From: Chryseosolibacter histidinae
Lineage (GTDB): Bacteria; Bacteroidota; Bacteroidia; Cytophagales; Cyclobacteriaceae
Length of the DNA stretch: 64,000 nucleotides
Reading direction: 5' to 3'
Assembly (NCBI RefSeq): GCF_018598225.1
Contig: NZ_JAHESF010000035.1
Coordinates: 1-64,000, forward strand
Part shown: one piece after another, positions 1-64,000 of the stretch
Layout of the letters: every line of letters begins with the position of its first letter
Position numbering within the stretch: position 1 is the first letter of the stretch
Translations under genes and position numbers: made by a program
Notes under the pieces: generated by a model
What the model saw: only the letters and a program-made list of their open reading frames with translations
Database searches by the model: none
What the model was told of the DNA's origin: nothing

Positions 1-783
1 ATCCTGGTAAGTCGAGATCAGTTGTCCATCCGAGAATTTGCTGATCGTGAGCAGGCTTTGGATTGTTTCTTCCGTGGTGAGCTGAATATTGACGAGGTTG
101 GCAACTTTCACACATTGTTCTACGATCGTTCTCGCCAACAGAAGCGCGTCCGGGTTACGGTGAAAGATGCCGTTGTCGGTCTCCAGCAGCGGGCATACCG
201 AATTGAAAACGCAGTTCACGATGCTTTTCTTCCAGGCAACACGTTGAATATCTTTTTCGGTACCAAACGCAAACATCGGGCTGTTGAGTGCTTCAACAAT
301 AGCCCGCAGCTCACCCTCATTTCCGCGCACAATGCCGACGAGAGACGTTGATACCGGTTTGAAATGCAGCATGGCTGAAGAATCGAATTGACTGGTGGCA
401 AACAGCACACAACGATAAACGTTGTTCGGTAGTGCATCCAGGAAAACGTTCTCAACCCCCAGGCCATTTTGTAAAATAACGATCGGCGAATTTCCGATCT
501 TGCCCTTCAGCATGTCCACAACGTCACGGTTCCCGTAAGACTTACTGGTGACAGCAATGATCCCGGCAAGCTCATGGCATGCATTCAAACCCGAAACAGG
601 TACGGTGGCCGCTACACTTTTTCTTCCTTCAATGAGGATGTTTACCTCCTGCGACTCGCTCTCGGCATCAGGAGCAGTGGCGCGTAGCAGGCTGACATTC
701 CGGCGAACGTCTGTTAACAATACTGCGAGTACCTTACCAATGGCACCAGCCCCGATCACAAATATTTTGTCTGATATGTTCAT
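1..783 (-). CDS. panE: 2-dehydropantoate 2-reductase (ketopantoate reductase), 3' end missing
   Basis: NADPH-dependent reduction of ketopantoate to pantoate, in cytosolic pantothenate/CoA biosynthesis. Reading down from the ATG at 783, the first 261 codons are in the window; the C-terminus lies beyond base 1. Visible: an N-terminal Rossmann motif GAGAIG at residues 11-16, TSKSYG at the position of the conserved substrate-binding lysine (TKxxQ/TK-like in PanE), NGLGVEN matching the family NGxGxxE, and WKKSIVNCVFNSV matching the second conserved lysine plus N-rich helix. The order and spacing fit the ApbA/PanE family. Some paralogues in this family act on other 2-oxoacids, so the exact substrate is inferred. 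Its start faces a repeat element and the next gene divergently. Confidence 0.85.
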   Translation of the reverse strand, partial: MNISDKIFVIGAGAIGKVLAVLLTDVRRNVSLLRATAPDAESESQEVNILIEGRKSVAATVPVSGLNACHELAGIIAVTSKSYGNRDVVDMLKGKIGNSPIVILQNGLGVENVFLDALPNNVYRCVLFATSQFDSSAMLHFKPVSTSLVGIVRGNEGELRAIVEALNSPMFAFGTEKDIQRVAWKKSIVNCVFNSVCPLLETDNGIFHRNPDALLLARTIVEQCVKVANLVNIQLTTEETIQSLLTISKFSDGQLISTYQD

Positions 784-877
784 CGTTCCAAATTTTGACA
801 ACGGCCAAAATCCGGAGAAAGCACGAGCAAGAACAGGTGCAGTTTAAACTTTTTTGTAGATAGCAGTTAGCCCCGCT

Positions 878-1035
878 GGCGCAAGTGTTGTGCGTATGGC
901 CAGTGCGCAGGCTCACTTGTGCCCATCATCAATGCAGTCTTCAGACCGCACCCCCTCCGGCGCGGAAGTTTCTTCCGGCGCCTTTTAAAAAATCTGCTTC
1001 GTAGCAGGGTCTATTCAGGGGAACTTAGTTCCCCC
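878..1035 (+). repeat. Modular hairpin repeat, full-length copy (modules A-B-C-D-E)
   Basis: Full copy of the repeat family. Module A (878-923) has arms GGCGCAAGTG and CACTTGTGCC. Module B (934-949) is a GCAGTCTTCAGACTGC-like hairpin with one change (ACCGC). Module C (959-982) pairs GGCGCGGAAG with CTTCCGGCGCC around TTT and is followed by TTTTAAAA. Module D (995-1006) is TGCT-TCGT-AGCA. Module E (1018-1034) is GGGGAACTTAGTTCCCC. It fills most of the 355-base gap between divergent genes. Confidence 0.9.
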
Positions 1036-1100
1036 AACACGCAAGCCTTTGGATGTAAGTTTAAGCGCCATTTTATTCATTTACTCCAGTGCGTTTCTGA

Positions 1101-1108
1101 TATGTTTG
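1101..1108 (+). promoter_or_regulatory. Candidate Bacteroidota -7 box TATGTTTG
   Basis: Matches TAnnTTTG exactly, 30 bases before the ATG at 1139, giving a short leader. No convincing -33 TTG is seen at the usual distance, so support is only moderate. Confidence 0.4.
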
Positions 1109-1138
1109 CGAACAATAAAACACAAACCCGCCCGCGTT

Positions 1139-2716
1139 ATGAAGATGAGATTATCAGTCCTTGCCTGTATCTGCCTGGCATCCATGGTGCCCACCCTTAC
1201 ATGGGCGCAAAACGGAGTGGAAATTGGCCAGATGGTAAAACAAACCATGAAAGAAAGCTGGGCCGATATTGAGCCGATCGGGCAGGACGAGCAGGGAGCC
1301 TACTATCTGATGATCCCGTATTCTGAGGTGATCTCCGGTCCTGTGGTGGGTGACAGGGATTTCTACTTTGCGTTGATCAACGAGCACGCAGCGCTGGTCA
1401 ATAAAAAAGTAGCCAACTTCAGCGTTGATGGAAAAGAATCGGACTATGAGTTCACCCAGGAGATCAACGGGAAGATCATGGTGTTTTCCACCGTCGAGGA
1501 GAAAAAGGCAAAGACCGTTACCTTCTATGCGCAGGAGCTTGATAAAAAGAACCTTTCGCTCACTTCACCAAAAAAGGTGGTACAGCTGTCGTTCGCGAAG
1601 CTGAAAAGAGATTATGAAAGAGCGATCTTCAAGGCAGAGCCATCACGTGACAAATCAAAGCTGTTGATCTCCTACAGCCTTGTCAACGATGAGAATTCCA
1701 TCCTTACGTTTGGCTATGTTCTGCTGGATGCGGGTATGAAAGAAATGTATACATGGGATGGCAGCCTGGATATGTCTGACGGTATCTACATGTTCGATCA
1801 GTTCAGAGTCAGCAATAAAGGTGAGGTCTATTTGCTTACGCGATTTTTCGATAACAAAAAGGACTACTCAAAGAACGCGTCCTTAAAAAAGACCAATATT
1901 CTTTCTGCAACCCGGTCGATGGAATACAAGGCGAATTATGATCATCGCATTGTCAGATTTGACAGCAACGGAGGTTCGAAGATCATTCCTGTTCCGGCCG
2001 AAAAAACCTTTTATAATGCGCTTGATCTCGGTATCGGCGCGGATGGAAATCTTCTGCTGATCGGATTCTATTCCGACAACGATGAGAACTTGCCGTCGGG
2101 AGCTGTCTGCCTCAAAGTGAATACAAAAACAAACACCGTTACAGAAACAGGCAAGAAAGACTTTGGCGCTGATTTTTTGATGCCGAGTGATATTTCGATC
2201 AAGAATGTAGGCCTGGCTGCCGGCAAAGACCAGTTTCTAAGCTACCGGTTTATACTGAGCGATATTCAATTCAATAAAAATGGCGGTTACACATTGATCG
2301 GTGAGCGCAATGTAGCGCAGCAGAAAAGAAACGGAAATGTTTTCTACACGGTTAACCACATGGATGACCTTGCCGTCATTGATGTGAACGCGGCAGGCGC
2401 GATCACCGGCGTTTATAAAGTTGAAAAAAGTCAGCAGGCCGTCGATATGGAGATCTTCAACGCCTCGTATTTTTATACGGAATACAACGGCAGCAAATAT
2501 TTCGCCTTCGCCAACATGGGCAAGCCCAACTTTAAAGAGAACGTGCTCGTAAAGATCACCCCCGACGGCAAACAAACCAAAGAGGTCATGTACACCACCA
2601 AAGATGCCGAGGTCACCATACGCCCCAAAGATTGTGTTCTCTACAAAGGCAAAAAGCTGATCATGTACGGCAACAAAAACAACCGGTACGTCCGCTGGGC
2701 CGCGAAGACCTTCTAA
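1139..2716 (+). CDS. Secreted protein of unknown function, 525 aa
   Basis: Not recognised. The start at 1139 is chosen because it opens directly on a signal peptide (MKMRLSVLACICLASMVPTL..TWAQ, cleavage expected after TWA); an in-frame ATG 30 codons upstream would bury it and overlap the repeat zone. The mature part is rich in short beta-strand-like segments with turns of the form DGNLLLIG and SNKGEVYLL, which suggests a beta-propeller-like periplasmic or surface protein. There is no lipobox and no T9SS sorting tail. It is transcribed alone, with a repeat element upstream and a tandem triplet of repeats downstream. The fold is inference. Confidence 0.75.
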   Translation: MKMRLSVLACICLASMVPTLTWAQNGVEIGQMVKQTMKESWADIEPIGQDEQGAYYLMIPYSEVISGPVVGDRDFYFALINEHAALVNKKVANFSVDGKESDYEFTQEINGKIMVFSTVEEKKAKTVTFYAQELDKKNLSLTSPKKVVQLSFAKLKRDYERAIFKAEPSRDKSKLLISYSLVNDENSILTFGYVLLDAGMKEMYTWDGSLDMSDGIYMFDQFRVSNKGEVYLLTRFFDNKKDYSKNASLKKTNILSATRSMEYKANYDHRIVRFDSNGGSKIIPVPAEKTFYNALDLGIGADGNLLLIGFYSDNDENLPSGAVCLKVNTKTNTVTETGKKDFGADFLMPSDISIKNVGLAAGKDQFLSYRFILSDIQFNKNGGYTLIGERNVAQQKRNGNVFYTVNHMDDLAVIDVNAAGAITGVYKVEKSQQAVDMEIFNASYFYTEYNGSKYFAFANMGKPNFKENVLVKITPDGKQTKEVMYTTKDAEVTIRPKDCVLYKGKKLIMYGNKNNRYVRWAAKTF

Positions 2717-2723
2717 CACGGCT

Positions 2724-3154
2724 GGCGCAAGTGTTGTGTGCAAGCCAGGTGTGCAAGCTCACTTGTGCCCCTATTGATTGCAGTCTTCAGACTGCACCTC
2801 CTCTGGCGCGGAAGTTTCTTCCGGCGCCTTTTAAGACCTGCTTCGTAGCATAACCTCTCCGGGGAACTTAGTTCCCCTCAACCGACACAGTACTGCGACT
2901 GGCGCAAGTGTTGTGTGCGGGCCACGCGTGCAAGCTCACTTGTGCCCACCATGATTGCAGTCTTCAGACTGCCCCGTAATCCCCCTCTGGCGCGGAAGTT
3001 TCTTCCGGCGTCTTTTAAAACCTGGTTCGTAGCATAACCTCTCCGGGGAACTTAGTTCCCTCAACCACACAGTACTGCGACTGGCGCAAGTGTTGTGTGC
3101 AAGCCAAGCGCGGAAGCTCACTTGTGCCCACCATGAATACAGTCTTCAGACTGC
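2724..3154 (+). repeat. Tandem triplet of the modular hairpin repeat
   Basis: Three copies in the same orientation, starting at 2724, 2901 and 3083 (period 177-182 bases). The first two carry all modules (A 2724-2769 and 2901-2946; B 2780-2795 and 2957-2972; C 2805-2828 and 2989-3012; D 2839-2850 and 3023-3034; E 2861-2877 and 3045-3060). The third has only A (3083-3128) and B (3139-3154). Copies 2 and 3 share the lead-in ACAGTACTGCGACT. The triplet fills the whole 445-base gap between two convergent genes and contains nothing else I can identify. Confidence 0.9.
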
Positions 3155-3161
3155 CCCGCAA

Positions 3162-4145
3162 TCACCCCATCACCTCCTGCTTATTGTACTTATTTCGATA
3201 TTCAACCGGTGTTAAACCCGTTATCTTTTTAAATACATCGCGGAAGGTTTTGGTATCCGTATAGCCTACTTCATACATCACCTCGCTAACGTTCTTTCTG
3301 CTCGATTCAAGTTTTCTTTTCGCCGCTTCCACTTTAACCCTTTGCACATATTCATTAACCGTATTGTTGGTTGATTTCTGAAAACGGCGCTCAAAATTCC
3401 TTCTGCTGATCGCAAATTTATCGGCAAGCTGATCGATGGTTATTTTCTCCAGGTAATTCCTTTCGATAAACTCCTGCGCCATTTTTATTTCTTCATCAGT
3501 ATGGTCTTTTTGACCTTCAAAGATGATGAAGGGCGACTGGCTTACCTTGTCGATATCGATTACAAAGCTCTTGGCGATTTTGATGGCCATATCGCGGCCT
3601 GCATATTTCTCGATGAGATATACGAGCAGGTTCAGGTAGGAAAAGGCGCCGCCGCTGGTATACAAGCCATCTTCATCGGTGATAATTTCAGAGGGCATCA
3701 GCTTTGCTTCGGGGTACGTTCTTCTAAACTCATCGGCCAGCAGCCAGTGAGTGGTACAGGGTTTACCATTGAGTAGTCCGGTGGCCGCCAGAAAAAAAGC
3801 CCCGATGCAAAGACTGGCGATTTCAGCACCCTGTTCGTACTGATGCCTGATCCAGGGAATAAATTCCTTATTCATCTCAGCGGCATTAGGCTGGTTGCCC
3901 TGCAAAGAGGGAATAATGATGAGGTCGGTCTTTTTTACATCCTGTATCAACGCATCGGGCACAATGGTGAACAGACCGTTTCGCTGGGGCACGTGGCGCG
4001 TCAGTCCTACCAGCTGAATATGGAACAGCGGATCTTCACCTTTTGCTGCGCGCAACACGTTCGTTTCCGAAAGTATCTGCAGGCTCCCTTCGATATTTAC
4101 CAGGCTGCTTTGCCCAAGCGGTACGATGATCGAAATATGTTTCAT
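3162..4145 (-). CDS. GlxA-type transcriptional regulator (DJ-1/PfpI domain + AraC HTH), 327 aa
   Basis: Cytosolic transcription factor with an N-terminal DJ-1/PfpI-like sensing domain (about residues 1-190; motif ASLCIGAFFLAATGLLNG at the nucleophile elbow, with Cys in the usual place) and a C-terminal AraC double helix-turn-helix (about 215-320; DQLADKFAISRRNFERRFQK and VMYEVGYTDTKTFRDVFKK). The start at 4145 (MKHISIIVPLG) matches the family N-terminus; an upstream in-frame ATG would add 18 atypical residues. It is divergent from the VOC/DHFR/peptidase E operon at 4270-5961, which it may control. Its stop abuts the last repeat module B. The ligand is unknown. Confidence 0.88.
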   Translation of the reverse strand: MKHISIIVPLGQSSLVNIEGSLQILSETNVLRAAKGEDPLFHIQLVGLTRHVPQRNGLFTIVPDALIQDVKKTDLIIIPSLQGNQPNAAEMNKEFIPWIRHQYEQGAEIASLCIGAFFLAATGLLNGKPCTTHWLLADEFRRTYPEAKLMPSEIITDEDGLYTSGGAFSYLNLLVYLIEKYAGRDMAIKIAKSFVIDIDKVSQSPFIIFEGQKDHTDEEIKMAQEFIERNYLEKITIDQLADKFAISRRNFERRFQKSTNNTVNEYVQRVKVEAAKRKLESSRKNVSEVMYEVGYTDTKTFRDVFKKITGLTPVEYRNKYNKQEVMG

Positions 4146-4231
4146 ATAAATAAAATGAATGAGTTTTGGTTTGGCATAATATCCCCCCATGATTGTCACT
4201 AAACCCGCCGCATAGTCTTGGGCGTCGGGAA

Positions 4232-4239
4232 TAGCTTTG
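4232..4239 (+). promoter_or_regulatory. Candidate Bacteroidota -7 box TAGCTTTG
   Basis: Exact TAnnTTTG match, 30 bases ahead of the ATG at 4270 and inside the divergent gap with the GlxA regulator. No clear -33 element. Confidence 0.4.
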
Positions 4240-4269
4240 TATCATCAAACCGGACATAAAATTAAAGAA

Positions 4270-4671
4270 ATGACCAAAATAAACACCTACCTGACTTTCA
4301 ATGGCAATTGCCGCGAAGCGATGGCCTTTTACAGGGGGTGTTTTGGTGGTACACTTACGTTTCAAACGGTAGGAGAGTTGCCTGGCGCCGATCAGTTGCC
4401 CGGGCCTATGAAGCGGTTCATTGTGCAGGCCACCCTGGTAAACGACCAGCTTATTCTGATTGGCTCTGATATGGTAAGTGAGCAGGGATTGACTACAGGC
4501 AACGCGATTTCTTTAATGCTCCGGTGCAGCAATGAAGATGAATTAAAAGCTTATTATGCAAAACTGTTGCCCGGCGGAACAGAGATCCATACGCCTGAAA
4601 ATACTTATTGGGGCGCATTGTTTGGTGTGCTTCAGGATCGGTATGGGCATCAATGGCTGCTGAGCTGTTAA
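4270..4671 (+). CDS. VOC-superfamily (PhnB/glyoxalase-like) protein, 133 aa
   Basis: Small cytosolic protein of the vicinal-oxygen-chelate fold. Family features: YLTFNGNCREAMAFYRGCFGG near the N-terminus (the N-x-C-x-EA-x-x-FY signature of the PhnB subgroup), central SDM/GNAISL strand, and C-terminal YWGALFGVLQDRYGHQWLL, the typical last strand with the GxxxDRxGxxW motif. The start at 4270 begins at this domain. Substrate is not predictable; related proteins include bleomycin/fosfomycin-resistance relatives and uncharacterised PhnB-like proteins. First gene of a plus-strand set with the DHFR-like reductase (42-base gap) and peptidase E. Confidence 0.85.
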   Translation: MTKINTYLTFNGNCREAMAFYRGCFGGTLTFQTVGELPGADQLPGPMKRFIVQATLVNDQLILIGSDMVSEQGLTTGNAISLMLRCSNEDELKAYYAKLLPGGTEIHTPENTYWGALFGVLQDRYGHQWLLSC

Positions 4672-4713
4672 CATTGAGAATTTTTAATAATAACCGATAA
4701 ACAACAGAACAAC

Positions 4714-5283
4714 ATGAGAAAATTAGTCTTATTCATGCACGTTTCCCTCGATGGATTTGCAGCAGATCCCAACCACGGACTGGATTTTTTAACCTATAAT
4801 GAAGAGCTGCAGCAATACGCCGATGAATTGGTTAAAACTGTAGGTTCACCTGTATATGGACGGACCACCTATCAGTTGATGGAAAGTTACTGGCCAACCG
4901 TGTTGAAGAAACCCGACGCTCCTAAACAGGCGCTGCAACATGCTCAATGGGTGGAAAACATACCTAAAATTGTGTTTTCAACAACCCTGAACGAAGTAAC
5001 CTGGAATAACACCCGGCTCATCAAAGGCAATGTTGCTGAAGAGGTGAAAAAGCTGAAACAGCAACCAGGAAAAGACCTCGTAATATTTGGCAGCCCTGGC
5101 CTGTCGGCAACTTTTATGAAGCTGGGCCTCATTGATGAATACAAGCTGACGATACATCCTATCATACTGGGTGATGGTCTCAGCGTGTTCAAAAACAACG
5201 ACGTAAAAAGCAAACTGAAATTATTAGACGCAAAAACGCTGAAATCAGGCGTTATGACTGTTCACTACGAAACCATTCGTTAA
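4714..5283 (+). CDS. Dihydrofolate reductase family protein (RibD C-terminal-like), 189 aa
   Basis: NAD(P)H-dependent reductase fold of the RibD-C/DHFR-like group, cytosolic. Seen: MRKLVLFMHVSLDGFAA at the N-terminus (the S-x-DG motif), VYGRTTYQLM (GRxTY), KIVFSTTL, and DLVIFGSPGLSATFMKLGLIDEY followed by HPIILGDGLSVF, all standard for the group. The true substrate is unknown; these are usually not folate enzymes. It lies between the VOC protein and peptidase E with close spacing, so it is probably co-transcribed. A second, diverged paralogue sits at 6031-6642 on the other strand. Confidence 0.88.
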   Translation: MRKLVLFMHVSLDGFAADPNHGLDFLTYNEELQQYADELVKTVGSPVYGRTTYQLMESYWPTVLKKPDAPKQALQHAQWVENIPKIVFSTTLNEVTWNNTRLIKGNVAEEVKKLKQQPGKDLVIFGSPGLSATFMKLGLIDEYKLTIHPIILGDGLSVFKNNDVKSKLKLLDAKTLKSGVMTVHYETIR

Positions 5284-5286
5284 ATA

Positions 5287-5961
5287 ATGAAGCTGCTTCT
5301 CACGTCCGCCGGCATCAGCAACACGAGCATTCGCAACGCACTGGTTGATCTGCTGGGCAAACCGGTTTCCGAAGCGAGTGCCCTTTTCATTCCCACCGCC
5401 ATATATGGCATACCCAACGGTGGCGATATCGTACGAAGGGTGATCTGCGGATCATTGGGCGACCCCTTCTGTGACCTGGGCTGGAAATCGTTGGGACTGC
5501 TCGAGCTCACGGCGCTGCCAAGTATTAAAGAGGAGCTGTGGGTTCCCATACTCCGGGAGACGGATGCTTTGCTGGTCGGCGGTGGCGACTGCCAGTATTT
5601 GTGCTACTGGATGCAGAAGTCCGGGCTCACCGATCTTTTGCCGTCGGTGCTGCGCAAGACCGTCTACGTAGGCCTGAGCGCAGGCAGTATGATCATGACC
5701 CGCTTTGGAACCAGCTACCGTAATCATACCCTCCCAGCCGAAAGCGATAAATCGTTGGGAATTCTTGACTTCGCCCTGCACCCACACCTGGATCACGAAT
5801 GGTTTCCCGACAACTCCCTGGCCAACCTTGAGAAGCTGGCCGCCACCATACCCGTCCCGTCATACGCCATTGACGATCAAACCGCCATCAAAGTGACCAA
5901 CAACACCATCGAAGTCATCTCCGAAGGAAACTGGAAACTGTTTCCACCGAGTATCTCGTAA
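5287..5961 (+). CDS. Peptidase E-like serine peptidase (family S51), 224 aa
   Basis: Cytosolic peptidase of family S51, relatives of which cleave Asp-X dipeptides or cyanophycin-type substrates. The nucleophile elbow is VGLSAGSM with Ser131; upstream LLVGGGDCQYL corresponds to the GG-N/D loop. A candidate catalytic His lies in ALHPHLDHE. Length (224 aa) fits the family. It starts 3 bases after the stop of the DHFR-like gene, so translational coupling is likely. Substrate specificity cannot be read from the sequence. The gene ends 7 bases before a hairpin repeat. Confidence 0.85.
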   Translation: MKLLLTSAGISNTSIRNALVDLLGKPVSEASALFIPTAIYGIPNGGDIVRRVICGSLGDPFCDLGWKSLGLLELTALPSIKEELWVPILRETDALLVGGGDCQYLCYWMQKSGLTDLLPSVLRKTVYVGLSAGSMIMTRFGTSYRNHTLPAESDKSLGILDFALHPHLDHEWFPDNSLANLEKLAATIPVPSYAIDDQTAIKVTNNTIEVISEGNWKLFPPSIS

Positions 5962-5968
5962 TTCGGCT

Positions 5969-6039
5969 GGCGCAAGTGTTGTGCGCCAGCCAGCGCGTAA
6001 GGTCACTTGTGCCGTTAATCCATGCAGTCTTCAGACTGC
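5969..6039 (+). repeat. Modular hairpin repeat, A+B form
   Basis: Module A arms at 5969-5978 and 6004-6013; module B at 6024-6039. It lies between convergent genes, and module B provides the stop codon of the minus-strand reductase at 6031-6033. Confidence 0.9.
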
Positions 6040-6642
6040 ACCGCTCGTCTCACGATCAAGTCTAAACACCAAAACAGAAATTCCACACGCATAAGCCGTT
6101 GCGCTGACCGGTGTAAGTTTTTGCCGATGATCCAACAGGTCAAAGATCCGCAAGCCTTTGTTGATCATTATAGGGTTCACAAAAAAATTGAACTCGTCAA
6201 TCAAGCCTTCTTTGACAAGGTGCGAAACAAATTCAGCGCCGCCGTACACGATCATGTCTTTGCCTTCTCTGCTTTTGAGGTTTTTGATGGCCGTTACGAG
6301 GTCGCCATTTTCTACGGAAACGTTTTTGCCTTGCAGTGTTTTTATGGTTTTGCTGAAGACAATTTTCGGCATGTTTACCATCTTGTAAGCGTAGGCAAAC
6401 TGTTCATCCAGTGCTTTGTCGCCGTTGTCGGCTTTCAGTTTGTTCACCGTCTCTTCAAAATGCGGAACAAAAGCCTCCGCCATTTTTCTTCCAAGAAGGA
6501 TCGTATCACAAGCATCACGCAGCGGATACGCAAACGCTTTCAGCTTGTCGTCCCAGTTCCAGGTCCGCCAGTCAAGGTCACCGCTGGGGCCACCAACATA
6601 TCCGTCAACAGTTATCTGCACTTGCAATTTTAATTTTCTCAT
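6031..6642 (-). CDS. Dihydrofolate reductase family protein, 203 aa
   Basis: Second RibD-C/DHFR-like reductase of the window. Motifs: LQVQITVDGYVGGPSGDLDW near the N-terminus, DTILLGRKMAEAF, KIVFSKTIKTLQG, and DMIVYGGAEFVSHLVKEGLIDEF followed by NPIMINKGLRIF. Length is near the family norm. The last codons and the TGA stop (6031-6033) fall inside repeat module B, so the C-terminal tail (..GAV) is repeat-derived; the ancestral stop may have been displaced by repeat insertion. Substrate unknown. It stands alone, with another repeat between its start and the upstream gene. Confidence 0.87.
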   Translation of the reverse strand: MRKLKLQVQITVDGYVGGPSGDLDWRTWNWDDKLKAFAYPLRDACDTILLGRKMAEAFVPHFEETVNKLKADNGDKALDEQFAYAYKMVNMPKIVFSKTIKTLQGKNVSVENGDLVTAIKNLKSREGKDMIVYGGAEFVSHLVKEGLIDEFNFFVNPIMINKGLRIFDLLDHRQKLTPVSATAYACGISVLVFRLDRETSGAV

Positions 6643-6741
6643 GATCTGATGTATTTATTGCGATACAAATCTCGTCAACAGAATCATGCCTTGGCAGTGT
6701 AAAATGCGACAATCTGGATGGCTGAATACGACAGCCTGGCT

Positions 6742-6813
6742 GGCGCAAGTGTTGTGTGCAGGGTTAGCGCGTGAGGTCACTTGTGCCCCTCATGAACGCA
6801 GGCTTCAGACTGC
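6742..6813 (+). repeat. Modular hairpin repeat, A+B form
   Basis: Module A arms at 6742-6751 and 6778-6787; module B at 6798-6813 with one base change (GCAGGC..). Both neighbouring genes run on the minus strand, yet the element keeps the plus orientation. Confidence 0.88.
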
Positions 6814-6835
6814 CTCGTCATATACCTCAACCTTC

Positions 6836-7489
6836 TCAATACGCGACCTCAACTGTCGACTGATAAATATCGGAATTGTAAATATTCTCCAAAATGAAAT
6901 GGGAGAGGTCTGCCCTGGAAATCACCATGCCGTGATCAAGGTAACGGTTCACTGAAAATCGATAGCGGCCCGTCACTTCAGCATTGGTGAGCCTGGGTGG
7001 ACGCATAATTGTCCAGTCGAGATCGCTCCGTTTAACAATGGCCTCCATTCTTTCCAGATCATCATACATGTTTCGCAATATTCGTTGAAGAAGATGTTTG
7101 GTAGCCATGCGCATCAGAAAATTGAAGGATGGATTGACCTCGAGTCCGGAAGCGGAGATAAAAAACGCACGGGTAACACCGGTGTCCTGCATGCTCTTCA
7201 ATATGTTCTCGCTTCCGCGCGAATACAGTGTTGTTGCCGCGGTGCTGCGGGTGCCGATCGCGGAAATAACAACATTCTTATTGACCAACGATACCCGGTA
7301 GGTCTCAGGTTGCAGAATATCTCCCTGAACGATAGTAAGGTTGGGATGGTGCATTTTTAAGCGCGCAGGATTCCGGACAATAGCCGTCACGTCATGATTT
7401 CTTTGCAACGCCATTTTTACAAGCTGAAGCCCGGTTCCTCCATTGGCTCCGATAACAACAATGGAGCATCGTGAATTTTGTTGATTCAT
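6836..7489 (-). CDS. NAD(P)-binding oxidoreductase, atypical SDR (NmrA/YwnB-like), 217 aa
   Basis: Rossmann-fold protein: IVVIGANGGTGLQLVKMAL at residues about 10-28 is the GxxGxxG dinucleotide site of atypical short-chain dehydrogenases, followed by VTAIVRNPARL and VVISAIGTRST. Later DLDWTIMRPPRLTNAEVTGRYRF fits the NAD(P)H-binding (PF13460-type) group. Such proteins act as redox sensors or small reductases/epimerases; no substrate is indicated. It starts 8 bases after the stop of the membrane protein at 7498-7974 on the same strand, so an operon with it and perhaps the DoxX-like gene is likely. Confidence 0.83.
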   Translation of the reverse strand: MNQQNSRCSIVVIGANGGTGLQLVKMALQRNHDVTAIVRNPARLKMHHPNLTIVQGDILQPETYRVSLVNKNVVISAIGTRSTAATTLYSRGSENILKSMQDTGVTRAFFISASGLEVNPSFNFLMRMATKHLLQRILRNMYDDLERMEAIVKRSDLDWTIMRPPRLTNAEVTGRYRFSVNRYLDHGMVISRADLSHFILENIYNSDIYQSTVEVAY

Positions 7490-7497
7490 CAGGTGCG

Positions 7498-7974
7498 TTA
7501 GTTGAATTTGAAGACGCTCAGTGTAAAGATGACGATGAAAAGCAGCAACTGCAGGTATTGAATGATCGTCATCCTTGCCTTTACTTTTGAGAGTTGAAGT
7601 GCGACGTCGGTAGTGGCATCAGCGCCCAGGATCCGCCGCAGCTTGTTGCCCAACGCTCTTCGCAACCCAAGGCCATTGACAATAATGAGAACTAACACAG
7701 CCATTTTGATACGGAACCAAAGTTGCTGACCCCAAACCTGGTGAAGATATGCCATCATCCCGATGCCCGACAGCAGGATCAGCAGCATCCCCACGCCCAT
7801 AAATCGCTGCAGTCCGAATGCTATATTTTCGACAACAAGACCTTGTTCTTTATCTTCTCCATAACGCTTCCAGAAATAGCGAAACGTGAAAAGGTCAATA
7901 AAGGCAGTGCCTGCCATAAGCACAATGCCGACAACGTGCACAACCAGGGTTGCGCTATAAATATGTTGATTCAT
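7498..7974 (-). CDS. Four-helix integral membrane protein, 158 aa
   Basis: Inner-membrane protein with about four hydrophobic helices (around residues 8-28, 53-75, 84-103, 136-156). The spacing and the histidine in the first helix (LVVHVVGIVLMAG) resemble small DUF2269/CopD-like membrane proteins, but I cannot assign a family firmly. Function unknown. It lies between the DoxX-like gene and the NAD(P)-binding protein, all on the minus strand, which hints at a shared redox or membrane-stress role (inference). Confidence 0.7.
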   Translation of the reverse strand: MNQHIYSATLVVHVVGIVLMAGTAFIDLFTFRYFWKRYGEDKEQGLVVENIAFGLQRFMGVGMLLILLSGIGMMAYLHQVWGQQLWFRIKMAVLVLIIVNGLGLRRALGNKLRRILGADATTDVALQLSKVKARMTIIQYLQLLLFIVIFTLSVFKFN

Positions 7975-7994
7975 GATTATCTGTTTTTTTTAAA

Positions 7995-8090
7995 TCGTAC
8001 CTCGTATCTCGTCCTGGCGCAAGTGTTGTGTGCGAGGCCAGCGCCCAAACTCACCTGTGCCGTCATACCTCGTAAATCGTACCTTTAACG
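7995..8090. repeat. Two 7-bp-period YCGTACC arrays flanking a hairpin repeat
   Basis: First array, 7995-8014: TCGTACC, TCGTATC, TCGTCC. Second array, 8063-8090: TCATACC, TCGTAAA, TCGTACC, TTTAACG. The second runs into the 3' end of the DoxX-like gene and contains its stop codon (8085-8087). Hairpin module A (8016-8061) sits between them. Confidence 0.75.
8016..8061 (+). repeat. Modular hairpin repeat, module A only
   Basis: Arms at 8016-8025 (GGCGCAAGTG) and 8052-8061 (CACCTGTGCC, one change). No module B follows. Plus orientation between two minus-strand genes. Confidence 0.85.
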
Positions 8091-8459
8091 TGCCTCGTAT
8101 TGGTGCTCCACCCTATACACATACCGGATACTGATCACAATCAGCATAAAATCGAAAGCCACGAAAAGTACTTTCGAGACCGGGTCGTGGCTGCAGATGT
8201 GTGCGATCATTGCCGATATCATGGTGATTCCAAATCCCGCGTAGATCCATTCTTTTATTCTTGACGGCAGTTGTGGAATGAGAAGCAAGATCGCGCCGAC
8301 AACTTTTGCTATCACCAGCTCAATTCTGAAATAGTCCGGAAAACCAAGCGCCCTCAGGTCTTCGGCATGGCTGTATGAGTAGTAGGCGGAGAAGACCATA
8401 AAAAAGCTGATGAACGATTTCGCCACCCAATACAGCGTTTTTGTTTTTTGTGTGCTCAT
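8085..8459 (-). CDS. DoxX-like family membrane protein, 124 aa
   Basis: Small four-helix inner-membrane protein of the DoxX-like group: WVAKSFISFFMVFSAYYSYSH, LGFPDYFRIELVIAKVVGAILLL and IKEWIYAGFGITMISAMIAHI are the expected first three segments. Relatives are linked to redox or quinone metabolism but are poorly characterised. It is divergent from a MarR regulator, with two matching operator-like sites in the shared gap, so control by that regulator is likely (inference). The last residues (YEAR) and the stop are encoded by a 7-bp-period repeat array. Confidence 0.82.
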   Translation of the reverse strand: MSTQKTKTLYWVAKSFISFFMVFSAYYSYSHAEDLRALGFPDYFRIELVIAKVVGAILLLIPQLPSRIKEWIYAGFGITMISAMIAHICSHDPVSKVLFVAFDFMLIVISIRYVYRVEHQYEAR

Positions 8460-8479
8460 AGTATTTTAATACGTTTTCG

Positions 8480-8508
8480 TTGTTTTATGGGTAAATGTAT
8501 TACGTTTG
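8480..8508 (+). promoter_or_regulatory. Candidate promoter of the MarR gene
   Basis: A TTG at 8480-8482 and TACGTTTG (exact TAnnTTTG) at 8501-8508, 18 bases apart, fit the Bacteroidota -33/-7 layout. The -7 box lies inside the first operator-like site, so binding there would block the promoter. Confidence 0.5.
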
Positions 8509-8517
8509 CGAAGTGAT
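8499..8517. promoter_or_regulatory. Operator-like site 1 for the MarR regulator
   Basis: ATTACGTTTGCGAAGTGAT, an imperfect dyad (ATTAC..GTGAT). It shares 15 of 19 positions with site 2 and overlaps the -7 box. Confidence 0.5.
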
Positions 8518-8549
8518 AGAATGGAACTGAAAAAGAAAGCCGGAGATTT

Positions 8550-8568
8550 ATTACGTAACCGAAGTAAT
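8550..8568. promoter_or_regulatory. Operator-like site 2 for the MarR regulator
   Basis: ATTACGTAACCGAAGTAAT, with perfect ATTAC/GTAAT outer arms. Its centre is 51 bases from site 1, close to five helical turns, and it ends 18 bases before the MarR start codon. Confidence 0.5.
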
Positions 8569-8586
8569 TTCTAAACGACACACAAA

Positions 8587-9240
8587 ATGAACAGGACAGT
8601 ACAGCTGGTGAATGTATGGGGTGCCTATGAGGCAAAACATCCTGACGGTGACATCGCCGATTTTTGCCGGTACTACCTGGCGCATCAGAATGAAAAACCG
8701 GTAAAAGGTGCGCTGGTAGGCGGCGTGGTGCCTTCGTTCAATGATGGCCTGTTGATGAAGATCATCGGACGGATCAGCAAGCTCAACATGGTGTATGCTA
8801 ATAAAGCGCTGGAGGGCACCGGGGTAAACCAGATCGAGGAATTCGGAATGCTCACTTATATCAAACAAAATAAGAACCCGAAAAAAACCGAAGTGATCTA
8901 CGCGAGTTTGTTCGAGCTTTCCAGCGGTACTGACATGCTGAAGCGTTTGCAGAAGCGCGGACTCATAAAAGAGTATAGCGATAAAGAAGATAAACGTTCA
9001 AAGCGTGTAGAGCTCACAACAAAAGGGGAGAAGACCGTTGAAATTTGCTACGCCCGGATAACAAAAAATGCGCGGATGATCATGAACGACCTCGCTGAAG
9101 ACGACAAAAGCCTGAGCATCCAGCTTCTCAAAGGCATCGAGATCAAATTCTCCAAGCTCTGGGCAGAGCACAAAGGAAAAACTTTTGAGGAAGTTTATGA
9201 GAGCATTGTCGGTTCCTCACCCGTACCCCGTACCTCGTAG
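8587..9240 (+). CDS. MarR-family winged-helix transcriptional regulator, 217 aa
   Basis: DNA-binding regulator. The winged-helix core is about residues 80-190: YASLFELSSGTDMLKRLQKRG (recognition helix region), then LIKEYSDKEDKRSKRVELTTKGE, the classic MarR wing with DxRxxxxxLTxxG. An N-terminal extension of about 70 residues precedes it. The last residues (..PVPRTS) are encoded by the start of a 7-bp-period repeat array, so the C-terminus looks repeat-altered. It is divergent from the DoxX-like gene and carries two operator-like sites in the shared gap, suggesting autoregulation and control of the DoxX/membrane/NAD(P)-binding genes (inference). Confidence 0.85.
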   Translation: MNRTVQLVNVWGAYEAKHPDGDIADFCRYYLAHQNEKPVKGALVGGVVPSFNDGLLMKIIGRISKLNMVYANKALEGTGVNQIEEFGMLTYIKQNKNPKKTEVIYASLFELSSGTDMLKRLQKRGLIKEYSDKEDKRSKRVELTTKGEKTVEICYARITKNARMIMNDLAEDDKSLSIQLLKGIEIKFSKLWAEHKGKTFEEVYESIVGSSPVPRTS

Positions 9241-9255
9241 TTCGTACCTCGTACT
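9221..9255. repeat. 7-bp-period array, five heptamers (consensus YCGTACC)
   Basis: CCGTACC, CCGTACC, TCGTAGT, TCGTACC, TCGTACT in perfect 7-base register, overlapping the last codons and stop of the MarR gene. A degraded hairpin module A follows at 9262. Confidence 0.8.
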
Positions 9256-9261
9256 CCGCAT

Positions 9262-9333
9262 GGCGCAATGGTTGTGCGCATGGCGAGTGCGTCGCGTCAC
9301 TGGTGCCCACCATGATCGCAGTCTTCAGACTGC
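9262..9333 (+). repeat. Modular hairpin repeat, A+B form, degraded A
   Basis: Module A arms GGCGCAATGG (9262-9271) and CACTGGTGCC (9298-9307) are partly mismatched; module B at 9318-9333 is perfect. It lies between convergent genes. Confidence 0.85.
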
Positions 9334-9346
9334 ACAAACAGAATGA

Positions 9347-10258
9347 TCAAACGCTCGTACTCCTTTGACGCACTTGAGAAATAGCGGCTTTCGATTTTGA
9401 AGACATAAAATTGCTGATGAGCTCCGATACTTCATCGAAGTTTGTTTCCAGAACCATATGCGAGCCATCAACAATGTGTACCTGTGCATCGGGCAGATCT
9501 CTTGTATAACAGGGAGCTTCCGCCACATCAAAATATACATCGTCTTTACCCCAGATGATCAGGGCAGGGGGTTGGAATTTTCTAAAGTACTCCTGGAACA
9601 CGGGGAACATTTCAATGTTGTGCTTGTAGTCGCAGTTTAATTCATATTGCATGTCAAGATTGCCAGGCCTGCTCATGCGTTCCCAGTCATGGATCCAGGC
9701 TTCGGGACTTACCCGGTCGTGCATATCTTCTGATAACCCGGCGAAATACTGGTCCTTTGTACCTTCCTTGCTTAAAAAGGCATAGACCTTCTTCCTTTTC
9801 TCCTCGGTAGGGTGATCCCAATACTCCCTTATCTCATCCCATATTAGTTCTATTCCTTCCAGATAGGCATTACCGTTTTGAACAATGATCCCTTCTATCT
9901 TTTCGGGGTGATCCACGCATATCCGAAGGCCGATAGGGCAGCCGTAATCATGAAGATAGATCGTGAAAGATCTTAGATCAATCGCATCGGTAAACCTGTT
10001 GATGTACTCCGCTATATTTTTAAACGTGTACGCAAACCTGGTCTTGTCGGGGAAGCCGCTGAATCCAAAGCCCGGATAGTCCGGGGCCACGAGATGGAAC
10101 CTGTCAGCCAGTGCGGTCATCAGGTTTTTAAACATGATCGACGAAGTAGGAAACCCATGAAGCAGCAACAGTGATCGATTTTTTCTGTCGCCGGCCTCGC
10201 GATAAAAAATATCCACGCCATCCACAGTGATTGTTCTATTGAAGATCTGCTTGCTCAT
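9347..10258 (-). CDS. Alpha/beta hydrolase with Asp nucleophile (haloalkane dehalogenase/epoxide hydrolase-like), 303 aa
   Basis: Soluble alpha/beta-hydrolase. LLLLHGFPTSS (residues about 30-40) is the oxyanion HGxP loop. The nucleophile elbow YLHDYGCPIGL has Asp104, not Ser, as in haloalkane dehalogenases and epoxide hydrolases. IIWGKDDVYFD supplies the acid region, and VDGSHMVLE the catalytic His. A helical cap lies between. The start at 10258 (MSKQIFNRT) begins at the domain; a longer in-frame start would add 23 atypical residues. The substrate cannot be chosen between halides and epoxides, since the second halide-binding Trp or the epoxide Tyr pair needs a structural model. Monocistronic. 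Confidence 0.85.
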   Translation of the reverse strand: MSKQIFNRTITVDGVDIFYREAGDRKNRSLLLLHGFPTSSIMFKNLMTALADRFHLVAPDYPGFGFSGFPDKTRFAYTFKNIAEYINRFTDAIDLRSFTIYLHDYGCPIGLRICVDHPEKIEGIIVQNGNAYLEGIELIWDEIREYWDHPTEEKRKKVYAFLSKEGTKDQYFAGLSEDMHDRVSPEAWIHDWERMSRPGNLDMQYELNCDYKHNIEMFPVFQEYFRKFQPPALIIWGKDDVYFDVAEAPCYTRDLPDAQVHIVDGSHMVLETNFDEVSELISNFMSSKSKAAISQVRQRSTSV

Positions 10259-10575
10259 ACCCGCTTTTTGTTTAAGGTTTAACACTGGACCCAAACCAGT
10301 ACGGGCAAAAAAAATGTACCAATGCATTTCCCGCAGATTGCGCAGATGTTCGCAGATTCATTGAAAATTTTCCGCGTAAAGTGATCCGCGGGACACAGGC
10401 GGTGATGAAAACGGCTGAAAAGGAGAGCTAATTTTTTGTAGTTTGGCCAATAAATAAAGCTTGCACAGGGTCTAGTGTGATTTGCGTTTTTGCCATAGCG
10501 TTTTCCTGTAGATCCCTGGCAAGCTTTTTAAATATTGGTAACTCTCTGTAAAAAGTGTGGCAACGTTTAGAGCAC

Positions 10576-10595
10576 TTGTCCACAACTTATCCACA
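10576..10595 (+). promoter_or_regulatory. Pair of DnaA-box-like nonamers
   Basis: TTGTCCACA (10576-10584, one mismatch) and TTATCCACA (10587-10595, exact match to the bacterial DnaA box), 11 bases apart in the same orientation and followed by A-rich DNA. Two sites alone do not establish an origin; a DnaA-regulated promoter or titration site is equally possible. Confidence 0.4.
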
Positions 10596-10783
10596 AAAAA
10601 AGCTCGAATAAATGAACTAATCAAGCTTTTGTGGAATCTTTTTATTCAGTTTGTTGACAAGTCGTGCATAAAAAGACCGGCAATCCCGCCCGGCGTTGAT
10701 CGGAGCGCACGCGAGATACCATTTTGTGCCTCCTTCTCCTTTAAATCACCCTTTTTGAGGATGGTACTTCCGTATTGATCCGA

Positions 10784-10791
10784 TAAATTTG
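10784..10791 (+). promoter_or_regulatory. Candidate -7 box TAAATTTG
   Basis: Exact TAnnTTTG match, 36 bases before the lipoprotein ATG at 10828. The nearest upstream TTG (10755-10757) is farther than usual. Confidence 0.35.
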
Positions 10792-10827
10792 CCGCCACAT
10801 TCCCACAAAAAACGATTTTAGTACTCC

Positions 10828-12342
10828 ATGCTGAGACCCCTTGCCTTCGCTTTTACGATCATCTTTTTCCTGGCATCCTGTTCAAAACCTGATCAAACCT
10901 CAGAGACCCCGGCCGATTCCACCACACTTCAAACCTCCGGCGACGATTCCCTGCTGCCAGTGTACGTCTACAACCGCGCATCCACGTATGAAGGACAATT
11001 CAATACGCAGCTTCAAACAACGGATAGTGCCCAGGTTGACCGCGAAGGCCTGATTGCCCTGTCCGCATCGCTGGAAATGGACCAGCGGAAAGATCTGACA
11101 GTGCGCGGTGGAAACTTCATGGAACTGAAGCTCGTCATGTTCAGGCAGCATGCCCCCGTGCTGAAGTTGACAAATTGCAGGAACATAACATTCGTCAACG
11201 TGAGCTTCAGCGCGCAGTATGCCAACCAGCACCTCGTAGAATTGAGCAACTGCACCAACATCACCTTCGAGCATTGTACCTTCATGTTTGACGAGGCGCA
11301 GTCGATTGCCCAGCGCGACAACGAAAACGTGGTCTTTAATGAGTGCACCTTCGGCGGACCTGGCAGCGCAGCCGAAGAGCCATCCCTGGAAGAGCAATCG
11401 GACGAAACATCGGAGGAGAACAGTGTCAGCGCAGAAATGCAGGTCGCCGGGGAAGAAGAATCCGAAGAAGAAACGGCTTCTGAAGAAACCGAAGAAGATC
11501 CGGCAACAGAGCAATTCACTTATCCAACTGGCGCCTGGACCTCCGGGATCGCAACATTATCCGTTCCGCGCCAGCAGGAGAACCTCGGCTATTTCGCTGC
11601 AAACCAATATTTCAACGTCAGAGACCCAGGGCAAATGAACTACGCCAGCTACAGTGTGCTGGAGTTCGGACGCGATTTTTTGTCACCGGTGGACTGGACG
11701 CAGGAAACCGAAACATGGAAAGAAGGATCGGACGTTGTGAGTTTCATGCCTGACAATTGTCCCGACTATGACAAAGTTCTGTCACTCACGCGCACACGCC
11801 GCAAGCTCTGGTACATCCACCGGAAGCTTTCTTTCGAACAGGAATATGGCATAGACGCCCAAGACCGCTGGCGTGACGATGCCTGGTACCGTAACCGGTC
11901 TTACTACGCGTTCCTGTTCGATGACCGCAGCGCCACCATGATGGAGCAGGTATGGAATGCAGTCAAACCTTTTATCTCCGGCGAGGTGACCATCACCCGG
12001 CAGGAGTACAACGATGCGTTGCTTTTTATAGACGAGCTGCTGTTGTACCATGCCAAAGTTGAGGCAACACCTTTCTGGGAAGACCGCTTCTATTACCTCG
12101 GCAACATGGACGTAAATCTCTCGGCTGCCGAATATTTTTATGAAGCCGGCTTTCCATTGCACGACAACCTGTGCATGCGCGAGGGGTACTCCGGCGGAAA
12201 TTACATCACCGGTTATGACTGGGGCAACGAAGCCTGGATGTACGGCTTTTGGCTGCGGCGCCACCGCGAAGGCAACATGGAAATGGTCAAAAATATTCTT
12301 CTTTGGGCAAAGGCAGAATTGTTGAGGCGATCCGGCGTTTGA
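10828..12342 (+). CDS. Lipoprotein with beta-helix-like region and acidic linker, 504 aa
   Basis: Function not recognised. The N-terminus is an SPII signal with lipobox FLASC (Cys18), so it is exported and lipid-anchored. Residues about 70-175 resemble a right-handed parallel beta-helix: repeated LKLTNCRNITFVNVSF, VELSNCTNITFEHCTF and NVVFNECTF, with the NCxNITFxxCxF rung pattern. Residues about 180-232 form a very acidic Glu-rich linker. The C-terminal 270 residues are Tyr/Trp-rich (WRDDAWYRNRSYYAFLF) and look like a separate globular domain, perhaps related to proteins with YARHG-like modules, but I cannot name it. Likely cell-surface exposed (inference). Confidence 0.75.
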   Translation: MLRPLAFAFTIIFFLASCSKPDQTSETPADSTTLQTSGDDSLLPVYVYNRASTYEGQFNTQLQTTDSAQVDREGLIALSASLEMDQRKDLTVRGGNFMELKLVMFRQHAPVLKLTNCRNITFVNVSFSAQYANQHLVELSNCTNITFEHCTFMFDEAQSIAQRDNENVVFNECTFGGPGSAAEEPSLEEQSDETSEENSVSAEMQVAGEEESEEETASEETEEDPATEQFTYPTGAWTSGIATLSVPRQQENLGYFAANQYFNVRDPGQMNYASYSVLEFGRDFLSPVDWTQETETWKEGSDVVSFMPDNCPDYDKVLSLTRTRRKLWYIHRKLSFEQEYGIDAQDRWRDDAWYRNRSYYAFLFDDRSATMMEQVWNAVKPFISGEVTITRQEYNDALLFIDELLLYHAKVEATPFWEDRFYYLGNMDVNLSAAEYFYEAGFPLHDNLCMREGYSGGNYITGYDWGNEAWMYGFWLRRHREGNMEMVKNILLWAKAELLRRSGV

Positions 12343-12480
12343 TGGTCATAATGATTTGAGGTGTGGTATTTGCCATTCACCATTGTAGTACCTATATTCG
12401 TCAGCAACGATCCGGCGCTCCTGACAACGGAGGCCCTGGATCTTAAAACATTAATGTATTCACCTAACCCCTTGAAACAC

Positions 12481-12576
12481 ATGAAAAAAGCTGACAGCAC
12501 AGGCGGCTCTACCGGCGGATCCGGTGGCCTGAACCCCATTCAACTTGTTTTAGAATTCTTCGGCATCCGCTCTTAA
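12481..12576 (+). CDS. Small Gly/Ser-rich peptide with hydrophobic tail, 31 aa
   Basis: Candidate small gene starting MKKADSTGGSTGGSGG and ending in a hydrophobic stretch (NPIQLVLEFFGIRS). The GG-rich leader followed by a hydrophobic C-terminus resembles small secreted or double-glycine peptides, but no family is recognised and no maturation gene lies nearby. An in-frame ATG at 12454 could extend it by nine residues. It sits 138 bases after the lipoprotein stop and 15 bases before a hairpin repeat. It may be spurious; the non-random Gly/Ser pattern is the main support. Confidence 0.35.
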   Translation: MKKADSTGGSTGGSGGLNPIQLVLEFFGIRS

Positions 12577-12590
12577 ATTGACTGGCGCCT

Positions 12591-12725
12591 GGCGCAAGTG
12601 TTGCGCGTAAGGATGTGCTGTAGCTCACTTGTGCCCAAATCAACCTGCACCACTGGCGCAAGTGTTGTGTGTGAGATTGTGCGGCGGCTCACTTGTGCCT
12701 TAAACCACCGCAGTCTTCAGACTGC
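12591..12725 (+). repeat. Modular hairpin repeats: one A copy, then one A+B copy
   Basis: First module A at 12591-12635, second at 12655-12699, module B at 12710-12725. All in plus orientation, ending 14 bases before the next gene. Confidence 0.9.
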
Positions 12726-12739
12726 CTCCCATTTCCTTT

Positions 12740-13651
12740 ATGAAATCCAATCAGATCCTTTCATCCATTTCCTTCCTCATAGCCTGTGCAACCATCATCA
12801 GTTGCGCTAAAAAAGAAACAACGTACTTCGGTGAAACGCCGCCCGGAAAAACGCCGGCGATCTTTGCCCCTGGCGTGATCTCAACCAAAGACGACTTCGA
12901 ATTCGGCGCTATCTTTTCCAAAGACCTGACTGAATTCTACTATGGCGTTTTTAAGGATGGAAAAGCGGAGACCCGCATGATGAAAGTTGAAGACGGTAGC
13001 TGGAGCGAGCCGAAGCCTATCCTGATCCATGACGTCTACAGTTACAACGACCCGTTCCTGACTCCCGACGAAAGCAAGCTCTTCTTCATCTCAGACCAAC
13101 CACTCGATGGCCAGACATCTAAAAAAGATTATGATATCTGGTATATCGAACGGCAATCCGGTGGATGGTCTGCGCCGGTCAACGCTGGTAAGAACATCAA
13201 CAGCGGGAAGAACGAATACTACATATCCTTCACCAGCAAGGGTAAAATGTATTTCGCTTCCAACGTTGCCGATAGCCTCGAAAAGGAAAACTACGACATC
13301 TATTCTTCGGAACGCGTCGCCGATGAGTTTCAGCCTTCCATACAGCTTGACACGGCTATCAATTCTCCCTATTACGAAGCGGATGTATTTGTTGCCCCCG
13401 ATGAATCGTACCTGGTATTTTCGGCAAAACGCCCGGACAACCTCGGCAGCGGCGACCTGTACGTCAGCTTCCGCAACCCCGACAACACCTGGACCATCGC
13501 GCAAAGCCTGGGCAACACCATCAACACGGAAACAGACGACTTCTGTCCGTACGTAAGCCCCGACGGCAAATATCTCTTTTACGCCAGCAGGGACGACGTG
13601 TATTGGGTTTCAACAGAAGTTATCACAGCGCTGCGGCCCGTTGTTCAATAG
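12740..13651 (+). CDS. PD40 (WD40-like) beta-propeller lipoprotein, 303 aa
   Basis: Exported lipoprotein (IISC lipobox at about residue 22) built of WD40-like PD40 repeats: DPFLTPDESKLFFISD, DIWYIERQSGGWSAPVN, DVFVAPDESYLVFSAKRP, SGDLYVSFRNPDNTWT and CPYVSPDGKYLFYASR. The pattern of a PDxxxLxFxS blade followed by DIYxxxRxxxxW is typical of TolB-like/OmpA-associated periplasmic propellers in Bacteroidota. It likely mediates protein or glycan interaction at the envelope; the partner is unknown. It stands alone between repeat elements. Confidence 0.85.
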   Translation: MKSNQILSSISFLIACATIISCAKKETTYFGETPPGKTPAIFAPGVISTKDDFEFGAIFSKDLTEFYYGVFKDGKAETRMMKVEDGSWSEPKPILIHDVYSYNDPFLTPDESKLFFISDQPLDGQTSKKDYDIWYIERQSGGWSAPVNAGKNINSGKNEYYISFTSKGKMYFASNVADSLEKENYDIYSSERVADEFQPSIQLDTAINSPYYEADVFVAPDESYLVFSAKRPDNLGSGDLYVSFRNPDNTWTIAQSLGNTINTETDDFCPYVSPDGKYLFYASRDDVYWVSTEVITALRPVVQ

Positions 13652-13664
13652 GCGCACGGCTGCT

Positions 13665-13736
13665 GGCGCAAGTGTTGTGTGTAAGCAGAGCGCGCAAGGT
13701 CACTTGTGCCCCAATTAAACTCAGTCTTCAGACTGA
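13665..13736 (+). repeat. Modular hairpin repeat, A+B form
   Basis: Module A arms 13665-13674 and 13701-13710; module B 13721-13736 with paired end changes (TCAGTC..GACTGA), so the hairpin is conserved although the sequence changed on both sides. This compensatory change supports a structural role. Confidence 0.9.
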
Positions 13737-13760
13737 ACCCTACCACATTTTTTAATTTCT

Positions 13761-13768
13761 TAACTTTG
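13761..13768 (+). promoter_or_regulatory. -7 box TAACTTTG just before a GTG start
   Basis: Exact TAnnTTTG ending 4 bases before the GTG at 13773; transcription would begin at or next to the start codon, implying a leaderless mRNA. Confidence 0.45.
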
Positions 13769-13772
13769 GCGC

Positions 13773-14066
13773 GTGTCAAAAATTTACGCCCATACGCCAG
13801 CGTGTGTTCTTTATGTTTGCTGCGGAAGCAAGTGTAAAAAACATGGCGGCAAGCAGCTTTATAAGCGATTGAAAAGCTCGGTTAAAGAGAGATCTTTAAA
13901 ACGAAAAATGCAGGTCATCAAAACAGGTTGCACGGACCGCTGCAAAATAGGGCCTGTTATCGCAGTAATGCCTCAGAATACATGGCACACGCACATGGAT
14001 GAAGAAAAGGCCACATCCCTTTTTGAGCAGGTCACGGCTAAGCTGGATCCGGGCGCGTCATTATGA
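13773..14066 (+). CDS. Thioredoxin-like [2Fe-2S] ferredoxin domain protein, 97 aa
   Basis: Small electron-transfer or metal-handling protein. Cysteines in YVCCGSKCKKHGGKQL and TGCTDRCKIGPVIAVMP match the two Cys pairs of the thioredoxin-like [2Fe-2S] ferredoxin fold (CxxxxC ... CxxxCxxGP). No ATG is available; the start is taken as GTG 13773, the first codon after a TAACTTTG -7 box. Its ATGA stop/start overlap with the acetyltransferase gene (14063-14066) implies translational coupling. The partner enzyme is unknown. Confidence 0.8.
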   Translation: MSKIYAHTPACVLYVCCGSKCKKHGGKQLYKRLKSSVKERSLKRKMQVIKTGCTDRCKIGPVIAVMPQNTWHTHMDEEKATSLFEQVTAKLDPGASL

Positions 14067-14626
14067 TGGTTATCAGAAAAGCCTTTGTTACAGACTCGGA
14101 AGACATTGCCTCCTGTTTATTGCTGGCGATGGAAGAGATCGTCTTCAGGCTGATGGGAGAGGAGAACAGCGAAAAGGCCCTTGCATTCATGTGCTATTTT
14201 GCGGAGAGAGAAAACAACCAGTACTCCTGGCAAAACTGTTGGGTTGTTGAAGAGGCGGGAAGTGTAGTGGCTGCCGTCAACGTTTATAATGGAGCACACC
14301 TGCATGCGCTCAGGCAACCCGTCATTGATTATATAAAGAATAAATTCAACAGATCCGTTACCCCCGAAGATGAGACCCGGGACGGGGAATATTATATCGA
14401 TTCGTTGGGCGTTCACCCCGCACACCGTGGTAAAGGCATCGGCACCGGTCTTTTACAATTCCTGATCGATGAATATGTGACCCGGCGCAACCAACCCCTG
14501 GGCCTACTGGTAGAAGAAGGGAACCTGGCGGCAAAAAGATTATACGAGAAGCTCTCTTTTAAAAGCTCCGGCAGAAAAGTTTTGTTGTTGGAAAAACACC
14601 TGGAGCACCTGCAGATCATTCGATGA
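14063..14626 (+). CDS. GNAT-family N-acetyltransferase, 187 aa
   Basis: Acetyl-CoA-dependent acyltransferase, cytosolic. The C-terminal GNAT motif A is clear: YYIDSLGVHPAHRGKGIGTGLL (R/QxxGxG/A loop RGKGIG binding CoA), followed by motif B LVEEGNLAAKRLYEKLSF. Substrate unknown. The start overlaps the stop of the ferredoxin-like gene by 4 bases (ATGA); a second ATG directly follows the first, so the protein may start at either. Confidence 0.87.
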   Translation: MMVIRKAFVTDSEDIASCLLLAMEEIVFRLMGEENSEKALAFMCYFAERENNQYSWQNCWVVEEAGSVVAAVNVYNGAHLHALRQPVIDYIKNKFNRSVTPEDETRDGEYYIDSLGVHPAHRGKGIGTGLLQFLIDEYVTRRNQPLGLLVEEGNLAAKRLYEKLSFKSSGRKVLLLEKHLEHLQIIR

Positions 14627-14689
14627 TGCATTGTTTGGAAAAGCAGTTTTAATTCAAAATGTATGGTGCTCCGATTCCCTGGAAATTCT

Positions 14690-14697
14690 TATCTTTG
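14690..14697 (+). promoter_or_regulatory. Candidate -7 box TATCTTTG
   Basis: Exact TAnnTTTG, 14 bases before the ATG at 14712, suggesting a very short leader for the large secreted protein. Confidence 0.45.
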
Positions 14698-14711
14698 ACA
14701 TTTGGTTTTTG

Positions 14712-17700
14712 ATGTTTAGAATACCTGCCCTCGCCATTACCTGGCTCTGCCTGACGTTCATTGCAACCGTTGCGCAGACCCCCCTTAAAAATTTCCGTTC
14801 TATTTCATTGACTTATGCGCTGGGTGATAAGGTCTTTGCTTGCGCTGATGATGGCAACATCGGCAATGAGCTCTGGGTGTCAGATGGCACACCTGAGGGT
14901 ACTAAACTGCTGAAAGATTTCAATGTTGGTTATGGAGCTTCCGGCATAAGCAAATTCATTACCTTCAAGGGAAAAGTTTATTTCGGCGCCTATACATCTC
15001 AATATCAGTCTGAGCTTTGGTATAGTGATGGTACTACGAGCGGCACCGTAATGGTGGCCGATCTTACGCCTCCCAATGATTATTACGGGGGCACATCGCC
15101 ACAGCATTTCACGATCTTTCAAAACCATCTGTACTTCACTTCCGCCGATGGCAAACTGTACAAGACAACGGGTGAACAAGGGAACGCAACCGTTGTAGAC
15201 CAGCTCAGCTATACTGGCCGGATAGCGCATGTTACCTCCGCTGCAGGAAAGCTCTACTACTACAAAGGCAGCGACATTTTATACTGGACCGATGGCACTG
15301 CCACCGGTGATTTCGATCTGCCACTGGATATCGAAGACACGTACTTCAAGGGACTCTTCACCACGGGGGGGCAGCTCTTTGCCATGCGGGGCAGCACTTA
15401 CGACAACCACATCAAGCTCTATGCCCTCAACCATGCCACCAATGTATGGACAAAAGTTTTCGACGTGAAAACGCCCACGTATGGTAATCATGAGATCACC
15501 AACTTCACGGCCATGGGCGACAAGCTGTTTTTTACACTCCGCAAAGATTATGACAACGTTGCAGAGACCGAAGAGTTGTGGGTCACCAATGGTACCTTGG
15601 CGGGAACATCCATGCTCAGGTCATTTGCCTGGCAGCGGCACATGTCAGAATCCGGTATGGAGAATTTTAAGGTCTTCAACAACGCAGTTTATTTCAGAAG
15701 TGGATATCCAACCAAGAGCGCCCTTTGGAAATCGGATGGAACAGTAGCCGGTACAGCCAAAGTGCATGACGTGGAGATCACGCGCCCCTACAATCTTCCC
15801 AATGAACCGGTCATTGCCAATGACAGATTGTATTTCGCCGGCACGCCTGTAGAATATGGCGCCCCCAGCCTGTGGTCAACGGATGGAACCACCGAAGGCA
15901 CAAAGTTTGAAATGGCCCTGTCTACCAATTTGGGCGGCTTGCCTCACTGGTTCTCCAGCAATGGCAGCCTCGTTTATTTCGTCACGGCTGAGCAGTTTGC
16001 AGCCACCCTGTGGAGTACAGCGCCCGCCCCGGAGATCAATGTGAAAATAGTCGAAACCGGTCAAACCGTTCCAATCCAGGCATCCGTGCCATTTTATAAC
16101 ACGCCCATAAACGGGTGCAGCTTCAGAACCCTGGAGATTTCGAATGATGGTAAAAAAGCGCTGCCTTTGGGCTCGGTCCAGGTCATCGGAAGCGATTTTG
16201 GATTGGAAGGAATCCTTCCGGAAGTGTTGCAGCCGGGAGAAAAAACCAGCATCAAAGTATGGATGCAGCCTGTGAGAGCCGGAAGTACAAGTGGCACTCT
16301 CACCATCTACTCCGGCGACGATAATGAAGGTAAGATCGTGATACAGCTTGCCGCCATAGTGAGTGAAACGCAAAAGGGTTTTTGTGATTCGTTTAAAAAC
16401 AATTTGCTCCGTTACATCAAGGCTTCCGAAGCGGAAAAGCCGATAGCACTATCGAATCGTGCCGTCATGGAACTTCAACCCGAAGGAACTGTCGTCGGTA
16501 CGTTCTCGATACCCGGAGCGCAGGCAGGCACTGCTTACGCGTTGGTATCAGGTGATGGTGATACCCATAACAAGGAGTTCTCTATTCTGGGCGCCCAGCT
16601 GAAAACGAAAAAGAAATTCGTATTCGGTGACAGGGACTATTACACCATCCGGGTAAGGGCCACCCTTCCTGACCAGCAGGTGAAAGAAGCTTTGTTCACC
16701 ATCGAGATTCAAAACCAGCTCACCGCCTCCATAGAAAAAGATTGTGCGATACAAGGTGAAAGATTGGATTACGGGCTCACCGATATTGCCGTGAATTCAG
16801 AAGGTAAACTTTTTGTCATCACGTCGATGGGAGAGATCCATCGGTCCGACGACGATGGTCATTCCTGGGTCGTTACCAGCATGGGATACAACACCCGTTT
16901 GTCAAAGATCATCTTTAAAGGTAACGCAGGCTATGTGTTGGGTGATAATGGGATGCTAAAATCCGATGACAACGGCTACAATTGGTCACAACTTTATGTG
17001 CCCTTTTCCACAACCAGTGGCGGTTACAGCGCTTTCTTTTTAGACGAGGCCAATGGATATGTCGCGGCCGGAGGAGGCCTTTATTATACAGCCGATGGTG
17101 GCAAAACCTGGGAGGTACGCAAGTCTGGCGGTTCATTCAATGACAATTATAACAGCCTCTGGTTTGAAACAAAGGATAAAGGCTTTGCTACTACGGGCTA
17201 TGACCTTGTCAAAACCACCGATGGTGGCAAAAGCTGGGAGAAGATCAACCTCAGTTCCCTCGGATTTCTGAGTGGCTTTATCGGCGTTCACTTTCTGAAT
17301 GCAAATGAAGGATTCCTGCTGACCTACTCGGGATTCTTCTATACAAGTAACGGCGGCGCGGCCTGGCAAAAGGTAGAGCTCCAGACCAACGTAAGCCCCC
17401 GGCTGGTGAGGTTCATCGACGATAAAAAAGGCTATATGCTCGGATCGGGCATTTTATACAGGACAACAGATGGTGGTAAAAACTGGACCTTGAATTATGT
17501 GTCAGGCGAAACAACTACCGGGCTGGTCATTCATAATAACAAATTGTATGCAACGCAGGCCCCTGCAAACTCGTGGTCCGGCAATGGCGGAAGGTCGCTG
17601 AGCGTCAGCGCCGACGATGGCAAAACATGGCAACAGTTACAGGCCCTGGGCAATAGTACTCATTACGCCGTTTCGTTCCCGACACCATCAACGGGATTTA

Positions 17701-19268
17701 TCTGTTCGTCTTACCAGAATTTCAAAACCAGTGACGGAGGCATCACCTGGAAGCCTGTCAGCTGGACCACGCAGGTTGGCACCGCGCAGTTCCTCGATGA
17801 AACAACCGCTTTGTTTTCGGATAACAAAAGCATCTACCGCTCTACCGATGGAGGAGAAACCATCACCGAGGTCTTTACACCGGTTGTCGATTATAACGAT
17901 TATAAGCCGCTGGGCGAGTTGTATGCGGCTACCCGGGACCTTGTCTTCACGTATAACTATGGCTCGTCGATCTATCGCAGCACCGACGCCGGACTCACAT
18001 GGACCTACATGCCTTTCGGCGAATCGATCACCATCATAGACATGTATTTCCTCTCTGCTGATCTTGGATTCGTCATGGACTTGTTCGGATCTGTGTACAA
18101 GACAACCGATCGCGGCGTAAGCTGGACCAGGGTCTATACCCGCGATCCGCTGTCAAGCATCGTATTCAGGTCGATATGCTTTGTGAACGAACAGACCGGA
18201 TACAAGGGCGGAAAAAATTTCAGCAAAACTACCGATGGTGGCGTTACCTGGCAGAACATCTTCGTGCAGTTCAATGGCGAAATTCAGGAATTGAATTTTA
18301 TGACCGAGCAGCATGGCTACGTTATCGTCAACTCCGGCTCATTGTATGAGACAACGGATGGCGGTGCAACCTGGGAACAGTTGTATTTGTGGGGCGCGGA
18401 GCAACCCACCGCCGTGGATTTCCGGGATGACAATATTTACCTCGTAGGCGAGGAGGGATACGTGGCACGATACGAGAACAAACGTGCCAAACCCCTGCGC
18501 CCCGGATACATCTCCGGAAGAGAGGTTGTTTGCGCCGGCGATGTTCAGACCTATTCGCTGCCGGTCAATTATGGTGGAAACTATTCCTGGGATATCCCCG
18601 GGCTACCGGTAAAGGATAGCCCTTCATCTGTAGAGCTCTATTTTAAGAACGCCGGTGATTATACACTGAACGTTAGATCTTACAATGAGTGTGGTGCAAG
18701 CGAAACCAGAACCCTGACCGTGAAAGTCGAAGACATCGACGCGCCGGTGATCATGGGCGAAACAACCGTAGCAGCCAACTCCGAGCAAATATATGCCATC
18801 GAAAACCGTGATGCAGATAATCTTTACGCGTGGTCGATTGACAAGAGCACAAGTTATACAGTCGATGACCAGAACGATCAGGTTTCCGTAAAGTGGCCCA
18901 AAGCGGAAGTAGAAACACAGGGAACTATTCGGGTATTTGCCACCAACACCCGCAGCGGATGCCGGAAACGTGGCGACGATGTCACCGTGAATGTATTGGT
19001 TATGGTGGGCGTCGAACAGAACCTTGCCGAAGCTATCTCGGTGTATCCCAATCCTGCTGACAATGTGATCAACATCGAGTCCAGCACGCTTCCGTTACAT
19101 ATGGCTGAACTGCACGACCTCAACGGAAAAGTGATCTTCAGAAGGGCACTGCAGCCCTTCCGTGGCGATGATCGGATCAACGTTGCCCAGTTGCCTCAGG
19201 GATTGTATGTGCTGAAACTGTACGGCCAGGATAATATCGTGATCACCAAAAAAATCGTAAAACAATAA
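14712..19268 (+). CDS. Giant multidomain T9SS cargo protein with YCF48/BNR-like repeats, 1518 aa
   Basis: Secreted surface or extracellular protein. The start at 14712 gives a signal peptide (MFRIPALAITWLCLTFIATVAQ). In order: residues about 30-450, repeats of the ELWVSDGTxxGTxxL type; about 455-555, a HYDIN/SPD-2-like Ig domain (LEISNDGKKALPLGSVQV, SGTLTIYSGDD); about 590-680, a cadherin-like domain; about 690-1260, some dozen BNR/YCF48-type beta-propeller repeats with the TTDGGKTWE/SDDDGHSW Asp-box; about 1280-1430, PKD-like modules; final about 80 residues, a type A T9SS sorting domain (ISVYPNPADNVINIES .. GLYVLKL..KKIVKQ). Likely adhesive or glycan-binding; no catalytic motif is visible. 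The next gene starts 62 bases later and is also a T9SS cargo. Confidence 0.88.
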   Translation: MFRIPALAITWLCLTFIATVAQTPLKNFRSISLTYALGDKVFACADDGNIGNELWVSDGTPEGTKLLKDFNVGYGASGISKFITFKGKVYFGAYTSQYQSELWYSDGTTSGTVMVADLTPPNDYYGGTSPQHFTIFQNHLYFTSADGKLYKTTGEQGNATVVDQLSYTGRIAHVTSAAGKLYYYKGSDILYWTDGTATGDFDLPLDIEDTYFKGLFTTGGQLFAMRGSTYDNHIKLYALNHATNVWTKVFDVKTPTYGNHEITNFTAMGDKLFFTLRKDYDNVAETEELWVTNGTLAGTSMLRSFAWQRHMSESGMENFKVFNNAVYFRSGYPTKSALWKSDGTVAGTAKVHDVEITRPYNLPNEPVIANDRLYFAGTPVEYGAPSLWSTDGTTEGTKFEMALSTNLGGLPHWFSSNGSLVYFVTAEQFAATLWSTAPAPEINVKIVETGQTVPIQASVPFYNTPINGCSFRTLEISNDGKKALPLGSVQVIGSDFGLEGILPEVLQPGEKTSIKVWMQPVRAGSTSGTLTIYSGDDNEGKIVIQLAAIVSETQKGFCDSFKNNLLRYIKASEAEKPIALSNRAVMELQPEGTVVGTFSIPGAQAGTAYALVSGDGDTHNKEFSILGAQLKTKKKFVFGDRDYYTIRVRATLPDQQVKEALFTIEIQNQLTASIEKDCAIQGERLDYGLTDIAVNSEGKLFVITSMGEIHRSDDDGHSWVVTSMGYNTRLSKIIFKGNAGYVLGDNGMLKSDDNGYNWSQLYVPFSTTSGGYSAFFLDEANGYVAAGGGLYYTADGGKTWEVRKSGGSFNDNYNSLWFETKDKGFATTGYDLVKTTDGGKSWEKINLSSLGFLSGFIGVHFLNANEGFLLTYSGFFYTSNGGAAWQKVELQTNVSPRLVRFIDDKKGYMLGSGILYRTTDGGKNWTLNYVSGETTTGLVIHNNKLYATQAPANSWSGNGGRSLSVSADDGKTWQQLQALGNSTHYAVSFPTPSTGFICSSYQNFKTSDGGITWKPVSWTTQVGTAQFLDETTALFSDNKSIYRSTDGGETITEVFTPVVDYNDYKPLGELYAATRDLVFTYNYGSSIYRSTDAGLTWTYMPFGESITIIDMYFLSADLGFVMDLFGSVYKTTDRGVSWTRVYTRDPLSSIVFRSICFVNEQTGYKGGKNFSKTTDGGVTWQNIFVQFNGEIQELNFMTEQHGYVIVNSGSLYETTDGGATWEQLYLWGAEQPTAVDFRDDNIYLVGEEGYVARYENKRAKPLRPGYISGREVVCAGDVQTYSLPVNYGGNYSWDIPGLPVKDSPSSVELYFKNAGDYTLNVRSYNECGASETRTLTVKVEDIDAPVIMGETTVAANSEQIYAIENRDADNLYAWSIDKSTSYTVDDQNDQVSVKWPKAEVETQGTIRVFATNTRSGCRKRGDDVTVNVLVMVGVEQNLAEAISVYPNPADNVINIESSTLPLHMAELHDLNGKVIFRRALQPFRGDDRINVAQLPQGLYVLKLYGQDNIVITKKIVKQ

Positions 19269-19330
19269 ATCGGATATGAGAAGAGCACCTGTTCCCGGGT
19301 CGCAGATCTCATGTCTCAAATCTAGAATTG

Positions 19331-22300
19331 ATGAAGAGAATTTTACTCCTGACCGGTATATCGTTATTGATGAATGTGCAATATGCAACGGCACAGAATT
19401 TTTCAGCTACCCCCATCAGCTTCAGCAACCTTGGCTCAGTCTGGGGAGGCCTCGAGTGGGTGGATCTTGACGGAGACGGAGACCTCGATGCCGTGACAGC
19501 GAACTGGGTTGACAAAGTCAAAACGTTTAAAAATGACAATGGTACGCTCATACCGATGGGTGTGGGATTGGGAAATCAACCCTTCAGCTATAACGATCAG
19601 CTCAGACTGGTCGACTTTGATCACAATGGTTACATGGACGTGCTTTTATCCGGTGGAGGTAAGGTCCACGCCCTGCTCAACCAGGGCAATTTCGATTTTG
19701 TTCTGCAGCCAACGGGAATAGATTTCGTTTCCACCAGGTCAACACCCCTGGATTGCATCGATATCGACGCAGACGCAGACCTTGACATCATCCTGGACGG
19801 CAAGATATTCCTGAATACAAACGGCACATTTGCTGAATCGATCGTCGCATTTCCGGAGATCAGTAAATACATATGGGGCGATATCAACAACGATGGCATT
19901 GTCGACCTGATAGACGTCAACTATAACACCCTCGTCCCGTACATCGGCCAGGGCAATGGTGTTTTTACCAAAGGCACAGAATTCGGCAGCATCCGGAACG
20001 ATGGCACCTTCTTTCTCGTCGATGCGGATGGAGACGGAGACCTTGACATACAGGTATCCGAATCGAATTATACAAGATCCATTTTCCGCAATAGCTTCAA
20101 ACAAAATGGGAAAGCGGAATTCGAGCGTGCCTATACCTTCCCGGTATCGGGCGGCATTGCAACGGTGTCACCAGGCGACGTCAACAGCGACGGACTGGTA
20201 GATTTCGTCATATACGGGCTTTCCAACATTAACAATACCACGATGGTATTGTTAAATACCTCTTCGGGAGGTCAGATGTCCTTCACTACCGGCAACTTTA
20301 TGCTGGCGGCAGCGTTAGCGTCGAATCCCAAATTTGTAGATTTTGACAGTGACGGCGACCTCGACATCCACCTCAGCACATCGAACCCTTCGGGTGTGGG
20401 GGGCATTCATAAAATTTATGTGAATGAACAGGCTTCACCCACCACCCCGGCCCCGGAGGTACCGGCAAACCCGCAGACCATCAGTGGCGACGACGTGACC
20501 CTGAAATGGGATGTTGCACCCCATACATTTTATTCCATAGAGATCGAGCGGAACGGCGTCACAACCTTACCTTCCTCATCGATGGATGATGGAACGCTGA
20601 TGATCCCATTTCCGGCACAGTCCGCCGTGATCGCTGAGCACAAGCTGAAAAACCTCCCCGCGGGAAATTACCGGTGGCGGGTACAGGCCGTCGATTATGC
20701 TTCGCACGCTTCGGCCTTTACAGCTTACCAGGATTTTACCGTCGACGCGGGGCCGCTCATCATGCTGAGCAGCAATAATTTTACCGAGGTAAATTTGTCA
20801 TACCAGCAGGTCGGCATCTTTACAGGCTTTGCCATCTATAGGCGATCTACGAAGGAGCCATGGAAAAAACTTTATGAAGTACCCATGACGATGACGTCAT
20901 TCGTTGACAACACCCTTGTTTTGAACGAGACCTATGAATATTGCGTCAGGTCAGTCAACGGAACATCATACTCTGCGCCAAGCATAGTTCTCAGTCATTA
21001 CGCGGGACAGTTCAAAGAAGCCGCCTTTGCCAGAAGAAATCCAAACATCATCGTGGGAGGCGGTGGTGTGGCTGATATCGACTCAGACGGTGATTACGAT
21101 CTTCAGGTTATCGGGCGCGTCGATTCAAAGAACGAAACTGCCATGGACAACGATGGAACCGGTAATTTTTCAATGAAATCGTACTTGCCGAATACGGGAA
21201 CGGATTGGGACAAAGCGTACAGCGGATTGCTTTTCATGGGCGATATGGACAGCGATGGCGACATCGATATGTGTGTCCGGACAGGAGATACCTGGGGCAT
21301 GAAGATCCAGGTGCTCTCCAACAACGGCGGCGTCTTTTCAAAATCGTATGAATCATCTGCCATCAACTACATGTACGATTATGAGTTGAAAGATTTTAAC
21401 AACGATGGTTTGATCGATATCTTTTTTGGTGCGGCTGTCTCGAGCGGTAGTGGATACTACTATAAATTTTTGATCCAGAAACGCGACGGCAGTTTCAGCA
21501 GCGAAACACTTTCCATTGCGCCGGAGCTCTCCGTGGGACGATGGTTTAAAACCGTAGACATCAACAATGATGGCTTCCTCGACCTTTTTTTTGGCGGAAC
21601 GGATTATCCCAGCACTAAAGCCATGCTGGCCATCAGCCTGAATGGCCGTGCGTTCCAGGTAAAAGAAACCACGATCTTTTCTTATGCTGATATCATCTTC
21701 CAGGACCTCAATGCTGATGGCTTCCTGGACCTGATGTACAAGCACGCCGACAGCAGACTGGTGATGCACCTTGGGCAGGGTAACGAAGTTTTCGGAGACC
21801 CTGTCTTTTTCAGAGCATTCTACCTCAATGAAACAAGGCTCGCATCGGCTGACCTCGACTTCAACGGCTGGCCGGAGCTTATCCTTTACGATGGCTATAA
21901 CATAGGTGTCATGCAAAACAATGGCAACGGAGCTTTTGAAGTTGCGCCCTATAAATTCCCCGGCAGGTGGGGCACGTATGTTCACCTGTTGGATCTTGAA
22001 AACGATGGTGACGTCGACATTGTGAGAATGGCTAACGATGATCAGCATCAGGGATTGAGCAGTGTGTACACCAATCAGTGGAAATCAGGTCTTCGAACCA
22101 ACACACCGCCCACGGCACCCGGCGCTGTGACATCTACGATCGGAAATGGCACGGTGAAGATCCAATGGCAGCCATCCACAGATAATACCACACCGTCAAA
22201 GCTTATCAGCTATAACGTGCTGATCGTTGATGCCAATGGTAAATCCTGGGTACATCCAGGCACCAACGCATCAGGTACATGGCGAAATGTTACCGGCCAG

Positions 22301-25051
22301 GGGAACGCGGGAAACCGGTTGTTCTTTTTCGTCAACGAGCTCCCGGCGGGAACTTATACCGCGAAGGTTCAGGCGCTTGATGCATCGTTTGCGTCATCGG
22401 GATGGTCTGAACCACACTCCTTTACCATTGCGGCAGGACCCACCGGTCTTACCGTTGAGCGTATATTGCTGAACAAAGTAAAGCTTCGCTGGACAGCCGG
22501 TACATCCGGTGCCGATCACGTGATCGTGGAACGGAAAACACCTTCTACCGACTATGAGTTGGTTGCCGATCTGAGCGCAGGATCCCTTGAATATACCGAC
22601 ACAGAATTAAAATATAATCAGCTCTTTACCTATCGTGTTAGGGAGCTCGTTGGCGGCGCTCCTACGACACATTCCAACACCGTAACATGGAATACGGCGT
22701 TGTGGGAGATCAAGGATACCGCCCTTCCGAATGTCGATCACGCAATGGATGTGGGTGATTTCAACGCCGACGGCCGTATGGACCTCCTGCTGACAGGATA
22801 CTATTCTGACGGGAACAATACTACCCGCGTGAAGGCCGCCTATGCCAATACCGAAAGCGGTTTTGTGGCCACAAACTTTGGTAATCTAAGCCAACCCTCG
22901 TCCGTCTCCGCATTTTTTGAGGACCTTAATATGGACGGTGCCTTGGATATCTATGAGCACGGGTGGAACAACGGATATCAAACGAACCTCTATACCCACA
23001 ACGGTGCCGCGTTCAACGCATTCACTAACATCGTGGACTCAGATAACCTGGAGATTCTGTCAGGCATAGACTATGACATGGACAACGACCTGGATCTTTA
23101 CGTGGCAGCAAAACCATATAATGGATACCCCTCGGCAAAAATGCTTCAGAATACGGGCAGCAGTTATCAGTCTGTTACTGCCCTCGCCAGTAATTGTCAG
23201 GGATATTATTGCACATACCAGGGGGTGGCAGGAGATTTTGATCGCGATGGCGATGAGGATATCATTACCGGCTATGCAAGTGGTTTCAGTTTGTCTCTGA
23301 ATACACCTAAAGGTTTTCAGGCCACCAACATTACATTCGGTACTACAGCACAGGGTTATGTAAGCGTCCTCGATTTTAATGGAGATGGATGGCTCGACGT
23401 GCTGTTCCTGACCAGCGATGGCTATTATTATAAATCAAAACTTTATAAAAATCTGGGCTTGAGCGCGTCGCAAATGCTTCAATTTGAAGAAGTGAAAGTT
23501 ACCTTGCCGGCAGGATCGAACGCTATTATTCCCAATAACGCTGCTGACTTCGACAACGATGGAGACCTCGACCTCATTTTCGCAGGCCCGGAGATCACCA
23601 TGCTATTGAACAATAATAACGGTGGCTTTGAAACAGCTACTGTTCCGAATTTCAGGGTCTCCGGAAAATCAAAAAGCATCGATTATGACAATGATGGAGA
23701 CCTCGATATCATCTTCACCGGTTTCATGTCTGAAAATTACAATTCACTGTATTCAACAACAGCGAAAGTATTGGAGAACAAGCTGATCGATGGAGGCAAG
23801 GGAATTTCAAATAACGCTCCTGCTGCGCCAACAAACTTACGGTTCTATCAGACAGCAGAAGGTTTGCACCTGGAATGGGATGCGCCACAGGATGACCATA
23901 CGCCGTCGTCGGCATTGACCTACGATGTCGTATTTTATAAAGGAGGTGTGCCGGTTTATAAAAATTACCTCGACCCGTCTACCGGTGCGCGAAAGAAACT
24001 TGCCGCAGGACGTTCCGTGAACAAGCTGTTGCTCAACAACATCGTGAACGGTGACTATGAATGGAAAGTACAGGCTGTAGACCAAAACTACCTTGCATCA
24101 GCATTCTCTGATGTGAAGACATTCAATATGCTTCCGCCACCACCCGGTGTGAAAGACACCATCATCTACCGTTGCAACCGCACCGTAACATTAACCGCGA
24201 AGGGGCAGAACATACAATGGTATAGCGATGTGAACGCTACAAACCTGCTCGCCACCGGAACCTTTAGTCCTGCCTCATCGCAAAAAGTTTACGTTACACA
24301 GACCATAGGCGGTGTAAGGGGCGTGGCGGCTGAAGTGAACATTACCATCATTGAACGGCCAGGCAAGCCTGAGCTTGTTCAGGCAAGCCCGGTGTATTAT
24401 TGCAATTCTGTTAGTAACAGTACCATCTACCTGATGGCGAAAGGAGAGAATTTATCGTGGTTTTCCGATAGTAACCTGCTGACAAAGGTTGGCACCGGTG
24501 GCTATTACTATGCACCAGCAAAGCCTGCCAGGTATTTTATTACGCAAAGTTTCCAGCAATGTCAAAGCCTGCCTGCTGAGCTTGCCATAGACAGCATCGG
24601 TATCGACTCAAGGTTAGTGCTTGAGCAGGACCGGATGCGGGTCATGGAAGAAAAAGCAGATCACTACGTCTGGTATCGGAATGGAGCTGCCATTGCATCA
24701 GGGCCATCCAATTCAATACCCTTCGATGGTACAACCGGGCAGTATCGGGCAATTATTTATAAACGTGGCTGTTATGAAGGGTCAGGCATATTCCTTGTAA
24801 CGGGCGTCGAAGAAGAAACACAGGATCAGATCAGCATCTATCCAAACCCGGCCACGCATGAAACAACCATCCGACTCACATCGGGTGCTCACCTGCAGAT
24901 CTATAGTGGAGAGGGCAGGTTGGTTTACACCCGGGAAAGTTCGTCGGAGAAGGAGTTGCGATTGTCGGTTTCAACGTGGCAGAAAGGGATTTATGCCGTT
25001 GTAATAAGTGACAGTAACAGATCCTATGTGCGGAAACTGGTGATCCGCTGA
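19331..25051 (+). CDS. Giant FG-GAP/VCBS + fibronectin III T9SS cargo protein, 1906 aa
   Basis: Extracellular or surface protein. The ATG at 19331 gives the signal peptide MKRILLLTGISLLMNVQYATAQ. The body consists of three blocks of FG-GAP/VCBS repeats with calcium-binding DLDGDGDLD, DINNDGIVDL and DFDNDGDLDL loops (about residues 30-360, 560-910, 1130-1480). These alternate with fibronectin III-like modules (about 370-560, 920-1125, 1490-1600). Two Ig-like modules with VKDTIIYRCNRTVTLTAKG-type strands follow, then a C-terminal T9SS domain (ISIYPNPATHETTIRL .. GIYAVVISDSNRSYVRKLVIR). Such proteins act as integrin-like propeller adhesins; partners are unknown. It follows the 14712 gene in the same direction and ends 18 bases from a convergent gene. 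Confidence 0.88.
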   Translation: MKRILLLTGISLLMNVQYATAQNFSATPISFSNLGSVWGGLEWVDLDGDGDLDAVTANWVDKVKTFKNDNGTLIPMGVGLGNQPFSYNDQLRLVDFDHNGYMDVLLSGGGKVHALLNQGNFDFVLQPTGIDFVSTRSTPLDCIDIDADADLDIILDGKIFLNTNGTFAESIVAFPEISKYIWGDINNDGIVDLIDVNYNTLVPYIGQGNGVFTKGTEFGSIRNDGTFFLVDADGDGDLDIQVSESNYTRSIFRNSFKQNGKAEFERAYTFPVSGGIATVSPGDVNSDGLVDFVIYGLSNINNTTMVLLNTSSGGQMSFTTGNFMLAAALASNPKFVDFDSDGDLDIHLSTSNPSGVGGIHKIYVNEQASPTTPAPEVPANPQTISGDDVTLKWDVAPHTFYSIEIERNGVTTLPSSSMDDGTLMIPFPAQSAVIAEHKLKNLPAGNYRWRVQAVDYASHASAFTAYQDFTVDAGPLIMLSSNNFTEVNLSYQQVGIFTGFAIYRRSTKEPWKKLYEVPMTMTSFVDNTLVLNETYEYCVRSVNGTSYSAPSIVLSHYAGQFKEAAFARRNPNIIVGGGGVADIDSDGDYDLQVIGRVDSKNETAMDNDGTGNFSMKSYLPNTGTDWDKAYSGLLFMGDMDSDGDIDMCVRTGDTWGMKIQVLSNNGGVFSKSYESSAINYMYDYELKDFNNDGLIDIFFGAAVSSGSGYYYKFLIQKRDGSFSSETLSIAPELSVGRWFKTVDINNDGFLDLFFGGTDYPSTKAMLAISLNGRAFQVKETTIFSYADIIFQDLNADGFLDLMYKHADSRLVMHLGQGNEVFGDPVFFRAFYLNETRLASADLDFNGWPELILYDGYNIGVMQNNGNGAFEVAPYKFPGRWGTYVHLLDLENDGDVDIVRMANDDQHQGLSSVYTNQWKSGLRTNTPPTAPGAVTSTIGNGTVKIQWQPSTDNTTPSKLISYNVLIVDANGKSWVHPGTNASGTWRNVTGQGNAGNRLFFFVNELPAGTYTAKVQALDASFASSGWSEPHSFTIAAGPTGLTVERILLNKVKLRWTAGTSGADHVIVERKTPSTDYELVADLSAGSLEYTDTELKYNQLFTYRVRELVGGAPTTHSNTVTWNTALWEIKDTALPNVDHAMDVGDFNADGRMDLLLTGYYSDGNNTTRVKAAYANTESGFVATNFGNLSQPSSVSAFFEDLNMDGALDIYEHGWNNGYQTNLYTHNGAAFNAFTNIVDSDNLEILSGIDYDMDNDLDLYVAAKPYNGYPSAKMLQNTGSSYQSVTALASNCQGYYCTYQGVAGDFDRDGDEDIITGYASGFSLSLNTPKGFQATNITFGTTAQGYVSVLDFNGDGWLDVLFLTSDGYYYKSKLYKNLGLSASQMLQFEEVKVTLPAGSNAIIPNNAADFDNDGDLDLIFAGPEITMLLNNNNGGFETATVPNFRVSGKSKSIDYDNDGDLDIIFTGFMSENYNSLYSTTAKVLENKLIDGGKGISNNAPAAPTNLRFYQTAEGLHLEWDAPQDDHTPSSALTYDVVFYKGGVPVYKNYLDPSTGARKKLAAGRSVNKLLLNNIVNGDYEWKVQAVDQNYLASAFSDVKTFNMLPPPPGVKDTIIYRCNRTVTLTAKGQNIQWYSDVNATNLLATGTFSPASSQKVYVTQTIGGVRGVAAEVNITIIERPGKPELVQASPVYYCNSVSNSTIYLMAKGENLSWFSDSNLLTKVGTGGYYYAPAKPARYFITQSFQQCQSLPAELAIDSIGIDSRLVLEQDRMRVMEEKADHYVWYRNGAAIASGPSNSIPFDGTTGQYRAIIYKRGCYEGSGIFLVTGVEEETQDQISIYPNPATHETTIRLTSGAHLQIYSGEGRLVYTRESSSEKELRLSVSTWQKGIYAVVISDSNRSYVRKLVIR

Positions 25052-25069
25052 TTACACGTCCTGACGTCC

Positions 25070-25771
25070 TCAAACAAACTTTTCCCTGAACTGGAGATTG
25101 AACATCCCATACAGAAGACAAAGCATGCTCAGGATCATGAGGTATAGCCTGTTCTTGTAAATGATGGTCAGCCAGATAAATTCGCTCATCTGGCGCGGTT
25201 CCGAGAAAGGATTAAGAAAGACGTTGTAGGTGCTGTACTCCAGCTCTTCGGCAAAAATGAAAAATATGAACGATATGATCACGATGACAATAGCAGTTCC
25301 ATTGCCATTCCTGATCAGCGTAGACAACGCAAAGCCTAACGAAGAAAGAAAAGTGATGGGAAAGAGCACCTGGCCGAGCATCGGCAGAATACTGAACCGG
25401 TACAGCGTGAGGTTAGCGAGGCTGGCGAGAATGATCAGGATAACCGCAGCGACCCCGATCGTCAGGATGAAGCGCACCAGCCATACCTTGTACCGGTAGT
25501 TGGGAATGCCAAAAATTGTTTCAAGCATTTTGGAATCATCGTCGTTCTGAATACCATACGCCATCGGGTAGAAGATAAGCAACAGCCCCGGGAAAACCAG
25601 GAAGCCATAGATCACCGCTTCGTCGAAGTCCGGATCGTCCAGGATGGTAAGCAGGATGATGAAGGCGAAGAACAAAAACGCCGCCACCACAAAGTAAACG
25701 AACTTGTTCCCGAAAATCACCTTGATGTTATAGATCATCAGCTTATACAACAGCAGCAGATAGCTCTTCAT
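25070..25771 (-). CDS. ABC-2-type transporter permease, 233 aa
   Basis: Inner-membrane permease with about six hydrophobic segments (FVYFVVAAFLFFAFIILLTIL, GFLVFPGLLLIFYPMAYGI, VRFILTIGVAAVILIILASL, MLGQVLFPITFLSSLGFAL, GTAIVIVIISFIFFIFA, LYLMILSMLCLLYG), the usual ABC-2 number. It is the last gene of the tolC/adaptor/RND/RND-ABC operon and overlaps the RND-ABC gene by 29 bases, so it is surely translated with it. The ABC domain fused to that RND protein is its obvious ATPase partner (inference). Substrate unknown. Confidence 0.85.
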   Translation of the reverse strand: MKSYLLLLYKLMIYNIKVIFGNKFVYFVVAAFLFFAFIILLTILDDPDFDEAVIYGFLVFPGLLLIFYPMAYGIQNDDDSKMLETIFGIPNYRYKVWLVRFILTIGVAAVILIILASLANLTLYRFSILPMLGQVLFPITFLSSLGFALSTLIRNGNGTAIVIVIISFIFFIFAEELEYSTYNVFLNPFSEPRQMSEFIWLTIIYKNRLYLMILSMLCLLYGMFNLQFREKFV

Positions 25772-28700
25772 TTTTTTTCCTTGATTTACTTTTCATCAAC
25801 CATAAATAGGCATCCTCCAGATTCGCGCGTACCGGAACGGCATCGAACCGGGGCAGCTCGTCTGATAAACACTTTACCCGTATAAGGTCACCTTCCCGCA
25901 TGTGGTGAACAATGAGATAATTCTCTTTTTCAACCTCGAACTCGTCAGGTGTTAAATGGAATTCCCACACTTTTTCATTGGCCAGCTCCGCCATGGTCGT
26001 GGGGCTACCGATGTATTCGATGTTGCCGGAGATGAGTACCGCCAGCTTGTTGCAGCTGCTCGCGATGTCTTCGATGATGTGGGTGGAGAACACCACAATC
26101 CGTTCGCGGCTGAGCTCTACCAGCAGGTTCCGGAAACGGATCCGCTCCAACGGATCGAGGCCCGCCGTCGGCTCATCTACCACCAGTATCTTCGGAAGGT
26201 GAAGCAGGATCTGCGCAATACCGATCCGCTGTTTCATACCACCCGAGAACGAGCCGATCTTTTTGTGCTGATGCTCGTCCATGTGCACAGCCTTCAGTAC
26301 ATATTGTACCCGTTCTTTCCGCTCGTCTTTGTTGGAGATCTTTCGCAGGATCGCCTGGTAATCCAGGAACTCGTAGGGAGTCATGTTCTCGTACGTGCCA
26401 AAAGCCTGGGGAAGGTACCCGATGAGACCTTGCAGCTCTTCCCTGCGCAAGGCCGTGTCGTGGCCATTGATCCAGATCTTGCCGTAGCTCTGGTCCAGGA
26501 TGCCGCAAAGGATCCGCATGAGCGTGGTTTTGCCGGCGCCGTTCGGTCCTAACAATCCGAACATGCCTTGTTCGATCGTGAGGCTCACGCCCTTGAGCGC
26601 TTTGAACTCCGCCTTCTTCGGTCTTACATAAGGAATGGAAAGCAATAGCCGGTAATAGATCCGCCTGATCTTCCTGAACCTGCCGGTGGTGACATGAACA
26701 TCTACAGCGCGTTCCTTTAGTTTTTTCGATACACGCACAAGGAACAGTCCTGTAAACCACAGGAAGATGAGAATGATGCCGATGGCTTTCACCTGCACGC
26801 TGTTGTACAGGAACACAGCGCTGAAGATTGGAAATCCCCAGTACAGCAAAGTGTTACAGATCTTTAACAGTTTTCGCCTGCGGGGTAATACCTGCGTTAC
26901 ATTGCCGAGCACTGACAGCAGCAGCACGTGCAGCAGCACCATAAAGAACAATTGCCAGAATGCCTTCTCCAGGTGGAAGTAGATGAAATAGATCAGGAAG
27001 CCAGCCAACGCACCCTGCCAGATCAGGTCTTGTAAAACCATACGGGTGGTCACAGGCTCTTCTCCGCGCGCATCGAATAGATTTTTGTTGCCTTTCCATT
27101 CTCTGATCCATCGTTTGTCTCTGCCATACACTTTCGTGAGCCTTTGGATCTCGATGTGCATGGCCTCGCCGGGTGCAACCATTTTAGCGTTGGCCTGGCG
27201 CAGCGACGACATGATGAAGTGTGTGCCGCCGGGGATCAAAATGACCGCTGCGAAGAATGCGATCATTTGTAAAAGCAGTCCTTCGATCCGTAACGATATA
27301 AAAGCGCCCGCAACGATCATCATCACGATCTGCGCAGCTTTGATGCCGGGCTTCAGGTGCCTGAACCAGTGAAGCACACTTTCCAGGCCGGCGCTCATGG
27401 TCGGAATGTAGAACAGCGTGAGCATGGTGGCAAAGCCGAGTCCGCCCATCACGGTAACGGCAAAAGGCTGGCCGATGCTCACAACATATTCCGCTTCCCC
27501 GAGGGCCAGTGGCAGCATCGCGATGATGGTGGCAATGGAGGTGATCAGGATCGGCCGGATCCGGGAGATGCCGCTCATCATCAGCGCACGGTATTTTGTA
27601 TAACCCTGCCTTCTCAGCACGCGTGAGTAGTCGATGAGAATGATCCCATTGTTCACTACCACGCCGAGCAGGATCAGGAACCCGATCAGTGTATTGGTGC
27701 TGAGCAGCGAGTTACCGGTGAGGGTAAGGCCAAGCACCGCGCCGATGGCAGCAAGCGGAATGGCGAACATGATCACGATCGGCAGGTACAGCGATTCGAA
27801 CACCGCGGCGAGGATCATAAAGATGATCACGATCGCGGCAAAAATGAAGAAGTAGAAATCATCATACAGGCCCTCATCGCGAACCACCTGCACCACGATA
27901 CCCGATGGAATATTGACACCCGCCACGATCTGGTCGATCTCGAGCCGCGAGGCTTCCCGCAGCGATTCTGATTTCAATACCTCGTCGATGAAGTGGTAGG
28001 TGATTTGGATGCGTTTTTCCTGGTCAGCCCGGGTAATGGTGCTTTCGCCGGAGGAGTAGAGCGCCGTTCCGATATCAGAGAAGGTGTGCGTTGCGCCTGT
28101 GGTGCTGGTAACAGGCATCTCCCGCAGGTCGCGCATTTCCTTGGCCCTGTTCGTCACCTGGTTTTGTGTGCGGATGGTGATCTCGTATTGCTCGCCGCCG
28201 CTGATAAAATTGGAGCCCGATGTGAACGAAGGCTGAAAATCGTTGAGCGCCACCGCTACATTTTGCAGGGTGATGTGGTAGTCGCTCATCTGTTTTTGGT
28301 CGAATACCAGATGTGCCTCGGGACGCTCCGGGCTGAGGTTGACCGAGCTCTGCCCAACAGCCTGAAGGCCGCTCACCATCGTATTGATGTCATGGGCGAT
28401 CGTCTGCATCAGCTCGAAGTCCTGACCTTTGATCACAATCCGTTCGGAGGCAGTGCCAATGCCCAGCATGCGCTGAAAGTCTTCCTCGGCAGAGCTTCCG
28501 CCACCACCTTCACCACCGTTTTGCCTCGGCGGTCTCTCCAACGAAATATTGACGTCGTCGAAATTTTTAGAGATGCCCGAAAGCCGGTTTCGCACATCAC
28601 TGACAGAGATCGTATCCAGGTCGTTGAATCCCTCAACAAGTTGAACGCTGATCACCGCATCACCTTCCGAGATCTGGCTGATCACTTTTTCAATGACGGG

Positions 28701-30476
28701 GATCTCCATCACTTTTTCTTCGATCTTTCTGATCCGCAGATCCGTGGATTCAAGCGTGCTGCCCTGGGGCATGGTCACGAACATGTTCAGCTCCGTGGTT
28801 TCCACCGCCGTGGGACTCGACAGGCTCACCACCAACCCGAGCGCGATCGTTACAAAGAACAGCACCAATCCGCCCACAACCGTGAACATAGGCCGCCTGA
28901 AACAGGATTTCAGCAGTACCATATACATCTGGATCACGCGCTGACGGATCGAAGCATTCCTGATCAGCGGTGCGCTCCGTTCGTCTTCTTTGCGGATGGC
29001 GGTGTCGGCCAGCATGGGGATCAGCACCAGGGCAACCACGAGTGAAACAAGCAGCGTCGATATGATCGAGACGCCGATATGCGTACCGATAAGTGTGATG
29101 AGAAAATTGGAAGAAAAGATAAAGGGCAGGAATACCGTTACCGTGCAAAGGGTTGCCGCAATGACCGGGCGCATTACCTCACGCGTTCCTTTTACAACAG
29201 CTTCTTCGCGCCTGGTTTTGTTCACAACGTGGCGGTAAATATTTTCAATTACCACAACACTGTTGTCCATCAGCATGCCGATCGCCAGGGCCATTCCGAT
29301 CAGCGTAAGGCTGTTGATGGAAATGTTATAAGCGTAGAAGAAATTAAACGCCGTATACACAGAGATGGGAATGGCAAGAGCCACACTGAGGATAAACCGC
29401 ATCCGCCGCAGAAAGACCCATAGCACAAAGATCGCCAGCAGTCCGCCGGTCATGGCCAGGTGTTTGATCTCGTCAATATTCCTGGACATCATATCAGCCT
29501 GGTTGTTCTGTACAATGACCTTCACGTCCATGGCCTCGAGATCTTTGTTGATCGCTTCGATGGCGTCAAGCGTTCTTTCCGATAGTGCGATCAGGTTTGC
29601 CTGCGGATCTTTCGACACCCGGATGGAGACGGCATCCTTTCCATTCACGCGGCTGAGGGAGGTCTGCTCTTTTACGCCGAAGAAGACGTCGGCCACATCG
29701 CTCAGCAGAAGTGGTCCTTTCTCGGAAACCACAAGGCTTTGAATGTGCTTGATATCTTTCAGCTCTGCCGTAACGTTCACAAAAACTTTCCGGCCATCCA
29801 TTTCTACCTGCCCCGCAAAAGCGCTCTTGTTCGAGTTGCGCGAGAGCACGTTGCTGATCGTGTTGGGCGTAATGCCATTGGCCTCGCACACCGCATCGTT
29901 CATGATGATCTCCACGGTCTTTTGACGGCCGCCAAAAACTTCCACGCCACCCACACCATCTACGTCGCTCAGCCGGTCCGTGATATATTGATCGGCTATG
30001 TTCCGCACACGGTCTGCACCACCGCTGCCAAGCACCTGCAGGTCCATAAAGCCATTCGAGAACTCTTCTGTATCGATCTTGATGATGTTGACGATGAACT
30101 CCGGCGTGAGGCTCGACTTGATGGCACCCACCTTCTGTTCCAGCTTGAGGTAAGCATATTTGATGTTCACCCCTTGTTGAAAGGAGATGAAGATCAGGCC
30201 CTGCCGGCTATCGGCATTCGCCGTGATCTCCGCCACACCCTCCAGCGTACTGATGGTGCTCTCCAGCGGCACGATCGCCTTGCGTTCCATGTACCGGGGA
30301 TCGACTTCCGATACGGGCCTCACATGTACGATCAGCACCGGCAGCTCCACGTTCGGAAAAAGCTCCACAGGAAGTTTGGTATAGGAGATATACCCCATGA
30401 AGGTGAGCCCGATGAACAACATCGATACGAGGACCTTCCTCCTGATGATCGTTTGTAGTAAACCGTTGTTATCCAT
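25743..30476 (-). CDS. RND efflux permease fused to ABC ATPase with membrane insertion, 1577 aa
   Basis: Unusual fusion. Residues about 1-1040 are a complete HAE-type RND pump: TM1 start MDNNGLLQTIIRRKVLVSML, TM4 GMALAIGMLMDNSVVVIENI (one Asp where AcrB has Asp-Asp), TM10-12 near VVNNGIILIDYSRVL and ISRIRPILITSIATII. After two more hydrophobic helices, residues 1106-1118 read MHIEIQRLTKVYG, the usual first strand of an ABC ATPase. About 170 residues with roughly four membrane helices follow, then ALKGVSLTIEQGMFGLLGPNGAGKT (Walker A Lys1316), signature SGGMKQ at 1411-1416, Walker B VVDEP with Asp1434/Glu1435 and a switch His in STHIIED. All ATPase motifs are intact. It overlaps both neighbours (8 bases upstream, 29 downstream). 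One continuous frame; no frameshift seen. Confidence 0.9.
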   Translation of the reverse strand: MDNNGLLQTIIRRKVLVSMLFIGLTFMGYISYTKLPVELFPNVELPVLIVHVRPVSEVDPRYMERKAIVPLESTISTLEGVAEITANADSRQGLIFISFQQGVNIKYAYLKLEQKVGAIKSSLTPEFIVNIIKIDTEEFSNGFMDLQVLGSGGADRVRNIADQYITDRLSDVDGVGGVEVFGGRQKTVEIIMNDAVCEANGITPNTISNVLSRNSNKSAFAGQVEMDGRKVFVNVTAELKDIKHIQSLVVSEKGPLLLSDVADVFFGVKEQTSLSRVNGKDAVSIRVSKDPQANLIALSERTLDAIEAINKDLEAMDVKVIVQNNQADMMSRNIDEIKHLAMTGGLLAIFVLWVFLRRMRFILSVALAIPISVYTAFNFFYAYNISINSLTLIGMALAIGMLMDNSVVVIENIYRHVVNKTRREEAVVKGTREVMRPVIAATLCTVTVFLPFIFSSNFLITLIGTHIGVSIISTLLVSLVVALVLIPMLADTAIRKEDERSAPLIRNASIRQRVIQMYMVLLKSCFRRPMFTVVGGLVLFFVTIALGLVVSLSSPTAVETTELNMFVTMPQGSTLESTDLRIRKIEEKVMEIPVIEKVISQISEGDAVISVQLVEGFNDLDTISVSDVRNRLSGISKNFDDVNISLERPPRQNGGEGGGGSSAEEDFQRMLGIGTASERIVIKGQDFELMQTIAHDINTMVSGLQAVGQSSVNLSPERPEAHLVFDQKQMSDYHITLQNVAVALNDFQPSFTSGSNFISGGEQYEITIRTQNQVTNRAKEMRDLREMPVTSTTGATHTFSDIGTALYSSGESTITRADQEKRIQITYHFIDEVLKSESLREASRLEIDQIVAGVNIPSGIVVQVVRDEGLYDDFYFFIFAAIVIIFMILAAVFESLYLPIVIMFAIPLAAIGAVLGLTLTGNSLLSTNTLIGFLILLGVVVNNGIILIDYSRVLRRQGYTKYRALMMSGISRIRPILITSIATIIAMLPLALGEAEYVVSIGQPFAVTVMGGLGFATMLTLFYIPTMSAGLESVLHWFRHLKPGIKAAQIVMMIVAGAFISLRIEGLLLQMIAFFAAVILIPGGTHFIMSSLRQANAKMVAPGEAMHIEIQRLTKVYGRDKRWIREWKGNKNLFDARGEEPVTTRMVLQDLIWQGALAGFLIYFIYFHLEKAFWQLFFMVLLHVLLLSVLGNVTQVLPRRRKLLKICNTLLYWGFPIFSAVFLYNSVQVKAIGIILIFLWFTGLFLVRVSKKLKERAVDVHVTTGRFRKIRRIYYRLLLSIPYVRPKKAEFKALKGVSLTIEQGMFGLLGPNGAGKTTLMRILCGILDQSYGKIWINGHDTALRREELQGLIGYLPQAFGTYENMTPYEFLDYQAILRKISNKDERKERVQYVLKAVHMDEHQHKKIGSFSGGMKQRIGIAQILLHLPKILVVDEPTAGLDPLERIRFRNLLVELSRERIVVFSTHIIEDIASSCNKLAVLISGNIEYIGSPTTMAELANEKVWEFHLTPDEFEVEKENYLIVHHMREGDLIRVKCLSDELPRFDAVPVRANLEDAYLWLMKSKSRKKNEELSAAVV

Positions 30477-33400
30477 GTGAAACTTCGATTTTCACTTCTT
30501 TCTTCCGGCTGATCCGGGCGATGACGTTTTCAATGCTCTCGTAGTAGCAGGGTATGATGATCAGCGTCAGCAGCGTTGACGTTACCAATCCGCCGATCAC
30601 GGCAATGGCAATGGGTGCCCGTAACGCTGCACTCTCGCCAAAGCCCAACGTCAGCGGAAGGATCCCGAGGATCGTGGTCATGCTTGTCATCATAATGGGC
30701 CTGAGCCTGCGCTCGCCGGCGTCCAGTATCGCCTCCCGCAGGGCCATACCGTTCTGCCGGTTCTGGTTGATGCAGTCAATGATCATAATGGAGTTGTTCA
30801 CTGCAATGCCACCCAGCAGAATGATGCCGATATAGCCCATCATGTTCAGGGGCATGCCCAGGATAAAGAAGGCCAGGATCGCGCCAACAGCCGCCAGCGG
30901 TATCGTTAACAAGATGGTGAACGGATGCAGCAGCGACTCGAATTGAGAGGCAAGCACCATATACACCAGCACGATGGACAGTACGAGCGCGAACGTCAGG
31001 TTCTTCACGGATTCCTGGCGCCGCAATTCCTGGCCTGCAACCTTGATCTTATACTGTGGCGGCACCGTTAATTTTGCAAGCGCGGTTTCAACCGACTTCA
31101 CCACCTTGTCGTACGGCTCGTCCTGGTTCACGCGGGCGCCAATGGACACCGTCCTGGTTTGGTTTTTTCTGTGGATCGCGTTGCTGGCATATTCCACATG
31201 CACCGTCGAGATCTCACTGAGTGGAAATTCGCGTTGCCCGCTTTTGATGCGCATGTTTTCCAGTCCGGCCAGCGTAACACCGGGAACTCTGATCTTGATA
31301 TCCTGGATCTCGCCACCACGCTCGATCGTGCCAGCGGGTTTGCCTTCCAGCTGATCCCTGATCTGAACGATCACATCATCGATCGACAAATTGAACAACC
31401 CGGCCCTGTACTTGTCAACATCAACCTTGATCTGGGGCACACCTTCTTCGAGATCAGACACCGGATCGAAAACATATTCGTTGGCAGCCATGATGTGCAT
31501 CACCGAATCGGAGAGGGGCCTCAGCTTGTCAAAGTCAGCGCCGCTCAGCTCCACCACCAGCGGCATCTCTTCGTCGCCCATCACAGAATACAGGGCGCTT
31601 TCGTCATTGGCGAATGTGGCTTCAACGCCGGGCAGTGCTTCGAAGTAGGTGGACAGCTTGGACATGACCGGTGCTATATCGAGCTCGATGTCTTCCCGGA
31701 AGATGAGCTTCAGTGTTGCCTGGTTCTCATGATAAACGTTTTCATTCGTGATGCCCGACTGGCTTTGCTGGGCGCCGATGTGTGAATATATTTTATCGAG
31801 CTGTCCCTCGAACAGCTGCAGAAGCTGCCCTTCGATCTGGCTCACGGTGGCGGAAGTCCTGGGGAGCGGCGTGCCGTTGGTCAGGGTCACATCCACTGAA
31901 ATGGCGCGTGTATCCGACTGCGGCATGTACTCGCTGCCGATGACCGGTACCAGCAGCGCTGCACCGAAGATCATGGCAAACGACGCCACGATCAGGGCCG
32001 TTTTGTGATTCAGACCTTTTTCCAATAAAGTCCGGTAAGATTTGAATCGTACCTGCTTTTCTTCCGAAAACACGTTCTTTTCTCTGGCAAACACTTTGTC
32101 CTTCCGGAAGAACTGCGCGAAGAGCATCGGGATCACCAGAAGGGCTACGAAGAGCGAAGCGATCTGGGAGAAAGCAACCGTCCACGCCTGGTCTTTAAAG
32201 AGCTCTCCTGAGGGCCCTTGCAAATAAACGATCGGCAAAAACACAACAATACAGGTAAGCGTCGAGGCGGTGATTGCACCACTTACTTCGCTCGTTCCTT
32301 CCACGGCCGCATCGACCACACTCATGCCTTCCTCGCGTTTCCGGAAGATATTCTCCACCACTACGATGGCAATGTCCACCAGCATGCCGGCGCTCAGGGC
32401 AAGCCCGCCAAGGGTCATCACGTTCAGCGTGAGGCCATTGAAGTACATCAGGTTGAACGTGGCAATGATCGAGATCGGGATCACAATGCTGATGATGAGC
32501 GTGGAGCCGATCCTTCGCAGGAAGAGGAACAACACGATCACCGCGAACAGGATGCCGTAGAGACCTGATTCCTTCACTTCGTCGATGGCCCCCTGGATAA
32601 ACCGCCCCTGGTTCTGAATGACCACAAACTCGTAACCCGGAACAGTCTTCTTCAACCGCTCGAGTGAGGTCATCAGCTCGTTGACCGCATTCACCGTGTT
32701 GTAGTTTGTTTCTTTATAGATGGACATCCCTATGCTTCGCCGCTGATTAACCCTCACGATACTGCTCGCTTCTTTATCCAGCAATTTGATCGTGGCCACC
32801 TCACGAAGCAGCACAGGCACCTGGTCCGAAGAAGATGTTGTGTTGGCTGGTGCCGCCAGGGTTGATGTTAAAGCAGGTGTTTCAGGATTGGCCACTGTAT
32901 TGCCGCGGCTCGTATAACCCACCACCAGTGCCTCGAGGTCTTCAGGTTTTTCAATGATGCCCAAACCTTTGATCACATACTTCCGGCCCAGCTCCTCGAT
33001 AAATCCGCCGGAGACGCTCCGGTTATAGTTCTGGATCTTGGTGACGAGGTCATTCACCGTCAAACCGAAAGAGGCCAGCAGGTCCGGGTCGGTTTCCAGC
33101 ACCACTTCTTTCTCCTGTTCACCCGACAGGCGAACTTCCGCTATTCCGGGCAGTTTGATGAATTCGTTCCTGAAGTTGTTCTCTGCGATCCGTCGCAGCG
33201 CTTCTGTATCGTTGGAGGCCGGATTATAGATGCCCAGCGTCATTACAGGCGCTGCATTGGGATCGAATTGTGTGATCACAAACTCGTCTACCTCGTCGTT
33301 GAGTGAAAACGATGAGAGCGATTTCTGCAGGTCGAGAAACGCCTCGTCCATATCCTTGCTCCAGTCATACTGCACCGTAACACGGCCATAGCCCGTCTGG

Positions 33401-33654
33401 CTCACCGAGCTTACTTCCACAGCCCCGCTCTGTCGGATCGCAATGGATTCAATCGATTCGATGAATTGTTTTTCAACTTCCGACGGCGGTTTGATGCCCA
33501 CCTTCAGCTCAACGAAGAGGGTGGGGTTCTTCATTTCCGGAACCAGCTCAATGCCAAGTTTCCCGAATGAAATGGATCCCAGTAAAATGACAGCCAGCAC
33601 CATCATCAGGATCGACACCGGGTAAGAAACGGCCAGCGAGACTATCTTCTTCAC
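30469..33654 (-). CDS. RND-family efflux transporter permease (HAE1/AcrB-like), 1061 aa
   Basis: Full-length inner-membrane RND pump. TM1 begins MKKIVSLAVSYPVSILMMV; TM4 has LSAGMLVDIAIVVVENIFRKREE, where the AcrB Asp-Asp pair is Asp-Ile, so the proton relay is reduced to one Asp. The two periplasmic porter and docking loops are of normal size, and the C-terminal half carries GGIAVNNSIMIIDCINQNR and RRLRPIMMTSMTTILGILPL. It is followed after an 8-base overlap by a second, ABC-fused RND gene, so a heteromeric pump like MdtBC is plausible (inference). It sits downstream of its adaptor and TolC genes in one operon. Substrate unknown. Confidence 0.93.
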   Translation of the reverse strand: MKKIVSLAVSYPVSILMMVLAVILLGSISFGKLGIELVPEMKNPTLFVELKVGIKPPSEVEKQFIESIESIAIRQSGAVEVSSVSQTGYGRVTVQYDWSKDMDEAFLDLQKSLSSFSLNDEVDEFVITQFDPNAAPVMTLGIYNPASNDTEALRRIAENNFRNEFIKLPGIAEVRLSGEQEKEVVLETDPDLLASFGLTVNDLVTKIQNYNRSVSGGFIEELGRKYVIKGLGIIEKPEDLEALVVGYTSRGNTVANPETPALTSTLAAPANTTSSSDQVPVLLREVATIKLLDKEASSIVRVNQRRSIGMSIYKETNYNTVNAVNELMTSLERLKKTVPGYEFVVIQNQGRFIQGAIDEVKESGLYGILFAVIVLFLFLRRIGSTLIISIVIPISIIATFNLMYFNGLTLNVMTLGGLALSAGMLVDIAIVVVENIFRKREEGMSVVDAAVEGTSEVSGAITASTLTCIVVFLPIVYLQGPSGELFKDQAWTVAFSQIASLFVALLVIPMLFAQFFRKDKVFAREKNVFSEEKQVRFKSYRTLLEKGLNHKTALIVASFAMIFGAALLVPVIGSEYMPQSDTRAISVDVTLTNGTPLPRTSATVSQIEGQLLQLFEGQLDKIYSHIGAQQSQSGITNENVYHENQATLKLIFREDIELDIAPVMSKLSTYFEALPGVEATFANDESALYSVMGDEEMPLVVELSGADFDKLRPLSDSVMHIMAANEYVFDPVSDLEEGVPQIKVDVDKYRAGLFNLSIDDVIVQIRDQLEGKPAGTIERGGEIQDIKIRVPGVTLAGLENMRIKSGQREFPLSEISTVHVEYASNAIHRKNQTRTVSIGARVNQDEPYDKVVKSVETALAKLTVPPQYKIKVAGQELRRQESVKNLTFALVLSIVLVYMVLASQFESLLHPFTILLTIPLAAVGAILAFFILGMPLNMMGYIGIILLGGIAVNNSIMIIDCINQNRQNGMALREAILDAGERRLRPIMMTSMTTILGILPLTLGFGESAALRAPIAIAVIGGLVTSTLLTLIIIPCYYESIENVIARISRKKEVKIEVSHG

Positions 33655-33673
33655 AGGATGCGTTGTTTAAATG

Positions 33674-34759
33674 TTATTGAATGATGCTCACTTTCGATTT
33701 GTTCCGCAGCGTTTCAAACCCGGAGACCACGAGCCTGTCGTTGACCTTCAGACCGCTGACAACTTCCACTACATCGATGCTCTCGAGGCCCGTGGTGATC
33801 TTCTTTTCCGTAGCAATGCCGTTCTCCACCGTAAACACTACCTTGCCGTCTTGCCGCGAGATCACCGTCTCTTTAGGGATGACGATCGTGCCTTCACGTT
33901 TTTCAGAAAGGATAAAGGCTTTGATGAACATGCCGGGGCGCAGCAATTTTTTTCCGTTATCGATCTGAAGAACACTTTGAAACGTCCGGGTGTCTGCGTT
34001 GATCACCGGGGAGATCTGGCTGATCTTTCCGTAGATGGTATCCTTTTTGGCCACATTGTAGTTGGCGATCTGCACCGTTTGGTCCATGGTAACCTCAGGC
34101 AAATGTTTCTCCGGAAGTTTCACATCCATCAGCAGCTTGTCGTATTGCATCACCTTCAGCATGGTTTGTCCCTGGTCGACCCTGACACCATCCGTGTGAT
34201 ACGGTAACTCTACGATCACACCATCAAACGGGGCTTTCACCGACATCTTCGCCTGCTGGATCTCGGCATTCTCGTACGCGTACCTGGCGGTGACGTGGTC
34301 CATGGAAGATTTTTTCAATTCCGTGAGCGTAACACCGCCCTTATCGTACAGCGATTGTTGCTTTTTCAGATTATTGTCGGCCAGCTCCAGGTTCAGTTTT
34401 TTGCTTTCAACCTGCAGGTTGTTCTGAAATTCCCGGTCCTCGATCCGGATCACCACCTGGCCCGCCTTTACTGCATCGCCAAGCGCGAAGGGTCTTCCCG
34501 TGGCAGGATTGCGCTGCAAATTGTAAATGCCACCGAGCTCTGATTTCAATACACCTTCTTTGAAAGAGTAAACCGTGCCCGTGGTCTCAATGAACCGCGA
34601 GATGCTCTGCGGTTTGATGCTCACCACCGATACGGGGATCTTTATTTCGGTTTTGATGTCCGAGTTGTCGGGGTTACAGGAACAGATGCCGATGAGCACC
34701 AGGAGTGAAAGCATGTTCCGGCCAGAAGGAGAGGCTGTACCTTTTTTGAGCTTATTCAT
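33674..34759 (-). CDS. RND periplasmic adaptor (membrane fusion) lipoprotein, 361 aa
   Basis: Adaptor joining the RND pumps to the TolC channel. Start 34759 (MNKLKKGTASPSG) is preferred because it directly precedes the signal peptide MLSLLVLIGICSC with a lipobox Cys; an ATG 7 codons upstream is possible. Features: barrel-sandwich half motif GRPFALGDAVKAGQVVIRIED, a coiled-coil hairpin (NNLQVESKKLNLELADNNLKK onward), second lipoyl half VKAPFDGVIVELPYHTDGVRVDQGQ, and a beta-barrel plus membrane-proximal domain ending KVNDRLVVSGFETLRNKSKV. Operon position between TolC and the pump is typical. Confidence 0.92.
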   Translation of the reverse strand: MNKLKKGTASPSGRNMLSLLVLIGICSCNPDNSDIKTEIKIPVSVVSIKPQSISRFIETTGTVYSFKEGVLKSELGGIYNLQRNPATGRPFALGDAVKAGQVVIRIEDREFQNNLQVESKKLNLELADNNLKKQQSLYDKGGVTLTELKKSSMDHVTARYAYENAEIQQAKMSVKAPFDGVIVELPYHTDGVRVDQGQTMLKVMQYDKLLMDVKLPEKHLPEVTMDQTVQIANYNVAKKDTIYGKISQISPVINADTRTFQSVLQIDNGKKLLRPGMFIKAFILSEKREGTIVIPKETVISRQDGKVVFTVENGIATEKKITTGLESIDVVEVVSGLKVNDRLVVSGFETLRNKSKVSIIQ

Positions 34760-34788
34760 GATGTGTAGTGTTGTTTTCATTGCAATGA

Positions 34789-36264
34789 TTAATGGGTTGG
34801 AGCGATCACAGGCTGTTGCGTTTCGAAATCGTACAGGGAAGTGATCTTCAGGTTCAGGAGCTCGATCTTATAATTGATCAGGGCATCGGCATAAGTGCTT
34901 TTTTTCTCGGAGAGCTGGCTTTGAAACCGGTTGAGGTCAATGCTCGTGAGATCGCCATTCCTATACCGTTCCAGGTTGATGTCATAGGTCAGCGTAGCGT
35001 TTTTGACATTCTGCTCGGCTATCGTTATCTGGTTTTCCAGGTTCTGCAGGTTTCTGTAGATCTTCCGGATGTTGATCATGATGTCGTTCTTCTCCACTTC
35101 GAGGTCAACATTTTTGATCTCCCGTGAGGCGTTGGCAGCATCCATGCGCGCCCTGTTTTCACCCCAGTCGAAGATGGGAATGTTGAAGGAAACCGCGATC
35201 CTCGGATTCACGGCAGGTACCTCGTACACATTGTGCGCCCGTTCATTATCACCGAATACACCCAACGACAGGGCCACCGCGCCTTTGAACTCATTCAGCG
35301 CCTTGGTGCGGATCAATTCAAACTGCGACCGTTCGATGTCGATGGCGCGTTGCCTCAATTCCATTCTGTGCTCCAGCGCGTGAACCAAAGCCTGGTTGAG
35401 GTCCACTTCGCGGGTGATAAAATTGATATCCACCTCCACGGCAATTTGTTCCGTGAGGTCCATGCCCAGTAAAAGTTTGAAATCATCAGCAGCGTTGTCA
35501 AGCAATACCTGGTTGTTTTCCAGGGTGGATTTTGACGTGGCCAGGTTGAGCTCGGCCTGGTAAAGCTCTTCCTGCGCCAGCAGGTCTGCCGCTACTTTGT
35601 TTTGCGTGATCTCGTAGCTGATCTTTTGATTTTCATACTCATCCTTCGAGATCTGAAGGTTGTTTTGTCGTTGGTAAAAAGTGTAGAACGACCTGGTAAC
35701 ACTTTGCTCGAGACTGAGCATTTGCAGCGAGTTGCTGATGGTGGCGTTCTCGAGGTTCAGCTCCAGCTCCTTCAGTTGTATCTTCGTTCTGTTGTAGGTA
35801 AAGATCGGCTGGTCGATCTGAAGGTACAGGTTGTTGCTATAGGTCTTCGTCCTCACGTCCTGGAATTCCGAATAGTTATCGCGGTAGCCGAATCGGTTGA
35901 TCAATGAGATGGTACCATCGGTAGCCACAATCGGTTGGATGACGGAAAGATTGGCAAACGAGTTATAATCTTTATTGGTGTTCCAGGTCGAGAACAGGTC
36001 GTTGAAGCTGCGCTGCCGGTTGTAATCGAACGGCGTCACCGCCAACGCGAACCTCGATTTCAACGCCGCCCGTTGCGCATCCAGGCTGCGCTGATTCCCG
36101 TAAAGGTTCAGCTTCGATTTTTTGATGCTGCGACTGCTCGTCTGCGCGATCTCTATCGATTCACTCAGCGTAAGCGTACGTTGCGCCCTCGCATCATTCC
36201 ACGTCAGCAGGCACAGCGCCATCAGCACCAGCGCCGACGCAGGCCTCACACATTTTACTTTCAT
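34789..36264 (-). CDS. TolC-family outer-membrane efflux channel, 491 aa
   Basis: Outer-membrane channel of the tripartite pump and first gene of the efflux operon. Start 36264 (MKVKCVRPASALVLMALCLL .. ARAQ) gives the best signal peptide; an ATG 6 codons upstream is possible. Two long alpha-helical repeats characteristic of TolC are visible: LTLSESIEIAQTSSRSIKKSKLNLYGNQRSLDAQ with LNLENATISNSLQMLSLEQSVTRSFYTFYQRQNNLQISKDEYENQKISYE, and DLNQALVHALEHRMELRQRAIDIERS with YDINLERYRNGDLTSIDLNRFQSQLSEKKSTYADALINYKIELLNL (shown here as patterns). Next gene follows within 30 bases. Confidence 0.92.
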   Translation of the reverse strand: MKVKCVRPASALVLMALCLLTWNDARAQRTLTLSESIEIAQTSSRSIKKSKLNLYGNQRSLDAQRAALKSRFALAVTPFDYNRQRSFNDLFSTWNTNKDYNSFANLSVIQPIVATDGTISLINRFGYRDNYSEFQDVRTKTYSNNLYLQIDQPIFTYNRTKIQLKELELNLENATISNSLQMLSLEQSVTRSFYTFYQRQNNLQISKDEYENQKISYEITQNKVAADLLAQEELYQAELNLATSKSTLENNQVLLDNAADDFKLLLGMDLTEQIAVEVDINFITREVDLNQALVHALEHRMELRQRAIDIERSQFELIRTKALNEFKGAVALSLGVFGDNERAHNVYEVPAVNPRIAVSFNIPIFDWGENRARMDAANASREIKNVDLEVEKNDIMINIRKIYRNLQNLENQITIAEQNVKNATLTYDINLERYRNGDLTSIDLNRFQSQLSEKKSTYADALINYKIELLNLKITSLYDFETQQPVIAPTH

Positions 36265-36378
36265 TGTTTGCCTAAAACTCATAGGGGTCGATCTTTAAAT
36301 TGGTTGCCGGTTACCAGTTGCCGGTTAGCCGGTTGAAAAAATCACTATAAAATATCACGCTTCGTGTAATTACTTGCC

Positions 36379-36403
36379 CTTGTTGGTGTTCTTCACCAAC
36401 AAG
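36379..36403. repeat. Hairpin CTTGTTGGTG-TTCTT-CACCAACAAG
   Basis: Perfect 10-bp stem with a 5-base loop, upstream of the TolC gene. The same core (GTTGGTG-TTCTT-CACCAAC) recurs at 53813-53837. No T-tract follows, so it is not a standard terminator. Confidence 0.7.
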
Positions 36404-36432
36404 CCCTCACCAACAACCCTCAACTTCTTAAC

Positions 36433-36506
36433 TCGTAGCTCGTAACTTTAAACTTTAAACTTTAAACTTTAAACTTCCCCGTACCTCGTACCTCTAACCT
36501 CGTACC
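36433..36506. repeat. 7-bp-period array, mixed TCGTAAC/TTTAAAC/YCGTACC
   Basis: In register: TCGTAGC, TCGTAAC, then TTTAAAC four times, a 4-base slip (TTCC), then CCGTACC, TCGTACC, TCTAACC, TCGTACC. It ends in the stop codon of the 36506-39841 gene and fills the 241-base gap before the TolC operon together with a hairpin. The four identical TTTAAAC units make it prone to slippage. Confidence 0.85.
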
Positions 36507-39500
36507 TACTGCTTCACCCACTTCACCGCATCCGCATACACCGTCCTCAGGTCACAGGCATCCGTTAACGAAACACTTCCGCCCGTTTTGTTGAAATAAT
36601 ACGATCCAAGGTAGTTCCAGCCAGGCTCTGCGTTGGTGATATTGAACTTGATGTGATCGGTACCATCCCCGTTGCGGACGATATAGTCGTAATTGAATTG
36701 CTTTCCTTCACCATCGCGTCCCACGTGCTCGTTTTGATTTTTTCCCTTCATGTACACGTAAATGTCATAGAAGCCTTCTTCGGCGAATGCCGGTGTCCAG
36801 GTGGCGATCTTTTCACCATCTCCTGACCGGGTGAAATGTGCCGAGCGTATCACGCTGCCGTAAAAGTCAGAGCCCGTTGTTGCGAGCCATCTTGAATACG
36901 AGCTGTCCCAGTTTCCATAATACTTTTGCGCAGAATCTTTCTGGCGATCGAGGTAAGCCTTGAGCATCGTTGGCTTGATGGGACTGAAGGAGCTGAAGCC
37001 CTTATCCTCATTGTCGACGATCACTTCGTATTGATTCGAAACTGTTTCTTTTTCAACCACACGTTCCCCATCGAACAACAATCCCCCATCGCGCCTGGAT
37101 AATGTTCCCATCGACAGGTTGATGACCGATGGTATATTCCGCGAGATGATGGTATTCACCGTGAGGTCATTCGGTTTTTCGTCCAGCACAAACCCGAACA
37201 GCCTGGTTTCTCCCTGTTTGATCACGGACAGTCTGCCGGGTGCTTCTTCCGGGGCCTCTTCATTGGGCCTTGAATTAAAGTTGTTATCATCGTCAGAGCG
37301 CTTCTTGCGGTTGAATTTAACTTCGAGCACGCCGTCGCTGTCGCCGGAGTTTTTCGCTTTTAAGAGTACCTGGTAGCGCTTCCGGTCTCCATCCATGACC
37401 TCGTATTTCTGGACGTCGAGAATTTCGAAGGCGGGCTGTGCAGTTTCGGAATATACCTTGCGGATGATCGGATCGATGTCGGTGTTGAACCTGGAAAGCA
37501 TCGCTTTTCTGAAATCTTCATAGCTGCTCAGCTGATGCTGGTGGCTGTTCACCCAGTCGTACAGGAACGATTTGAAATTGTTTTCTCCAATGATCTGCCC
37601 GAGGTAGGAGAAGAGATACTTGCTTTTAAGTGTTACCGATTTGTTGATCTTGCTGAACTCGGCTTCCGTCAGGATCTTCGTCATCGAGGCCGTGCGCATA
37701 AGATCATTGCATTCTTCTGTGAACGAGATCCCGTTCACTTCGCGGGAGTAGTCATTCTGCACCTGCTTGTCGTTCCGCAGGTAAGTTGCAATGCTCCGGT
37801 TCAGCAATGCCCAGTCTTCGCTCACGATGCCCGAGTTGAAATCGTAATAGTTCGGAAACAGTGAATAATCGGCGTTGTCGAAATCATTGCTTTCATACAC
37901 CCATCTTTCCCCGGTCTGTTTGGTAAATATTTTCCGGATCAGGTCATTGAATACATTCGCTTGCTTCTGTTTATCGGTCAGCACCTGGTTGGCCCTGGCG
38001 GCCTGACGACTCATGTCCTTCATTTGTCGCCTGAAGTCGAACTGTCTCATGTCGCCACCTTCTTCCGGCCAGAAAACAGTTTCCGGCTGCACCAGCGCCT
38101 GGTGGCTTTCATAGATCTTGTTATACGCGGCAAAATGAATGGGCACCTCCACAAACTGCAGTCTTTTGAAAGGATACGACAGCTTTTGCGCATCTTCATA
38201 TTCATTGGCAACATCGGTGATCAGGTGGCTGAGGGTGTCGCCAAGCAGGTCGAGCTGCCGCAGAAAGAAATCGTTCTCCGGGTAATGATATACCGAATAG
38301 ACCACGCTGTCTACCGTTATTTCTTTTTTATCATAGTTGCCGATGACGAGTGAAATGTGCGGCAGCGGGTACTCCGGTTTGAATTTATACACGTTATCAC
38401 GCATAACAACTTCGCCCTGCGAAACCGGCACTTTGCCCGCAGGTGCTTTTACGCTTAGCTCAAACGTTATAAAAGACCGCCTTTCCTTCGCCGCTGACTT
38501 CCGGTTATAACCAACCCCGGTATCCGGATACCAGTGCACATCTTTTGTAAGCAACACATAGTCGTCTTCGAGGAAAGCGTATTTCTTCAGCAGCGCGAAC
38601 ATCAGTTGATCATTGGTGCTCTCATATCTTTTCTGGTCAACCTCCAGGTGCGCGGCTGACTCCACCACCTTACCATGATAGTGTATGCGGACTCTCAGTT
38701 CTTCACCGGAACCAATGCTGATTCCCTTATTCAGAGAGAGTATTTGCAAGTCCCGGTTCACTTCCGTGGATCTGCCGTTCACCGCCACACTATCCACAGT
38801 CAAACCCGGATTCAGTGTAAAGTAGATCGTATCCAGCAGTGCGCCTGTGTTATTTTTCGCAACAAGTTCAGAGGTTCCCGCGATCTCCTGGCCGGCCCAT
38901 TCCAGGGCGATGGCATGCGAGACGATGTCGATGTTGGGCACCTCCGCCCATCTGCCATTGGTATCGATCATCTCCTGACGGAAGGCAATGGGTTCCTGCC
39001 GCATATCCCAAAGCCTGACCATGATAAAGGAGGAGAGCAGAAGCAATAGACACCCAGTGATCAGCGTAGCACGATGCACCGACTTGTGACTGGATAGCCG
39101 ATCGAGCATAAAAGCCGTGAGGAAAAGAAATCCAATGCCGGTGACAAAGTAGAACGTGCGTTGCCATAGCGCGAACCCGATGTCAACAAACCCCGTCATC
39201 TCCGAGGCCAGCATCGAAAGCCTGAACGCCGTGAAATCAAGAATGTTCGAGAACTTATCGAAGTAATAGATCACCTGAACACCCGCGATGCCGATGAGCA
39301 ACACGATGGTGATGGGTTGATTCCGGATCACCGTCACCAGCAGAAACGCGATTCCCGTTGTAAACACAATGGTTGGAACGCTGGTCAGCAAGGGATAGAC
39401 GATGAACGCCATCGGGTTAACCGTGGCAACAGGACTGGTAAGCCCAACGATCAGCGGAACACAAAGCAGCACGAGGTTCAGCAGGAAGAAAAGTTTGAAC

Positions 39501-39841
39501 AGCGCCAGTGCTTTTCCAAGCACGTAATCGAGGTTGGTGATCGGTCTCACGAAGAAGACCTCGTTCGTGTCCAGCTTTTTATCTTTTTTGATCAGCCCGG
39601 TTGCCAGAAAGATCACGGCAGCCGCCTGTGGTATGCTGATCAGCAGCAGGCTCGCATAGGGCAGGATCCAGCCATTGGAAAGCCCGCGCCAGTCCGCGTT
39701 GTCGAGCTCCGAAAAAACAGCCAGGTTGAAAATGGTGACGAAGCCGATCCCCAACAGCGCGATGATGCGGAAAAACCAGTTCCTCCAAAGTACTTTTCCC
39801 TCGTACGATGAAATGGTCAATATCGTGCTTACCGATATCAT
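36506..39841 (-). CDS. ABC permease fused to inactive-looking M1-like domain and golvesin-like domain, 1111 aa
   Basis: Residues about 1-290 form a polytopic ABC-2-type permease region (about seven helices; IIALLGIGFVTIFNLAVFSEL, LLISIPQAAAVIFLATGLIKK). Residues about 300-820 resemble the periplasmic M1-aminopeptidase-like half of Bacteroidota permease/M1 fusion proteins. No HExxH motif is present, so zinc binding and peptidase activity are probably lost. Residues about 980-1111 match a golvesin-type C-terminal domain (YDIYVYMKGKN .. VRNGDGTDHIKFNI .. GWNYLGSYYFNKTGGSVSLTD .. VYADAVKWVKQ). The ATPase gene overlaps by 4 bases (39838-39841) and surely provides its NBD. Role unknown; a substrate-capturing transporter is an inference. 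The stop codon lies in a 7-bp repeat array. Confidence 0.82.
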   Translation of the reverse strand: MISVSTILTISSYEGKVLWRNWFFRIIALLGIGFVTIFNLAVFSELDNADWRGLSNGWILPYASLLLISIPQAAAVIFLATGLIKKDKKLDTNEVFFVRPITNLDYVLGKALALFKLFFLLNLVLLCVPLIVGLTSPVATVNPMAFIVYPLLTSVPTIVFTTGIAFLLVTVIRNQPITIVLLIGIAGVQVIYYFDKFSNILDFTAFRLSMLASEMTGFVDIGFALWQRTFYFVTGIGFLFLTAFMLDRLSSHKSVHRATLITGCLLLLLSSFIMVRLWDMRQEPIAFRQEMIDTNGRWAEVPNIDIVSHAIALEWAGQEIAGTSELVAKNNTGALLDTIYFTLNPGLTVDSVAVNGRSTEVNRDLQILSLNKGISIGSGEELRVRIHYHGKVVESAAHLEVDQKRYESTNDQLMFALLKKYAFLEDDYVLLTKDVHWYPDTGVGYNRKSAAKERRSFITFELSVKAPAGKVPVSQGEVVMRDNVYKFKPEYPLPHISLVIGNYDKKEITVDSVVYSVYHYPENDFFLRQLDLLGDTLSHLITDVANEYEDAQKLSYPFKRLQFVEVPIHFAAYNKIYESHQALVQPETVFWPEEGGDMRQFDFRRQMKDMSRQAARANQVLTDKQKQANVFNDLIRKIFTKQTGERWVYESNDFDNADYSLFPNYYDFNSGIVSEDWALLNRSIATYLRNDKQVQNDYSREVNGISFTEECNDLMRTASMTKILTEAEFSKINKSVTLKSKYLFSYLGQIIGENNFKSFLYDWVNSHQHQLSSYEDFRKAMLSRFNTDIDPIIRKVYSETAQPAFEILDVQKYEVMDGDRKRYQVLLKAKNSGDSDGVLEVKFNRKKRSDDDNNFNSRPNEEAPEEAPGRLSVIKQGETRLFGFVLDEKPNDLTVNTIISRNIPSVINLSMGTLSRRDGGLLFDGERVVEKETVSNQYEVIVDNEDKGFSSFSPIKPTMLKAYLDRQKDSAQKYYGNWDSSYSRWLATTGSDFYGSVIRSAHFTRSGDGEKIATWTPAFAEEGFYDIYVYMKGKNQNEHVGRDGEGKQFNYDYIVRNGDGTDHIKFNITNAEPGWNYLGSYYFNKTGGSVSLTDACDLRTVYADAVKWVKQ

Positions 39842-40728
39842 ACGAGTGACACCCCTAATTCATTTTCCATAAAGTATACATAAGCGTGCTCCAGGTTCGG
39901 ATTGGCAACCTTTGCTGCGGGATGCGGCTGGCCGTTGGCAATGAGCTGTACTTCCCATTTTCCATGGGCCGGGATCGTTGAAACCACGGGATACTTTGCT
40001 TTTAAAACGTTGAATTCCTCATCCTCCAGCATGATCTGCCACACATGGCCGCGTACCTGCTCGATCATTCCTTCCGGAGAACCTTTGAAAGCTACCTCAC
40101 CTTTGTTGAGCATAGCCATGTTGTGACAGGTGCTGCTGATGTCGCCCACAATGTGTGTGGAGAGTATGATGGTCACGTCCTTCTGGCTCAGGTCTGAGAG
40201 AATGTTCCTGAAGCGGATGCGTTCTTCGGGGTCAAGGCCTGTGGTAGGCTCGTCGATCACTAACAACCTCGGTTCACCGATCAGTGCCTGTGCAATGCCA
40301 AGCCTTCGTTTCATACCGCCGGAAAGTTTGTTCGCCATACGTTCACGCACCTCCAGCAATCCCACCTGGTGCAGCAGCTTGTCCACACGGGCCAGCCGCT
40401 CTTTTCTTTTCAGCGAGGTGGAGAGCTGCGCGGCATAATCCAGGAACTCCCACGTTTTCAGCTTCGAAAAGAATGTGAAGTCCTGGGGAAGATATCCCAC
40501 CATTTTCCGGATCTCATGCCGGTGTGTATTGATGTCCATGCCATCCATGAGCACTGTGCCGGAAGTGGCCTGTTGCACCGTTACCAGTATGCGCATGAAG
40601 CTCGATTTTCCCGCGCCGTTGGGGCCGAGAAGTCCGAACATGCCGCTGCCTATCTGAAGGTCGATGTTCTTGATGGCTGCATGACCATTGGGGTAGATCT
40701 TTGAAAGTCCACGGATCTCGATGTTCAT
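39838..40728 (-). CDS. ABC transporter ATP-binding protein, 296 aa
   Basis: Cytosolic NBD. Motifs: IEIRGLSKIYPNGHAAIKNI at the N-terminus, Walker A GLLGPNGAGKSS, Q-loop VGYLPQDF, signature LSGGMKRR, Walker B LLVIDEPTTGLD, switch ILSTHIV. Strikingly close in wording to the NBD fused to the RND pump (GMFGLLGPNGAGK, EERIRFRNIL/LERIRFRNLL), so the two share a recent ancestor or subfamily. It pairs with the permease/M1-like/golvesin protein encoded directly downstream with a 4-base overlap. Confidence 0.93.
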   Translation of the reverse strand: MNIEIRGLSKIYPNGHAAIKNIDLQIGSGMFGLLGPNGAGKSSFMRILVTVQQATSGTVLMDGMDINTHRHEIRKMVGYLPQDFTFFSKLKTWEFLDYAAQLSTSLKRKERLARVDKLLHQVGLLEVRERMANKLSGGMKRRLGIAQALIGEPRLLVIDEPTTGLDPEERIRFRNILSDLSQKDVTIILSTHIVGDISSTCHNMAMLNKGEVAFKGSPEGMIEQVRGHVWQIMLEDEEFNVLKAKYPVVSTIPAHGKWEVQLIANGQPHPAAKVANPNLEHAYVYFMENELGVSLV

Positions 40729-40831
40729 CGCGCTTCAGGTTGAGGGTGATATAACGGGTTAGGGGCTGACATCGCAGGGTGCCTGTTATGAAGAGGTTTT
40801 TTGAGAGGTTTTGTTACAACGTATGCCGTAT

Positions 40832-41515
40832 TTATTGATACATGAACAAATGGCTGTTCTTGTCTTTCTTTACCTGAATTTCCTGGAGCTCGCTCAGCTG
40901 TAAGCGCGAGTTGTTTTCTATCGTGCCTTGCACCAGCCCGACAGGAGCCAGGACGTGCAGTCTGGACCCGTCAATCCTGGCAGACAACGTATCCAGGGGT
41001 GTTTTTGAAATGCTCAGGGTAGATCCGTTTGAAAGATCCGTTTGAATGTTGGATATTTTATTGTCCTCCATCCATATTCGCCCCGAGTTTTGTGAAAGCT
41101 GCAGAGACTCTTGCTGCAACCCTTCAATAGTGCCAGAAGTAGATTTTACGGTAATTCCTTTTAAACCGGTTCTAGGCACGAATACCGAGATCCCTACAGT
41201 GCCACTAATGTCTGATTGAAAGCCCGACAGTGTAAGGGTATCGCCGGAGATCCCATATTTCAATTTGTTCAGCAATGCGCCGGAGAAGCTTCGCACTTCC
41301 AGCCGGGGCTGATCAGATCCGATAACCTTTACCTCTTTATTGCAGTCACTTAAAACCAGATAAGTGATGCCTGAGATGTCTGCCGTCTCTGCGATGCTGT
41401 TCTTGTCGTCCATAATATTGGGAATTCCCGTCAGCCTCAGCTCGGCAAATACCGCCGTGAGATAAAGGAAGATGAATCCGAAAAAACCAAGAAGTATTTT
41501 GTTGCTGAGCTTCAT
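40832..41515 (-). CDS. Membrane-anchored GIN-domain (DUF2807)-like surface protein, 227 aa
   Basis: One N-terminal membrane helix (LLGFFGFIFLYLTAVFAEL) followed by a beta-rich region of repeating short strands: LSDCNKEVKVIGSDQPRLEVR, LTLSGFQSD, GITVKSTSGTIEGL, QLSQNSGRIWMED and NNSRLQLSELQEIQV. The pattern of alternating N-x-S/G turns resembles the putative auto-transporter adhesin (GIN/DUF2807) beta-solenoid. Function unknown. Last gene of the ABC/permease/GntR operon; its start overlaps the GntR stop by 4 bases. Confidence 0.72.
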   Translation of the reverse strand: MKLSNKILLGFFGFIFLYLTAVFAELRLTGIPNIMDDKNSIAETADISGITYLVLSDCNKEVKVIGSDQPRLEVRSFSGALLNKLKYGISGDTLTLSGFQSDISGTVGISVFVPRTGLKGITVKSTSGTIEGLQQESLQLSQNSGRIWMEDNKISNIQTDLSNGSTLSISKTPLDTLSARIDGSRLHVLAPVGLVQGTIENNSRLQLSELQEIQVKKDKNSHLFMYQ

Positions 41516-41877
41516 ATTGTTCCGTTCGATGTTTCCAAATGTTTTTTCAACTCCTCGGCGCTGATGCCGAGCAACGCAGCCTGCCTGAGAAATTCAGGGA
41601 GGACTTTATCAAAGAACTCCTGCCGTTTGTCTTTGAGAATGATCTTTTTTGCTTCCGGATTCACGAAGTATCCGATGCCCCGTTGATTTTCGATGATGTT
41701 CATAGACTGAAGTTCACTATAGGTCCGCATAACTGTATTTGGATTTACGCCCATGGCCGCAGCCAGCTCCCGCACCGAAGGTATTTTTCCTCCGGCGGGA
41801 AATTCACCACTCACCACTTTTTCAGTGATCGTATCTGCGATCTGCAGAAAAATGCTCTTGCCTTCCTGGAATTGCAT
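41512..41877 (-). CDS. GntR-family transcriptional regulator, YtrA type, 121 aa
   Basis: Short regulator with an N-terminal winged helix: IFLQIADTITEKVVSGEFPAGGKIPSVRELAAAMGVNPNTVMRTYSELQSMNIIENQRGIGYFV (shown as landmarks) is the classic GntR DNA-binding unit, followed by a short helical tail of the YtrA subfamily. Such regulators control adjacent ABC transporters. Here it lies third in the operon, one base after the permease gene, and a 26-base palindrome in front of the first gene (43502-43527) is its likely operator (inference). Confidence 0.93.
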   Translation of the reverse strand: MQFQEGKSIFLQIADTITEKVVSGEFPAGGKIPSVRELAAAMGVNPNTVMRTYSELQSMNIIENQRGIGYFVNPEAKKIILKDKRQEFFDKVLPEFLRQAALLGISAEELKKHLETSNGTI

Positions 41878-41878
41878 A

Positions 41879-42670
41879 TTATACCTCCCGCTCTTTTAAC
41901 TTCCGGAATGCCACGAAGAGCATGACCACAGTGCCTGTAAAGAACGCAATGGTCACGGCCCTTAGGGCACTTTTTTCTCCTGATGGGGCCAGCAACATGG
42001 TGTCTTCCGGCGGATTGTATCGGCCCACGCCCAGGTGTTCCAGAACGATGTAACTATAGCCCACAAAGAACATCACCACCATGGCCACGGCGAAGAGAGA
42101 TTTTACCAGGGGCTGTTTGGTGAACATCGCCGATCCCGTGAAAGCGAGCGAAAGCGCAAGCAATACCCCGCCCGTGATGAATGAGTAGATCAGGAACATG
42201 TGCTCAACGGGCCTTTCACCAAGCTTGACGAGGTACTGCACGCCGATGGGTTCGAAGGCCTCGCCCGTGAATATGGTAAAGAAGTATCCCTGCAATTGAA
42301 AGACGACCCAATACAACAGGGGCAGGGCCACGAGCACCAGCCCGATCCGGATGACAAGCTCAAACAGAAATTTCTCCAATGCCGAGGCAGGCATCATCAG
42401 GAAACCGATCGTGCTTTCTTTCGACCGGAATGCGGGAAAGGAGTGACCCACATACAGAATACCGAACACCGTGACGAAACCTACCAGGAATCCCTGGAAA
42501 CTGTCCAACTCATGAGGCCGGAGATTGTTACCCATCTGCGCAATGGACAACACGATGAAGATCACGCCGATGTAAGCGCCTGTCGACAACCACAGGAATT
42601 GTGCGTTGTGAATGAAGTGTTGCTTGAACAGCAATAGAAATCGCTTCCTGCTGAATATATTATTTGACAT
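41879..42670 (-). CDS. ABC-2-type transporter permease, 263 aa
   Basis: Polytopic inner-membrane protein with about six helices (AQFLWLSTGAYIGVIFIVLSI, FLVGFVTVFGILYVGHSFP, LVIRIGLVLVALPLLYWVVF, SFITGGVLLALSLAFTGSAMF, SLFAVAMVVMFFVGYSYIV, VTIAFFTGTVVMLFVAF). Paired with the ATPase gene, which it overlaps by 11 bases, and followed by the GntR regulator. A YtrA-type exporter is likely; the substrate (lipid, peptide or antibiotic) is unknown. Confidence 0.85.
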   Translation of the reverse strand: MSNNIFSRKRFLLLFKQHFIHNAQFLWLSTGAYIGVIFIVLSIAQMGNNLRPHELDSFQGFLVGFVTVFGILYVGHSFPAFRSKESTIGFLMMPASALEKFLFELVIRIGLVLVALPLLYWVVFQLQGYFFTIFTGEAFEPIGVQYLVKLGERPVEHMFLIYSFITGGVLLALSLAFTGSAMFTKQPLVKSLFAVAMVVMFFVGYSYIVLEHLGVGRYNPPEDTMLLAPSGEKSALRAVTIAFFTGTVVMLFVAFRKLKEREV

Positions 42671-43493
42671 ATTCTCTCATTTTTTCGGTACCATTAGAAA
42701 TCGCATTGAACAACAATTCAATGTCAACAGAAGAGCTTCCCCCTGTCTGTGGCCTGATCACTTTGTAACCACCCGGTACCATCTCGTGGTACAGAACGTT
42801 TTCACCCTCGGGTGAAGTGGCCGTGGCAAACTGAAGGTTCGAAGAGATCTCAAAGAGACTCTTCTGCATGATGAACTTCCCTTTCTCCAGCATCAACACC
42901 CGGTCGATCAGGTTCTCCACATCCCTTACCTGGTGGGTTGATATGATCACCAGCTGGTCTTCATCGAGCGAGCCCGCCATCACCTTCCTGAAAATGGACT
43001 TAGAAGGTATATCCAGACCGTTGGTTGGCTCATCCAGCACCAGGAGCCGGCATTTCGTTGATAAAGCAAAGGAGATGAGGAATTTCTTTTTCTGCCCGTA
43101 CGACAGCTGGTTCAGGCGTTTGTTGTCAGGCAGCTCGAAGTCGGTGATCAGGCGTTGCAGCAGCTCCTCGTCAAAACGGGGATAGAATCCGGAGTTTGCT
43201 TTTACGTAGTTCCCGATGGAGATGCCGGGGTGATGAAACTCTTCCGGCAGGAAATAGACCTCCTGAAGCAGCGAAGGGTGGCGGTCCCAGGGTTGCTCAC
43301 CGATAATGCGCACCGAGCCCTCTGTTGGCTGCAGCAATCCGATCATAAGTTTCAGCAGGGTAGTCTTGCCCGCACCGTTCTTACCCAACAGTCCCACAAT
43401 GCTGCCCGACGGCAGTTCACACTGCAGATCCTGGAACAGCGGCTGCTGTTTTTTGGAATAACTAAACTTTAAGTCCTTGATAGTAACCATCAT
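42660..43493 (-). CDS. ABC transporter ATP-binding protein, 277 aa
   Basis: Cytosolic NBD of the GntR-controlled exporter: Walker A GLLGKNGAGKTT, Q-loop-like VYFLPEEF, signature LSYGQKKK (a variant of LSGGQ), Walker B LLVLDEPTNGLD and switch IISTHQV. These features are typical of YtrB/BcrA-type ATPases. First gene of its operon; the palindromic operator candidate ends 9 bases upstream of the start. A second ATG follows the first directly. Confidence 0.93.
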   Translation of the reverse strand: MMVTIKDLKFSYSKKQQPLFQDLQCELPSGSIVGLLGKNGAGKTTLLKLMIGLLQPTEGSVRIIGEQPWDRHPSLLQEVYFLPEEFHHPGISIGNYVKANSGFYPRFDEELLQRLITDFELPDNKRLNQLSYGQKKKFLISFALSTKCRLLVLDEPTNGLDIPSKSIFRKVMAGSLDEDQLVIISTHQVRDVENLIDRVLMLEKGKFIMQKSLFEISSNLQFATATSPEGENVLYHEMVPGGYKVIRPQTGGSSSVDIELLFNAISNGTEKMREYVK

Positions 43494-43501
43494 AACTGAT
43501 T

Positions 43502-43527
43502 TACTGTATTACTTAACTAATACAGTA
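43502..43527. promoter_or_regulatory. Palindromic operator candidate for the GntR regulator
   Basis: TACTGTATTA, six-base spacer CTTAAC, TAATACAGTA: perfect 10-base arms, placed 9 bases upstream of the ATPase start at 43493. Size and position fit YtrA-type GntR autoregulation. Confidence 0.65.
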
Positions 43528-43662
43528 CAATACTGATGAATAGTTTTCAATTTTCCAAACCGGGTGTGACTAACCGGCCAATTTTTTTTCATAACTGATC
43601 AAAATGTTGTGAAAGGGCAGGCGGGAAGCTGGCGGATGTAAATCTTTGCGTCCTCTCGTGCT

Positions 43663-43789
43663 GGCGCAAGTGTTGTGTGTAGGGTTGTGGGAGGCTCACT
43701 TGTGCCCTCTCTGGCGCGGAAAGTTTCTTCCGGCGCCTTTTTCTTTCTGGTTTCGTAGCCCAGGTCTTTCCAGGGGAACTTAGTTCCCC
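43663..43789 (+). repeat. Modular hairpin repeat lacking module B (A-C-D-E)
   Basis: Module A 43663-43706, C 43713-43737 (one extra A), a diverged D about 43748-43760, E 43773-43789. Both neighbours lie on the minus strand but the element keeps plus orientation. It and a CTTTGCG end-unit (43814-43832) fill the 346-base gap with the GntR operator. Confidence 0.9.
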
Positions 43790-43813
43790 GGCTGGCGGAG
43801 TAGGCGGGGTGCA

Positions 43814-43832
43814 CTTTGCGTGAACCTGCATT
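43814..43832 (+). repeat. CTTTGCGTGAACCTGCATT unit
   Basis: Nineteen-base unit next to the stop of the hybrid kinase gene; the same unit recurs at 51382-51400 and 56202-56220. Confidence 0.75.
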
Positions 43833-43839
43833 CCGAGTT

Positions 43840-46800
43840 TCAAAGAAACTCCACCGGCTTCTTTCCAAACCTCGCCAAAAACTGCTGTGAAAAATACGCG
43901 CTGTTATCAAACCCAACCTGTGCCGCAAGCGCCGAAACCTTTGTCACTTTTTTATTCATCAGCAGCTTGAACGCGATCTTCAGCCTGATCTCCTTGATGA
44001 GTTGTGCGGGTGTCATGCCCGTGAGCGATCCCGTTGTGCGATACAGTTGCCGTTCACTGAGCGCGAGGTGTTCGGCAAGATCGGGCACACCCAACGATGC
44101 ATCCGCTGCCCGGCTTTCTACCAGTTGCTCGACCTTTTTAATAAAGATGTCATTCGTAGACGGTGATGGCGGCAGCTCTCCGGGCTCCACGGGTTTTTCC
44201 TGCCACTGTTTCCGGATCAATTGATTCGTCAGCAGGTTGTGGATCCGGATCTTCAATTCCAGCGCATTGAATGGTTTTACAATATAATCGTCCACACCGA
44301 GGCGAAGCCCGTGAAGCAGGTCTTCTTCCGAAGCCCGGGCGGTGAGCATCACCACCGGAATGCCCCTAAGGTGGGCATCACTTTTCAGCTGATGTAAAAA
44401 CTCATAACCATCCATTTCAGGCATCATCACATCCGAAAGGATCAGGTCGGGCGTGTTTGTCTTCAGCCATTGCAGTGCCTCCCGGCCGTTCACCGTTTCG
44501 TGTATCGTTACCGCATTGCCGAGGATCTCTTTCAAATAGTAACGCATCTCCGCATTATCTTCCACCAAAAGTATCGCCGGCATCTTTTCGTAGTTACCGG
44601 GAAATAGTTGTATCGCTTCCGCGGATATATCTTCGTCTTCTTTTTCCTGGAGAGAGACCGCTTCCTGGGTCGTGGGTAGTGATACGGTGAAAACAGATCC
44701 TTCGTTCAATTGGCTGCGCACAGCAACATCGCCTCCATGCAACAACGTGAGCTCTTTCACGAGCGAAAGTCCGATGCCCAGGCCCTGGCCATTTTTCGTT
44801 TCCGTGGCGCTGCTTTGATAGAAGCGGTCAAAAACATAAGGCTGTTCACTTTCAGGGATGCCGATGCCGGAGTCGCTCACTTCAATGATCACCCGTTCCG
44901 TCGAAGCAGAGAACCTGCCTTCCACTTTGATCCATCCGCCTTCGTGGTTGAATTTAATGGCATTGTAGATCAGGTTATTGATGATCTTTTCAAACTTATC
45001 CTCATCCAGCGGAAGCTGCAGATCTTTTAACGCCGAAACCTGTACCTCCAGCCGGATATTCTTTTTCACCAGCAACGATTCAAACGAATAGATGATCCTG
45101 TTAAGGAGTGGGAGCAGGGTGACCTGCTTCTTGTTGATCACGGCCTGATCCGTACCCGGTTTCGCGAGATCCAGTACTTCGTTCACCAGCGTTTGTAATC
45201 GACGGCTGTTGGCTACAGCAATATCCAGGTGGTCGCGTGACTTTCCCTCCGGCGACCCTTGCTGCATCATCTCAAGCATGCCGTTGACGAGTGTTACGGG
45301 TGTTCGGAGCTCATGCGATACGTTGGCAAAGAATCTCGACTTCATGTCAGCGGCATCTTTCAGCTGCTGTGCCTGCTGTGTAATGAGAAGATTGGCCTGT
45401 TCGATCTTGGATTTTTGCTGGGATAGTTGGGTGTTTTTTGCTTTGGTGCGATAATATCCCGAAGCCGTCACCGCAGCGAGCAGCACGAAAAAAACGAGCG
45501 ATGTACCCAGGGCGATGCGTGTGGTTCTCTCGGCCGACGATTGAATTTTCCGGATCTCATTTTCCCGGGCCAGCGCATTGTTCTCATCTTCCTTGTGCGC
45601 AAGCTCATATTCCTTTTCCAGCAACCCAAGTTTGATGCGCCGGTCGCGGCCCCGGAGGCTGTCCTGCATTTGTAAATAATTTCCCTGGTATTCGAACGCT
45701 TTCTTATACTGACCTGTCTTGCCATAGATCCTGGCGAGATCGAAGGTGGCCTGCTGGATGATTTCGGCGTCGCCCTGTTGCCTGGCACGGGTCAAGGCCA
45801 GCAGCTCTGTTTTCTCCGCTTCCTGGTAGCGCCCCAGATCGTACAACGCCTCGCCCATGTGCCGGTAGCCCAGGCTGATCCCATAGTTGTCGTCATTGCG
45901 CTTGAATCCCTCCATCGCAGTACGGAATCTTTCTAGGGCTTCGGTGGCACGTCCTGAATGCATCAGCGAGTTTCCGATGTTAAGGTGCAGGGGATTGCTG
46001 GGAAGCAGGTTATTCTCTTTTCGCAAATTTTCTGCTTCGGCAAAACAGGCAAGCGCTTCTTTGGGCCGGTTGTCGTGGTCATAAACAATGCCCAGGTTGG
46101 TAAGCACCATGGTGATCTGTCTGGCATTTTTCATCTCCCGGAATATTGTCAGCGCCTCCTTGTAATATTGTTCCGCCCGCACGTTGTCACCATCATCTTC
46201 ATAGAGTACGCCGGCGTTGTTGAGAATTCCCGCTTTTTGCGCAGGGTTGTCGAACTTGTCCAGCAGCCGGAGCGCGCGCAGGTAACTTTCCAGGGCCTTT
46301 ACGGTGTTCCCTATATTATTGTAGGTCACGCCCACGCGCTTGAGGGCAATGATCATGTCGAGAGAGTCAACGGAATTATCGAGCACGGCAAGGTCGTAAT
46401 ACAGACAACTGTCACCATGCTGCAGGCTGTAGTAGTGATCGCCCAGCTCGCTATAAACCGCCCGCCGGTATTTCGAAGGAGGCGATAAGGTCTTCATGGC
46501 GCTTTTTGCCTTGAGCAGGTAGGCGTATCGCTGGTCCTTTTTGCGTTTCGCGTGCAGCGCCTTCGCGTAATTGAGGTACACCCTCACCAGTGCCGTGTCA
46601 TGTTCGGGTAAAGGGCAAAGTGCTGCCGCATCTTCTATCAACAGGGCAGACGAATCAGCATCGATGTCTATATAATGGCCAGCCAGCGATCCCAGCGTAG
46701 TGGCTTTCAGGTAATCGCTGGTCTTCTCTTTTAAGCGGAGCTTCAGGCTATCGACCTGGTGCCGGGTGGAAGGGGAGACCTGTGCCCGGGCACCGATGCT

Positions 46801-46848
46801 CAGGGCGACGAAGAGGGTGACAACAACAAATTTCATAAAGCGCTTCAT
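43840..46848 (-). CDS. Hybrid sensor histidine kinase/response regulator with TPR sensor and AraC output, 1002 aa
   Basis: Single-protein two-component system. Start 46848 (MKRFMKFVVVTLFVALSIGARAQ) gives a signal peptide; an ATG 12 codons upstream would spoil it. Domain order: periplasmic TPR repeats (about 60-430; ILNNAGVLYEDDGDNVRAEQYYKEAL pattern), one TM helix (about 442-465), HisKA with His512 (FANVSHELRTP), HATPase with N/G boxes (NNLIYNAIKF, SDSGIGIP, GQGLGIGL), receiver with Asp806 (LILSDVMMPEMDG) and a C-terminal AraC HTH (about 890-1002). Resembles Bacteroidota hybrid two-component regulators that switch nutrient or surface loci, though the sensor is TPR, not the sugar-linked propeller type. 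The divergent GloVer/T9SS gene is a possible target (inference). Confidence 0.9.
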   Translation of the reverse strand: MKRFMKFVVVTLFVALSIGARAQVSPSTRHQVDSLKLRLKEKTSDYLKATTLGSLAGHYIDIDADSSALLIEDAAALCPLPEHDTALVRVYLNYAKALHAKRKKDQRYAYLLKAKSAMKTLSPPSKYRRAVYSELGDHYYSLQHGDSCLYYDLAVLDNSVDSLDMIIALKRVGVTYNNIGNTVKALESYLRALRLLDKFDNPAQKAGILNNAGVLYEDDGDNVRAEQYYKEALTIFREMKNARQITMVLTNLGIVYDHDNRPKEALACFAEAENLRKENNLLPSNPLHLNIGNSLMHSGRATEALERFRTAMEGFKRNDDNYGISLGYRHMGEALYDLGRYQEAEKTELLALTRARQQGDAEIIQQATFDLARIYGKTGQYKKAFEYQGNYLQMQDSLRGRDRRIKLGLLEKEYELAHKEDENNALARENEIRKIQSSAERTTRIALGTSLVFFVLLAAVTASGYYRTKAKNTQLSQQKSKIEQANLLITQQAQQLKDAADMKSRFFANVSHELRTPVTLVNGMLEMMQQGSPEGKSRDHLDIAVANSRRLQTLVNEVLDLAKPGTDQAVINKKQVTLLPLLNRIIYSFESLLVKKNIRLEVQVSALKDLQLPLDEDKFEKIINNLIYNAIKFNHEGGWIKVEGRFSASTERVIIEVSDSGIGIPESEQPYVFDRFYQSSATETKNGQGLGIGLSLVKELTLLHGGDVAVRSQLNEGSVFTVSLPTTQEAVSLQEKEDEDISAEAIQLFPGNYEKMPAILLVEDNAEMRYYLKEILGNAVTIHETVNGREALQWLKTNTPDLILSDVMMPEMDGYEFLHQLKSDAHLRGIPVVMLTARASEEDLLHGLRLGVDDYIVKPFNALELKIRIHNLLTNQLIRKQWQEKPVEPGELPPSPSTNDIFIKKVEQLVESRAADASLGVPDLAEHLALSERQLYRTTGSLTGMTPAQLIKEIRLKIAFKLLMNKKVTKVSALAAQVGFDNSAYFSQQFLARFGKKPVEFL

Positions 46849-47023
46849 GGGGTGACAAGCAACCACGCCCTGATTTCTTCGCATAAACGCTCGTTACCGT
46901 TGCTTTTGGCAGGCCAGTGCTATCGGATGGCAGGTTTCTGACAGGCTTTCTGCGGAGGTTTGCGACGTAACTATGCTTAACTAAGGTATGGTTAGGGCTT
47001 GAACGAATATCCGATATAATCTC

Positions 47024-50000
47024 ATGACAATGAAAAAAACAGTTCGTTTTCTGTTGCTGACCGTCGCAGCAGCTACTTTATCCATTCATGCACTGGCCCA
47101 GGGTGTGCTCTGGGGCATGACCTACGAAGGCGGGTCCGAATACGGGATGGGCGGCGGTGGTGTCATCTTCAAAACCAACGCAGATGCCTCCTCTTATATG
47201 TCAGTGCAAAAAGTATTTCAGTTCGACTACCCGGGAGATCGCCCCAAGTCGATGGTAATGGCACCCAATGGCAAGTTCTATGGCGTTACCAATTATGGTG
47301 GCAGATACCTGTCAGGCGTTTTATTTGAGTACGATCCCGCTACTGGGGCATACTTTGCCGTGCATCACTTTCAGCAGTCCACCGGTTATTTGCCAAACGA
47401 AGGCATCATGGTGGCCAGCAACGGCAAATTATATGGCACCACGCCATACGGTGGTTCTGACGGTCGTGGCGTGATCTATGAATTCGATCCCGCCGCAGGA
47501 ACATATCATGTGATGTTCACATTCCTGTCGTCATTCGGAAACCAGCCGCGATCAGGGCTTATCGAGGCATCCAACGGAAAATTTTATGGCACAGCACCCT
47601 GGGGAGGTTCCGGTATCTATGGTGTGATCTACGAATTCAACCTCGCCAGCAGAACCGCTATTATAAAGCATAATTTCACCACGGCCACCGGGTCAGCTCC
47701 CGCGGGTCCCGTGATGCAGGCAAGCAATGGAAAGTTGTATGGCATGACCCCGGAAGGCGGCGCAAACGATCTTGGTGTGTTGTATGAATATGATCTGCTA
47801 ACGTCAACCTATACAAAGCATGCGGACCTGACAGAGGCTTCGGGCAGAAATCCTTATGGCGGCCTGACCGAGTCGACCAGCAACGGTAAATTGTACGGTC
47901 TGACCCAATGGGGCGGGGCTAACGGTGAAGGAGCCATCCTCCAGTTCGATCCGGCAACGGGTGTTTTTCAATCGGTGGTGGCGCTTGGCCTTACGCTGGG
48001 AGGCAGGCCCGTGTACGGCTTTACAGAGGCACCCAATGGAAAATTGTATTGTGTCACAAATATCAGGTTACTGGAGCTCAATCCTGCTACTGTAAGCGTG
48101 ACACAGCGACACGAATTCCCTTCGGAAGGGACCAACAGCGGTGGCACCCTGACAAAGGCATACAATGGTAAGTTATACGGCATAAGTCCCGTCGGAATTT
48201 CGGGGCCGCGCGGAACCATATTTTCATTCGACTACACCACCAACACATTCGAAACAAAGATCGATTTTAACAAGGCTACGAACGGGGCGTATCCGCTTGG
48301 AAATCTTGTGAAGGCAGGCAATGGAAAATTATACGGCACGGTGTCGAGAGGAGGCCCGAACAACCTCGGCTTTATTTTCGAGCTCGATCCTGCAACGGGC
48401 GCAGTCACGAAAAAGATCGACTTCACCGGAACGAATGGCGCCACACCTTCCGGAGGTATGTCGCTCGCCAACAACGGAAAATTGTATGGCATGACCACCA
48501 ATGGCGGGAGCCAGGGACTGGGCGTTCTCTTCGAGTACGATCCTGCCTCCAATACGTACACGAAGAAAAAAGACTTTACCTCTCCCAATGGACAAAATCC
48601 CACAGGCGACCTCACACTGGCATCGAATGGGAAATTTTACGGATTGCTTCCCACCAATTTTGAAGTTCCTTCCGGCTACCTGTTCGAATACGATCCTGCT
48701 ACTGACGCATTTCAGTCAAAGATCTCTTTTAATTCAGCTGTTGATGGAAGGATGCCGGACGGCACGCTCACGCAAGCGGGTAATGGAAAACTTTATGGCA
48801 CCACCGCCGCAGGAGGCACCAATCAGAGCGGAGTGCTTTTTGAATATGATCCGGTCACGAATACTTACACCAAAAAAATCGATTTTTCCAGCAGTGCCGA
48901 TCTGTCCGAGTCATCCATTGGCACGCGTCCTGTCGGGAAGCTTGCGCTTGCTGCCGACGGGAAGTTATATGGCATGACCATGTTTGGCGGTTACATGGTT
49001 AATTTCAACAACACTACCGGGACGATTTTTGCTTTCGATCCGGCAACAGGTGCCCTTACCCGCAAGCACCGGTTTGGTTGTGCCTCGGGCGCATGTTACG
49101 CCGACGGATTCAACCCGCGTGGCAGCCTCGTGCTTGCGCCGGATAACAAACTGTATGGCATGACCTCTTCGGGAGGACAGTCGTCACTGTATGGCGTAGC
49201 CTTTCAATTCGATCCGGCCACGTCAGTATATACGAAGAAATTCGATTTCACGCAGGCGAATGGAGCAAGTCCGAGGTCGAACGCTTTTGTTTTCCTTGCG
49301 GGGATGAAGGAGCAGTCCATCACCTTTGAGGCACCGGCAGCCAAAACGCTCAGCGACGCAACATTCAACCTCTCCGCTACCGCATCCTCCGGTTTGCCAG
49401 TGACGTTGGTAAGCGCAGACCCTGCTGTGGCAACCATCTCCGGAAACACAGTGACCCTCAAAGGCGCTGGCAGCACGGTCATCACGGCTTCTCAGCCTGG
49501 CAACAGCGAATATAGCCCTGCGGTGAGTGTAGAGCATACGTTGGAGGTTTCGAAATCCACGCAGACCATCTCGTTTACGTTGGAGGGTTCCAAATCCTTC
49601 GGCGATGCGCCCTTCGCATTGCAGGCAACTTCCAGCGCGGGATTGCCGGTAAGCTACACGAGCACCAACACCGAGGTGGCAACTGTCAGTGGCAACACCG
49701 TGACCGTTGTAAGCCCCGGAACAACGACCATTAAAGCGAATCAGGCTGGTAACGATATTTTTGCTGCAGCAGCGGAAGTGTCGAAGACATTCACGGTGGC
49801 GAAAGGCGTGCAGACCATTACTTTTGATCAATCCCTGGCTAAAAAATTCACCGAAGTATCGTTGACCCTCACGGCAACCGCATCCTCCGGCTTGCCCGTT
49901 ACTTATCAGAGTGCCAACCCGGCCATCGCCACCATCAGCGGAAATGTCGTCACCTTTGTTGCCAAGGGCCAGGTAACCATCACGGCATCACAACCTGGTA

Positions 50001-50608
50001 ATACTAGCTATGAGGCTGCCGCGAACGTTTCCCGTGCCCTTGTTATAGAGAATTCGCCACCGGTTGCTGTGAAGTCCATTCCGCAGCAAGAAGCCATGCA
50101 ACTGATGCCCTTCACGTTCACGTTCGACGCAGGCGTATTCAACGATGCTGACAACGACGCCCTCACCTATACAGCCCTGCAGGAAAGCGGGCAACCCTTG
50201 CCTGCATGGCTGACCCTCAATGCAGGGACCCGCACCTTCAGTGGAACTCCTGGTATGGCGGATCGTTCCATCGATATTCAGCTGAAGGCATCCGATGCGT
50301 TCAACGGCTCGGCTATGGTTCGTTTTAAGATCGCCATTGCTGTTATCACATCAGTTGAAACAACACCCGAACAGGAGCTCCGGGTTTATCCCAATCCTGT
50401 TCAGCACACGCTGGTGATCCAACATAATGTATCCGGCGAAACACTCCGGCATGTTGTGATCCGCTCGGCAGTAGGCGGTAGTGTGTATGAAAACGGTTCT
50501 CCGGGAGAAAGCACTGAAGTGGATACCAGCCAATGGAAACCCGGGTTCTACCTGGTGGAAGTAAGAACCGGTAAAACTGTACATCAAACAAAAATTATCA
50601 AGCTATGA
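47024..50608 (+). CDS. GloVer-repeat / BIG2 / T9SS secreted protein, 1194 aa
   Basis: Extracellular or surface protein. Signal peptide (MTMKKTVRFLLLTVAAATLS .. LAQ); an ATG two codons on is also possible. Residues about 25-755 hold some fifteen GloVer-type repeats of the form NGKLYGxTxxGGxxxxGVLFEYDPATxxY. Then come three BIG2-like Ig modules (about 765-1005; SITFEAPAAKTLS, ASSGLPVTYQSANPAIATISG), one putative-Ig/dystroglycan-type domain (about 1010-1105; PAWLTLNAGTRTFSGTPG) and a C-terminal type A T9SS domain (LRVYPNPVQHTLVI .. FYLVEVRTGKTVHQTKIIKL). Likely a surface adhesin; no catalytic site seen. The next gene overlaps by 4 bases, so it is translationally coupled. Confidence 0.9.
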   Translation: MTMKKTVRFLLLTVAAATLSIHALAQGVLWGMTYEGGSEYGMGGGGVIFKTNADASSYMSVQKVFQFDYPGDRPKSMVMAPNGKFYGVTNYGGRYLSGVLFEYDPATGAYFAVHHFQQSTGYLPNEGIMVASNGKLYGTTPYGGSDGRGVIYEFDPAAGTYHVMFTFLSSFGNQPRSGLIEASNGKFYGTAPWGGSGIYGVIYEFNLASRTAIIKHNFTTATGSAPAGPVMQASNGKLYGMTPEGGANDLGVLYEYDLLTSTYTKHADLTEASGRNPYGGLTESTSNGKLYGLTQWGGANGEGAILQFDPATGVFQSVVALGLTLGGRPVYGFTEAPNGKLYCVTNIRLLELNPATVSVTQRHEFPSEGTNSGGTLTKAYNGKLYGISPVGISGPRGTIFSFDYTTNTFETKIDFNKATNGAYPLGNLVKAGNGKLYGTVSRGGPNNLGFIFELDPATGAVTKKIDFTGTNGATPSGGMSLANNGKLYGMTTNGGSQGLGVLFEYDPASNTYTKKKDFTSPNGQNPTGDLTLASNGKFYGLLPTNFEVPSGYLFEYDPATDAFQSKISFNSAVDGRMPDGTLTQAGNGKLYGTTAAGGTNQSGVLFEYDPVTNTYTKKIDFSSSADLSESSIGTRPVGKLALAADGKLYGMTMFGGYMVNFNNTTGTIFAFDPATGALTRKHRFGCASGACYADGFNPRGSLVLAPDNKLYGMTSSGGQSSLYGVAFQFDPATSVYTKKFDFTQANGASPRSNAFVFLAGMKEQSITFEAPAAKTLSDATFNLSATASSGLPVTLVSADPAVATISGNTVTLKGAGSTVITASQPGNSEYSPAVSVEHTLEVSKSTQTISFTLEGSKSFGDAPFALQATSSAGLPVSYTSTNTEVATVSGNTVTVVSPGTTTIKANQAGNDIFAAAAEVSKTFTVAKGVQTITFDQSLAKKFTEVSLTLTATASSGLPVTYQSANPAIATISGNVVTFVAKGQVTITASQPGNTSYEAAANVSRALVIENSPPVAVKSIPQQEAMQLMPFTFTFDAGVFNDADNDALTYTALQESGQPLPAWLTLNAGTRTFSGTPGMADRSIDIQLKASDAFNGSAMVRFKIAIAVITSVETTPEQELRVYPNPVQHTLVIQHNVSGETLRHVVIRSAVGGSVYENGSPGESTEVDTSQWKPGFYLVEVRTGKTVHQTKIIKL

Positions 50609-51039
50609 GGAAGAACTTATTGATCGCTGTCACATTCACCAGCCTGCTACTGTTGCAAGCCGCTTGTGACAAGGAGAATGAATCCGCGCAACAAAGCATC
50701 AGCAAAAAACTCACCGGTGCCTCCTGGACGCCGGTAGAAGTAAAGCGTGATGGTGTGAACATCACGACCGAATACACCTCCATGCGCCTGACGATCGGAG
50801 CCAATACCTATTCCACAACCAACGGAGGACTGGCCTGGGCCTCCAGTGGAACCTGGGCATTCCCGGACAGTTCCACTACCACCACCATCCTCCGCGACAA
50901 TGCCGTGCTGATAAACCTGGTGCTCAGCAGCGACGCCAAAACGCTCGACATGGACTTTGTCATCGCAGAACGGCAATACACCACCGGCAGAATGACGGGC
51001 CTTGAAGGCGTGTATCATTTCAGGTTTACCCGGCCTTGA
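50605..51039 (+). CDS. Small lipoprotein of unknown function, 144 aa
   Basis: Lipid-anchored envelope protein (LLLLQAAC lipobox, Cys21). The rest is a compact beta-rich domain (WTPVEVKRDGVNITTEYTSMRLTIG, SGTWAFPDSSTTTTIL, FRFTRP), resembling lipocalin-like or META-type small Bacteroidota lipoproteins, but not firmly assignable. Its ATG overlaps the stop of the GloVer protein gene (ATGA), so it probably works with it. It ends immediately in front of a large repeat cluster. Confidence 0.75.
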   Translation: MRKNLLIAVTFTSLLLLQAACDKENESAQQSISKKLTGASWTPVEVKRDGVNITTEYTSMRLTIGANTYSTTNGGLAWASSGTWAFPDSSTTTTILRDNAVLINLVLSSDAKTLDMDFVIAERQYTTGRMTGLEGVYHFRFTRP

Positions 51040-51041
51040 CT

Positions 51042-51300
51042 GGCGCTAGCGTTGTGTGCGCGTCAGCGCTGTTGGTAACGGCTGGCGCAAGTGTTGTGCG
51101 TAAGGCAGTGCGGTGGCCCCTATGGCTGGCGCAAGTGTTGTGTGTAGGGCTGTGGGAGGCTCACTTGTGCCCCGAAATAAGTGAGTCTTCAGACTAAGGC
51201 CCACTGCGCCGCCTTTGCGTGACTACCTGGCGCGGAAGTTTCTTCCGGCGCCTTTTAAAACCTGGTTCGTAGCAAAGTCTTTCCAGGGAACTTAGTTCCC
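51042..51300 (+). repeat. Compound modular hairpin repeat (two truncated A copies, then A-B-C-D-E)
   Basis: A truncated A (51042-51051), a second A lacking its right arm (51084-51093), then a full set: A 51128-51171, B variant 51184-51195 (core AGTCTTCAGACT), C 51229-51252, D 51263-51274, E 51286-51300. It contributes most of the 477-base gap before 51517. Nothing else is clear there except a CTTTGCG array. Confidence 0.88.
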
Positions 51301-51360
51301 CTGAACGGGTGCAGTTCAGATTGCCTCCGGTGATCTAATACCTTTTGCCTTTTAAAAAAC

Positions 51361-51400
51361 CTTTGCGCCCCTCTTTGCGGTCTTTGCGTGAACCTGCATT
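51361..51400 (+). repeat. CTTTGCG array with TGAACCTGCATT end
   Basis: CTTTGCG at 51361, 51373 and 51382; the last unit runs into TGAACCTGCATT, as at 43814 and 56202. Confidence 0.75.
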
Positions 51401-51516
51401 CACGTTTTACGCTGTTCAGCAATAATTCCGCGTGCTTCGTCATCTAAGCAAGTACAGTGGGCAATCCCGGTTGAAATCAGGACTAACAACACATATCTTG
51501 ACTTTAAAAACGTAGC

Positions 51517-51999
51517 ATGAAGTATTTAACCCTCGCCCTTTTGGCACTTTGCAGTTTTGTGTTTTTCACTTGTAATACAAACAAGAATTCTGTTTCAAAC
51601 GAAGCCGATATTGAAGCGTTTCAAAAACTCAGGGCTGACTTAAGCCTGGCTTTTCGTAATGGTGATGTGCAAACAGTAACGTTGTATCATCACCCCAATG
51701 TTGTGAAGGCCCTTTCATATGATAATTTGCTGGTAGGACGAGACGCCAATATTAAAAACCTGAAGGGAGCTTTTGAAGCCTATAGCCTCAACTTTAAAGA
51801 GCATCAGATAGAGAGCTTTGAGATCCACGGAAACACAGCAACTGAAATTTCCAGTTTTACAATAGAGGGAACTCCCAGGGGAGACGGCAAACCATTTACA
51901 TTTAAAGGTCGCTCCATGGTGTTATATATTCGCTATAGTGAAAGTCCGGCTGGCTGGGCTTTAATTCGAGAAATGATCCAAACACCCGTCGGAGAATAA
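51517..51999 (+). CDS. NTF2/SnoaL-like lipoprotein, 160 aa
   Basis: Exported small protein (signal MKYLTLALLALCSFVFFTC, lipobox FFTC). The mature part has the cone-fold layout of NTF2/SnoaL-like proteins: IEAFQKLRADLSLAFRNGDVQTVTLYHHPNVV, with an ALSYDNLLVGRDANIKNLKGAFEAY helix, and beta strands ESFEIHGNTATEISSFTIEGTPRGDGKPFTFKGRSMVLYIRY ending WALIREMIQ (quoted as landmarks). Function in the envelope unknown. Monocistronic; 119 bases follow before the USP-like gene region. Confidence 0.75.
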   Translation: MKYLTLALLALCSFVFFTCNTNKNSVSNEADIEAFQKLRADLSLAFRNGDVQTVTLYHHPNVVKALSYDNLLVGRDANIKNLKGAFEAYSLNFKEHQIESFEIHGNTATEISSFTIEGTPRGDGKPFTFKGRSMVLYIRYSESPAGWALIREMIQTPVGE

Positions 52000-52143
52000 C
52001 GTAACGCTTGTTGAGTACGAGGAGCCGTGGGGCTTATCTCAAAATTAAAATCTGATTAAAATAGTTTTCATCAAATTATAATTCTGGGTTCAGGGGCTGT
52101 TAATAGCGCTTACTTTTTTTTGAGCAAGAAAAAAAGTAACACT

Positions 52144-52824
52144 ATGAAAAAGAAAGTTCTGATCCCAACCACGTTTGAAGAAGACACAAAAACAGCACTT
52201 CGTTTAGCGACAGACATCTACCAGGGCTCAGCCGCTGAGATCACACTGTGCACCATTTCGGAGATCTCTGACTCGATCACCGAGCTGCTTTTCCTGGATG
52301 CCAAAGATCATATCGACGTCAGTAAACGTGACGCGATCATCTCTTTTTGGAACCAGCATAAAAAGGCGGCCCATGAGAAGGCTGAAGTGAGCCTGCATCA
52401 CCAGTTTGGCCTTTCCCAGCCGAAGTTCAACAGAATGATGGAAAGATTTGAGCCCGACATGGTTGTGGTGCCGCAGTCTTTTCAGCAAAGCCCGGAGTAT
52501 ATCCACCAGTTTGCGCTCAGGCTTTTTCATACGAGCCGGTACCCAATGATGTTGCTGCCCGGCAACGCGGAGACAGTGAAAGGTATTCAACGTGCGCTGT
52601 ACCTGGATGAATCGCAGCAGCAGGCCAGCAGTGTTGCTGTTCAGCAATATCCCTTTCACGTTATTCATAAGTCAATGGTGGAAGGGCAGGAGTATGGCTC
52701 CACCCGGACGATCGTGGAAAAAATGCAGATCGACCTGATCGTAAAGCCAAAACGAAAAAAAGGTTTGCCCGTGGAGCATGATCGCGACGCAGGCACTTTC
52801 GGACTTCCTATTCTCACCATTTAA
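52144..52824 (+). CDS. Universal stress protein-like domain protein, 226 aa
   Basis: Cytosolic protein of the USP/HUP alpha-beta fold: N-terminal strand MKKKVLIPTTFEEDTKTALRLATDIYQGSAAEITLCTI matches the Usp first strand and helix, though it has no clear ATP-binding GxxG. Two Usp-like halves are suggested by a second PMMLLPGN segment. The ATG at 52144 is chosen over an upstream TTG because it starts at this strand. It lies 17 bases ahead of the bestrophin gene in the same direction, so co-expression is likely. Ligand unknown. Confidence 0.75.
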   Translation: MKKKVLIPTTFEEDTKTALRLATDIYQGSAAEITLCTISEISDSITELLFLDAKDHIDVSKRDAIISFWNQHKKAAHEKAEVSLHHQFGLSQPKFNRMMERFEPDMVVVPQSFQQSPEYIHQFALRLFHTSRYPMMLLPGNAETVKGIQRALYLDESQQQASSVAVQQYPFHVIHKSMVEGQEYGSTRTIVEKMQIDLIVKPKRKKGLPVEHDRDAGTFGLPILTI

Positions 52825-52841
52825 CGACACGATCCAAAGCT

Positions 52842-53768
52842 ATGTTGTTGAACAAAAATATTCCCTGGTCATACATCGTCGGTAAGATCAGGCTTGAAAT
52901 TGCCGCAGTGTCCATCTACGCCATCTCGTTCGGCATATTTCATAAATTGCTCAATCTTCACCACATCATGCTGCCCCTGTCGGTGCCGGCAATTGTAGGA
53001 ACCGTGATCTCCCTTTTGTTAGCTTTTCGATCCAATCAGGCTTATGATCGCTGGTGGGAAGCCAGGATCATCTGGGGAGCGATCGTTAATGATTCGCGGA
53101 CCCTCATCCGCCAGATCAAAACCTTCATGAATGATCCCGAGTACAGTGTGACGGCAGACGACTTCGTGCGCCGTTTCGCCAAGCGGCAGATCATGTGGTG
53201 TTATAGTTTAGGAAATAGTCTCCGAAAGAAAGACCCAATGCTCCACGCGCGTGACCTGCTCTGCGCAGACGAGCAAAGGTTTGTTGCCGCCCATGGACAC
53301 ATTCCCAACGCGCTTTTGAGCTTGCACGGCAAAGACATCCAGGTAGCCATGGAAAGAGGCTGGTTGAATCCGTTTCAGCAGGTAGAGCTCGACAGGACGT
53401 TGACAAGATTATGTGATGCCATGGGAAAATGTGAGCGGATCAAAAATACCGTGTTCCCGACCACCTACGGTCTCTATATCAACTTCGCCTTGTACCTGTT
53501 CATCATACTTCTCCCGTTCGGATTAACCGAGTACCTCGGCATCGTTGTTGTTCCCCTCATCATTCTTATTTCCGCAAGTTTTCTTTTTATCGAGAAGATG
53601 GCCATTCACCTGCAGGATCCTTTCGAGAACAAACCGACAGACACACCGATGACAACCATTGCTGCAACCATCGAGCGGAACATCCGTGAAATGATGGAGG
53701 ATTTTAACGAGCCAAAGCACGATCGCCTCGCTGCAAAGGTATCGGACGAAGAATTTTATGTGTTGTAA
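52842..53768 (+). CDS. Bestrophin-family (UPF0187) membrane protein, 308 aa
   Basis: Inner-membrane ion-channel family member. Family landmarks: LLLAFRSNQAYDRWWEARIIWGAIVNDSRTLIRQI (the RSNxAYxRWWEAR signature), FCR-type segment RFAKRQIMWCYSL, and C-terminal LFIILLPFGLTE..GIVVVPLIILISASFLFIEKMAIHLQDPF (cited as landmarks; full run omitted). Bacterial homologues conduct cations or anions; which one is not readable here. Paired with the USP-like gene upstream. Confidence 0.9.
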   Translation: MLLNKNIPWSYIVGKIRLEIAAVSIYAISFGIFHKLLNLHHIMLPLSVPAIVGTVISLLLAFRSNQAYDRWWEARIIWGAIVNDSRTLIRQIKTFMNDPEYSVTADDFVRRFAKRQIMWCYSLGNSLRKKDPMLHARDLLCADEQRFVAAHGHIPNALLSLHGKDIQVAMERGWLNPFQQVELDRTLTRLCDAMGKCERIKNTVFPTTYGLYINFALYLFIILLPFGLTEYLGIVVVPLIILISASFLFIEKMAIHLQDPFENKPTDTPMTTIAATIERNIREMMEDFNEPKHDRLAAKVSDEEFYVL

Positions 53769-53769
53769 G

Positions 53770-53864
53770 CCATGTCAGTGTACCCATGTTGGTGTGCCGA
53801 TGTTGGTGTGCCCATGTTGGTGTTCTTCACCAACATGCACCCAACCAATGTTAGTGTTCACCAA
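53770..53864. repeat. 14-bp tandem repeat ending in a TTCTT hairpin
   Basis: Three near-identical 14-base units (TACCCATGTTGGTG, TGCCGATGTTGGTG, TGCCCATGTTGGTG), then the hairpin CATGTTGGTG-TTCTT-CACCAACATG (53813-53837) and a degenerate fourth copy (AATGTTAGTGTTCACCAA). The hairpin core is shared with 36379-36403. Located in the gap between bestrophin and the response regulator. Confidence 0.75.
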
Positions 53865-53959
53865 TATCCAGAAATTCTAATAATACTCTAATCTCTTAAC
53901 CGACCGCTCTTGATGCTACCGGCTTTTTTTAATTGGTGTTGTACATTACCTTTTCGGCC

Positions 53960-54646
53960 ATGAAAATACTGTTGATCGAGGACGAGCCCAACGTGATCTC
54001 ATTTGTCAGGCGTGGCTTGATGGAAGCGCGTCATGAAGTATCCGTTGCCATGGATGGGCTGACCGGCCTGCAGATGATTCGTTCTGCTTTGCCGGATGTT
54101 GTGCTGCTCGACGTGATGCTTCCCGGAATGAATGGTGTGGAGCTGTGCAGGAAAGTAAGAAGTCAGAACATCGGTGTTCCCATCATCATGCTGACCGCCC
54201 TTGGCACGTCGGAAAATATTGTGATGGGACTTGAAACCGGCGCGGATGATTATATTACCAAGCCATTTAAGTTTACGGAGCTGCTGGCGAGGATCAGCGC
54301 CGTTGTGCGAAGGTCTCACGGAAAAAGCGCGGTTGATAATTCGGTGATTCAGGTAGACGATCTCGCACTCGATACGCTCGGTAAGCTGGTGACCCGGTCC
54401 GGGGAACGGATCAACCTGACCGCCACGGAGTATAACCTCCTTGAATTTCTGGTGAAGAACAAGGGGCGTGTATTCTCCCGGCTGGAAATACTGGAAAAAG
54501 TATGGGATATAAATTTCAACACGAACACGAACGTTGTTGACGTATACATTAACCATGTCAGGCGAAAGATCGACAGGCCGGGAGCAAAGAAGTTGATCCA
54601 TACGGTGGTGGGGATGGGTTACGTGCTTCGGGAAGACGCAGACTAG
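53960..54646 (+). CDS. OmpR-family response regulator, 228 aa
   Basis: Two-component response regulator. The receiver (1-120) has acidic pair Glu7/Asp8, phospho-acceptor Asp51 (VVLLDVMLPGMNG), Thr in MLTALG, and Lys in DDYITKPF. The C-terminal OmpR winged helix (about 130-225) shows NLTATEYNLLEFLVKNKGRVFSR and VDVYINHVRRKID..TVVGMGYVL. Start 53960 (MKILLIEDEP) is the usual position. It is followed after 6 bases by its sensor kinase. Confidence 0.95.
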   Translation: MKILLIEDEPNVISFVRRGLMEARHEVSVAMDGLTGLQMIRSALPDVVLLDVMLPGMNGVELCRKVRSQNIGVPIIMLTALGTSENIVMGLETGADDYITKPFKFTELLARISAVVRRSHGKSAVDNSVIQVDDLALDTLGKLVTRSGERINLTATEYNLLEFLVKNKGRVFSRLEILEKVWDINFNTNTNVVDVYINHVRRKIDRPGAKKLIHTVVGMGYVLREDAD

Positions 54647-54652
54647 CATTGT

Positions 54653-56026
54653 ATGAAGATCAGAACGAAGATTGCGTTGGTCTTTACGCTGATGACAGGT
54701 ACCATTCTCTTCCTGCTCAGCGCTTTTGTGTATGTTGTTTCTTCCAAGCACATGGAGGAGCACTTTCTCACGCGTTTGAAAGTTTCAGCATCCATTGCCG
54801 CCGAAAGTGAATTTGAAGATGAGACTAACCTTGTTCGCGAGATCAGGGACCGTCACTTACAGAAATTGCGACGGGAGAAAGAATGGTTTTTTGAAGATAA
54901 CAGTTCTTTCCCGCGTGAGGTGCTGAAAGCGCTTCCCCGTGCGCCAACATCCTTCATTGAAAATTTGATGGATAGGGGGAGTGCTGCATCACGCGAAGGT
55001 TTTGAATACTATACCGGATTCCGGTACCAGTCTGCCAGCACCAACGGGAAGCAGTATTTTGTGATCGCTAGCGCCTACGACGAAGATGGAGAAGAGAATC
55101 TGCTCTTTTTGCGAACGATGCTGATCATTGGATTCTCGGTAAGTTGTGTTCTGGTTTTCGCCTTGGGACGGCTCTTTGCCAACCGGATCATGAAACCCAT
55201 CGCCGACATCATCTCTAAAGTGCATGAGATCACGAAAACCAACCTCAGTGAGCGTCTCGGTTCCGCGAAAGGCAACGATGAAATTGCAGAGATGGCGGCA
55301 ACATTCAACGACATGCTTGACCGCCTCGAGACCACCTTTGAGTTACAAAGCAACTTCATTGGAAACGCCTCACACGAGTTGAACACGCCGCTTACCGCCA
55401 TCCTGGGCGAGGTCGAAATCATACGTAGCGCTCCCCGGAGACCTGAAGAGTATGTAGAATCATTGGGCATCATAGATTACGAAGCGAAGAAGCTGCGCGA
55501 CGTTACATCGAGCCTGCTCCGGCTGTCCAGCATCAGCTACGAAGGTAAGAAGCAGAAGATCGAGCGCCTGCAGCTCGATGAGCTCCTGATGGATATCAAG
55601 ATCAATTTTGACCGGCGAATGCCCGCGAATAAAGTAAGAATGCTTGTTCAGGCACAGGAAGGCAATACAACCGCTTATTGCATCGTGGGCTCCAGTGTGT
55701 GGCTTGAGTTGGCAATTACAAATGTGATTCAGAACAGCATCAAGTATAGCGACAACAAAGAAGTGCTCGTAACCCTTTCATCCAGCGAACAACATTGTTT
55801 CGTCGAGATCTCCGATCAGGGGATCGGCATTCCGGAAGAAGACATGCGTTACGTCTTTGAGCCCTTCTTCCGTGGAAGCAATACCGGTCCCTACAAAGGA
55901 TACGGCATCGGACTCCCCCTCGCTGCACGCATTGTAAGGCTTCACGCCGGAGAGTTGCAGATCTTTTCAAAACCCAATACAGGTACAAAAGTGACGTTAA
56001 AATTTAACGCATCGCGGGATCTTTAA
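54653..56026 (+). CDS. Two-component sensor histidine kinase with HAMP, 457 aa
   Basis: Membrane kinase partner of the preceding regulator. TM1 at about residues 8-29 (IALVFTLMTGTILFLLSAFVY), a periplasmic sensor of about 130 residues with no recognised family, TM2 around 163-185 (LLIIGFSVSCVLVFALGRLF-like), HAMP about 185-235, HisKA with His241 (IGNASHELNTP), HATPase with NVIQNSIKYS, DQGIGIPEED and GYGIGL. The input signal is unknown. It starts 6 bases after the regulator stop. Confidence 0.95.
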   Translation: MKIRTKIALVFTLMTGTILFLLSAFVYVVSSKHMEEHFLTRLKVSASIAAESEFEDETNLVREIRDRHLQKLRREKEWFFEDNSSFPREVLKALPRAPTSFIENLMDRGSAASREGFEYYTGFRYQSASTNGKQYFVIASAYDEDGEENLLFLRTMLIIGFSVSCVLVFALGRLFANRIMKPIADIISKVHEITKTNLSERLGSAKGNDEIAEMAATFNDMLDRLETTFELQSNFIGNASHELNTPLTAILGEVEIIRSAPRRPEEYVESLGIIDYEAKKLRDVTSSLLRLSSISYEGKKQKIERLQLDELLMDIKINFDRRMPANKVRMLVQAQEGNTTAYCIVGSSVWLELAITNVIQNSIKYSDNKEVLVTLSSSEQHCFVEISDQGIGIPEEDMRYVFEPFFRGSNTGPYKGYGIGLPLAARIVRLHAGELQIFSKPNTGTKVTLKFNASRDL

Positions 56027-56030
56027 CCCT

Positions 56031-56144
56031 GGCGCAAGGTGTTATGCGTAAACCTGTGCGACGGCTTTTGCCTGGCGCAAGTGTTGTGCGTAAGCCCAGC
56101 GCGCAAGGTCACTTGTGCCTCAATACCTGCGGTCTTCAGACTGC
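56031..56144 (+). repeat. Modular hairpin repeats: partial A, then A+B
   Basis: Partial A arm at 56031-56040 (GGCGCAAGGT), second A 56074-56119, B 56129-56144. In the second A the inner stem TTGTGCG/CGCGCAA is best preserved, giving a two-tier hairpin. It lies between the kinase and the convergent M1 peptidase gene. Confidence 0.88.
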
Positions 56145-56173
56145 CTCGGGATGTAATGTTCCTTAAAAAAATC

Positions 56174-56220
56174 CTTTGCGACCTTTGCGCTTCTTTGCGC
56201 ACTTTGCGTGAACCTGCATT
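56174..56220 (+). repeat. CTTTGCG array with TGAACCTGCATT end
   Basis: Four CTTTGCG units (56174, 56183, 56193, 56202), the last running into TGAACCTGCATT, which ends next to the M1 peptidase stop codon. Confidence 0.8.
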
Positions 56221-58212
56221 TCACTTCGCCATCCACACATTATCTTTCACTTCCGCATCCGGAAATCTTCCGTACGGATCGAGTGTGATCTTTTTGATCT
56301 TGCGTTCGCCTAACGTCAGGTCGGCATTGAACGTGCGGCTGCCATTGAACCACACGTCTGCAGGCCACGTAACGATCACGGTGTTCTTGTCGATCGGTTT
56401 TGCATTGGGCATGTTTCCGATCGCCGGTCCGGATTCTTCAAATTCAACCTTCAGTACAACAGGTGACGGCATCTGCCCGGCCTGGTGCACAACCACACGT
56501 GTCATGCCGCGTGAGCTTTGTACATCACGGATCGAACCGTCCACGGATTCGGTGGTGAACAGCCAGTAGTACCAGAACCATTCCAGGTTTTGTCCCAGCG
56601 CTTGATTCATGAAGAACATGTAGTCCCACGGAGAAGGATGTTTGAAGCTCCAGGCTTTTGTATACGCTTTCATGGCTTTCAGCACGGCTTCGTCGCCTAC
56701 CATTCCGCCCAGCATCGAGAGCATCAGCGGTGCCTTGCCATAGGTTTGAAACCTGTATCCCGGTCCGGCGTCGTTAGCACTCCACATCATGGGCGCTTCG
56801 TTTTCACTGCCACTCGTTTTTCCGTAGCGCTGACCAAGACCGTCCAGGCTGTAGGGTTTTCCTTCGGCATCAGCGTCAGAAAGAATATTCATAAACTGGT
56901 TGAATCCCTCATCCATCCACCCATAGCGGGTCTCGTTGTTTCCCACCATCATGGGCCACCATTGATGTGCCGTTTCGTGATCGGCGGCGCCCTGGTTGGA
57001 GTTTATCACCATCGGATACTCCATGCCCGCGCTGGGCCCGTCCTGTAATGTCAGTTGAGGGAAAGGATAGGGTGCCCATAAGCTGGAATAGAATTCAAGC
57101 GCATGGCGCGTGATCTTTCCTGCGTTTTCAAACAAGCCAGCGCGTGCCGGCAGGTAGAACATATGGATCGGTATGTAACCTTTTTCCGGGATATTCGCGC
57201 GTGTAGCCTTCCAGATAAAATCGCGTGAGGTAGCCCACGCAAAGTCGTTTACCTGGTCGGCAACAAAATGCCAGGTCAGTGTTTCTCCGGTGGCGGTAGC
57301 CGTGCCCGCACCGCGTTCGGATTCACCCACGATCGTTACTTCCTCATCGGTTGTGGTGATGTTGGCAAGTCGTTGAAGGATAGCAGGGGAGAGAACTTCC
57401 TTTGAATTTTGAAGCAGTCCGGTTCCGCTCACAAGCCAGCCTGCGGGCACAGTGATGCGAACATCGAATTTTCCAAAATTATTATAGAATTCTGAAGGGC
57501 CGAGGTAGACACTGGTTTCCCAGCCTCTCAGGTCGTCGTATTTCGCCACGCGCGGAAACCACTGGGTAGGTTGAAAGAGCGTGTTTTCCCACCGTTGTGT
57601 CATGCGGTGCCCGCTGCCATTGGGGCCGCCCGGCAATTTTGTATTCCATTCGATCTCCAGTGTTATCTTACTTCCTGCCTTCACCGGGGTATTCAGCGTT
57701 ACTGTGGCAAGGGTGCGGTTGAGGCCGGCTATGCCCAGGCGGGCAGGAGCATTGCGGTCGTTGCTTGGTATTGCGCCAAGGTCCACTTTCCTGCCGTCGA
57801 TGATCAGGCTCGTGACCACCATTCCTTCCGTAGTTTCCGCTGGGGTGGAGAACCCGCGCGGTACATCGCTTCTGAAAATGTTATGGTCAAGCCGCAGTAA
57901 GATCTGGGTCAGCTCTTCCTTGCTGTTGTTATAAACGTCGATCTTCTCCGTGCCATAGATAACCTGTGTTGCCGGGTTCAGGGTAGCCAGGATGGTGTAG
58001 TCCGTTCGAAGCTGCCAGTAGTTCGGCCCTGGCTTGCCTGACAGATCGCGCGTACCGTCTTTGAAGGCTTTTCGGATGGAGTTAGTCAACGGCACATCCA
58101 GCCTGATGTTCCGGCGATCCGTCTCGATCGTCTTGCGTTGAGGAAGGGATTGCTGGGCAAAGGAAAATTGCAGAACACCAAAAATTAAGAGGATTGACAG
58201 CCTATAGCGCAT
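56221..58212 (-). CDS. Secreted M1-family zinc metallopeptidase, 663 aa
   Basis: Exported aminopeptidase-type enzyme (signal peptide MRYRLSILLIFGVLQFSFAQ). Zinc site HETAH at His412-Glu413-x-x-His416 with third ligand Glu435 (WMDEGFNQF), exactly the HExxHx18E spacing of the M1 family. The exopeptidase-like SAGMEYPM loop before it fits the GxMEN/GxMEY motif. N-terminal beta-saddle domain (about 30-300); C-terminal beta domain (about 560-663). Located on the minus strand, convergent with the HK gene. Contrast: the M1-like domain at 36506-39841 lacks this motif. Confidence 0.9.
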   Translation of the reverse strand: MRYRLSILLIFGVLQFSFAQQSLPQRKTIETDRRNIRLDVPLTNSIRKAFKDGTRDLSGKPGPNYWQLRTDYTILATLNPATQVIYGTEKIDVYNNSKEELTQILLRLDHNIFRSDVPRGFSTPAETTEGMVVTSLIIDGRKVDLGAIPSNDRNAPARLGIAGLNRTLATVTLNTPVKAGSKITLEIEWNTKLPGGPNGSGHRMTQRWENTLFQPTQWFPRVAKYDDLRGWETSVYLGPSEFYNNFGKFDVRITVPAGWLVSGTGLLQNSKEVLSPAILQRLANITTTDEEVTIVGESERGAGTATATGETLTWHFVADQVNDFAWATSRDFIWKATRANIPEKGYIPIHMFYLPARAGLFENAGKITRHALEFYSSLWAPYPFPQLTLQDGPSAGMEYPMVINSNQGAADHETAHQWWPMMVGNNETRYGWMDEGFNQFMNILSDADAEGKPYSLDGLGQRYGKTSGSENEAPMMWSANDAGPGYRFQTYGKAPLMLSMLGGMVGDEAVLKAMKAYTKAWSFKHPSPWDYMFFMNQALGQNLEWFWYYWLFTTESVDGSIRDVQSSRGMTRVVVHQAGQMPSPVVLKVEFEESGPAIGNMPNAKPIDKNTVIVTWPADVWFNGSRTFNADLTLGERKIKKITLDPYGRFPDAEVKDNVWMAK

Positions 58213-58474
58213 TGTTTGGTTTATTTTAAACGTGATTCAGAGATGCAAATATGAATAAAGCGATCTACTCCACCAACCTCACGCCTGGTGGGACTTTGAT
58301 AATCACTCTGTTTTGATAATTATTGTGTTTTAATTGGGTCGTGATTTATTCTCGGTTTCTCGATAGGCATGAGATGGTAGAAAAAGGAAGTACGCCCAAA
58401 CCGTTTTTTCGTGTAAATTGACCCGGATTAAAAAACGCCGTTGTGAAGACGAGATCAGACCGCCGGCAGAGATT

Positions 58475-59497
58475 ATGAAGAAAATAGGTTTTTTATCGTT
58501 CGGGCATTGGGCCAACCGCCAGGGATATCAGGCCCGAACCGCCAGTGATACATTGCTGCAGTCTATCGACCTCGCGGTTGCTGCCGAAGAGATCGGGTTG
58601 GATGGCGCGTATTTCCGGGTGCATCATTTCGCGGCGCAGCTGGCATCTCCGTTTCCTTTATTGTCAGCCATTGGCGCTAAAACTAATCGAATAGAAATTG
58701 GAACAGGCGTCATCGATATGCGCTATGAGAATCCGATGTACATGGTGGAAACTGCGGGAGCCGCTGACCTGATCTCCGGAGGGAGGTTGCAGCTGGGCAT
58801 TAGCAGGGGCTCGCCAGAACAAGTGATCGACGGATGGCGGTACTTCGGTTATGAGCCTGCCGCCGGTGAAACAGACGCAGACATGGGGCGCCGTAAAGCA
58901 TTGGAGTTTCTGGATAAGTTGAACGGTGTTGGGTTTGCCCGGCCTAATCCCAATCCGATGTTTCCCAATCCGCCGGGCTTGTTGCGACTGGAACCCCATG
59001 CCGAAGGATTGCGCGACCGCATCTGGTGGGGCGCTGCCTCCAATGCTACGGCAATCTGGGCAGCCGAGAACAGGATGCACCTGCAAAGCTCTACACTGAA
59101 ATTTGACGAGAGCGGCAAACCTTTTCACATCCAGCAGGCAGAACAGATCAGGTTGTACAAAGAGGCGTGGAAAAAAGCCGGTCACCCCGGCGAGCCACGG
59201 GTTTCCGTAAGCCGCTCCATCTTCGCATTGATCACCGATGACGACAGATATTTATTTGGAGGGCAGGGGAACAGGGGAGATCAGATTGGTTTTATCGAAA
59301 GCGACAGGCGTGCAATTTTCGGAAGAAGCTATGCTGCCGAACCAGACATACTCATTAAGGAATTAAGCCAGGATGAAGCGATCAAAGAAGCAGACACATT
59401 GCTTTTAACAATACCCAATACGTTAGGCGTTGATTATAATGTTCACGTGCTGGATTCGATCTTAAAATTTGTCGCGCCGGGATTGGGGTGGCGGTAA
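58475..59497 (+). CDS. LLM-class flavin-dependent oxidoreductase, 340 aa
   Basis: Luciferase-like TIM-barrel monooxygenase family, cytosolic, using reduced flavin. Landmarks: MKKIGFLSFGHWANRQG start, VAAEEIGLDGAYFRVHHFAAQLASPFPLLSAIGAKTNRIEIGTGVIDM (shown in part), AGAADLISGGRLQLGISRGSPEQ, and WWGAASNATAIWAAEN. The start at 58475 is preferred over an upstream ATG that would add 19 charged residues. The substrate is not predictable. Monocistronic, followed by a 508-base gap. Confidence 0.87.
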   Translation: MKKIGFLSFGHWANRQGYQARTASDTLLQSIDLAVAAEEIGLDGAYFRVHHFAAQLASPFPLLSAIGAKTNRIEIGTGVIDMRYENPMYMVETAGAADLISGGRLQLGISRGSPEQVIDGWRYFGYEPAAGETDADMGRRKALEFLDKLNGVGFARPNPNPMFPNPPGLLRLEPHAEGLRDRIWWGAASNATAIWAAENRMHLQSSTLKFDESGKPFHIQQAEQIRLYKEAWKKAGHPGEPRVSVSRSIFALITDDDRYLFGGQGNRGDQIGFIESDRRAIFGRSYAAEPDILIKELSQDEAIKEADTLLLTIPNTLGVDYNVHVLDSILKFVAPGLGWR

Positions 59498-60005
59498 ATC
59501 GGGCGCGGATTCTCCTCCGAGTATTACGCTAATAGTGCTTTCGTTCCCAGTAGTGGATCATCATTCCTGGAGCTAAACACGAGAATGGATGAAAAAACGG
59601 CCGGACTGTTCTATTCTACGAATTTAAAACCATTCAAGAGAAGTACGATGCGAAGTGACTGATTTCCTCAGCGTCGTGCTTAAAATCTATAGGATATAAA
59701 TTTAAAATACAGCTGACTGGTCGTAATCTATTACTTTGTTTATCTTGGACACATGGAGCCCATCCGGTTCTCTCTGAAAAAAGGGAGGCGGATGGGCGTT
59801 TTATTTCTACCCGTTCAACTTCACCTCAATAAATCAAACGAGAAATGAAGTCCCGATCTCGGAAGGAGTGGGGAGATCAGGAAGCACTGGCGGAAATCAT
59901 TGAGGTCTTGGTGGGGGGAAGGCGGTGTTTTGTGAGATTGAAGTGCGTGGAGGCAGGGAATCAGATCATTCTCCAGTAATAAAATTATATATAAACCCTA
60001 AATAT
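59498..60005. other. 508-base gap with a terminator-like hairpin
   Basis: Contains a rho-independent-terminator-like hairpin at 59758-59807 and an A/T-rich run just before 60006. No other structure or gene identified. Confidence 0.6.
59758..59807 (+). terminator. Intrinsic terminator-like hairpin
   Basis: Stem GCCCATCCG (59758-59766) with CGGATGGGC (59789-59797), a further partly paired inner segment CTCTC/GGGAG, then TTTTATTT. A weak -7-like TATCTTGG at 59741-59748 precedes it, so it might end a very short transcript, or terminate read-through from the LLM gene. Confidence 0.6.
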
Positions 60006-60788
60006 ATGGCACAGATCTATGACATCTATTCTTCTGGAATTAAACGGAAGTTGAATAACTATTGGGCTGCATGGCTTCCAACGACGAAATATCAGTTAGG
60101 CGATATTGGTATTCTGAACGGCAATGTGTTCGAAAAGATCGGTTCTTTAAAGGAGCTGAAGATCGACTACAAGACGCAGGATGATACCTCTTCAAGCCCG
60201 CTCGAACTGGTATCAGAGGCCGGCGTCAGTTTCCAGTTTAAAGTTGCCGGCGAAACGAATCCTGCCTTCGAAAGTGTTCCTGTCGCCGAAGCAGGAGTGA
60301 AGATCAAGCTGGAGTCGGCGGGCGCTTTCACAGTATTGTGTCCTGACTCTTACGAGCCTTCTATTGATGAACCGATGGCCTTGCAAAAACGAATCATCGA
60401 GGCCTATGAAAAGAGGGTTTGGGAAAGCGATTGGACAGTCATCACACGCTTAATCACCGCGCCGTCAGCGACGATCCTGATCTCAAATTCCCTAAATTCG
60501 GATGTTGAGCTTTCTGCCTCCGCAGACTTGAAAGCGGCATTGGCTCAACTCGGAAAAGCCGACCTTGGATTGTCACTAAAATCTCAGAGAGGAGACATGT
60601 TCAAAATGATTGGCGCTCGCGAAATTACACCGTTCTTCCAGGTGGCAAAACTCAAGAGGCGCTGGTTTGGCGATCCAAAATTAAGAACGCGCTCTGTGAA
60701 GATCAGTGACAAATCGTCGATGGCTGCTTCCACTGTTGCTGGCGAAAAGCAGGACCTTTACCTGGATATTCTGAAAGACGGAGAATAA
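60006..60788 (+). CDS. Unrecognised 260-aa protein paired with a TPR-CHAT protease
   Basis: Family not recognised. ATG 60006 is preferred, following an A/T-rich leader; an in-frame GTG at 59925 is less likely. Visible: an N-terminal LPTTKYQLGDIGILNGNVFEKIG segment, then alternating strands and helices (SEAGVSFQFKVAGE, AEAGVKIKLESAGAFTVL), and a conserved-looking SADLKAALAQLGKADLGLSLKSQ followed by ITPFFQVAKLKRRWFGDPK. It starts 33 bases before a TPR-CHAT gene. Its size and place next to a CHAT protease mimic bacterial gasdermins, which are pore-forming effectors, but no N-terminal Cys is present, so this is only a hypothesis. It could instead be a regulator or target of the protease. No signal peptide. 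Confidence 0.75.
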   Translation: MAQIYDIYSSGIKRKLNNYWAAWLPTTKYQLGDIGILNGNVFEKIGSLKELKIDYKTQDDTSSSPLELVSEAGVSFQFKVAGETNPAFESVPVAEAGVKIKLESAGAFTVLCPDSYEPSIDEPMALQKRIIEAYEKRVWESDWTVITRLITAPSATILISNSLNSDVELSASADLKAALAQLGKADLGLSLKSQRGDMFKMIGAREITPFFQVAKLKRRWFGDPKLRTRSVKISDKSSMAASTVAGEKQDLYLDILKDGE

Positions 60789-60821
60789 TAATGCCGGCCC
60801 TGAAGGGCTCGCTGGTATCCT

Positions 60822-63800
60822 ATGAAATTTGCATGGCCTGGAATACCGTCTCTAGGATCGGAGGACATCGACGTCGCGCTTGACGGCGTGTGGCTCGCAG
60901 ACGTGGGCCAAGGAAATGTTCACAAGGCAAGCCATCTCTTGCGGGAATGGGGTAAGACTGAAAAAACCGCTGACCGCGATTTTGCTGCCGCGTGGATTGA
61001 CCTGCTGTCAAGTAACTTTCGAAAAGCACTTGATGCCTTCAAGCGATCCTTCGAGAACGAATCTTCTCCTGAGAAGAGGTTCATTATTGCCTCTTCGGCG
61101 AATTATTGCCTTGTCGCATCAAGAGTTCTTCCGGACGGCAGGTGGGTTGACTTCACAGAAGCCAACGACGCAAATCATATCAATAAAGTCACCGAATGGC
61201 GTGGTCACTTCGAAAGCCTTGCGGCGCTGGCATTGCCTGATGAGGAACGGTTCATTGGTTTGTACATCGGTTGCTTTCGTACAAATTTTCCGAAAGTGAT
61301 TGGCACGCTCATGCAACTAAGGAGAGCCGGGAGTTTTCCGGTACCACCGGCGCACGCAATTGCACCGCTTAAACTGAAAGAACTTTTCGATTTACATTCC
61401 CGAACTGATTTTCCGCTCATCTTTAATTTCATGCTACTCAAGCTGGCTGAATTGTATGGCGTGTGGGGGAACCTGGATAACATCGATGCCTATATCACAG
61501 AGATTGGTGACCAACTCGGTGGTGCTTACCGGGCCGTGGCAGTCTTTTACCGCGGCCGGCTTAGAATATCGCAGGGAAAGGTTGGCTTTCCTGAATTGTT
61601 CGGCTGTATCCCTTCAAACGCAATGCAGATGGCGTTTGCAAGCCTCCTGGCTGTTAAGCCGCCAATAGCAGCCGCGGCAGATCTTGAGTTAGCACTCGCT
61701 GACTTCGAGGCAAGTCACACTTTTTTTGATCGCCTGGATTCTCCACGTGCAAAAGCGCAAATTGAAATATGTATTGCGTACCTGTATGCAGTAAAGTCCG
61801 AATTCAATGAAGCAACGCGATATTATAACGATGCGCAATCAAATGCGGCTAAGGTCAATGATATTCGACTTCAGTACACAGCTTATGCAGGCAGGGTGCT
61901 CACAGGGATTTTCTCCCGGGCACCAGAGTTGGATATTGTTAACGCCGCGCAATGCATATCAGATTTTTTTTATTCCAGAGAACTCCCGGCCTCTGCCATG
62001 GCTTTTGGAATTGCGTTGTCGGAGACTAGTCTTGAAGTCTTGAACAGGGGCTTTGTTGACCAGGCACTTCAATGCCTGCTTATGGCGGAGGAGATAATCC
62101 TGCCATTTAGGCCGCCGCTTCAACTTTGCAGAATAAGTGTAGCCAGGGCGCACATTTATGCAACCATCAATGCATATTCAAGAGCGCGCATCGAGCTGGA
62201 CAAGTCAGTTAACTGGATACAACTGGCCGACAAGAGCGCCCCGCTCCAAACAGCTCACCACAAATTGATCCGCTACTTCGTCGCTCTTAATGTTGCTGTG
62301 AAAGAGCAGGATGCAGACCAACTTGAGCGCGATTTCCTGGAATTGCAAGTGGTGAAAAGTACTTTACCTCAGGTGTCAGAAGAAGAATGCGAGCGGCTAG
62401 GGAAGTTGATACTGGTAGGGATCCAAGCGGAGGAAGAATTGAACCGGGACACAAGTGTTTCGTCACCAACTGATTTAAATAAAAAAGTGGTTGAAGCATT
62501 TTCAGTGCTGGAAAAGGGGAGTGCCTGTGAATTTCACAAGTTATGTCGGAGCCTTGAGTCGAGTTATGCTTTGCTAATTCCATGGTATAAAGCGTTGGGG
62601 CATCAGCGTGTGGAGGAACCCGAGCAGGCTGAGATCCAATTTAGAAAGGTTCTTGATGTTGCAAAAAAAAGAAATGATGGCGACTACATAGAGGCGATGG
62701 TATTTAGCGAACAGAAAAAGTTCAACGAAACTGTTCACGCGCTTAATAGATACGCCCATCGAAACTATCCCGACACACAAGAGCTGGTAAGCATACTGTC
62801 CGCCGGGAATCATCGATCTGTCGACTCCAGGCGAAGGCAAGTGGCTCAAATCTTTGCCAACATTGAGGCATGGGATCTCGCTGCTGCGGAATACGCCAAA
62901 AGCAACTACGTAGCACCGGACATAGAAACCATGGCCGCAGATATGGATCCGGGCATGCTCGTAGATGCGTTGAATCACGCGCGGATTTTCGAGCACAACA
63001 AACAATACAAGGAAGCCAAAAACAGTTATAAAAACTTACTTGCGGCAATCGAATATAAACGTTCACAATTCTTCGACGAGTATCTGCAGCTGAGTTTTGG
63101 CGGAGAGGCGATCATTTACCTGATTTACGGGGAATACTGTCGATATTTTATTGGACAAGGTGACTGGCGAAACGCACATTACATTTCAGAGCTTGGTCGC
63201 GCAAGGACACTGACTGAATATATAGATCGTCGGGTAAGATCTAGTTCAACCGATGATTTAAGCAACACCTATCACACTCAGGCCACGAAGGTGGAACGGT
63301 TGATTCAGCAAAGGACCATTGCGTCGCGACAAGCTGATGTGCCGGTGCAAAGGATTGAAGATATGCTGTCCAGTATAAAGAAAGAAACAAGCCTGCTGAG
63401 AGATTTGGAAGCAAAGGTTTACGACCGCACAGGCAGGCCAAACCCGCAGCTTCCGGCGGAGCTGATTGCATCCGTCGACGAGTGTGCAAAACGACTTCCT
63501 GACGAAACCTTGATGCTGTGTTACTTTTACTATCGCAGCTATTTCTACGGCTGGGCGATTGATCGCACAGGTATCGCGGGAACGTTTTCAACCAACGAAA
63601 TACAAGGTTGGGGGTTCAATCACAAAACGTTTGATCATAGGGTGAGTGAATGGATTGCGCAGCTGGCTGATGGGAAAAGTGAAACGGAAGGTAAAGCATG
63701 GGGTAGCTTGCTCTCCCAACTATTGCTGGAACCGTTTCGGAACCTTATTACCGCAGCAAAGAGCATACTCTTTATTCCGTACGGCGTTCTTAATCTGGCG

Positions 63801-64000
63801 CCATTGCAGGCTCTGCCATGGCACAAAACCTATCTTGGTCGCGAGAAGATAGTCTCATACCTCCCCGCCTCAACGCTTTTGAAATTCCTGAAACCGTTCA
63901 ACTATTCGCAGAATTTGTCAGGCTTAGTGGTCGGTGATCCCGACGACATGAAGATATTGAATGAGGTCACCGGTGACTTTTCCAACCAGTTCCAGTTGCC
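60822..64000 (+). CDS. TPR-repeat CHAT-domain protease, C-terminal end beyond window
   Basis: Large open frame from ATG 60822 to the window edge (1059 complete codons, no stop). The N-terminal about 850 residues are helical with TPR-like units (AKAQIEICIAYLYAVKSEFNEATRYYNDA, LNHARIFEHNKQYKEAKNSYKNLLAAIEYKR as landmarks). From about residue 895 the start of a CHAT (caspase-HetF-associated TPR) domain is visible: LMLCYFYYRSYFYGWAI, SILFIPYGVLNLAPLQALP (about 981), and VSYLPASTLLKFLK (about 1012), the family YLPS strand. The catalytic His and Cys lie downstream of the window. CHAT proteases act in caspase-like conflict systems. Pairing with the 260-aa gene suggests a protease-effector unit (inference). 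Confidence 0.85.
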   Translation, partial: MKFAWPGIPSLGSEDIDVALDGVWLADVGQGNVHKASHLLREWGKTEKTADRDFAAAWIDLLSSNFRKALDAFKRSFENESSPEKRFIIASSANYCLVASRVLPDGRWVDFTEANDANHINKVTEWRGHFESLAALALPDEERFIGLYIGCFRTNFPKVIGTLMQLRRAGSFPVPPAHAIAPLKLKELFDLHSRTDFPLIFNFMLLKLAELYGVWGNLDNIDAYITEIGDQLGGAYRAVAVFYRGRLRISQGKVGFPELFGCIPSNAMQMAFASLLAVKPPIAAAADLELALADFEASHTFFDRLDSPRAKAQIEICIAYLYAVKSEFNEATRYYNDAQSNAAKVNDIRLQYTAYAGRVLTGIFSRAPELDIVNAAQCISDFFYSRELPASAMAFGIALSETSLEVLNRGFVDQALQCLLMAEEIILPFRPPLQLCRISVARAHIYATINAYSRARIELDKSVNWIQLADKSAPLQTAHHKLIRYFVALNVAVKEQDADQLERDFLELQVVKSTLPQVSEEECERLGKLILVGIQAEEELNRDTSVSSPTDLNKKVVEAFSVLEKGSACEFHKLCRSLESSYALLIPWYKALGHQRVEEPEQAEIQFRKVLDVAKKRNDGDYIEAMVFSEQKKFNETVHALNRYAHRNYPDTQELVSILSAGNHRSVDSRRRQVAQIFANIEAWDLAAAEYAKSNYVAPDIETMAADMDPGMLVDALNHARIFEHNKQYKEAKNSYKNLLAAIEYKRSQFFDEYLQLSFGGEAIIYLIYGEYCRYFIGQGDWRNAHYISELGRARTLTEYIDRRVRSSSTDDLSNTYHTQATKVERLIQQRTIASRQADVPVQRIEDMLSSIKKETSLLRDLEAKVYDRTGRPNPQLPAELIASVDECAKRLPDETLMLCYFYYRSYFYGWAIDRTGIAGTFSTNEIQGWGFNHKTFDHRVSEWIAQLADGKSETEGKAWGSLLSQLLLEPFRNLITAAKSILFIPYGVLNLAPLQALPWHKTYLGREKIVSYLPASTLLKFLKPFNYSQNLSGLVVGDPDDMKILNEVTGDFSNQFQL

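Follow-up and report, generated by a model that had tools for sequence, protein, structure and literature searches.

The window, the whole 64,000-nt stretch of Chryseosolibacter histidinae DNA that was analysed, belongs to a contig of 70,176 nt (C51) on which two covariance models, R1 for CDE and R2 for AB (best 150 candidates per genome scored), place 14 AB and 5 CDE units among the matches listed, all on the plus strand. The initial annotation had described at least 14 copies of one repeat with hairpin modules in the fixed order A-B-C-D-E; 14 of 14 are present, together with two further 5' fragments (51040 and 51082), and the modules are real, but they belong to two units that occur independently of each other, each with two hairpins: AB (~75 nt) and CDE (~80 nt). 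The two are often adjacent here but do not make up one five-module repeat. The leftmost AB unit (876..949; R2, 83.3 bits) has a CDE unit directly 3' of it (956..1037; R1, 78.6 bits). A tandem array follows, in which AB units (2722..2795, with a stop codon 6 nt before it; 2899..2972; 3081..3154) alternate with CDE units (2802..2880 and 2986..3064). Further AB units lie at 5967..6039, with convergent genes on either side, at 6740..6813, with a minus-strand gene on each side, and at 9260..9333, 12653..12725 and 13663..13736, along with A hairpins that lack B at 8014..8082 (37.1 bits; surrounded by minus-strand genes, B having been lost as judged from the sequence) and 12589..12648 (40.2 bits). 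Farther along the contig, an A hairpin without B (43661..43709; 41.0 bits) is joined by a CDE unit (43710..43792); two A-hairpin 5' fragments (51040..51079, a pattern match with 2 mismatches, and 51082..51123, an exact match) precede an AB unit (51126..51197) and a CDE unit (51226..51304); and the AB unit at 56072..56144 is the last copy found on the contig.

When copies less than 700 bp apart are merged, the contig has 11 sites, and the uniform plus-strand orientation proposed for the stretch is borne out at the level of both units (19/19) and sites (11/11; p ~0.001 if the sites were independent coin flips). Gene contexts are as varied as had been claimed, with 4 sites between convergent genes, 1 between divergent genes, and 3 each between two plus-strand and two minus-strand genes; the genes at 6836-7489 and 51517-51999, missed by the gene caller, were taken from the list of open reading frames. 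The proposed copy-free zones also hold, with no unit among the matches listed at 13.8-43.6 kb or beyond 56.2 kb, where the contig continues to position 70,176. The window gave no Rfam match at the gathering threshold and contains no tRNA or tmRNA that could serve as an insertion target, and no relic RAYT was detected on the contig at E <= 0.1.

Across the C. histidinae genome, the matches listed comprise about 100 units (49 AB and 53 CDE, of which 52 CDE were used after an overlapping weak R1 match at C21:211434 was dropped). AB is followed directly by CDE for 5 of these 52, on C51 and C98 only, and one overlapping AB/CDE pair (43661/43710) exists besides. Both units open with CT, at the base of a long imperfect hairpin; a short hairpin comes next. 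The 5' foot reads CT[AG]G in 44/48 AB and 30/52 CDE units, in place of the canonical REP foot GT[AG]G. In AB, where the fourth pair of the stem is a conserved G·T wobble, one strand folds better than the other, namely the A-to-B strand in 45 of the 48 (of 49) AB units counted; as single-stranded DNA, for example, 5967..6039 reaches -19.7 kcal/mol on the plus and -16.9 on the minus strand, and 13663..13736 reaches -15.2 versus -10.1 kcal/mol. The same holds for 40/40 AB units examined (of 74) in Parachryseolinea silvisoli. For CDE the asymmetry is weak (34/52 in favor of that strand, 17 in favor of the opposite one). The asymmetry of AB would fit a transposase that acts on single strands and reads only one of the two. 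Outside the units, a search for a target-site consensus yielded only weak C-richness adjoining the unit ends.

RAYT genes flanked by AB or CDE units are present in the same genome, in agreement with the REP/RAYT-type system that the initial annotation had envisaged. Three full-length RAYT genes were found, two on C45 with AB units and one on C63 with CDE units adjoining on one side. Group-5 RAYTs are HUH enzymes with a single catalytic tyrosine. The two proteins score 105 and 106.5 bits against the NCBIfam profile REP_Tyr_transpos (NF047646; cut-off 80). A sequence search against solved structures returned none at E <= 0.001; a fold search did find structures, the best PDB match being 4er8, a RAYT bound to a REP hairpin. 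Each protein departs by one letter from the expected motifs NH[LIV]H and YIH[QN]NP, with NHIH and YVHNNP in the C63 protein (P0001) and SHVH and YIHNNP in the C45 protein (P0002), and the HxH and Y residues are invariant in 20/20 aligned RAYTs. Separately, C81 encodes a distant Y1 relative (37.7 bits). On C45, the two RAYT units, both enclosed by AB units in inverted arrangement, have identical coding parts, the same orientation and unrelated flanks; they lie 6.2 kb apart, and their homology extends from base 1 of the left AB to within ~7 nt of the outer end of the right AB.

More broadly, hairpins of at least 10 bp occur within 400 bp of RAYT loci on either side in 65/72 cases and on both sides in 30/72, versus 25/53 and 1/53 at control positions 3 kb away. 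Repeat type follows the RAYT tree among 68 RAYTs compared (73 of 80 loci entered, 7 of the 73 left out for stops, flank labels of the two C. histidinae RAYTs set by hand): the CDE label requires 2 changes against a shuffled mean of 11.3, with 0/500 shuffles as low, and the AB label 11 against 22.9. AB and CDE each belong with a different RAYT of group 5 (subclass 2.6). The GTG-type AB subtype found on C51 flanks RAYTs in L161 and L167; within the C. histidinae genome, the GTG-type AB units of C51 have no RAYT next to them, a point against RAYT-driven spread.

The system is of a known kind, with an undescribed anatomy and an unusual orientation pattern. In the subclass 2.6 REPtrons described from Bacteroidetes, the gene has atypical secondary structures lacking GT[AG]G on its flanks, with copies elsewhere in the genome (Quentin et al. 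2018, PMC6006769), and the enzyme family, flanking structures and dispersed copies all recur here; as far as that account details these structures, it gives neither a consensus nor a two-hairpin anatomy, and no asymmetric wobble, orientation pattern or start with CT[AG]G. In C. histidinae, moreover, the RAYT unit itself is present twice. E. coli has several hundred REP units, compared with ~100 here. Its y and z REPs resemble AB and CDE in being linked to a HUH/Y1 enzyme, in strand-differing hairpin irregularity and in a 5' CT (PMC8266576; 4er8), the dinucleotide at which the E. coli TnpAREP is reported to cut (PMC8266576), but CT[AG]G replaces GTAG here and each unit has two hairpins. In Pseudomonas fluorescens SBW25, inverted pairs (REPINs) are described as the replicative unit and singlets as defunct remnants, with some tandem arrays sharing one orientation within a region, namely five near 2 Mb that are forward and six near 4 Mb that are reverse (PMC3116915); RAYT linkage, extragenic location, inverted pairs near RAYTs and some region-uniform arrays are shared, but single-orientation sites dominate in C. 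histidinae (53/64), an inverted pair as the unit being found at 0/11 window sites and mixed sites at 11/64 genome-wide. The RAYTs also share the Y1 fold of IS200/IS605 elements (IS608, ISDra2), for which hairpin ends and strand-specific recognition are described (PMC8266576), yet score only 26.6 and 25 bits against the IS200 transposase profile, far below its cut-off of 55.

The uniformity seen on C51 does not extend to the genome, where, on contigs chosen as carriers of elements, 34 single-orientation sites are plus and 19 minus; instead, each neighborhood tends to be uniform. Orientation is independent of transcription, as had been proposed: among 23 single-orientation sites between same-strand genes, 14 are co-directional and 9 opposed. 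Adjacent single-orientation sites are concordant in 24/29 cases (p 0.0009), modestly so without C51 (14/19, p 0.028), and without C51 the concordance is absent beyond 10 kb (1/3 at 10-30 kb, 3/7 at 30-100 kb). The uniformity goes together with local kinship. For elements that have a further site no more than 100 kb away (44/49 AB entered, short ones and those without sequence being left out), the nearest relative outside the element's own site lies within 100 kb for 26/35 AB (shuffled mean 4.8, maximum 14) and 15/27 CDE (shuffled mean 1.6, maximum 8). These local relatives share orientation in 26/26 AB cases, 16 of them outside C51, and in 12/15 CDE cases, or 38/41 when pooled. Close relatives in opposite orientations on C32 speak against orientation-preserving spread.

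In P. silvisoli, where 40 of 74 matches were examined in windows chosen for carrying single elements, adjacent single-orientation sites are likewise concordant (35/48, p 0.0007). Local kinship was absent among 20 elements compared (identity 0.640 near, 0.622 far), so that orientation coherence there needs another cause. The A-to-B strand is C-rich in 33/40 element windows and 13/15 blocks, with a GC3 effect of -0.189 (permutation p 0.0002 by window and 0.0018 by block); 13/19 background windows ~12 kb away have the same sign (1 of 20 was without an assigned block sign), and gene pieces are somewhat commoner on the element's strand (51 vs 34).

We put at about even odds the reading that these are non-autonomous, REP-like repeats belonging to the two group-5 RAYTs and spreading locally with their orientation kept. 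The RAYT would most likely recognize only the A-to-B strand, in its folded form, where DNA is single-stranded, as at a replication fork, and would cut at the CT of the unit; the unit may then be copied or moved to a neighboring single-stranded stretch on that strand. Under this proposal, daughter copies would therefore land near the parent in the parent's orientation, a neighborhood would represent one local co-oriented lineage, and C51 would be one such colony. The CT cut and the use of the stem irregularity are suggested by analogy with other RAYT groups, and the perfect stem reportedly needed by the Stenotrophomonas group-3 RAYT enzyme (PMC8266576) counts against the stem-irregularity part.

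The initial annotation had offered the replication strand or an insertion mechanism acting on single-stranded DNA. The latter part stands, in that RAYTs flanked by units make a single-stranded-DNA enzyme the likely mover. The former is not supported in C. histidinae but may apply in P. silvisoli, where orientation tracks strand composition. We regard as unlikely, though deserving of weight, the explanation that the replication fork itself fixes orientation by insertion into one template strand only, with a replichore-wide facing later scrambled by inversions. The strand-composition sign in P. silvisoli counts in its favor, and C51 fits that sign (r -0.057, elements plus). However, among the 18 of 25 C. 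histidinae blocks whose replication term, estimated from GC3 skew, exceeds 2 standard errors, 11 have the same sign and 7 the opposite, the P. silvisoli rule thus fitting 7/18; CDE-only sites display no replication-skew effect, and AB-containing sites no significant one, at any distance tested; and in one 12-kb region of C78, subtype X is plus in 3/3 and subtype Y minus in 4/4 cases. In P. silvisoli, skew domains flip within ~30 kb (contig C6), too short for replichores. Chance, with a handful of ancestral insertions sharing an orientation by coincidence, appears improbable: the pattern was picked for being striking and orientation is mixed elsewhere, but the coin-flip probability for the 11 sites is low, and weaker coherence is seen again in P. 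silvisoli and when C51 is set aside.

Duplication of larger blocks, whether tandem or segmental, would keep orientation trivially. Tandem duplication accounts for some within-site arrays that include flanking DNA (at 2.72-3.15 kb in the window, at 53 kb on C56, at 4 kb on C11 and at 157 kb on C100), but the 1.5-kb flanks of distinct C51 sites are unrelated, with a sole mutual match of 42 nt at E <= 1e-6 (identical matches between windows <3 kb apart being skipped as overlaps). Segmental duplication was hence rejected for the 11 sites, and as a general account it is very unlikely. Least credible to us is that the units are RNA-level signals, either terminators or mRNA 3' stabilizers, under selection. 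All 88 elements with gene context (of 101; 13 were without fetched context) are located outside called genes, 42/53 single-orientation sites adjoin the 3' end of one or both neighboring genes, and CDE copies in the window carry a G+C hairpin followed by TTTT; nevertheless, orientation ignores transcription, and divergent genes flank 11/53 sites. Of 19 terminator-like matches at 1-14 kb, with 14.8 expected in shuffles, 2 lie in units, one on the plus strand (2993) and one on the minus strand (994-1007). An intrinsic terminator, characterized by orientation with the upstream gene and a U-tract after the stem, was rejected given these one-per-strand matches and the 14 versus 9 split.

Returning to local, orientation-keeping spread by RAYTs, we know of no REP sequence that has been caught moving so far. 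The observations point to an ability of such repeats to spread within a neighborhood and stay on the same strand. Still more tentatively, group-5 REP elements in general may spread by strand-faithful local copying, in which source and target are neighboring single-stranded stretches of one strand, with orientation inherited and each region holding its own co-oriented lineage; if so, orientation maps would preserve a trace of the sites and strands at which DNA had been single-stranded. The spread of REP sequences is described as poorly understood (PMC8266576), and the few well-separated subfamilies, two cognate enzymes, sharp-ended RAYT duplicate and readable orientation record make it testable here, the distance and orientation of daughter copies relative to the parent being measurable. 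The conserved wobble and the CT start suggest specific, testable ways in which repeats could be recognized in a RAYT group described as having atypical structures (PMC6006769).

Contig C51, whose positions 1 to 64,000 make up the window, is 70,176 bp long, one of 122 contigs in the 8.04-Mb draft genome of Chryseosolibacter histidinae, and its repeat cluster was selected for its striking appearance. All 14 copies listed in the initial annotation were found in the window, two further 5' fragments were added, and every copy lies on the plus strand, as had been described; pattern and model searches, with the best 150 candidates scored per genome and rough E-values, likewise detected none in the stretches considered copy-free (13.8 to 43.6 kb and beyond 56.2 kb). 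The hairpin modules A to E are present, but they do not constitute a single five-module repeat, since they form two units, AB and CDE. These mostly occur apart genome-wide, with AB directly followed by CDE in 5 of 52 CDE units, only on C51 and contig C98. AB consists of CTGGCGCAAGTS, a variable inner stem, SACTTGTGCC, a spacer of ~10 nt, and a short hairpin around AGTCTTCAGACT, and CDE of CT[GA]GCGC, GGAAGTTTCTTCC, one bulged base, GCGC, and, after a spacer around TTCGTAGC, a short hairpin around GGAACTTAGTTCC. Covariation, with both sides of a pair changed, was observed for 4 of 16 predicted pairs in the CDE hairpins and 2 of 14 in AB. Both units have a sharp 5' boundary at CT (C in 46 and T in 47 of 48 AB units; C in 45 and T in 46 of 52 CDE units), and no strong signal was present outside the boundaries of these 48 AB and 52 CDE units.

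Other repeats occur in the same DNA. One, CGTACCTCGTA, lies at window positions 7996, 9229, 9243, and 36480 and ends at most 8 nt from the elements at 8014 and 9260; 92 copies (49 forward, 43 reverse) were counted in 2.31 Mb of the genome. A palindromic repeat, CCCTTTGAGGG/CCCTCAAAGGG, found on contig C52 (locus L030, at ~11540, 11850, and 13400), occurs 37 times in the 2.31 Mb and nowhere in the window. Large window ORFs with internal direct DNA repeats (17082-18376, 19460-23709, and 47256-49230) appear by eye TDGGKTW-like, FG-GAP-like, and NGKLYG-like, the last often with 153-nt spacing.

When the two strands of AB are folded separately as single-stranded DNA, the A-to-B strand gives the more stable structure for 45 of 48 units of C. 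histidinae and for all 40 examined in Parachryseolinea silvisoli; with orientation set by the consensus itself, these counts reflect an asymmetry that is kept, not 48 independent tests. The asymmetry is weak in CDE (more stable in 34 of 52, less stable in 17, and one tie). The fourth stem pair of AB is G·T in 28 of the 29 units aligned (G-C in the remaining one) and labels the strand, because the complement of a G·T pair is an A·C mismatch. In other Bacteroidota, 33 of 80 RAYT loci have stems of the form GGnnCRAG...CTYGnnCC around the gene. Of the 82 stems, read in the direction of the gene, 81 have a Watson-Crick pair at position 3; at position 4, 51 have a wobble, 22 the complement of one (A·C or C·A), 8 a Watson-Crick pair, and 1 another combination. 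One published account (PMC8266576) states that Escherichia coli TnpAREP requires stem irregularity for its action, recognizes single-stranded REP but not iREP, and cuts at CT. The units described here resemble E. coli REPs in their imperfect hairpin and 5'-terminal CT. The analogy covers one RAYT group rather than all, because the Stenotrophomonas group-3 enzyme requires a perfect stem (PMC8266576).

Four Pfam Y1_Tnp matches were identified in C. histidinae, three of them full-length members of the RAYT family, two on contig C45 and one on C63. All three score above the NCBIfam cut-off for REP_Tyr_transpos and below that for IS200, with the closest relatives in Cyclobacteriaceae and Chryseolinea-type Bacteroidota; the best fold match of an AlphaFold2 RAYT model (mean pLDDT 91.8) is 4er8, a RAYT bound to a REP hairpin. 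RAYT group 5, or subclass 2.6, is described in an earlier survey as mostly found in Bacteroidetes, with atypical structures that were recognized manually and recur at other places in the genome (PMC6006769). Each C45 gene has inverted AB units on both sides, and CDE units lie upstream of the C63 gene. The two C45 copies (C45:122063-122833 and 128242-129010, locus L027), in the same orientation and 6.2 kb apart, have ends coinciding with AB units and are 97.9% identical across 777 bp between unrelated flanks. Homology sets in with the very first base of the left AB unit and stops within ~7 nt of the right unit's outer end; the 614-nt interior contains three differences, all outside the gene, so that the coding parts are identical. 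Judged from these sequences, the pair looks like one insertion event of the whole RAYT unit 6.2 kb off in the same orientation, and the C45 RAYT looks recently mobile as a unit. The fourth Y1 gene (C36:40157-40486; 150 aa, motif YIERQHEHH) resembles subclass 1.2, and no AB or CDE patterns were found in the surrounding 18 kb; an open 224-aa frame at C81:25266-25661 is distantly related to the aligned RAYTs (37.7 bits).

Repeat type follows the RAYT tree, in which flanks were typed by pattern, or manually for the two C. histidinae proteins, and 24 of the 68 rows have neither type. CDE-type flanks accompany 12 of 68 RAYTs, 10 of which group with the C63 protein in a single clade (support 99/98), and the C45 protein belongs to a 16-row clade with exclusively AB-type flanks (support 99/93). 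The CDE label changes 2 times (shuffled mean 11.3) and the AB label, less cleanly, 11 times (22.9). With the best 150 candidates scored per genome, 6 of 24 genomes gave AB matches at E <= 0.001 and 2 gave CDE matches, C. histidinae included in both counts; several AB matches in two same-genus genomes and in another genome, G003, are close inverted pairs. Neither a consensus for these repeats nor a report of orientation coherence in Bacteroidota was found in the open-licence literature searched. Regional uniformity is reported for the REP tandem arrays of SBW25 (PMC3116915).

What sets orientation in C. histidinae can be weighed against genes, replication, and kinship. In 2.16 Mb of the genome with heuristic gene calls, merging copies below 400 bp gives 61 sites: 19 lie between convergent and 11 between divergent genes, 14 are co-directional with their neighbours, 9 are opposed to them, and 8 are of mixed orientation. 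Therefore, as initially proposed, orientation does not follow transcription; no called gene contains any of the 88 elements with context. The suggested replication-strand rule is not supported: the coding-strand-corrected GC3-skew term mostly keeps its sign along contigs, orientation matches it in 11 and opposes it in 7 of 18 usable blocks, and regression on GC3 skew showed no effect in CDE, that in AB being non-significant. Orientation is coherent locally. With sites merged below 700 bp, 53 of 64 are single-orientation (34 plus, 19 minus, contig direction being arbitrary), and adjacent ones are concordant in 24 of 29 cases (shuffle mean 15.4, p 0.00085), or 14 of 19 without C51 (p 0.028), mostly within 10 kb; blocks on separate contigs may be neighbours. 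Where an element has a further site no more than 100 kb away, its closest relative beyond its own site falls inside that distance for 26 of 35 AB (shuffled mean 4.8, maximum 14) and 15 of 27 CDE units (1.6, maximum 8). These local relatives are same-oriented in 26 of 26 AB cases, 16 of them outside C51, and in 12 of 15 CDE cases, with all three exceptions on contig C32. On contig C78, two AB subtypes are intermingled, one plus in 3 of 3 and the other minus in 4 of 4; orientation there is tied to lineage, not region.

P. silvisoli has 74 AB matches among the best 150 candidates scored with the AB model, and adjacent sites are concordant in 35 of 48 cases (p 0.0007). Concordance is 7/8 at 2 to 10 kb, 15/18 and 21/29 in the next two bins, 34/56 at 100 to 300 kb, 29/76 at 0.3 to 1 Mb, and 35/54 beyond; among 20 elements compared, no local kinship was detected. 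Of 40 windows, 33 have the A-to-B strand as the C-rich one (block permutation p 0.0018 for a GC3 effect of -0.189); the skew is strongest beside the element (-0.130) and weaker at 0.5 to 1 kb (-0.071), and 13 of 19 windows ~12 kb away share its sign. Genes may contribute, with 51 gene pieces on the element's strand versus 34 on the other. On contig C6 of this genome (1452-1541 kb; L251-L255, L281-L284), GC skew passes from ~-0.10 at 1482 kb to ~+0.15 at 1511 kb. The leading strand is usually G-rich; if so here, the A-to-B strand would be the leading-strand template, contrary to the lagging-strand template into which IS608-like insertion is predicted. Strand-specific behaviour appears in both genomes but differs in form, and one common rule is not claimed.
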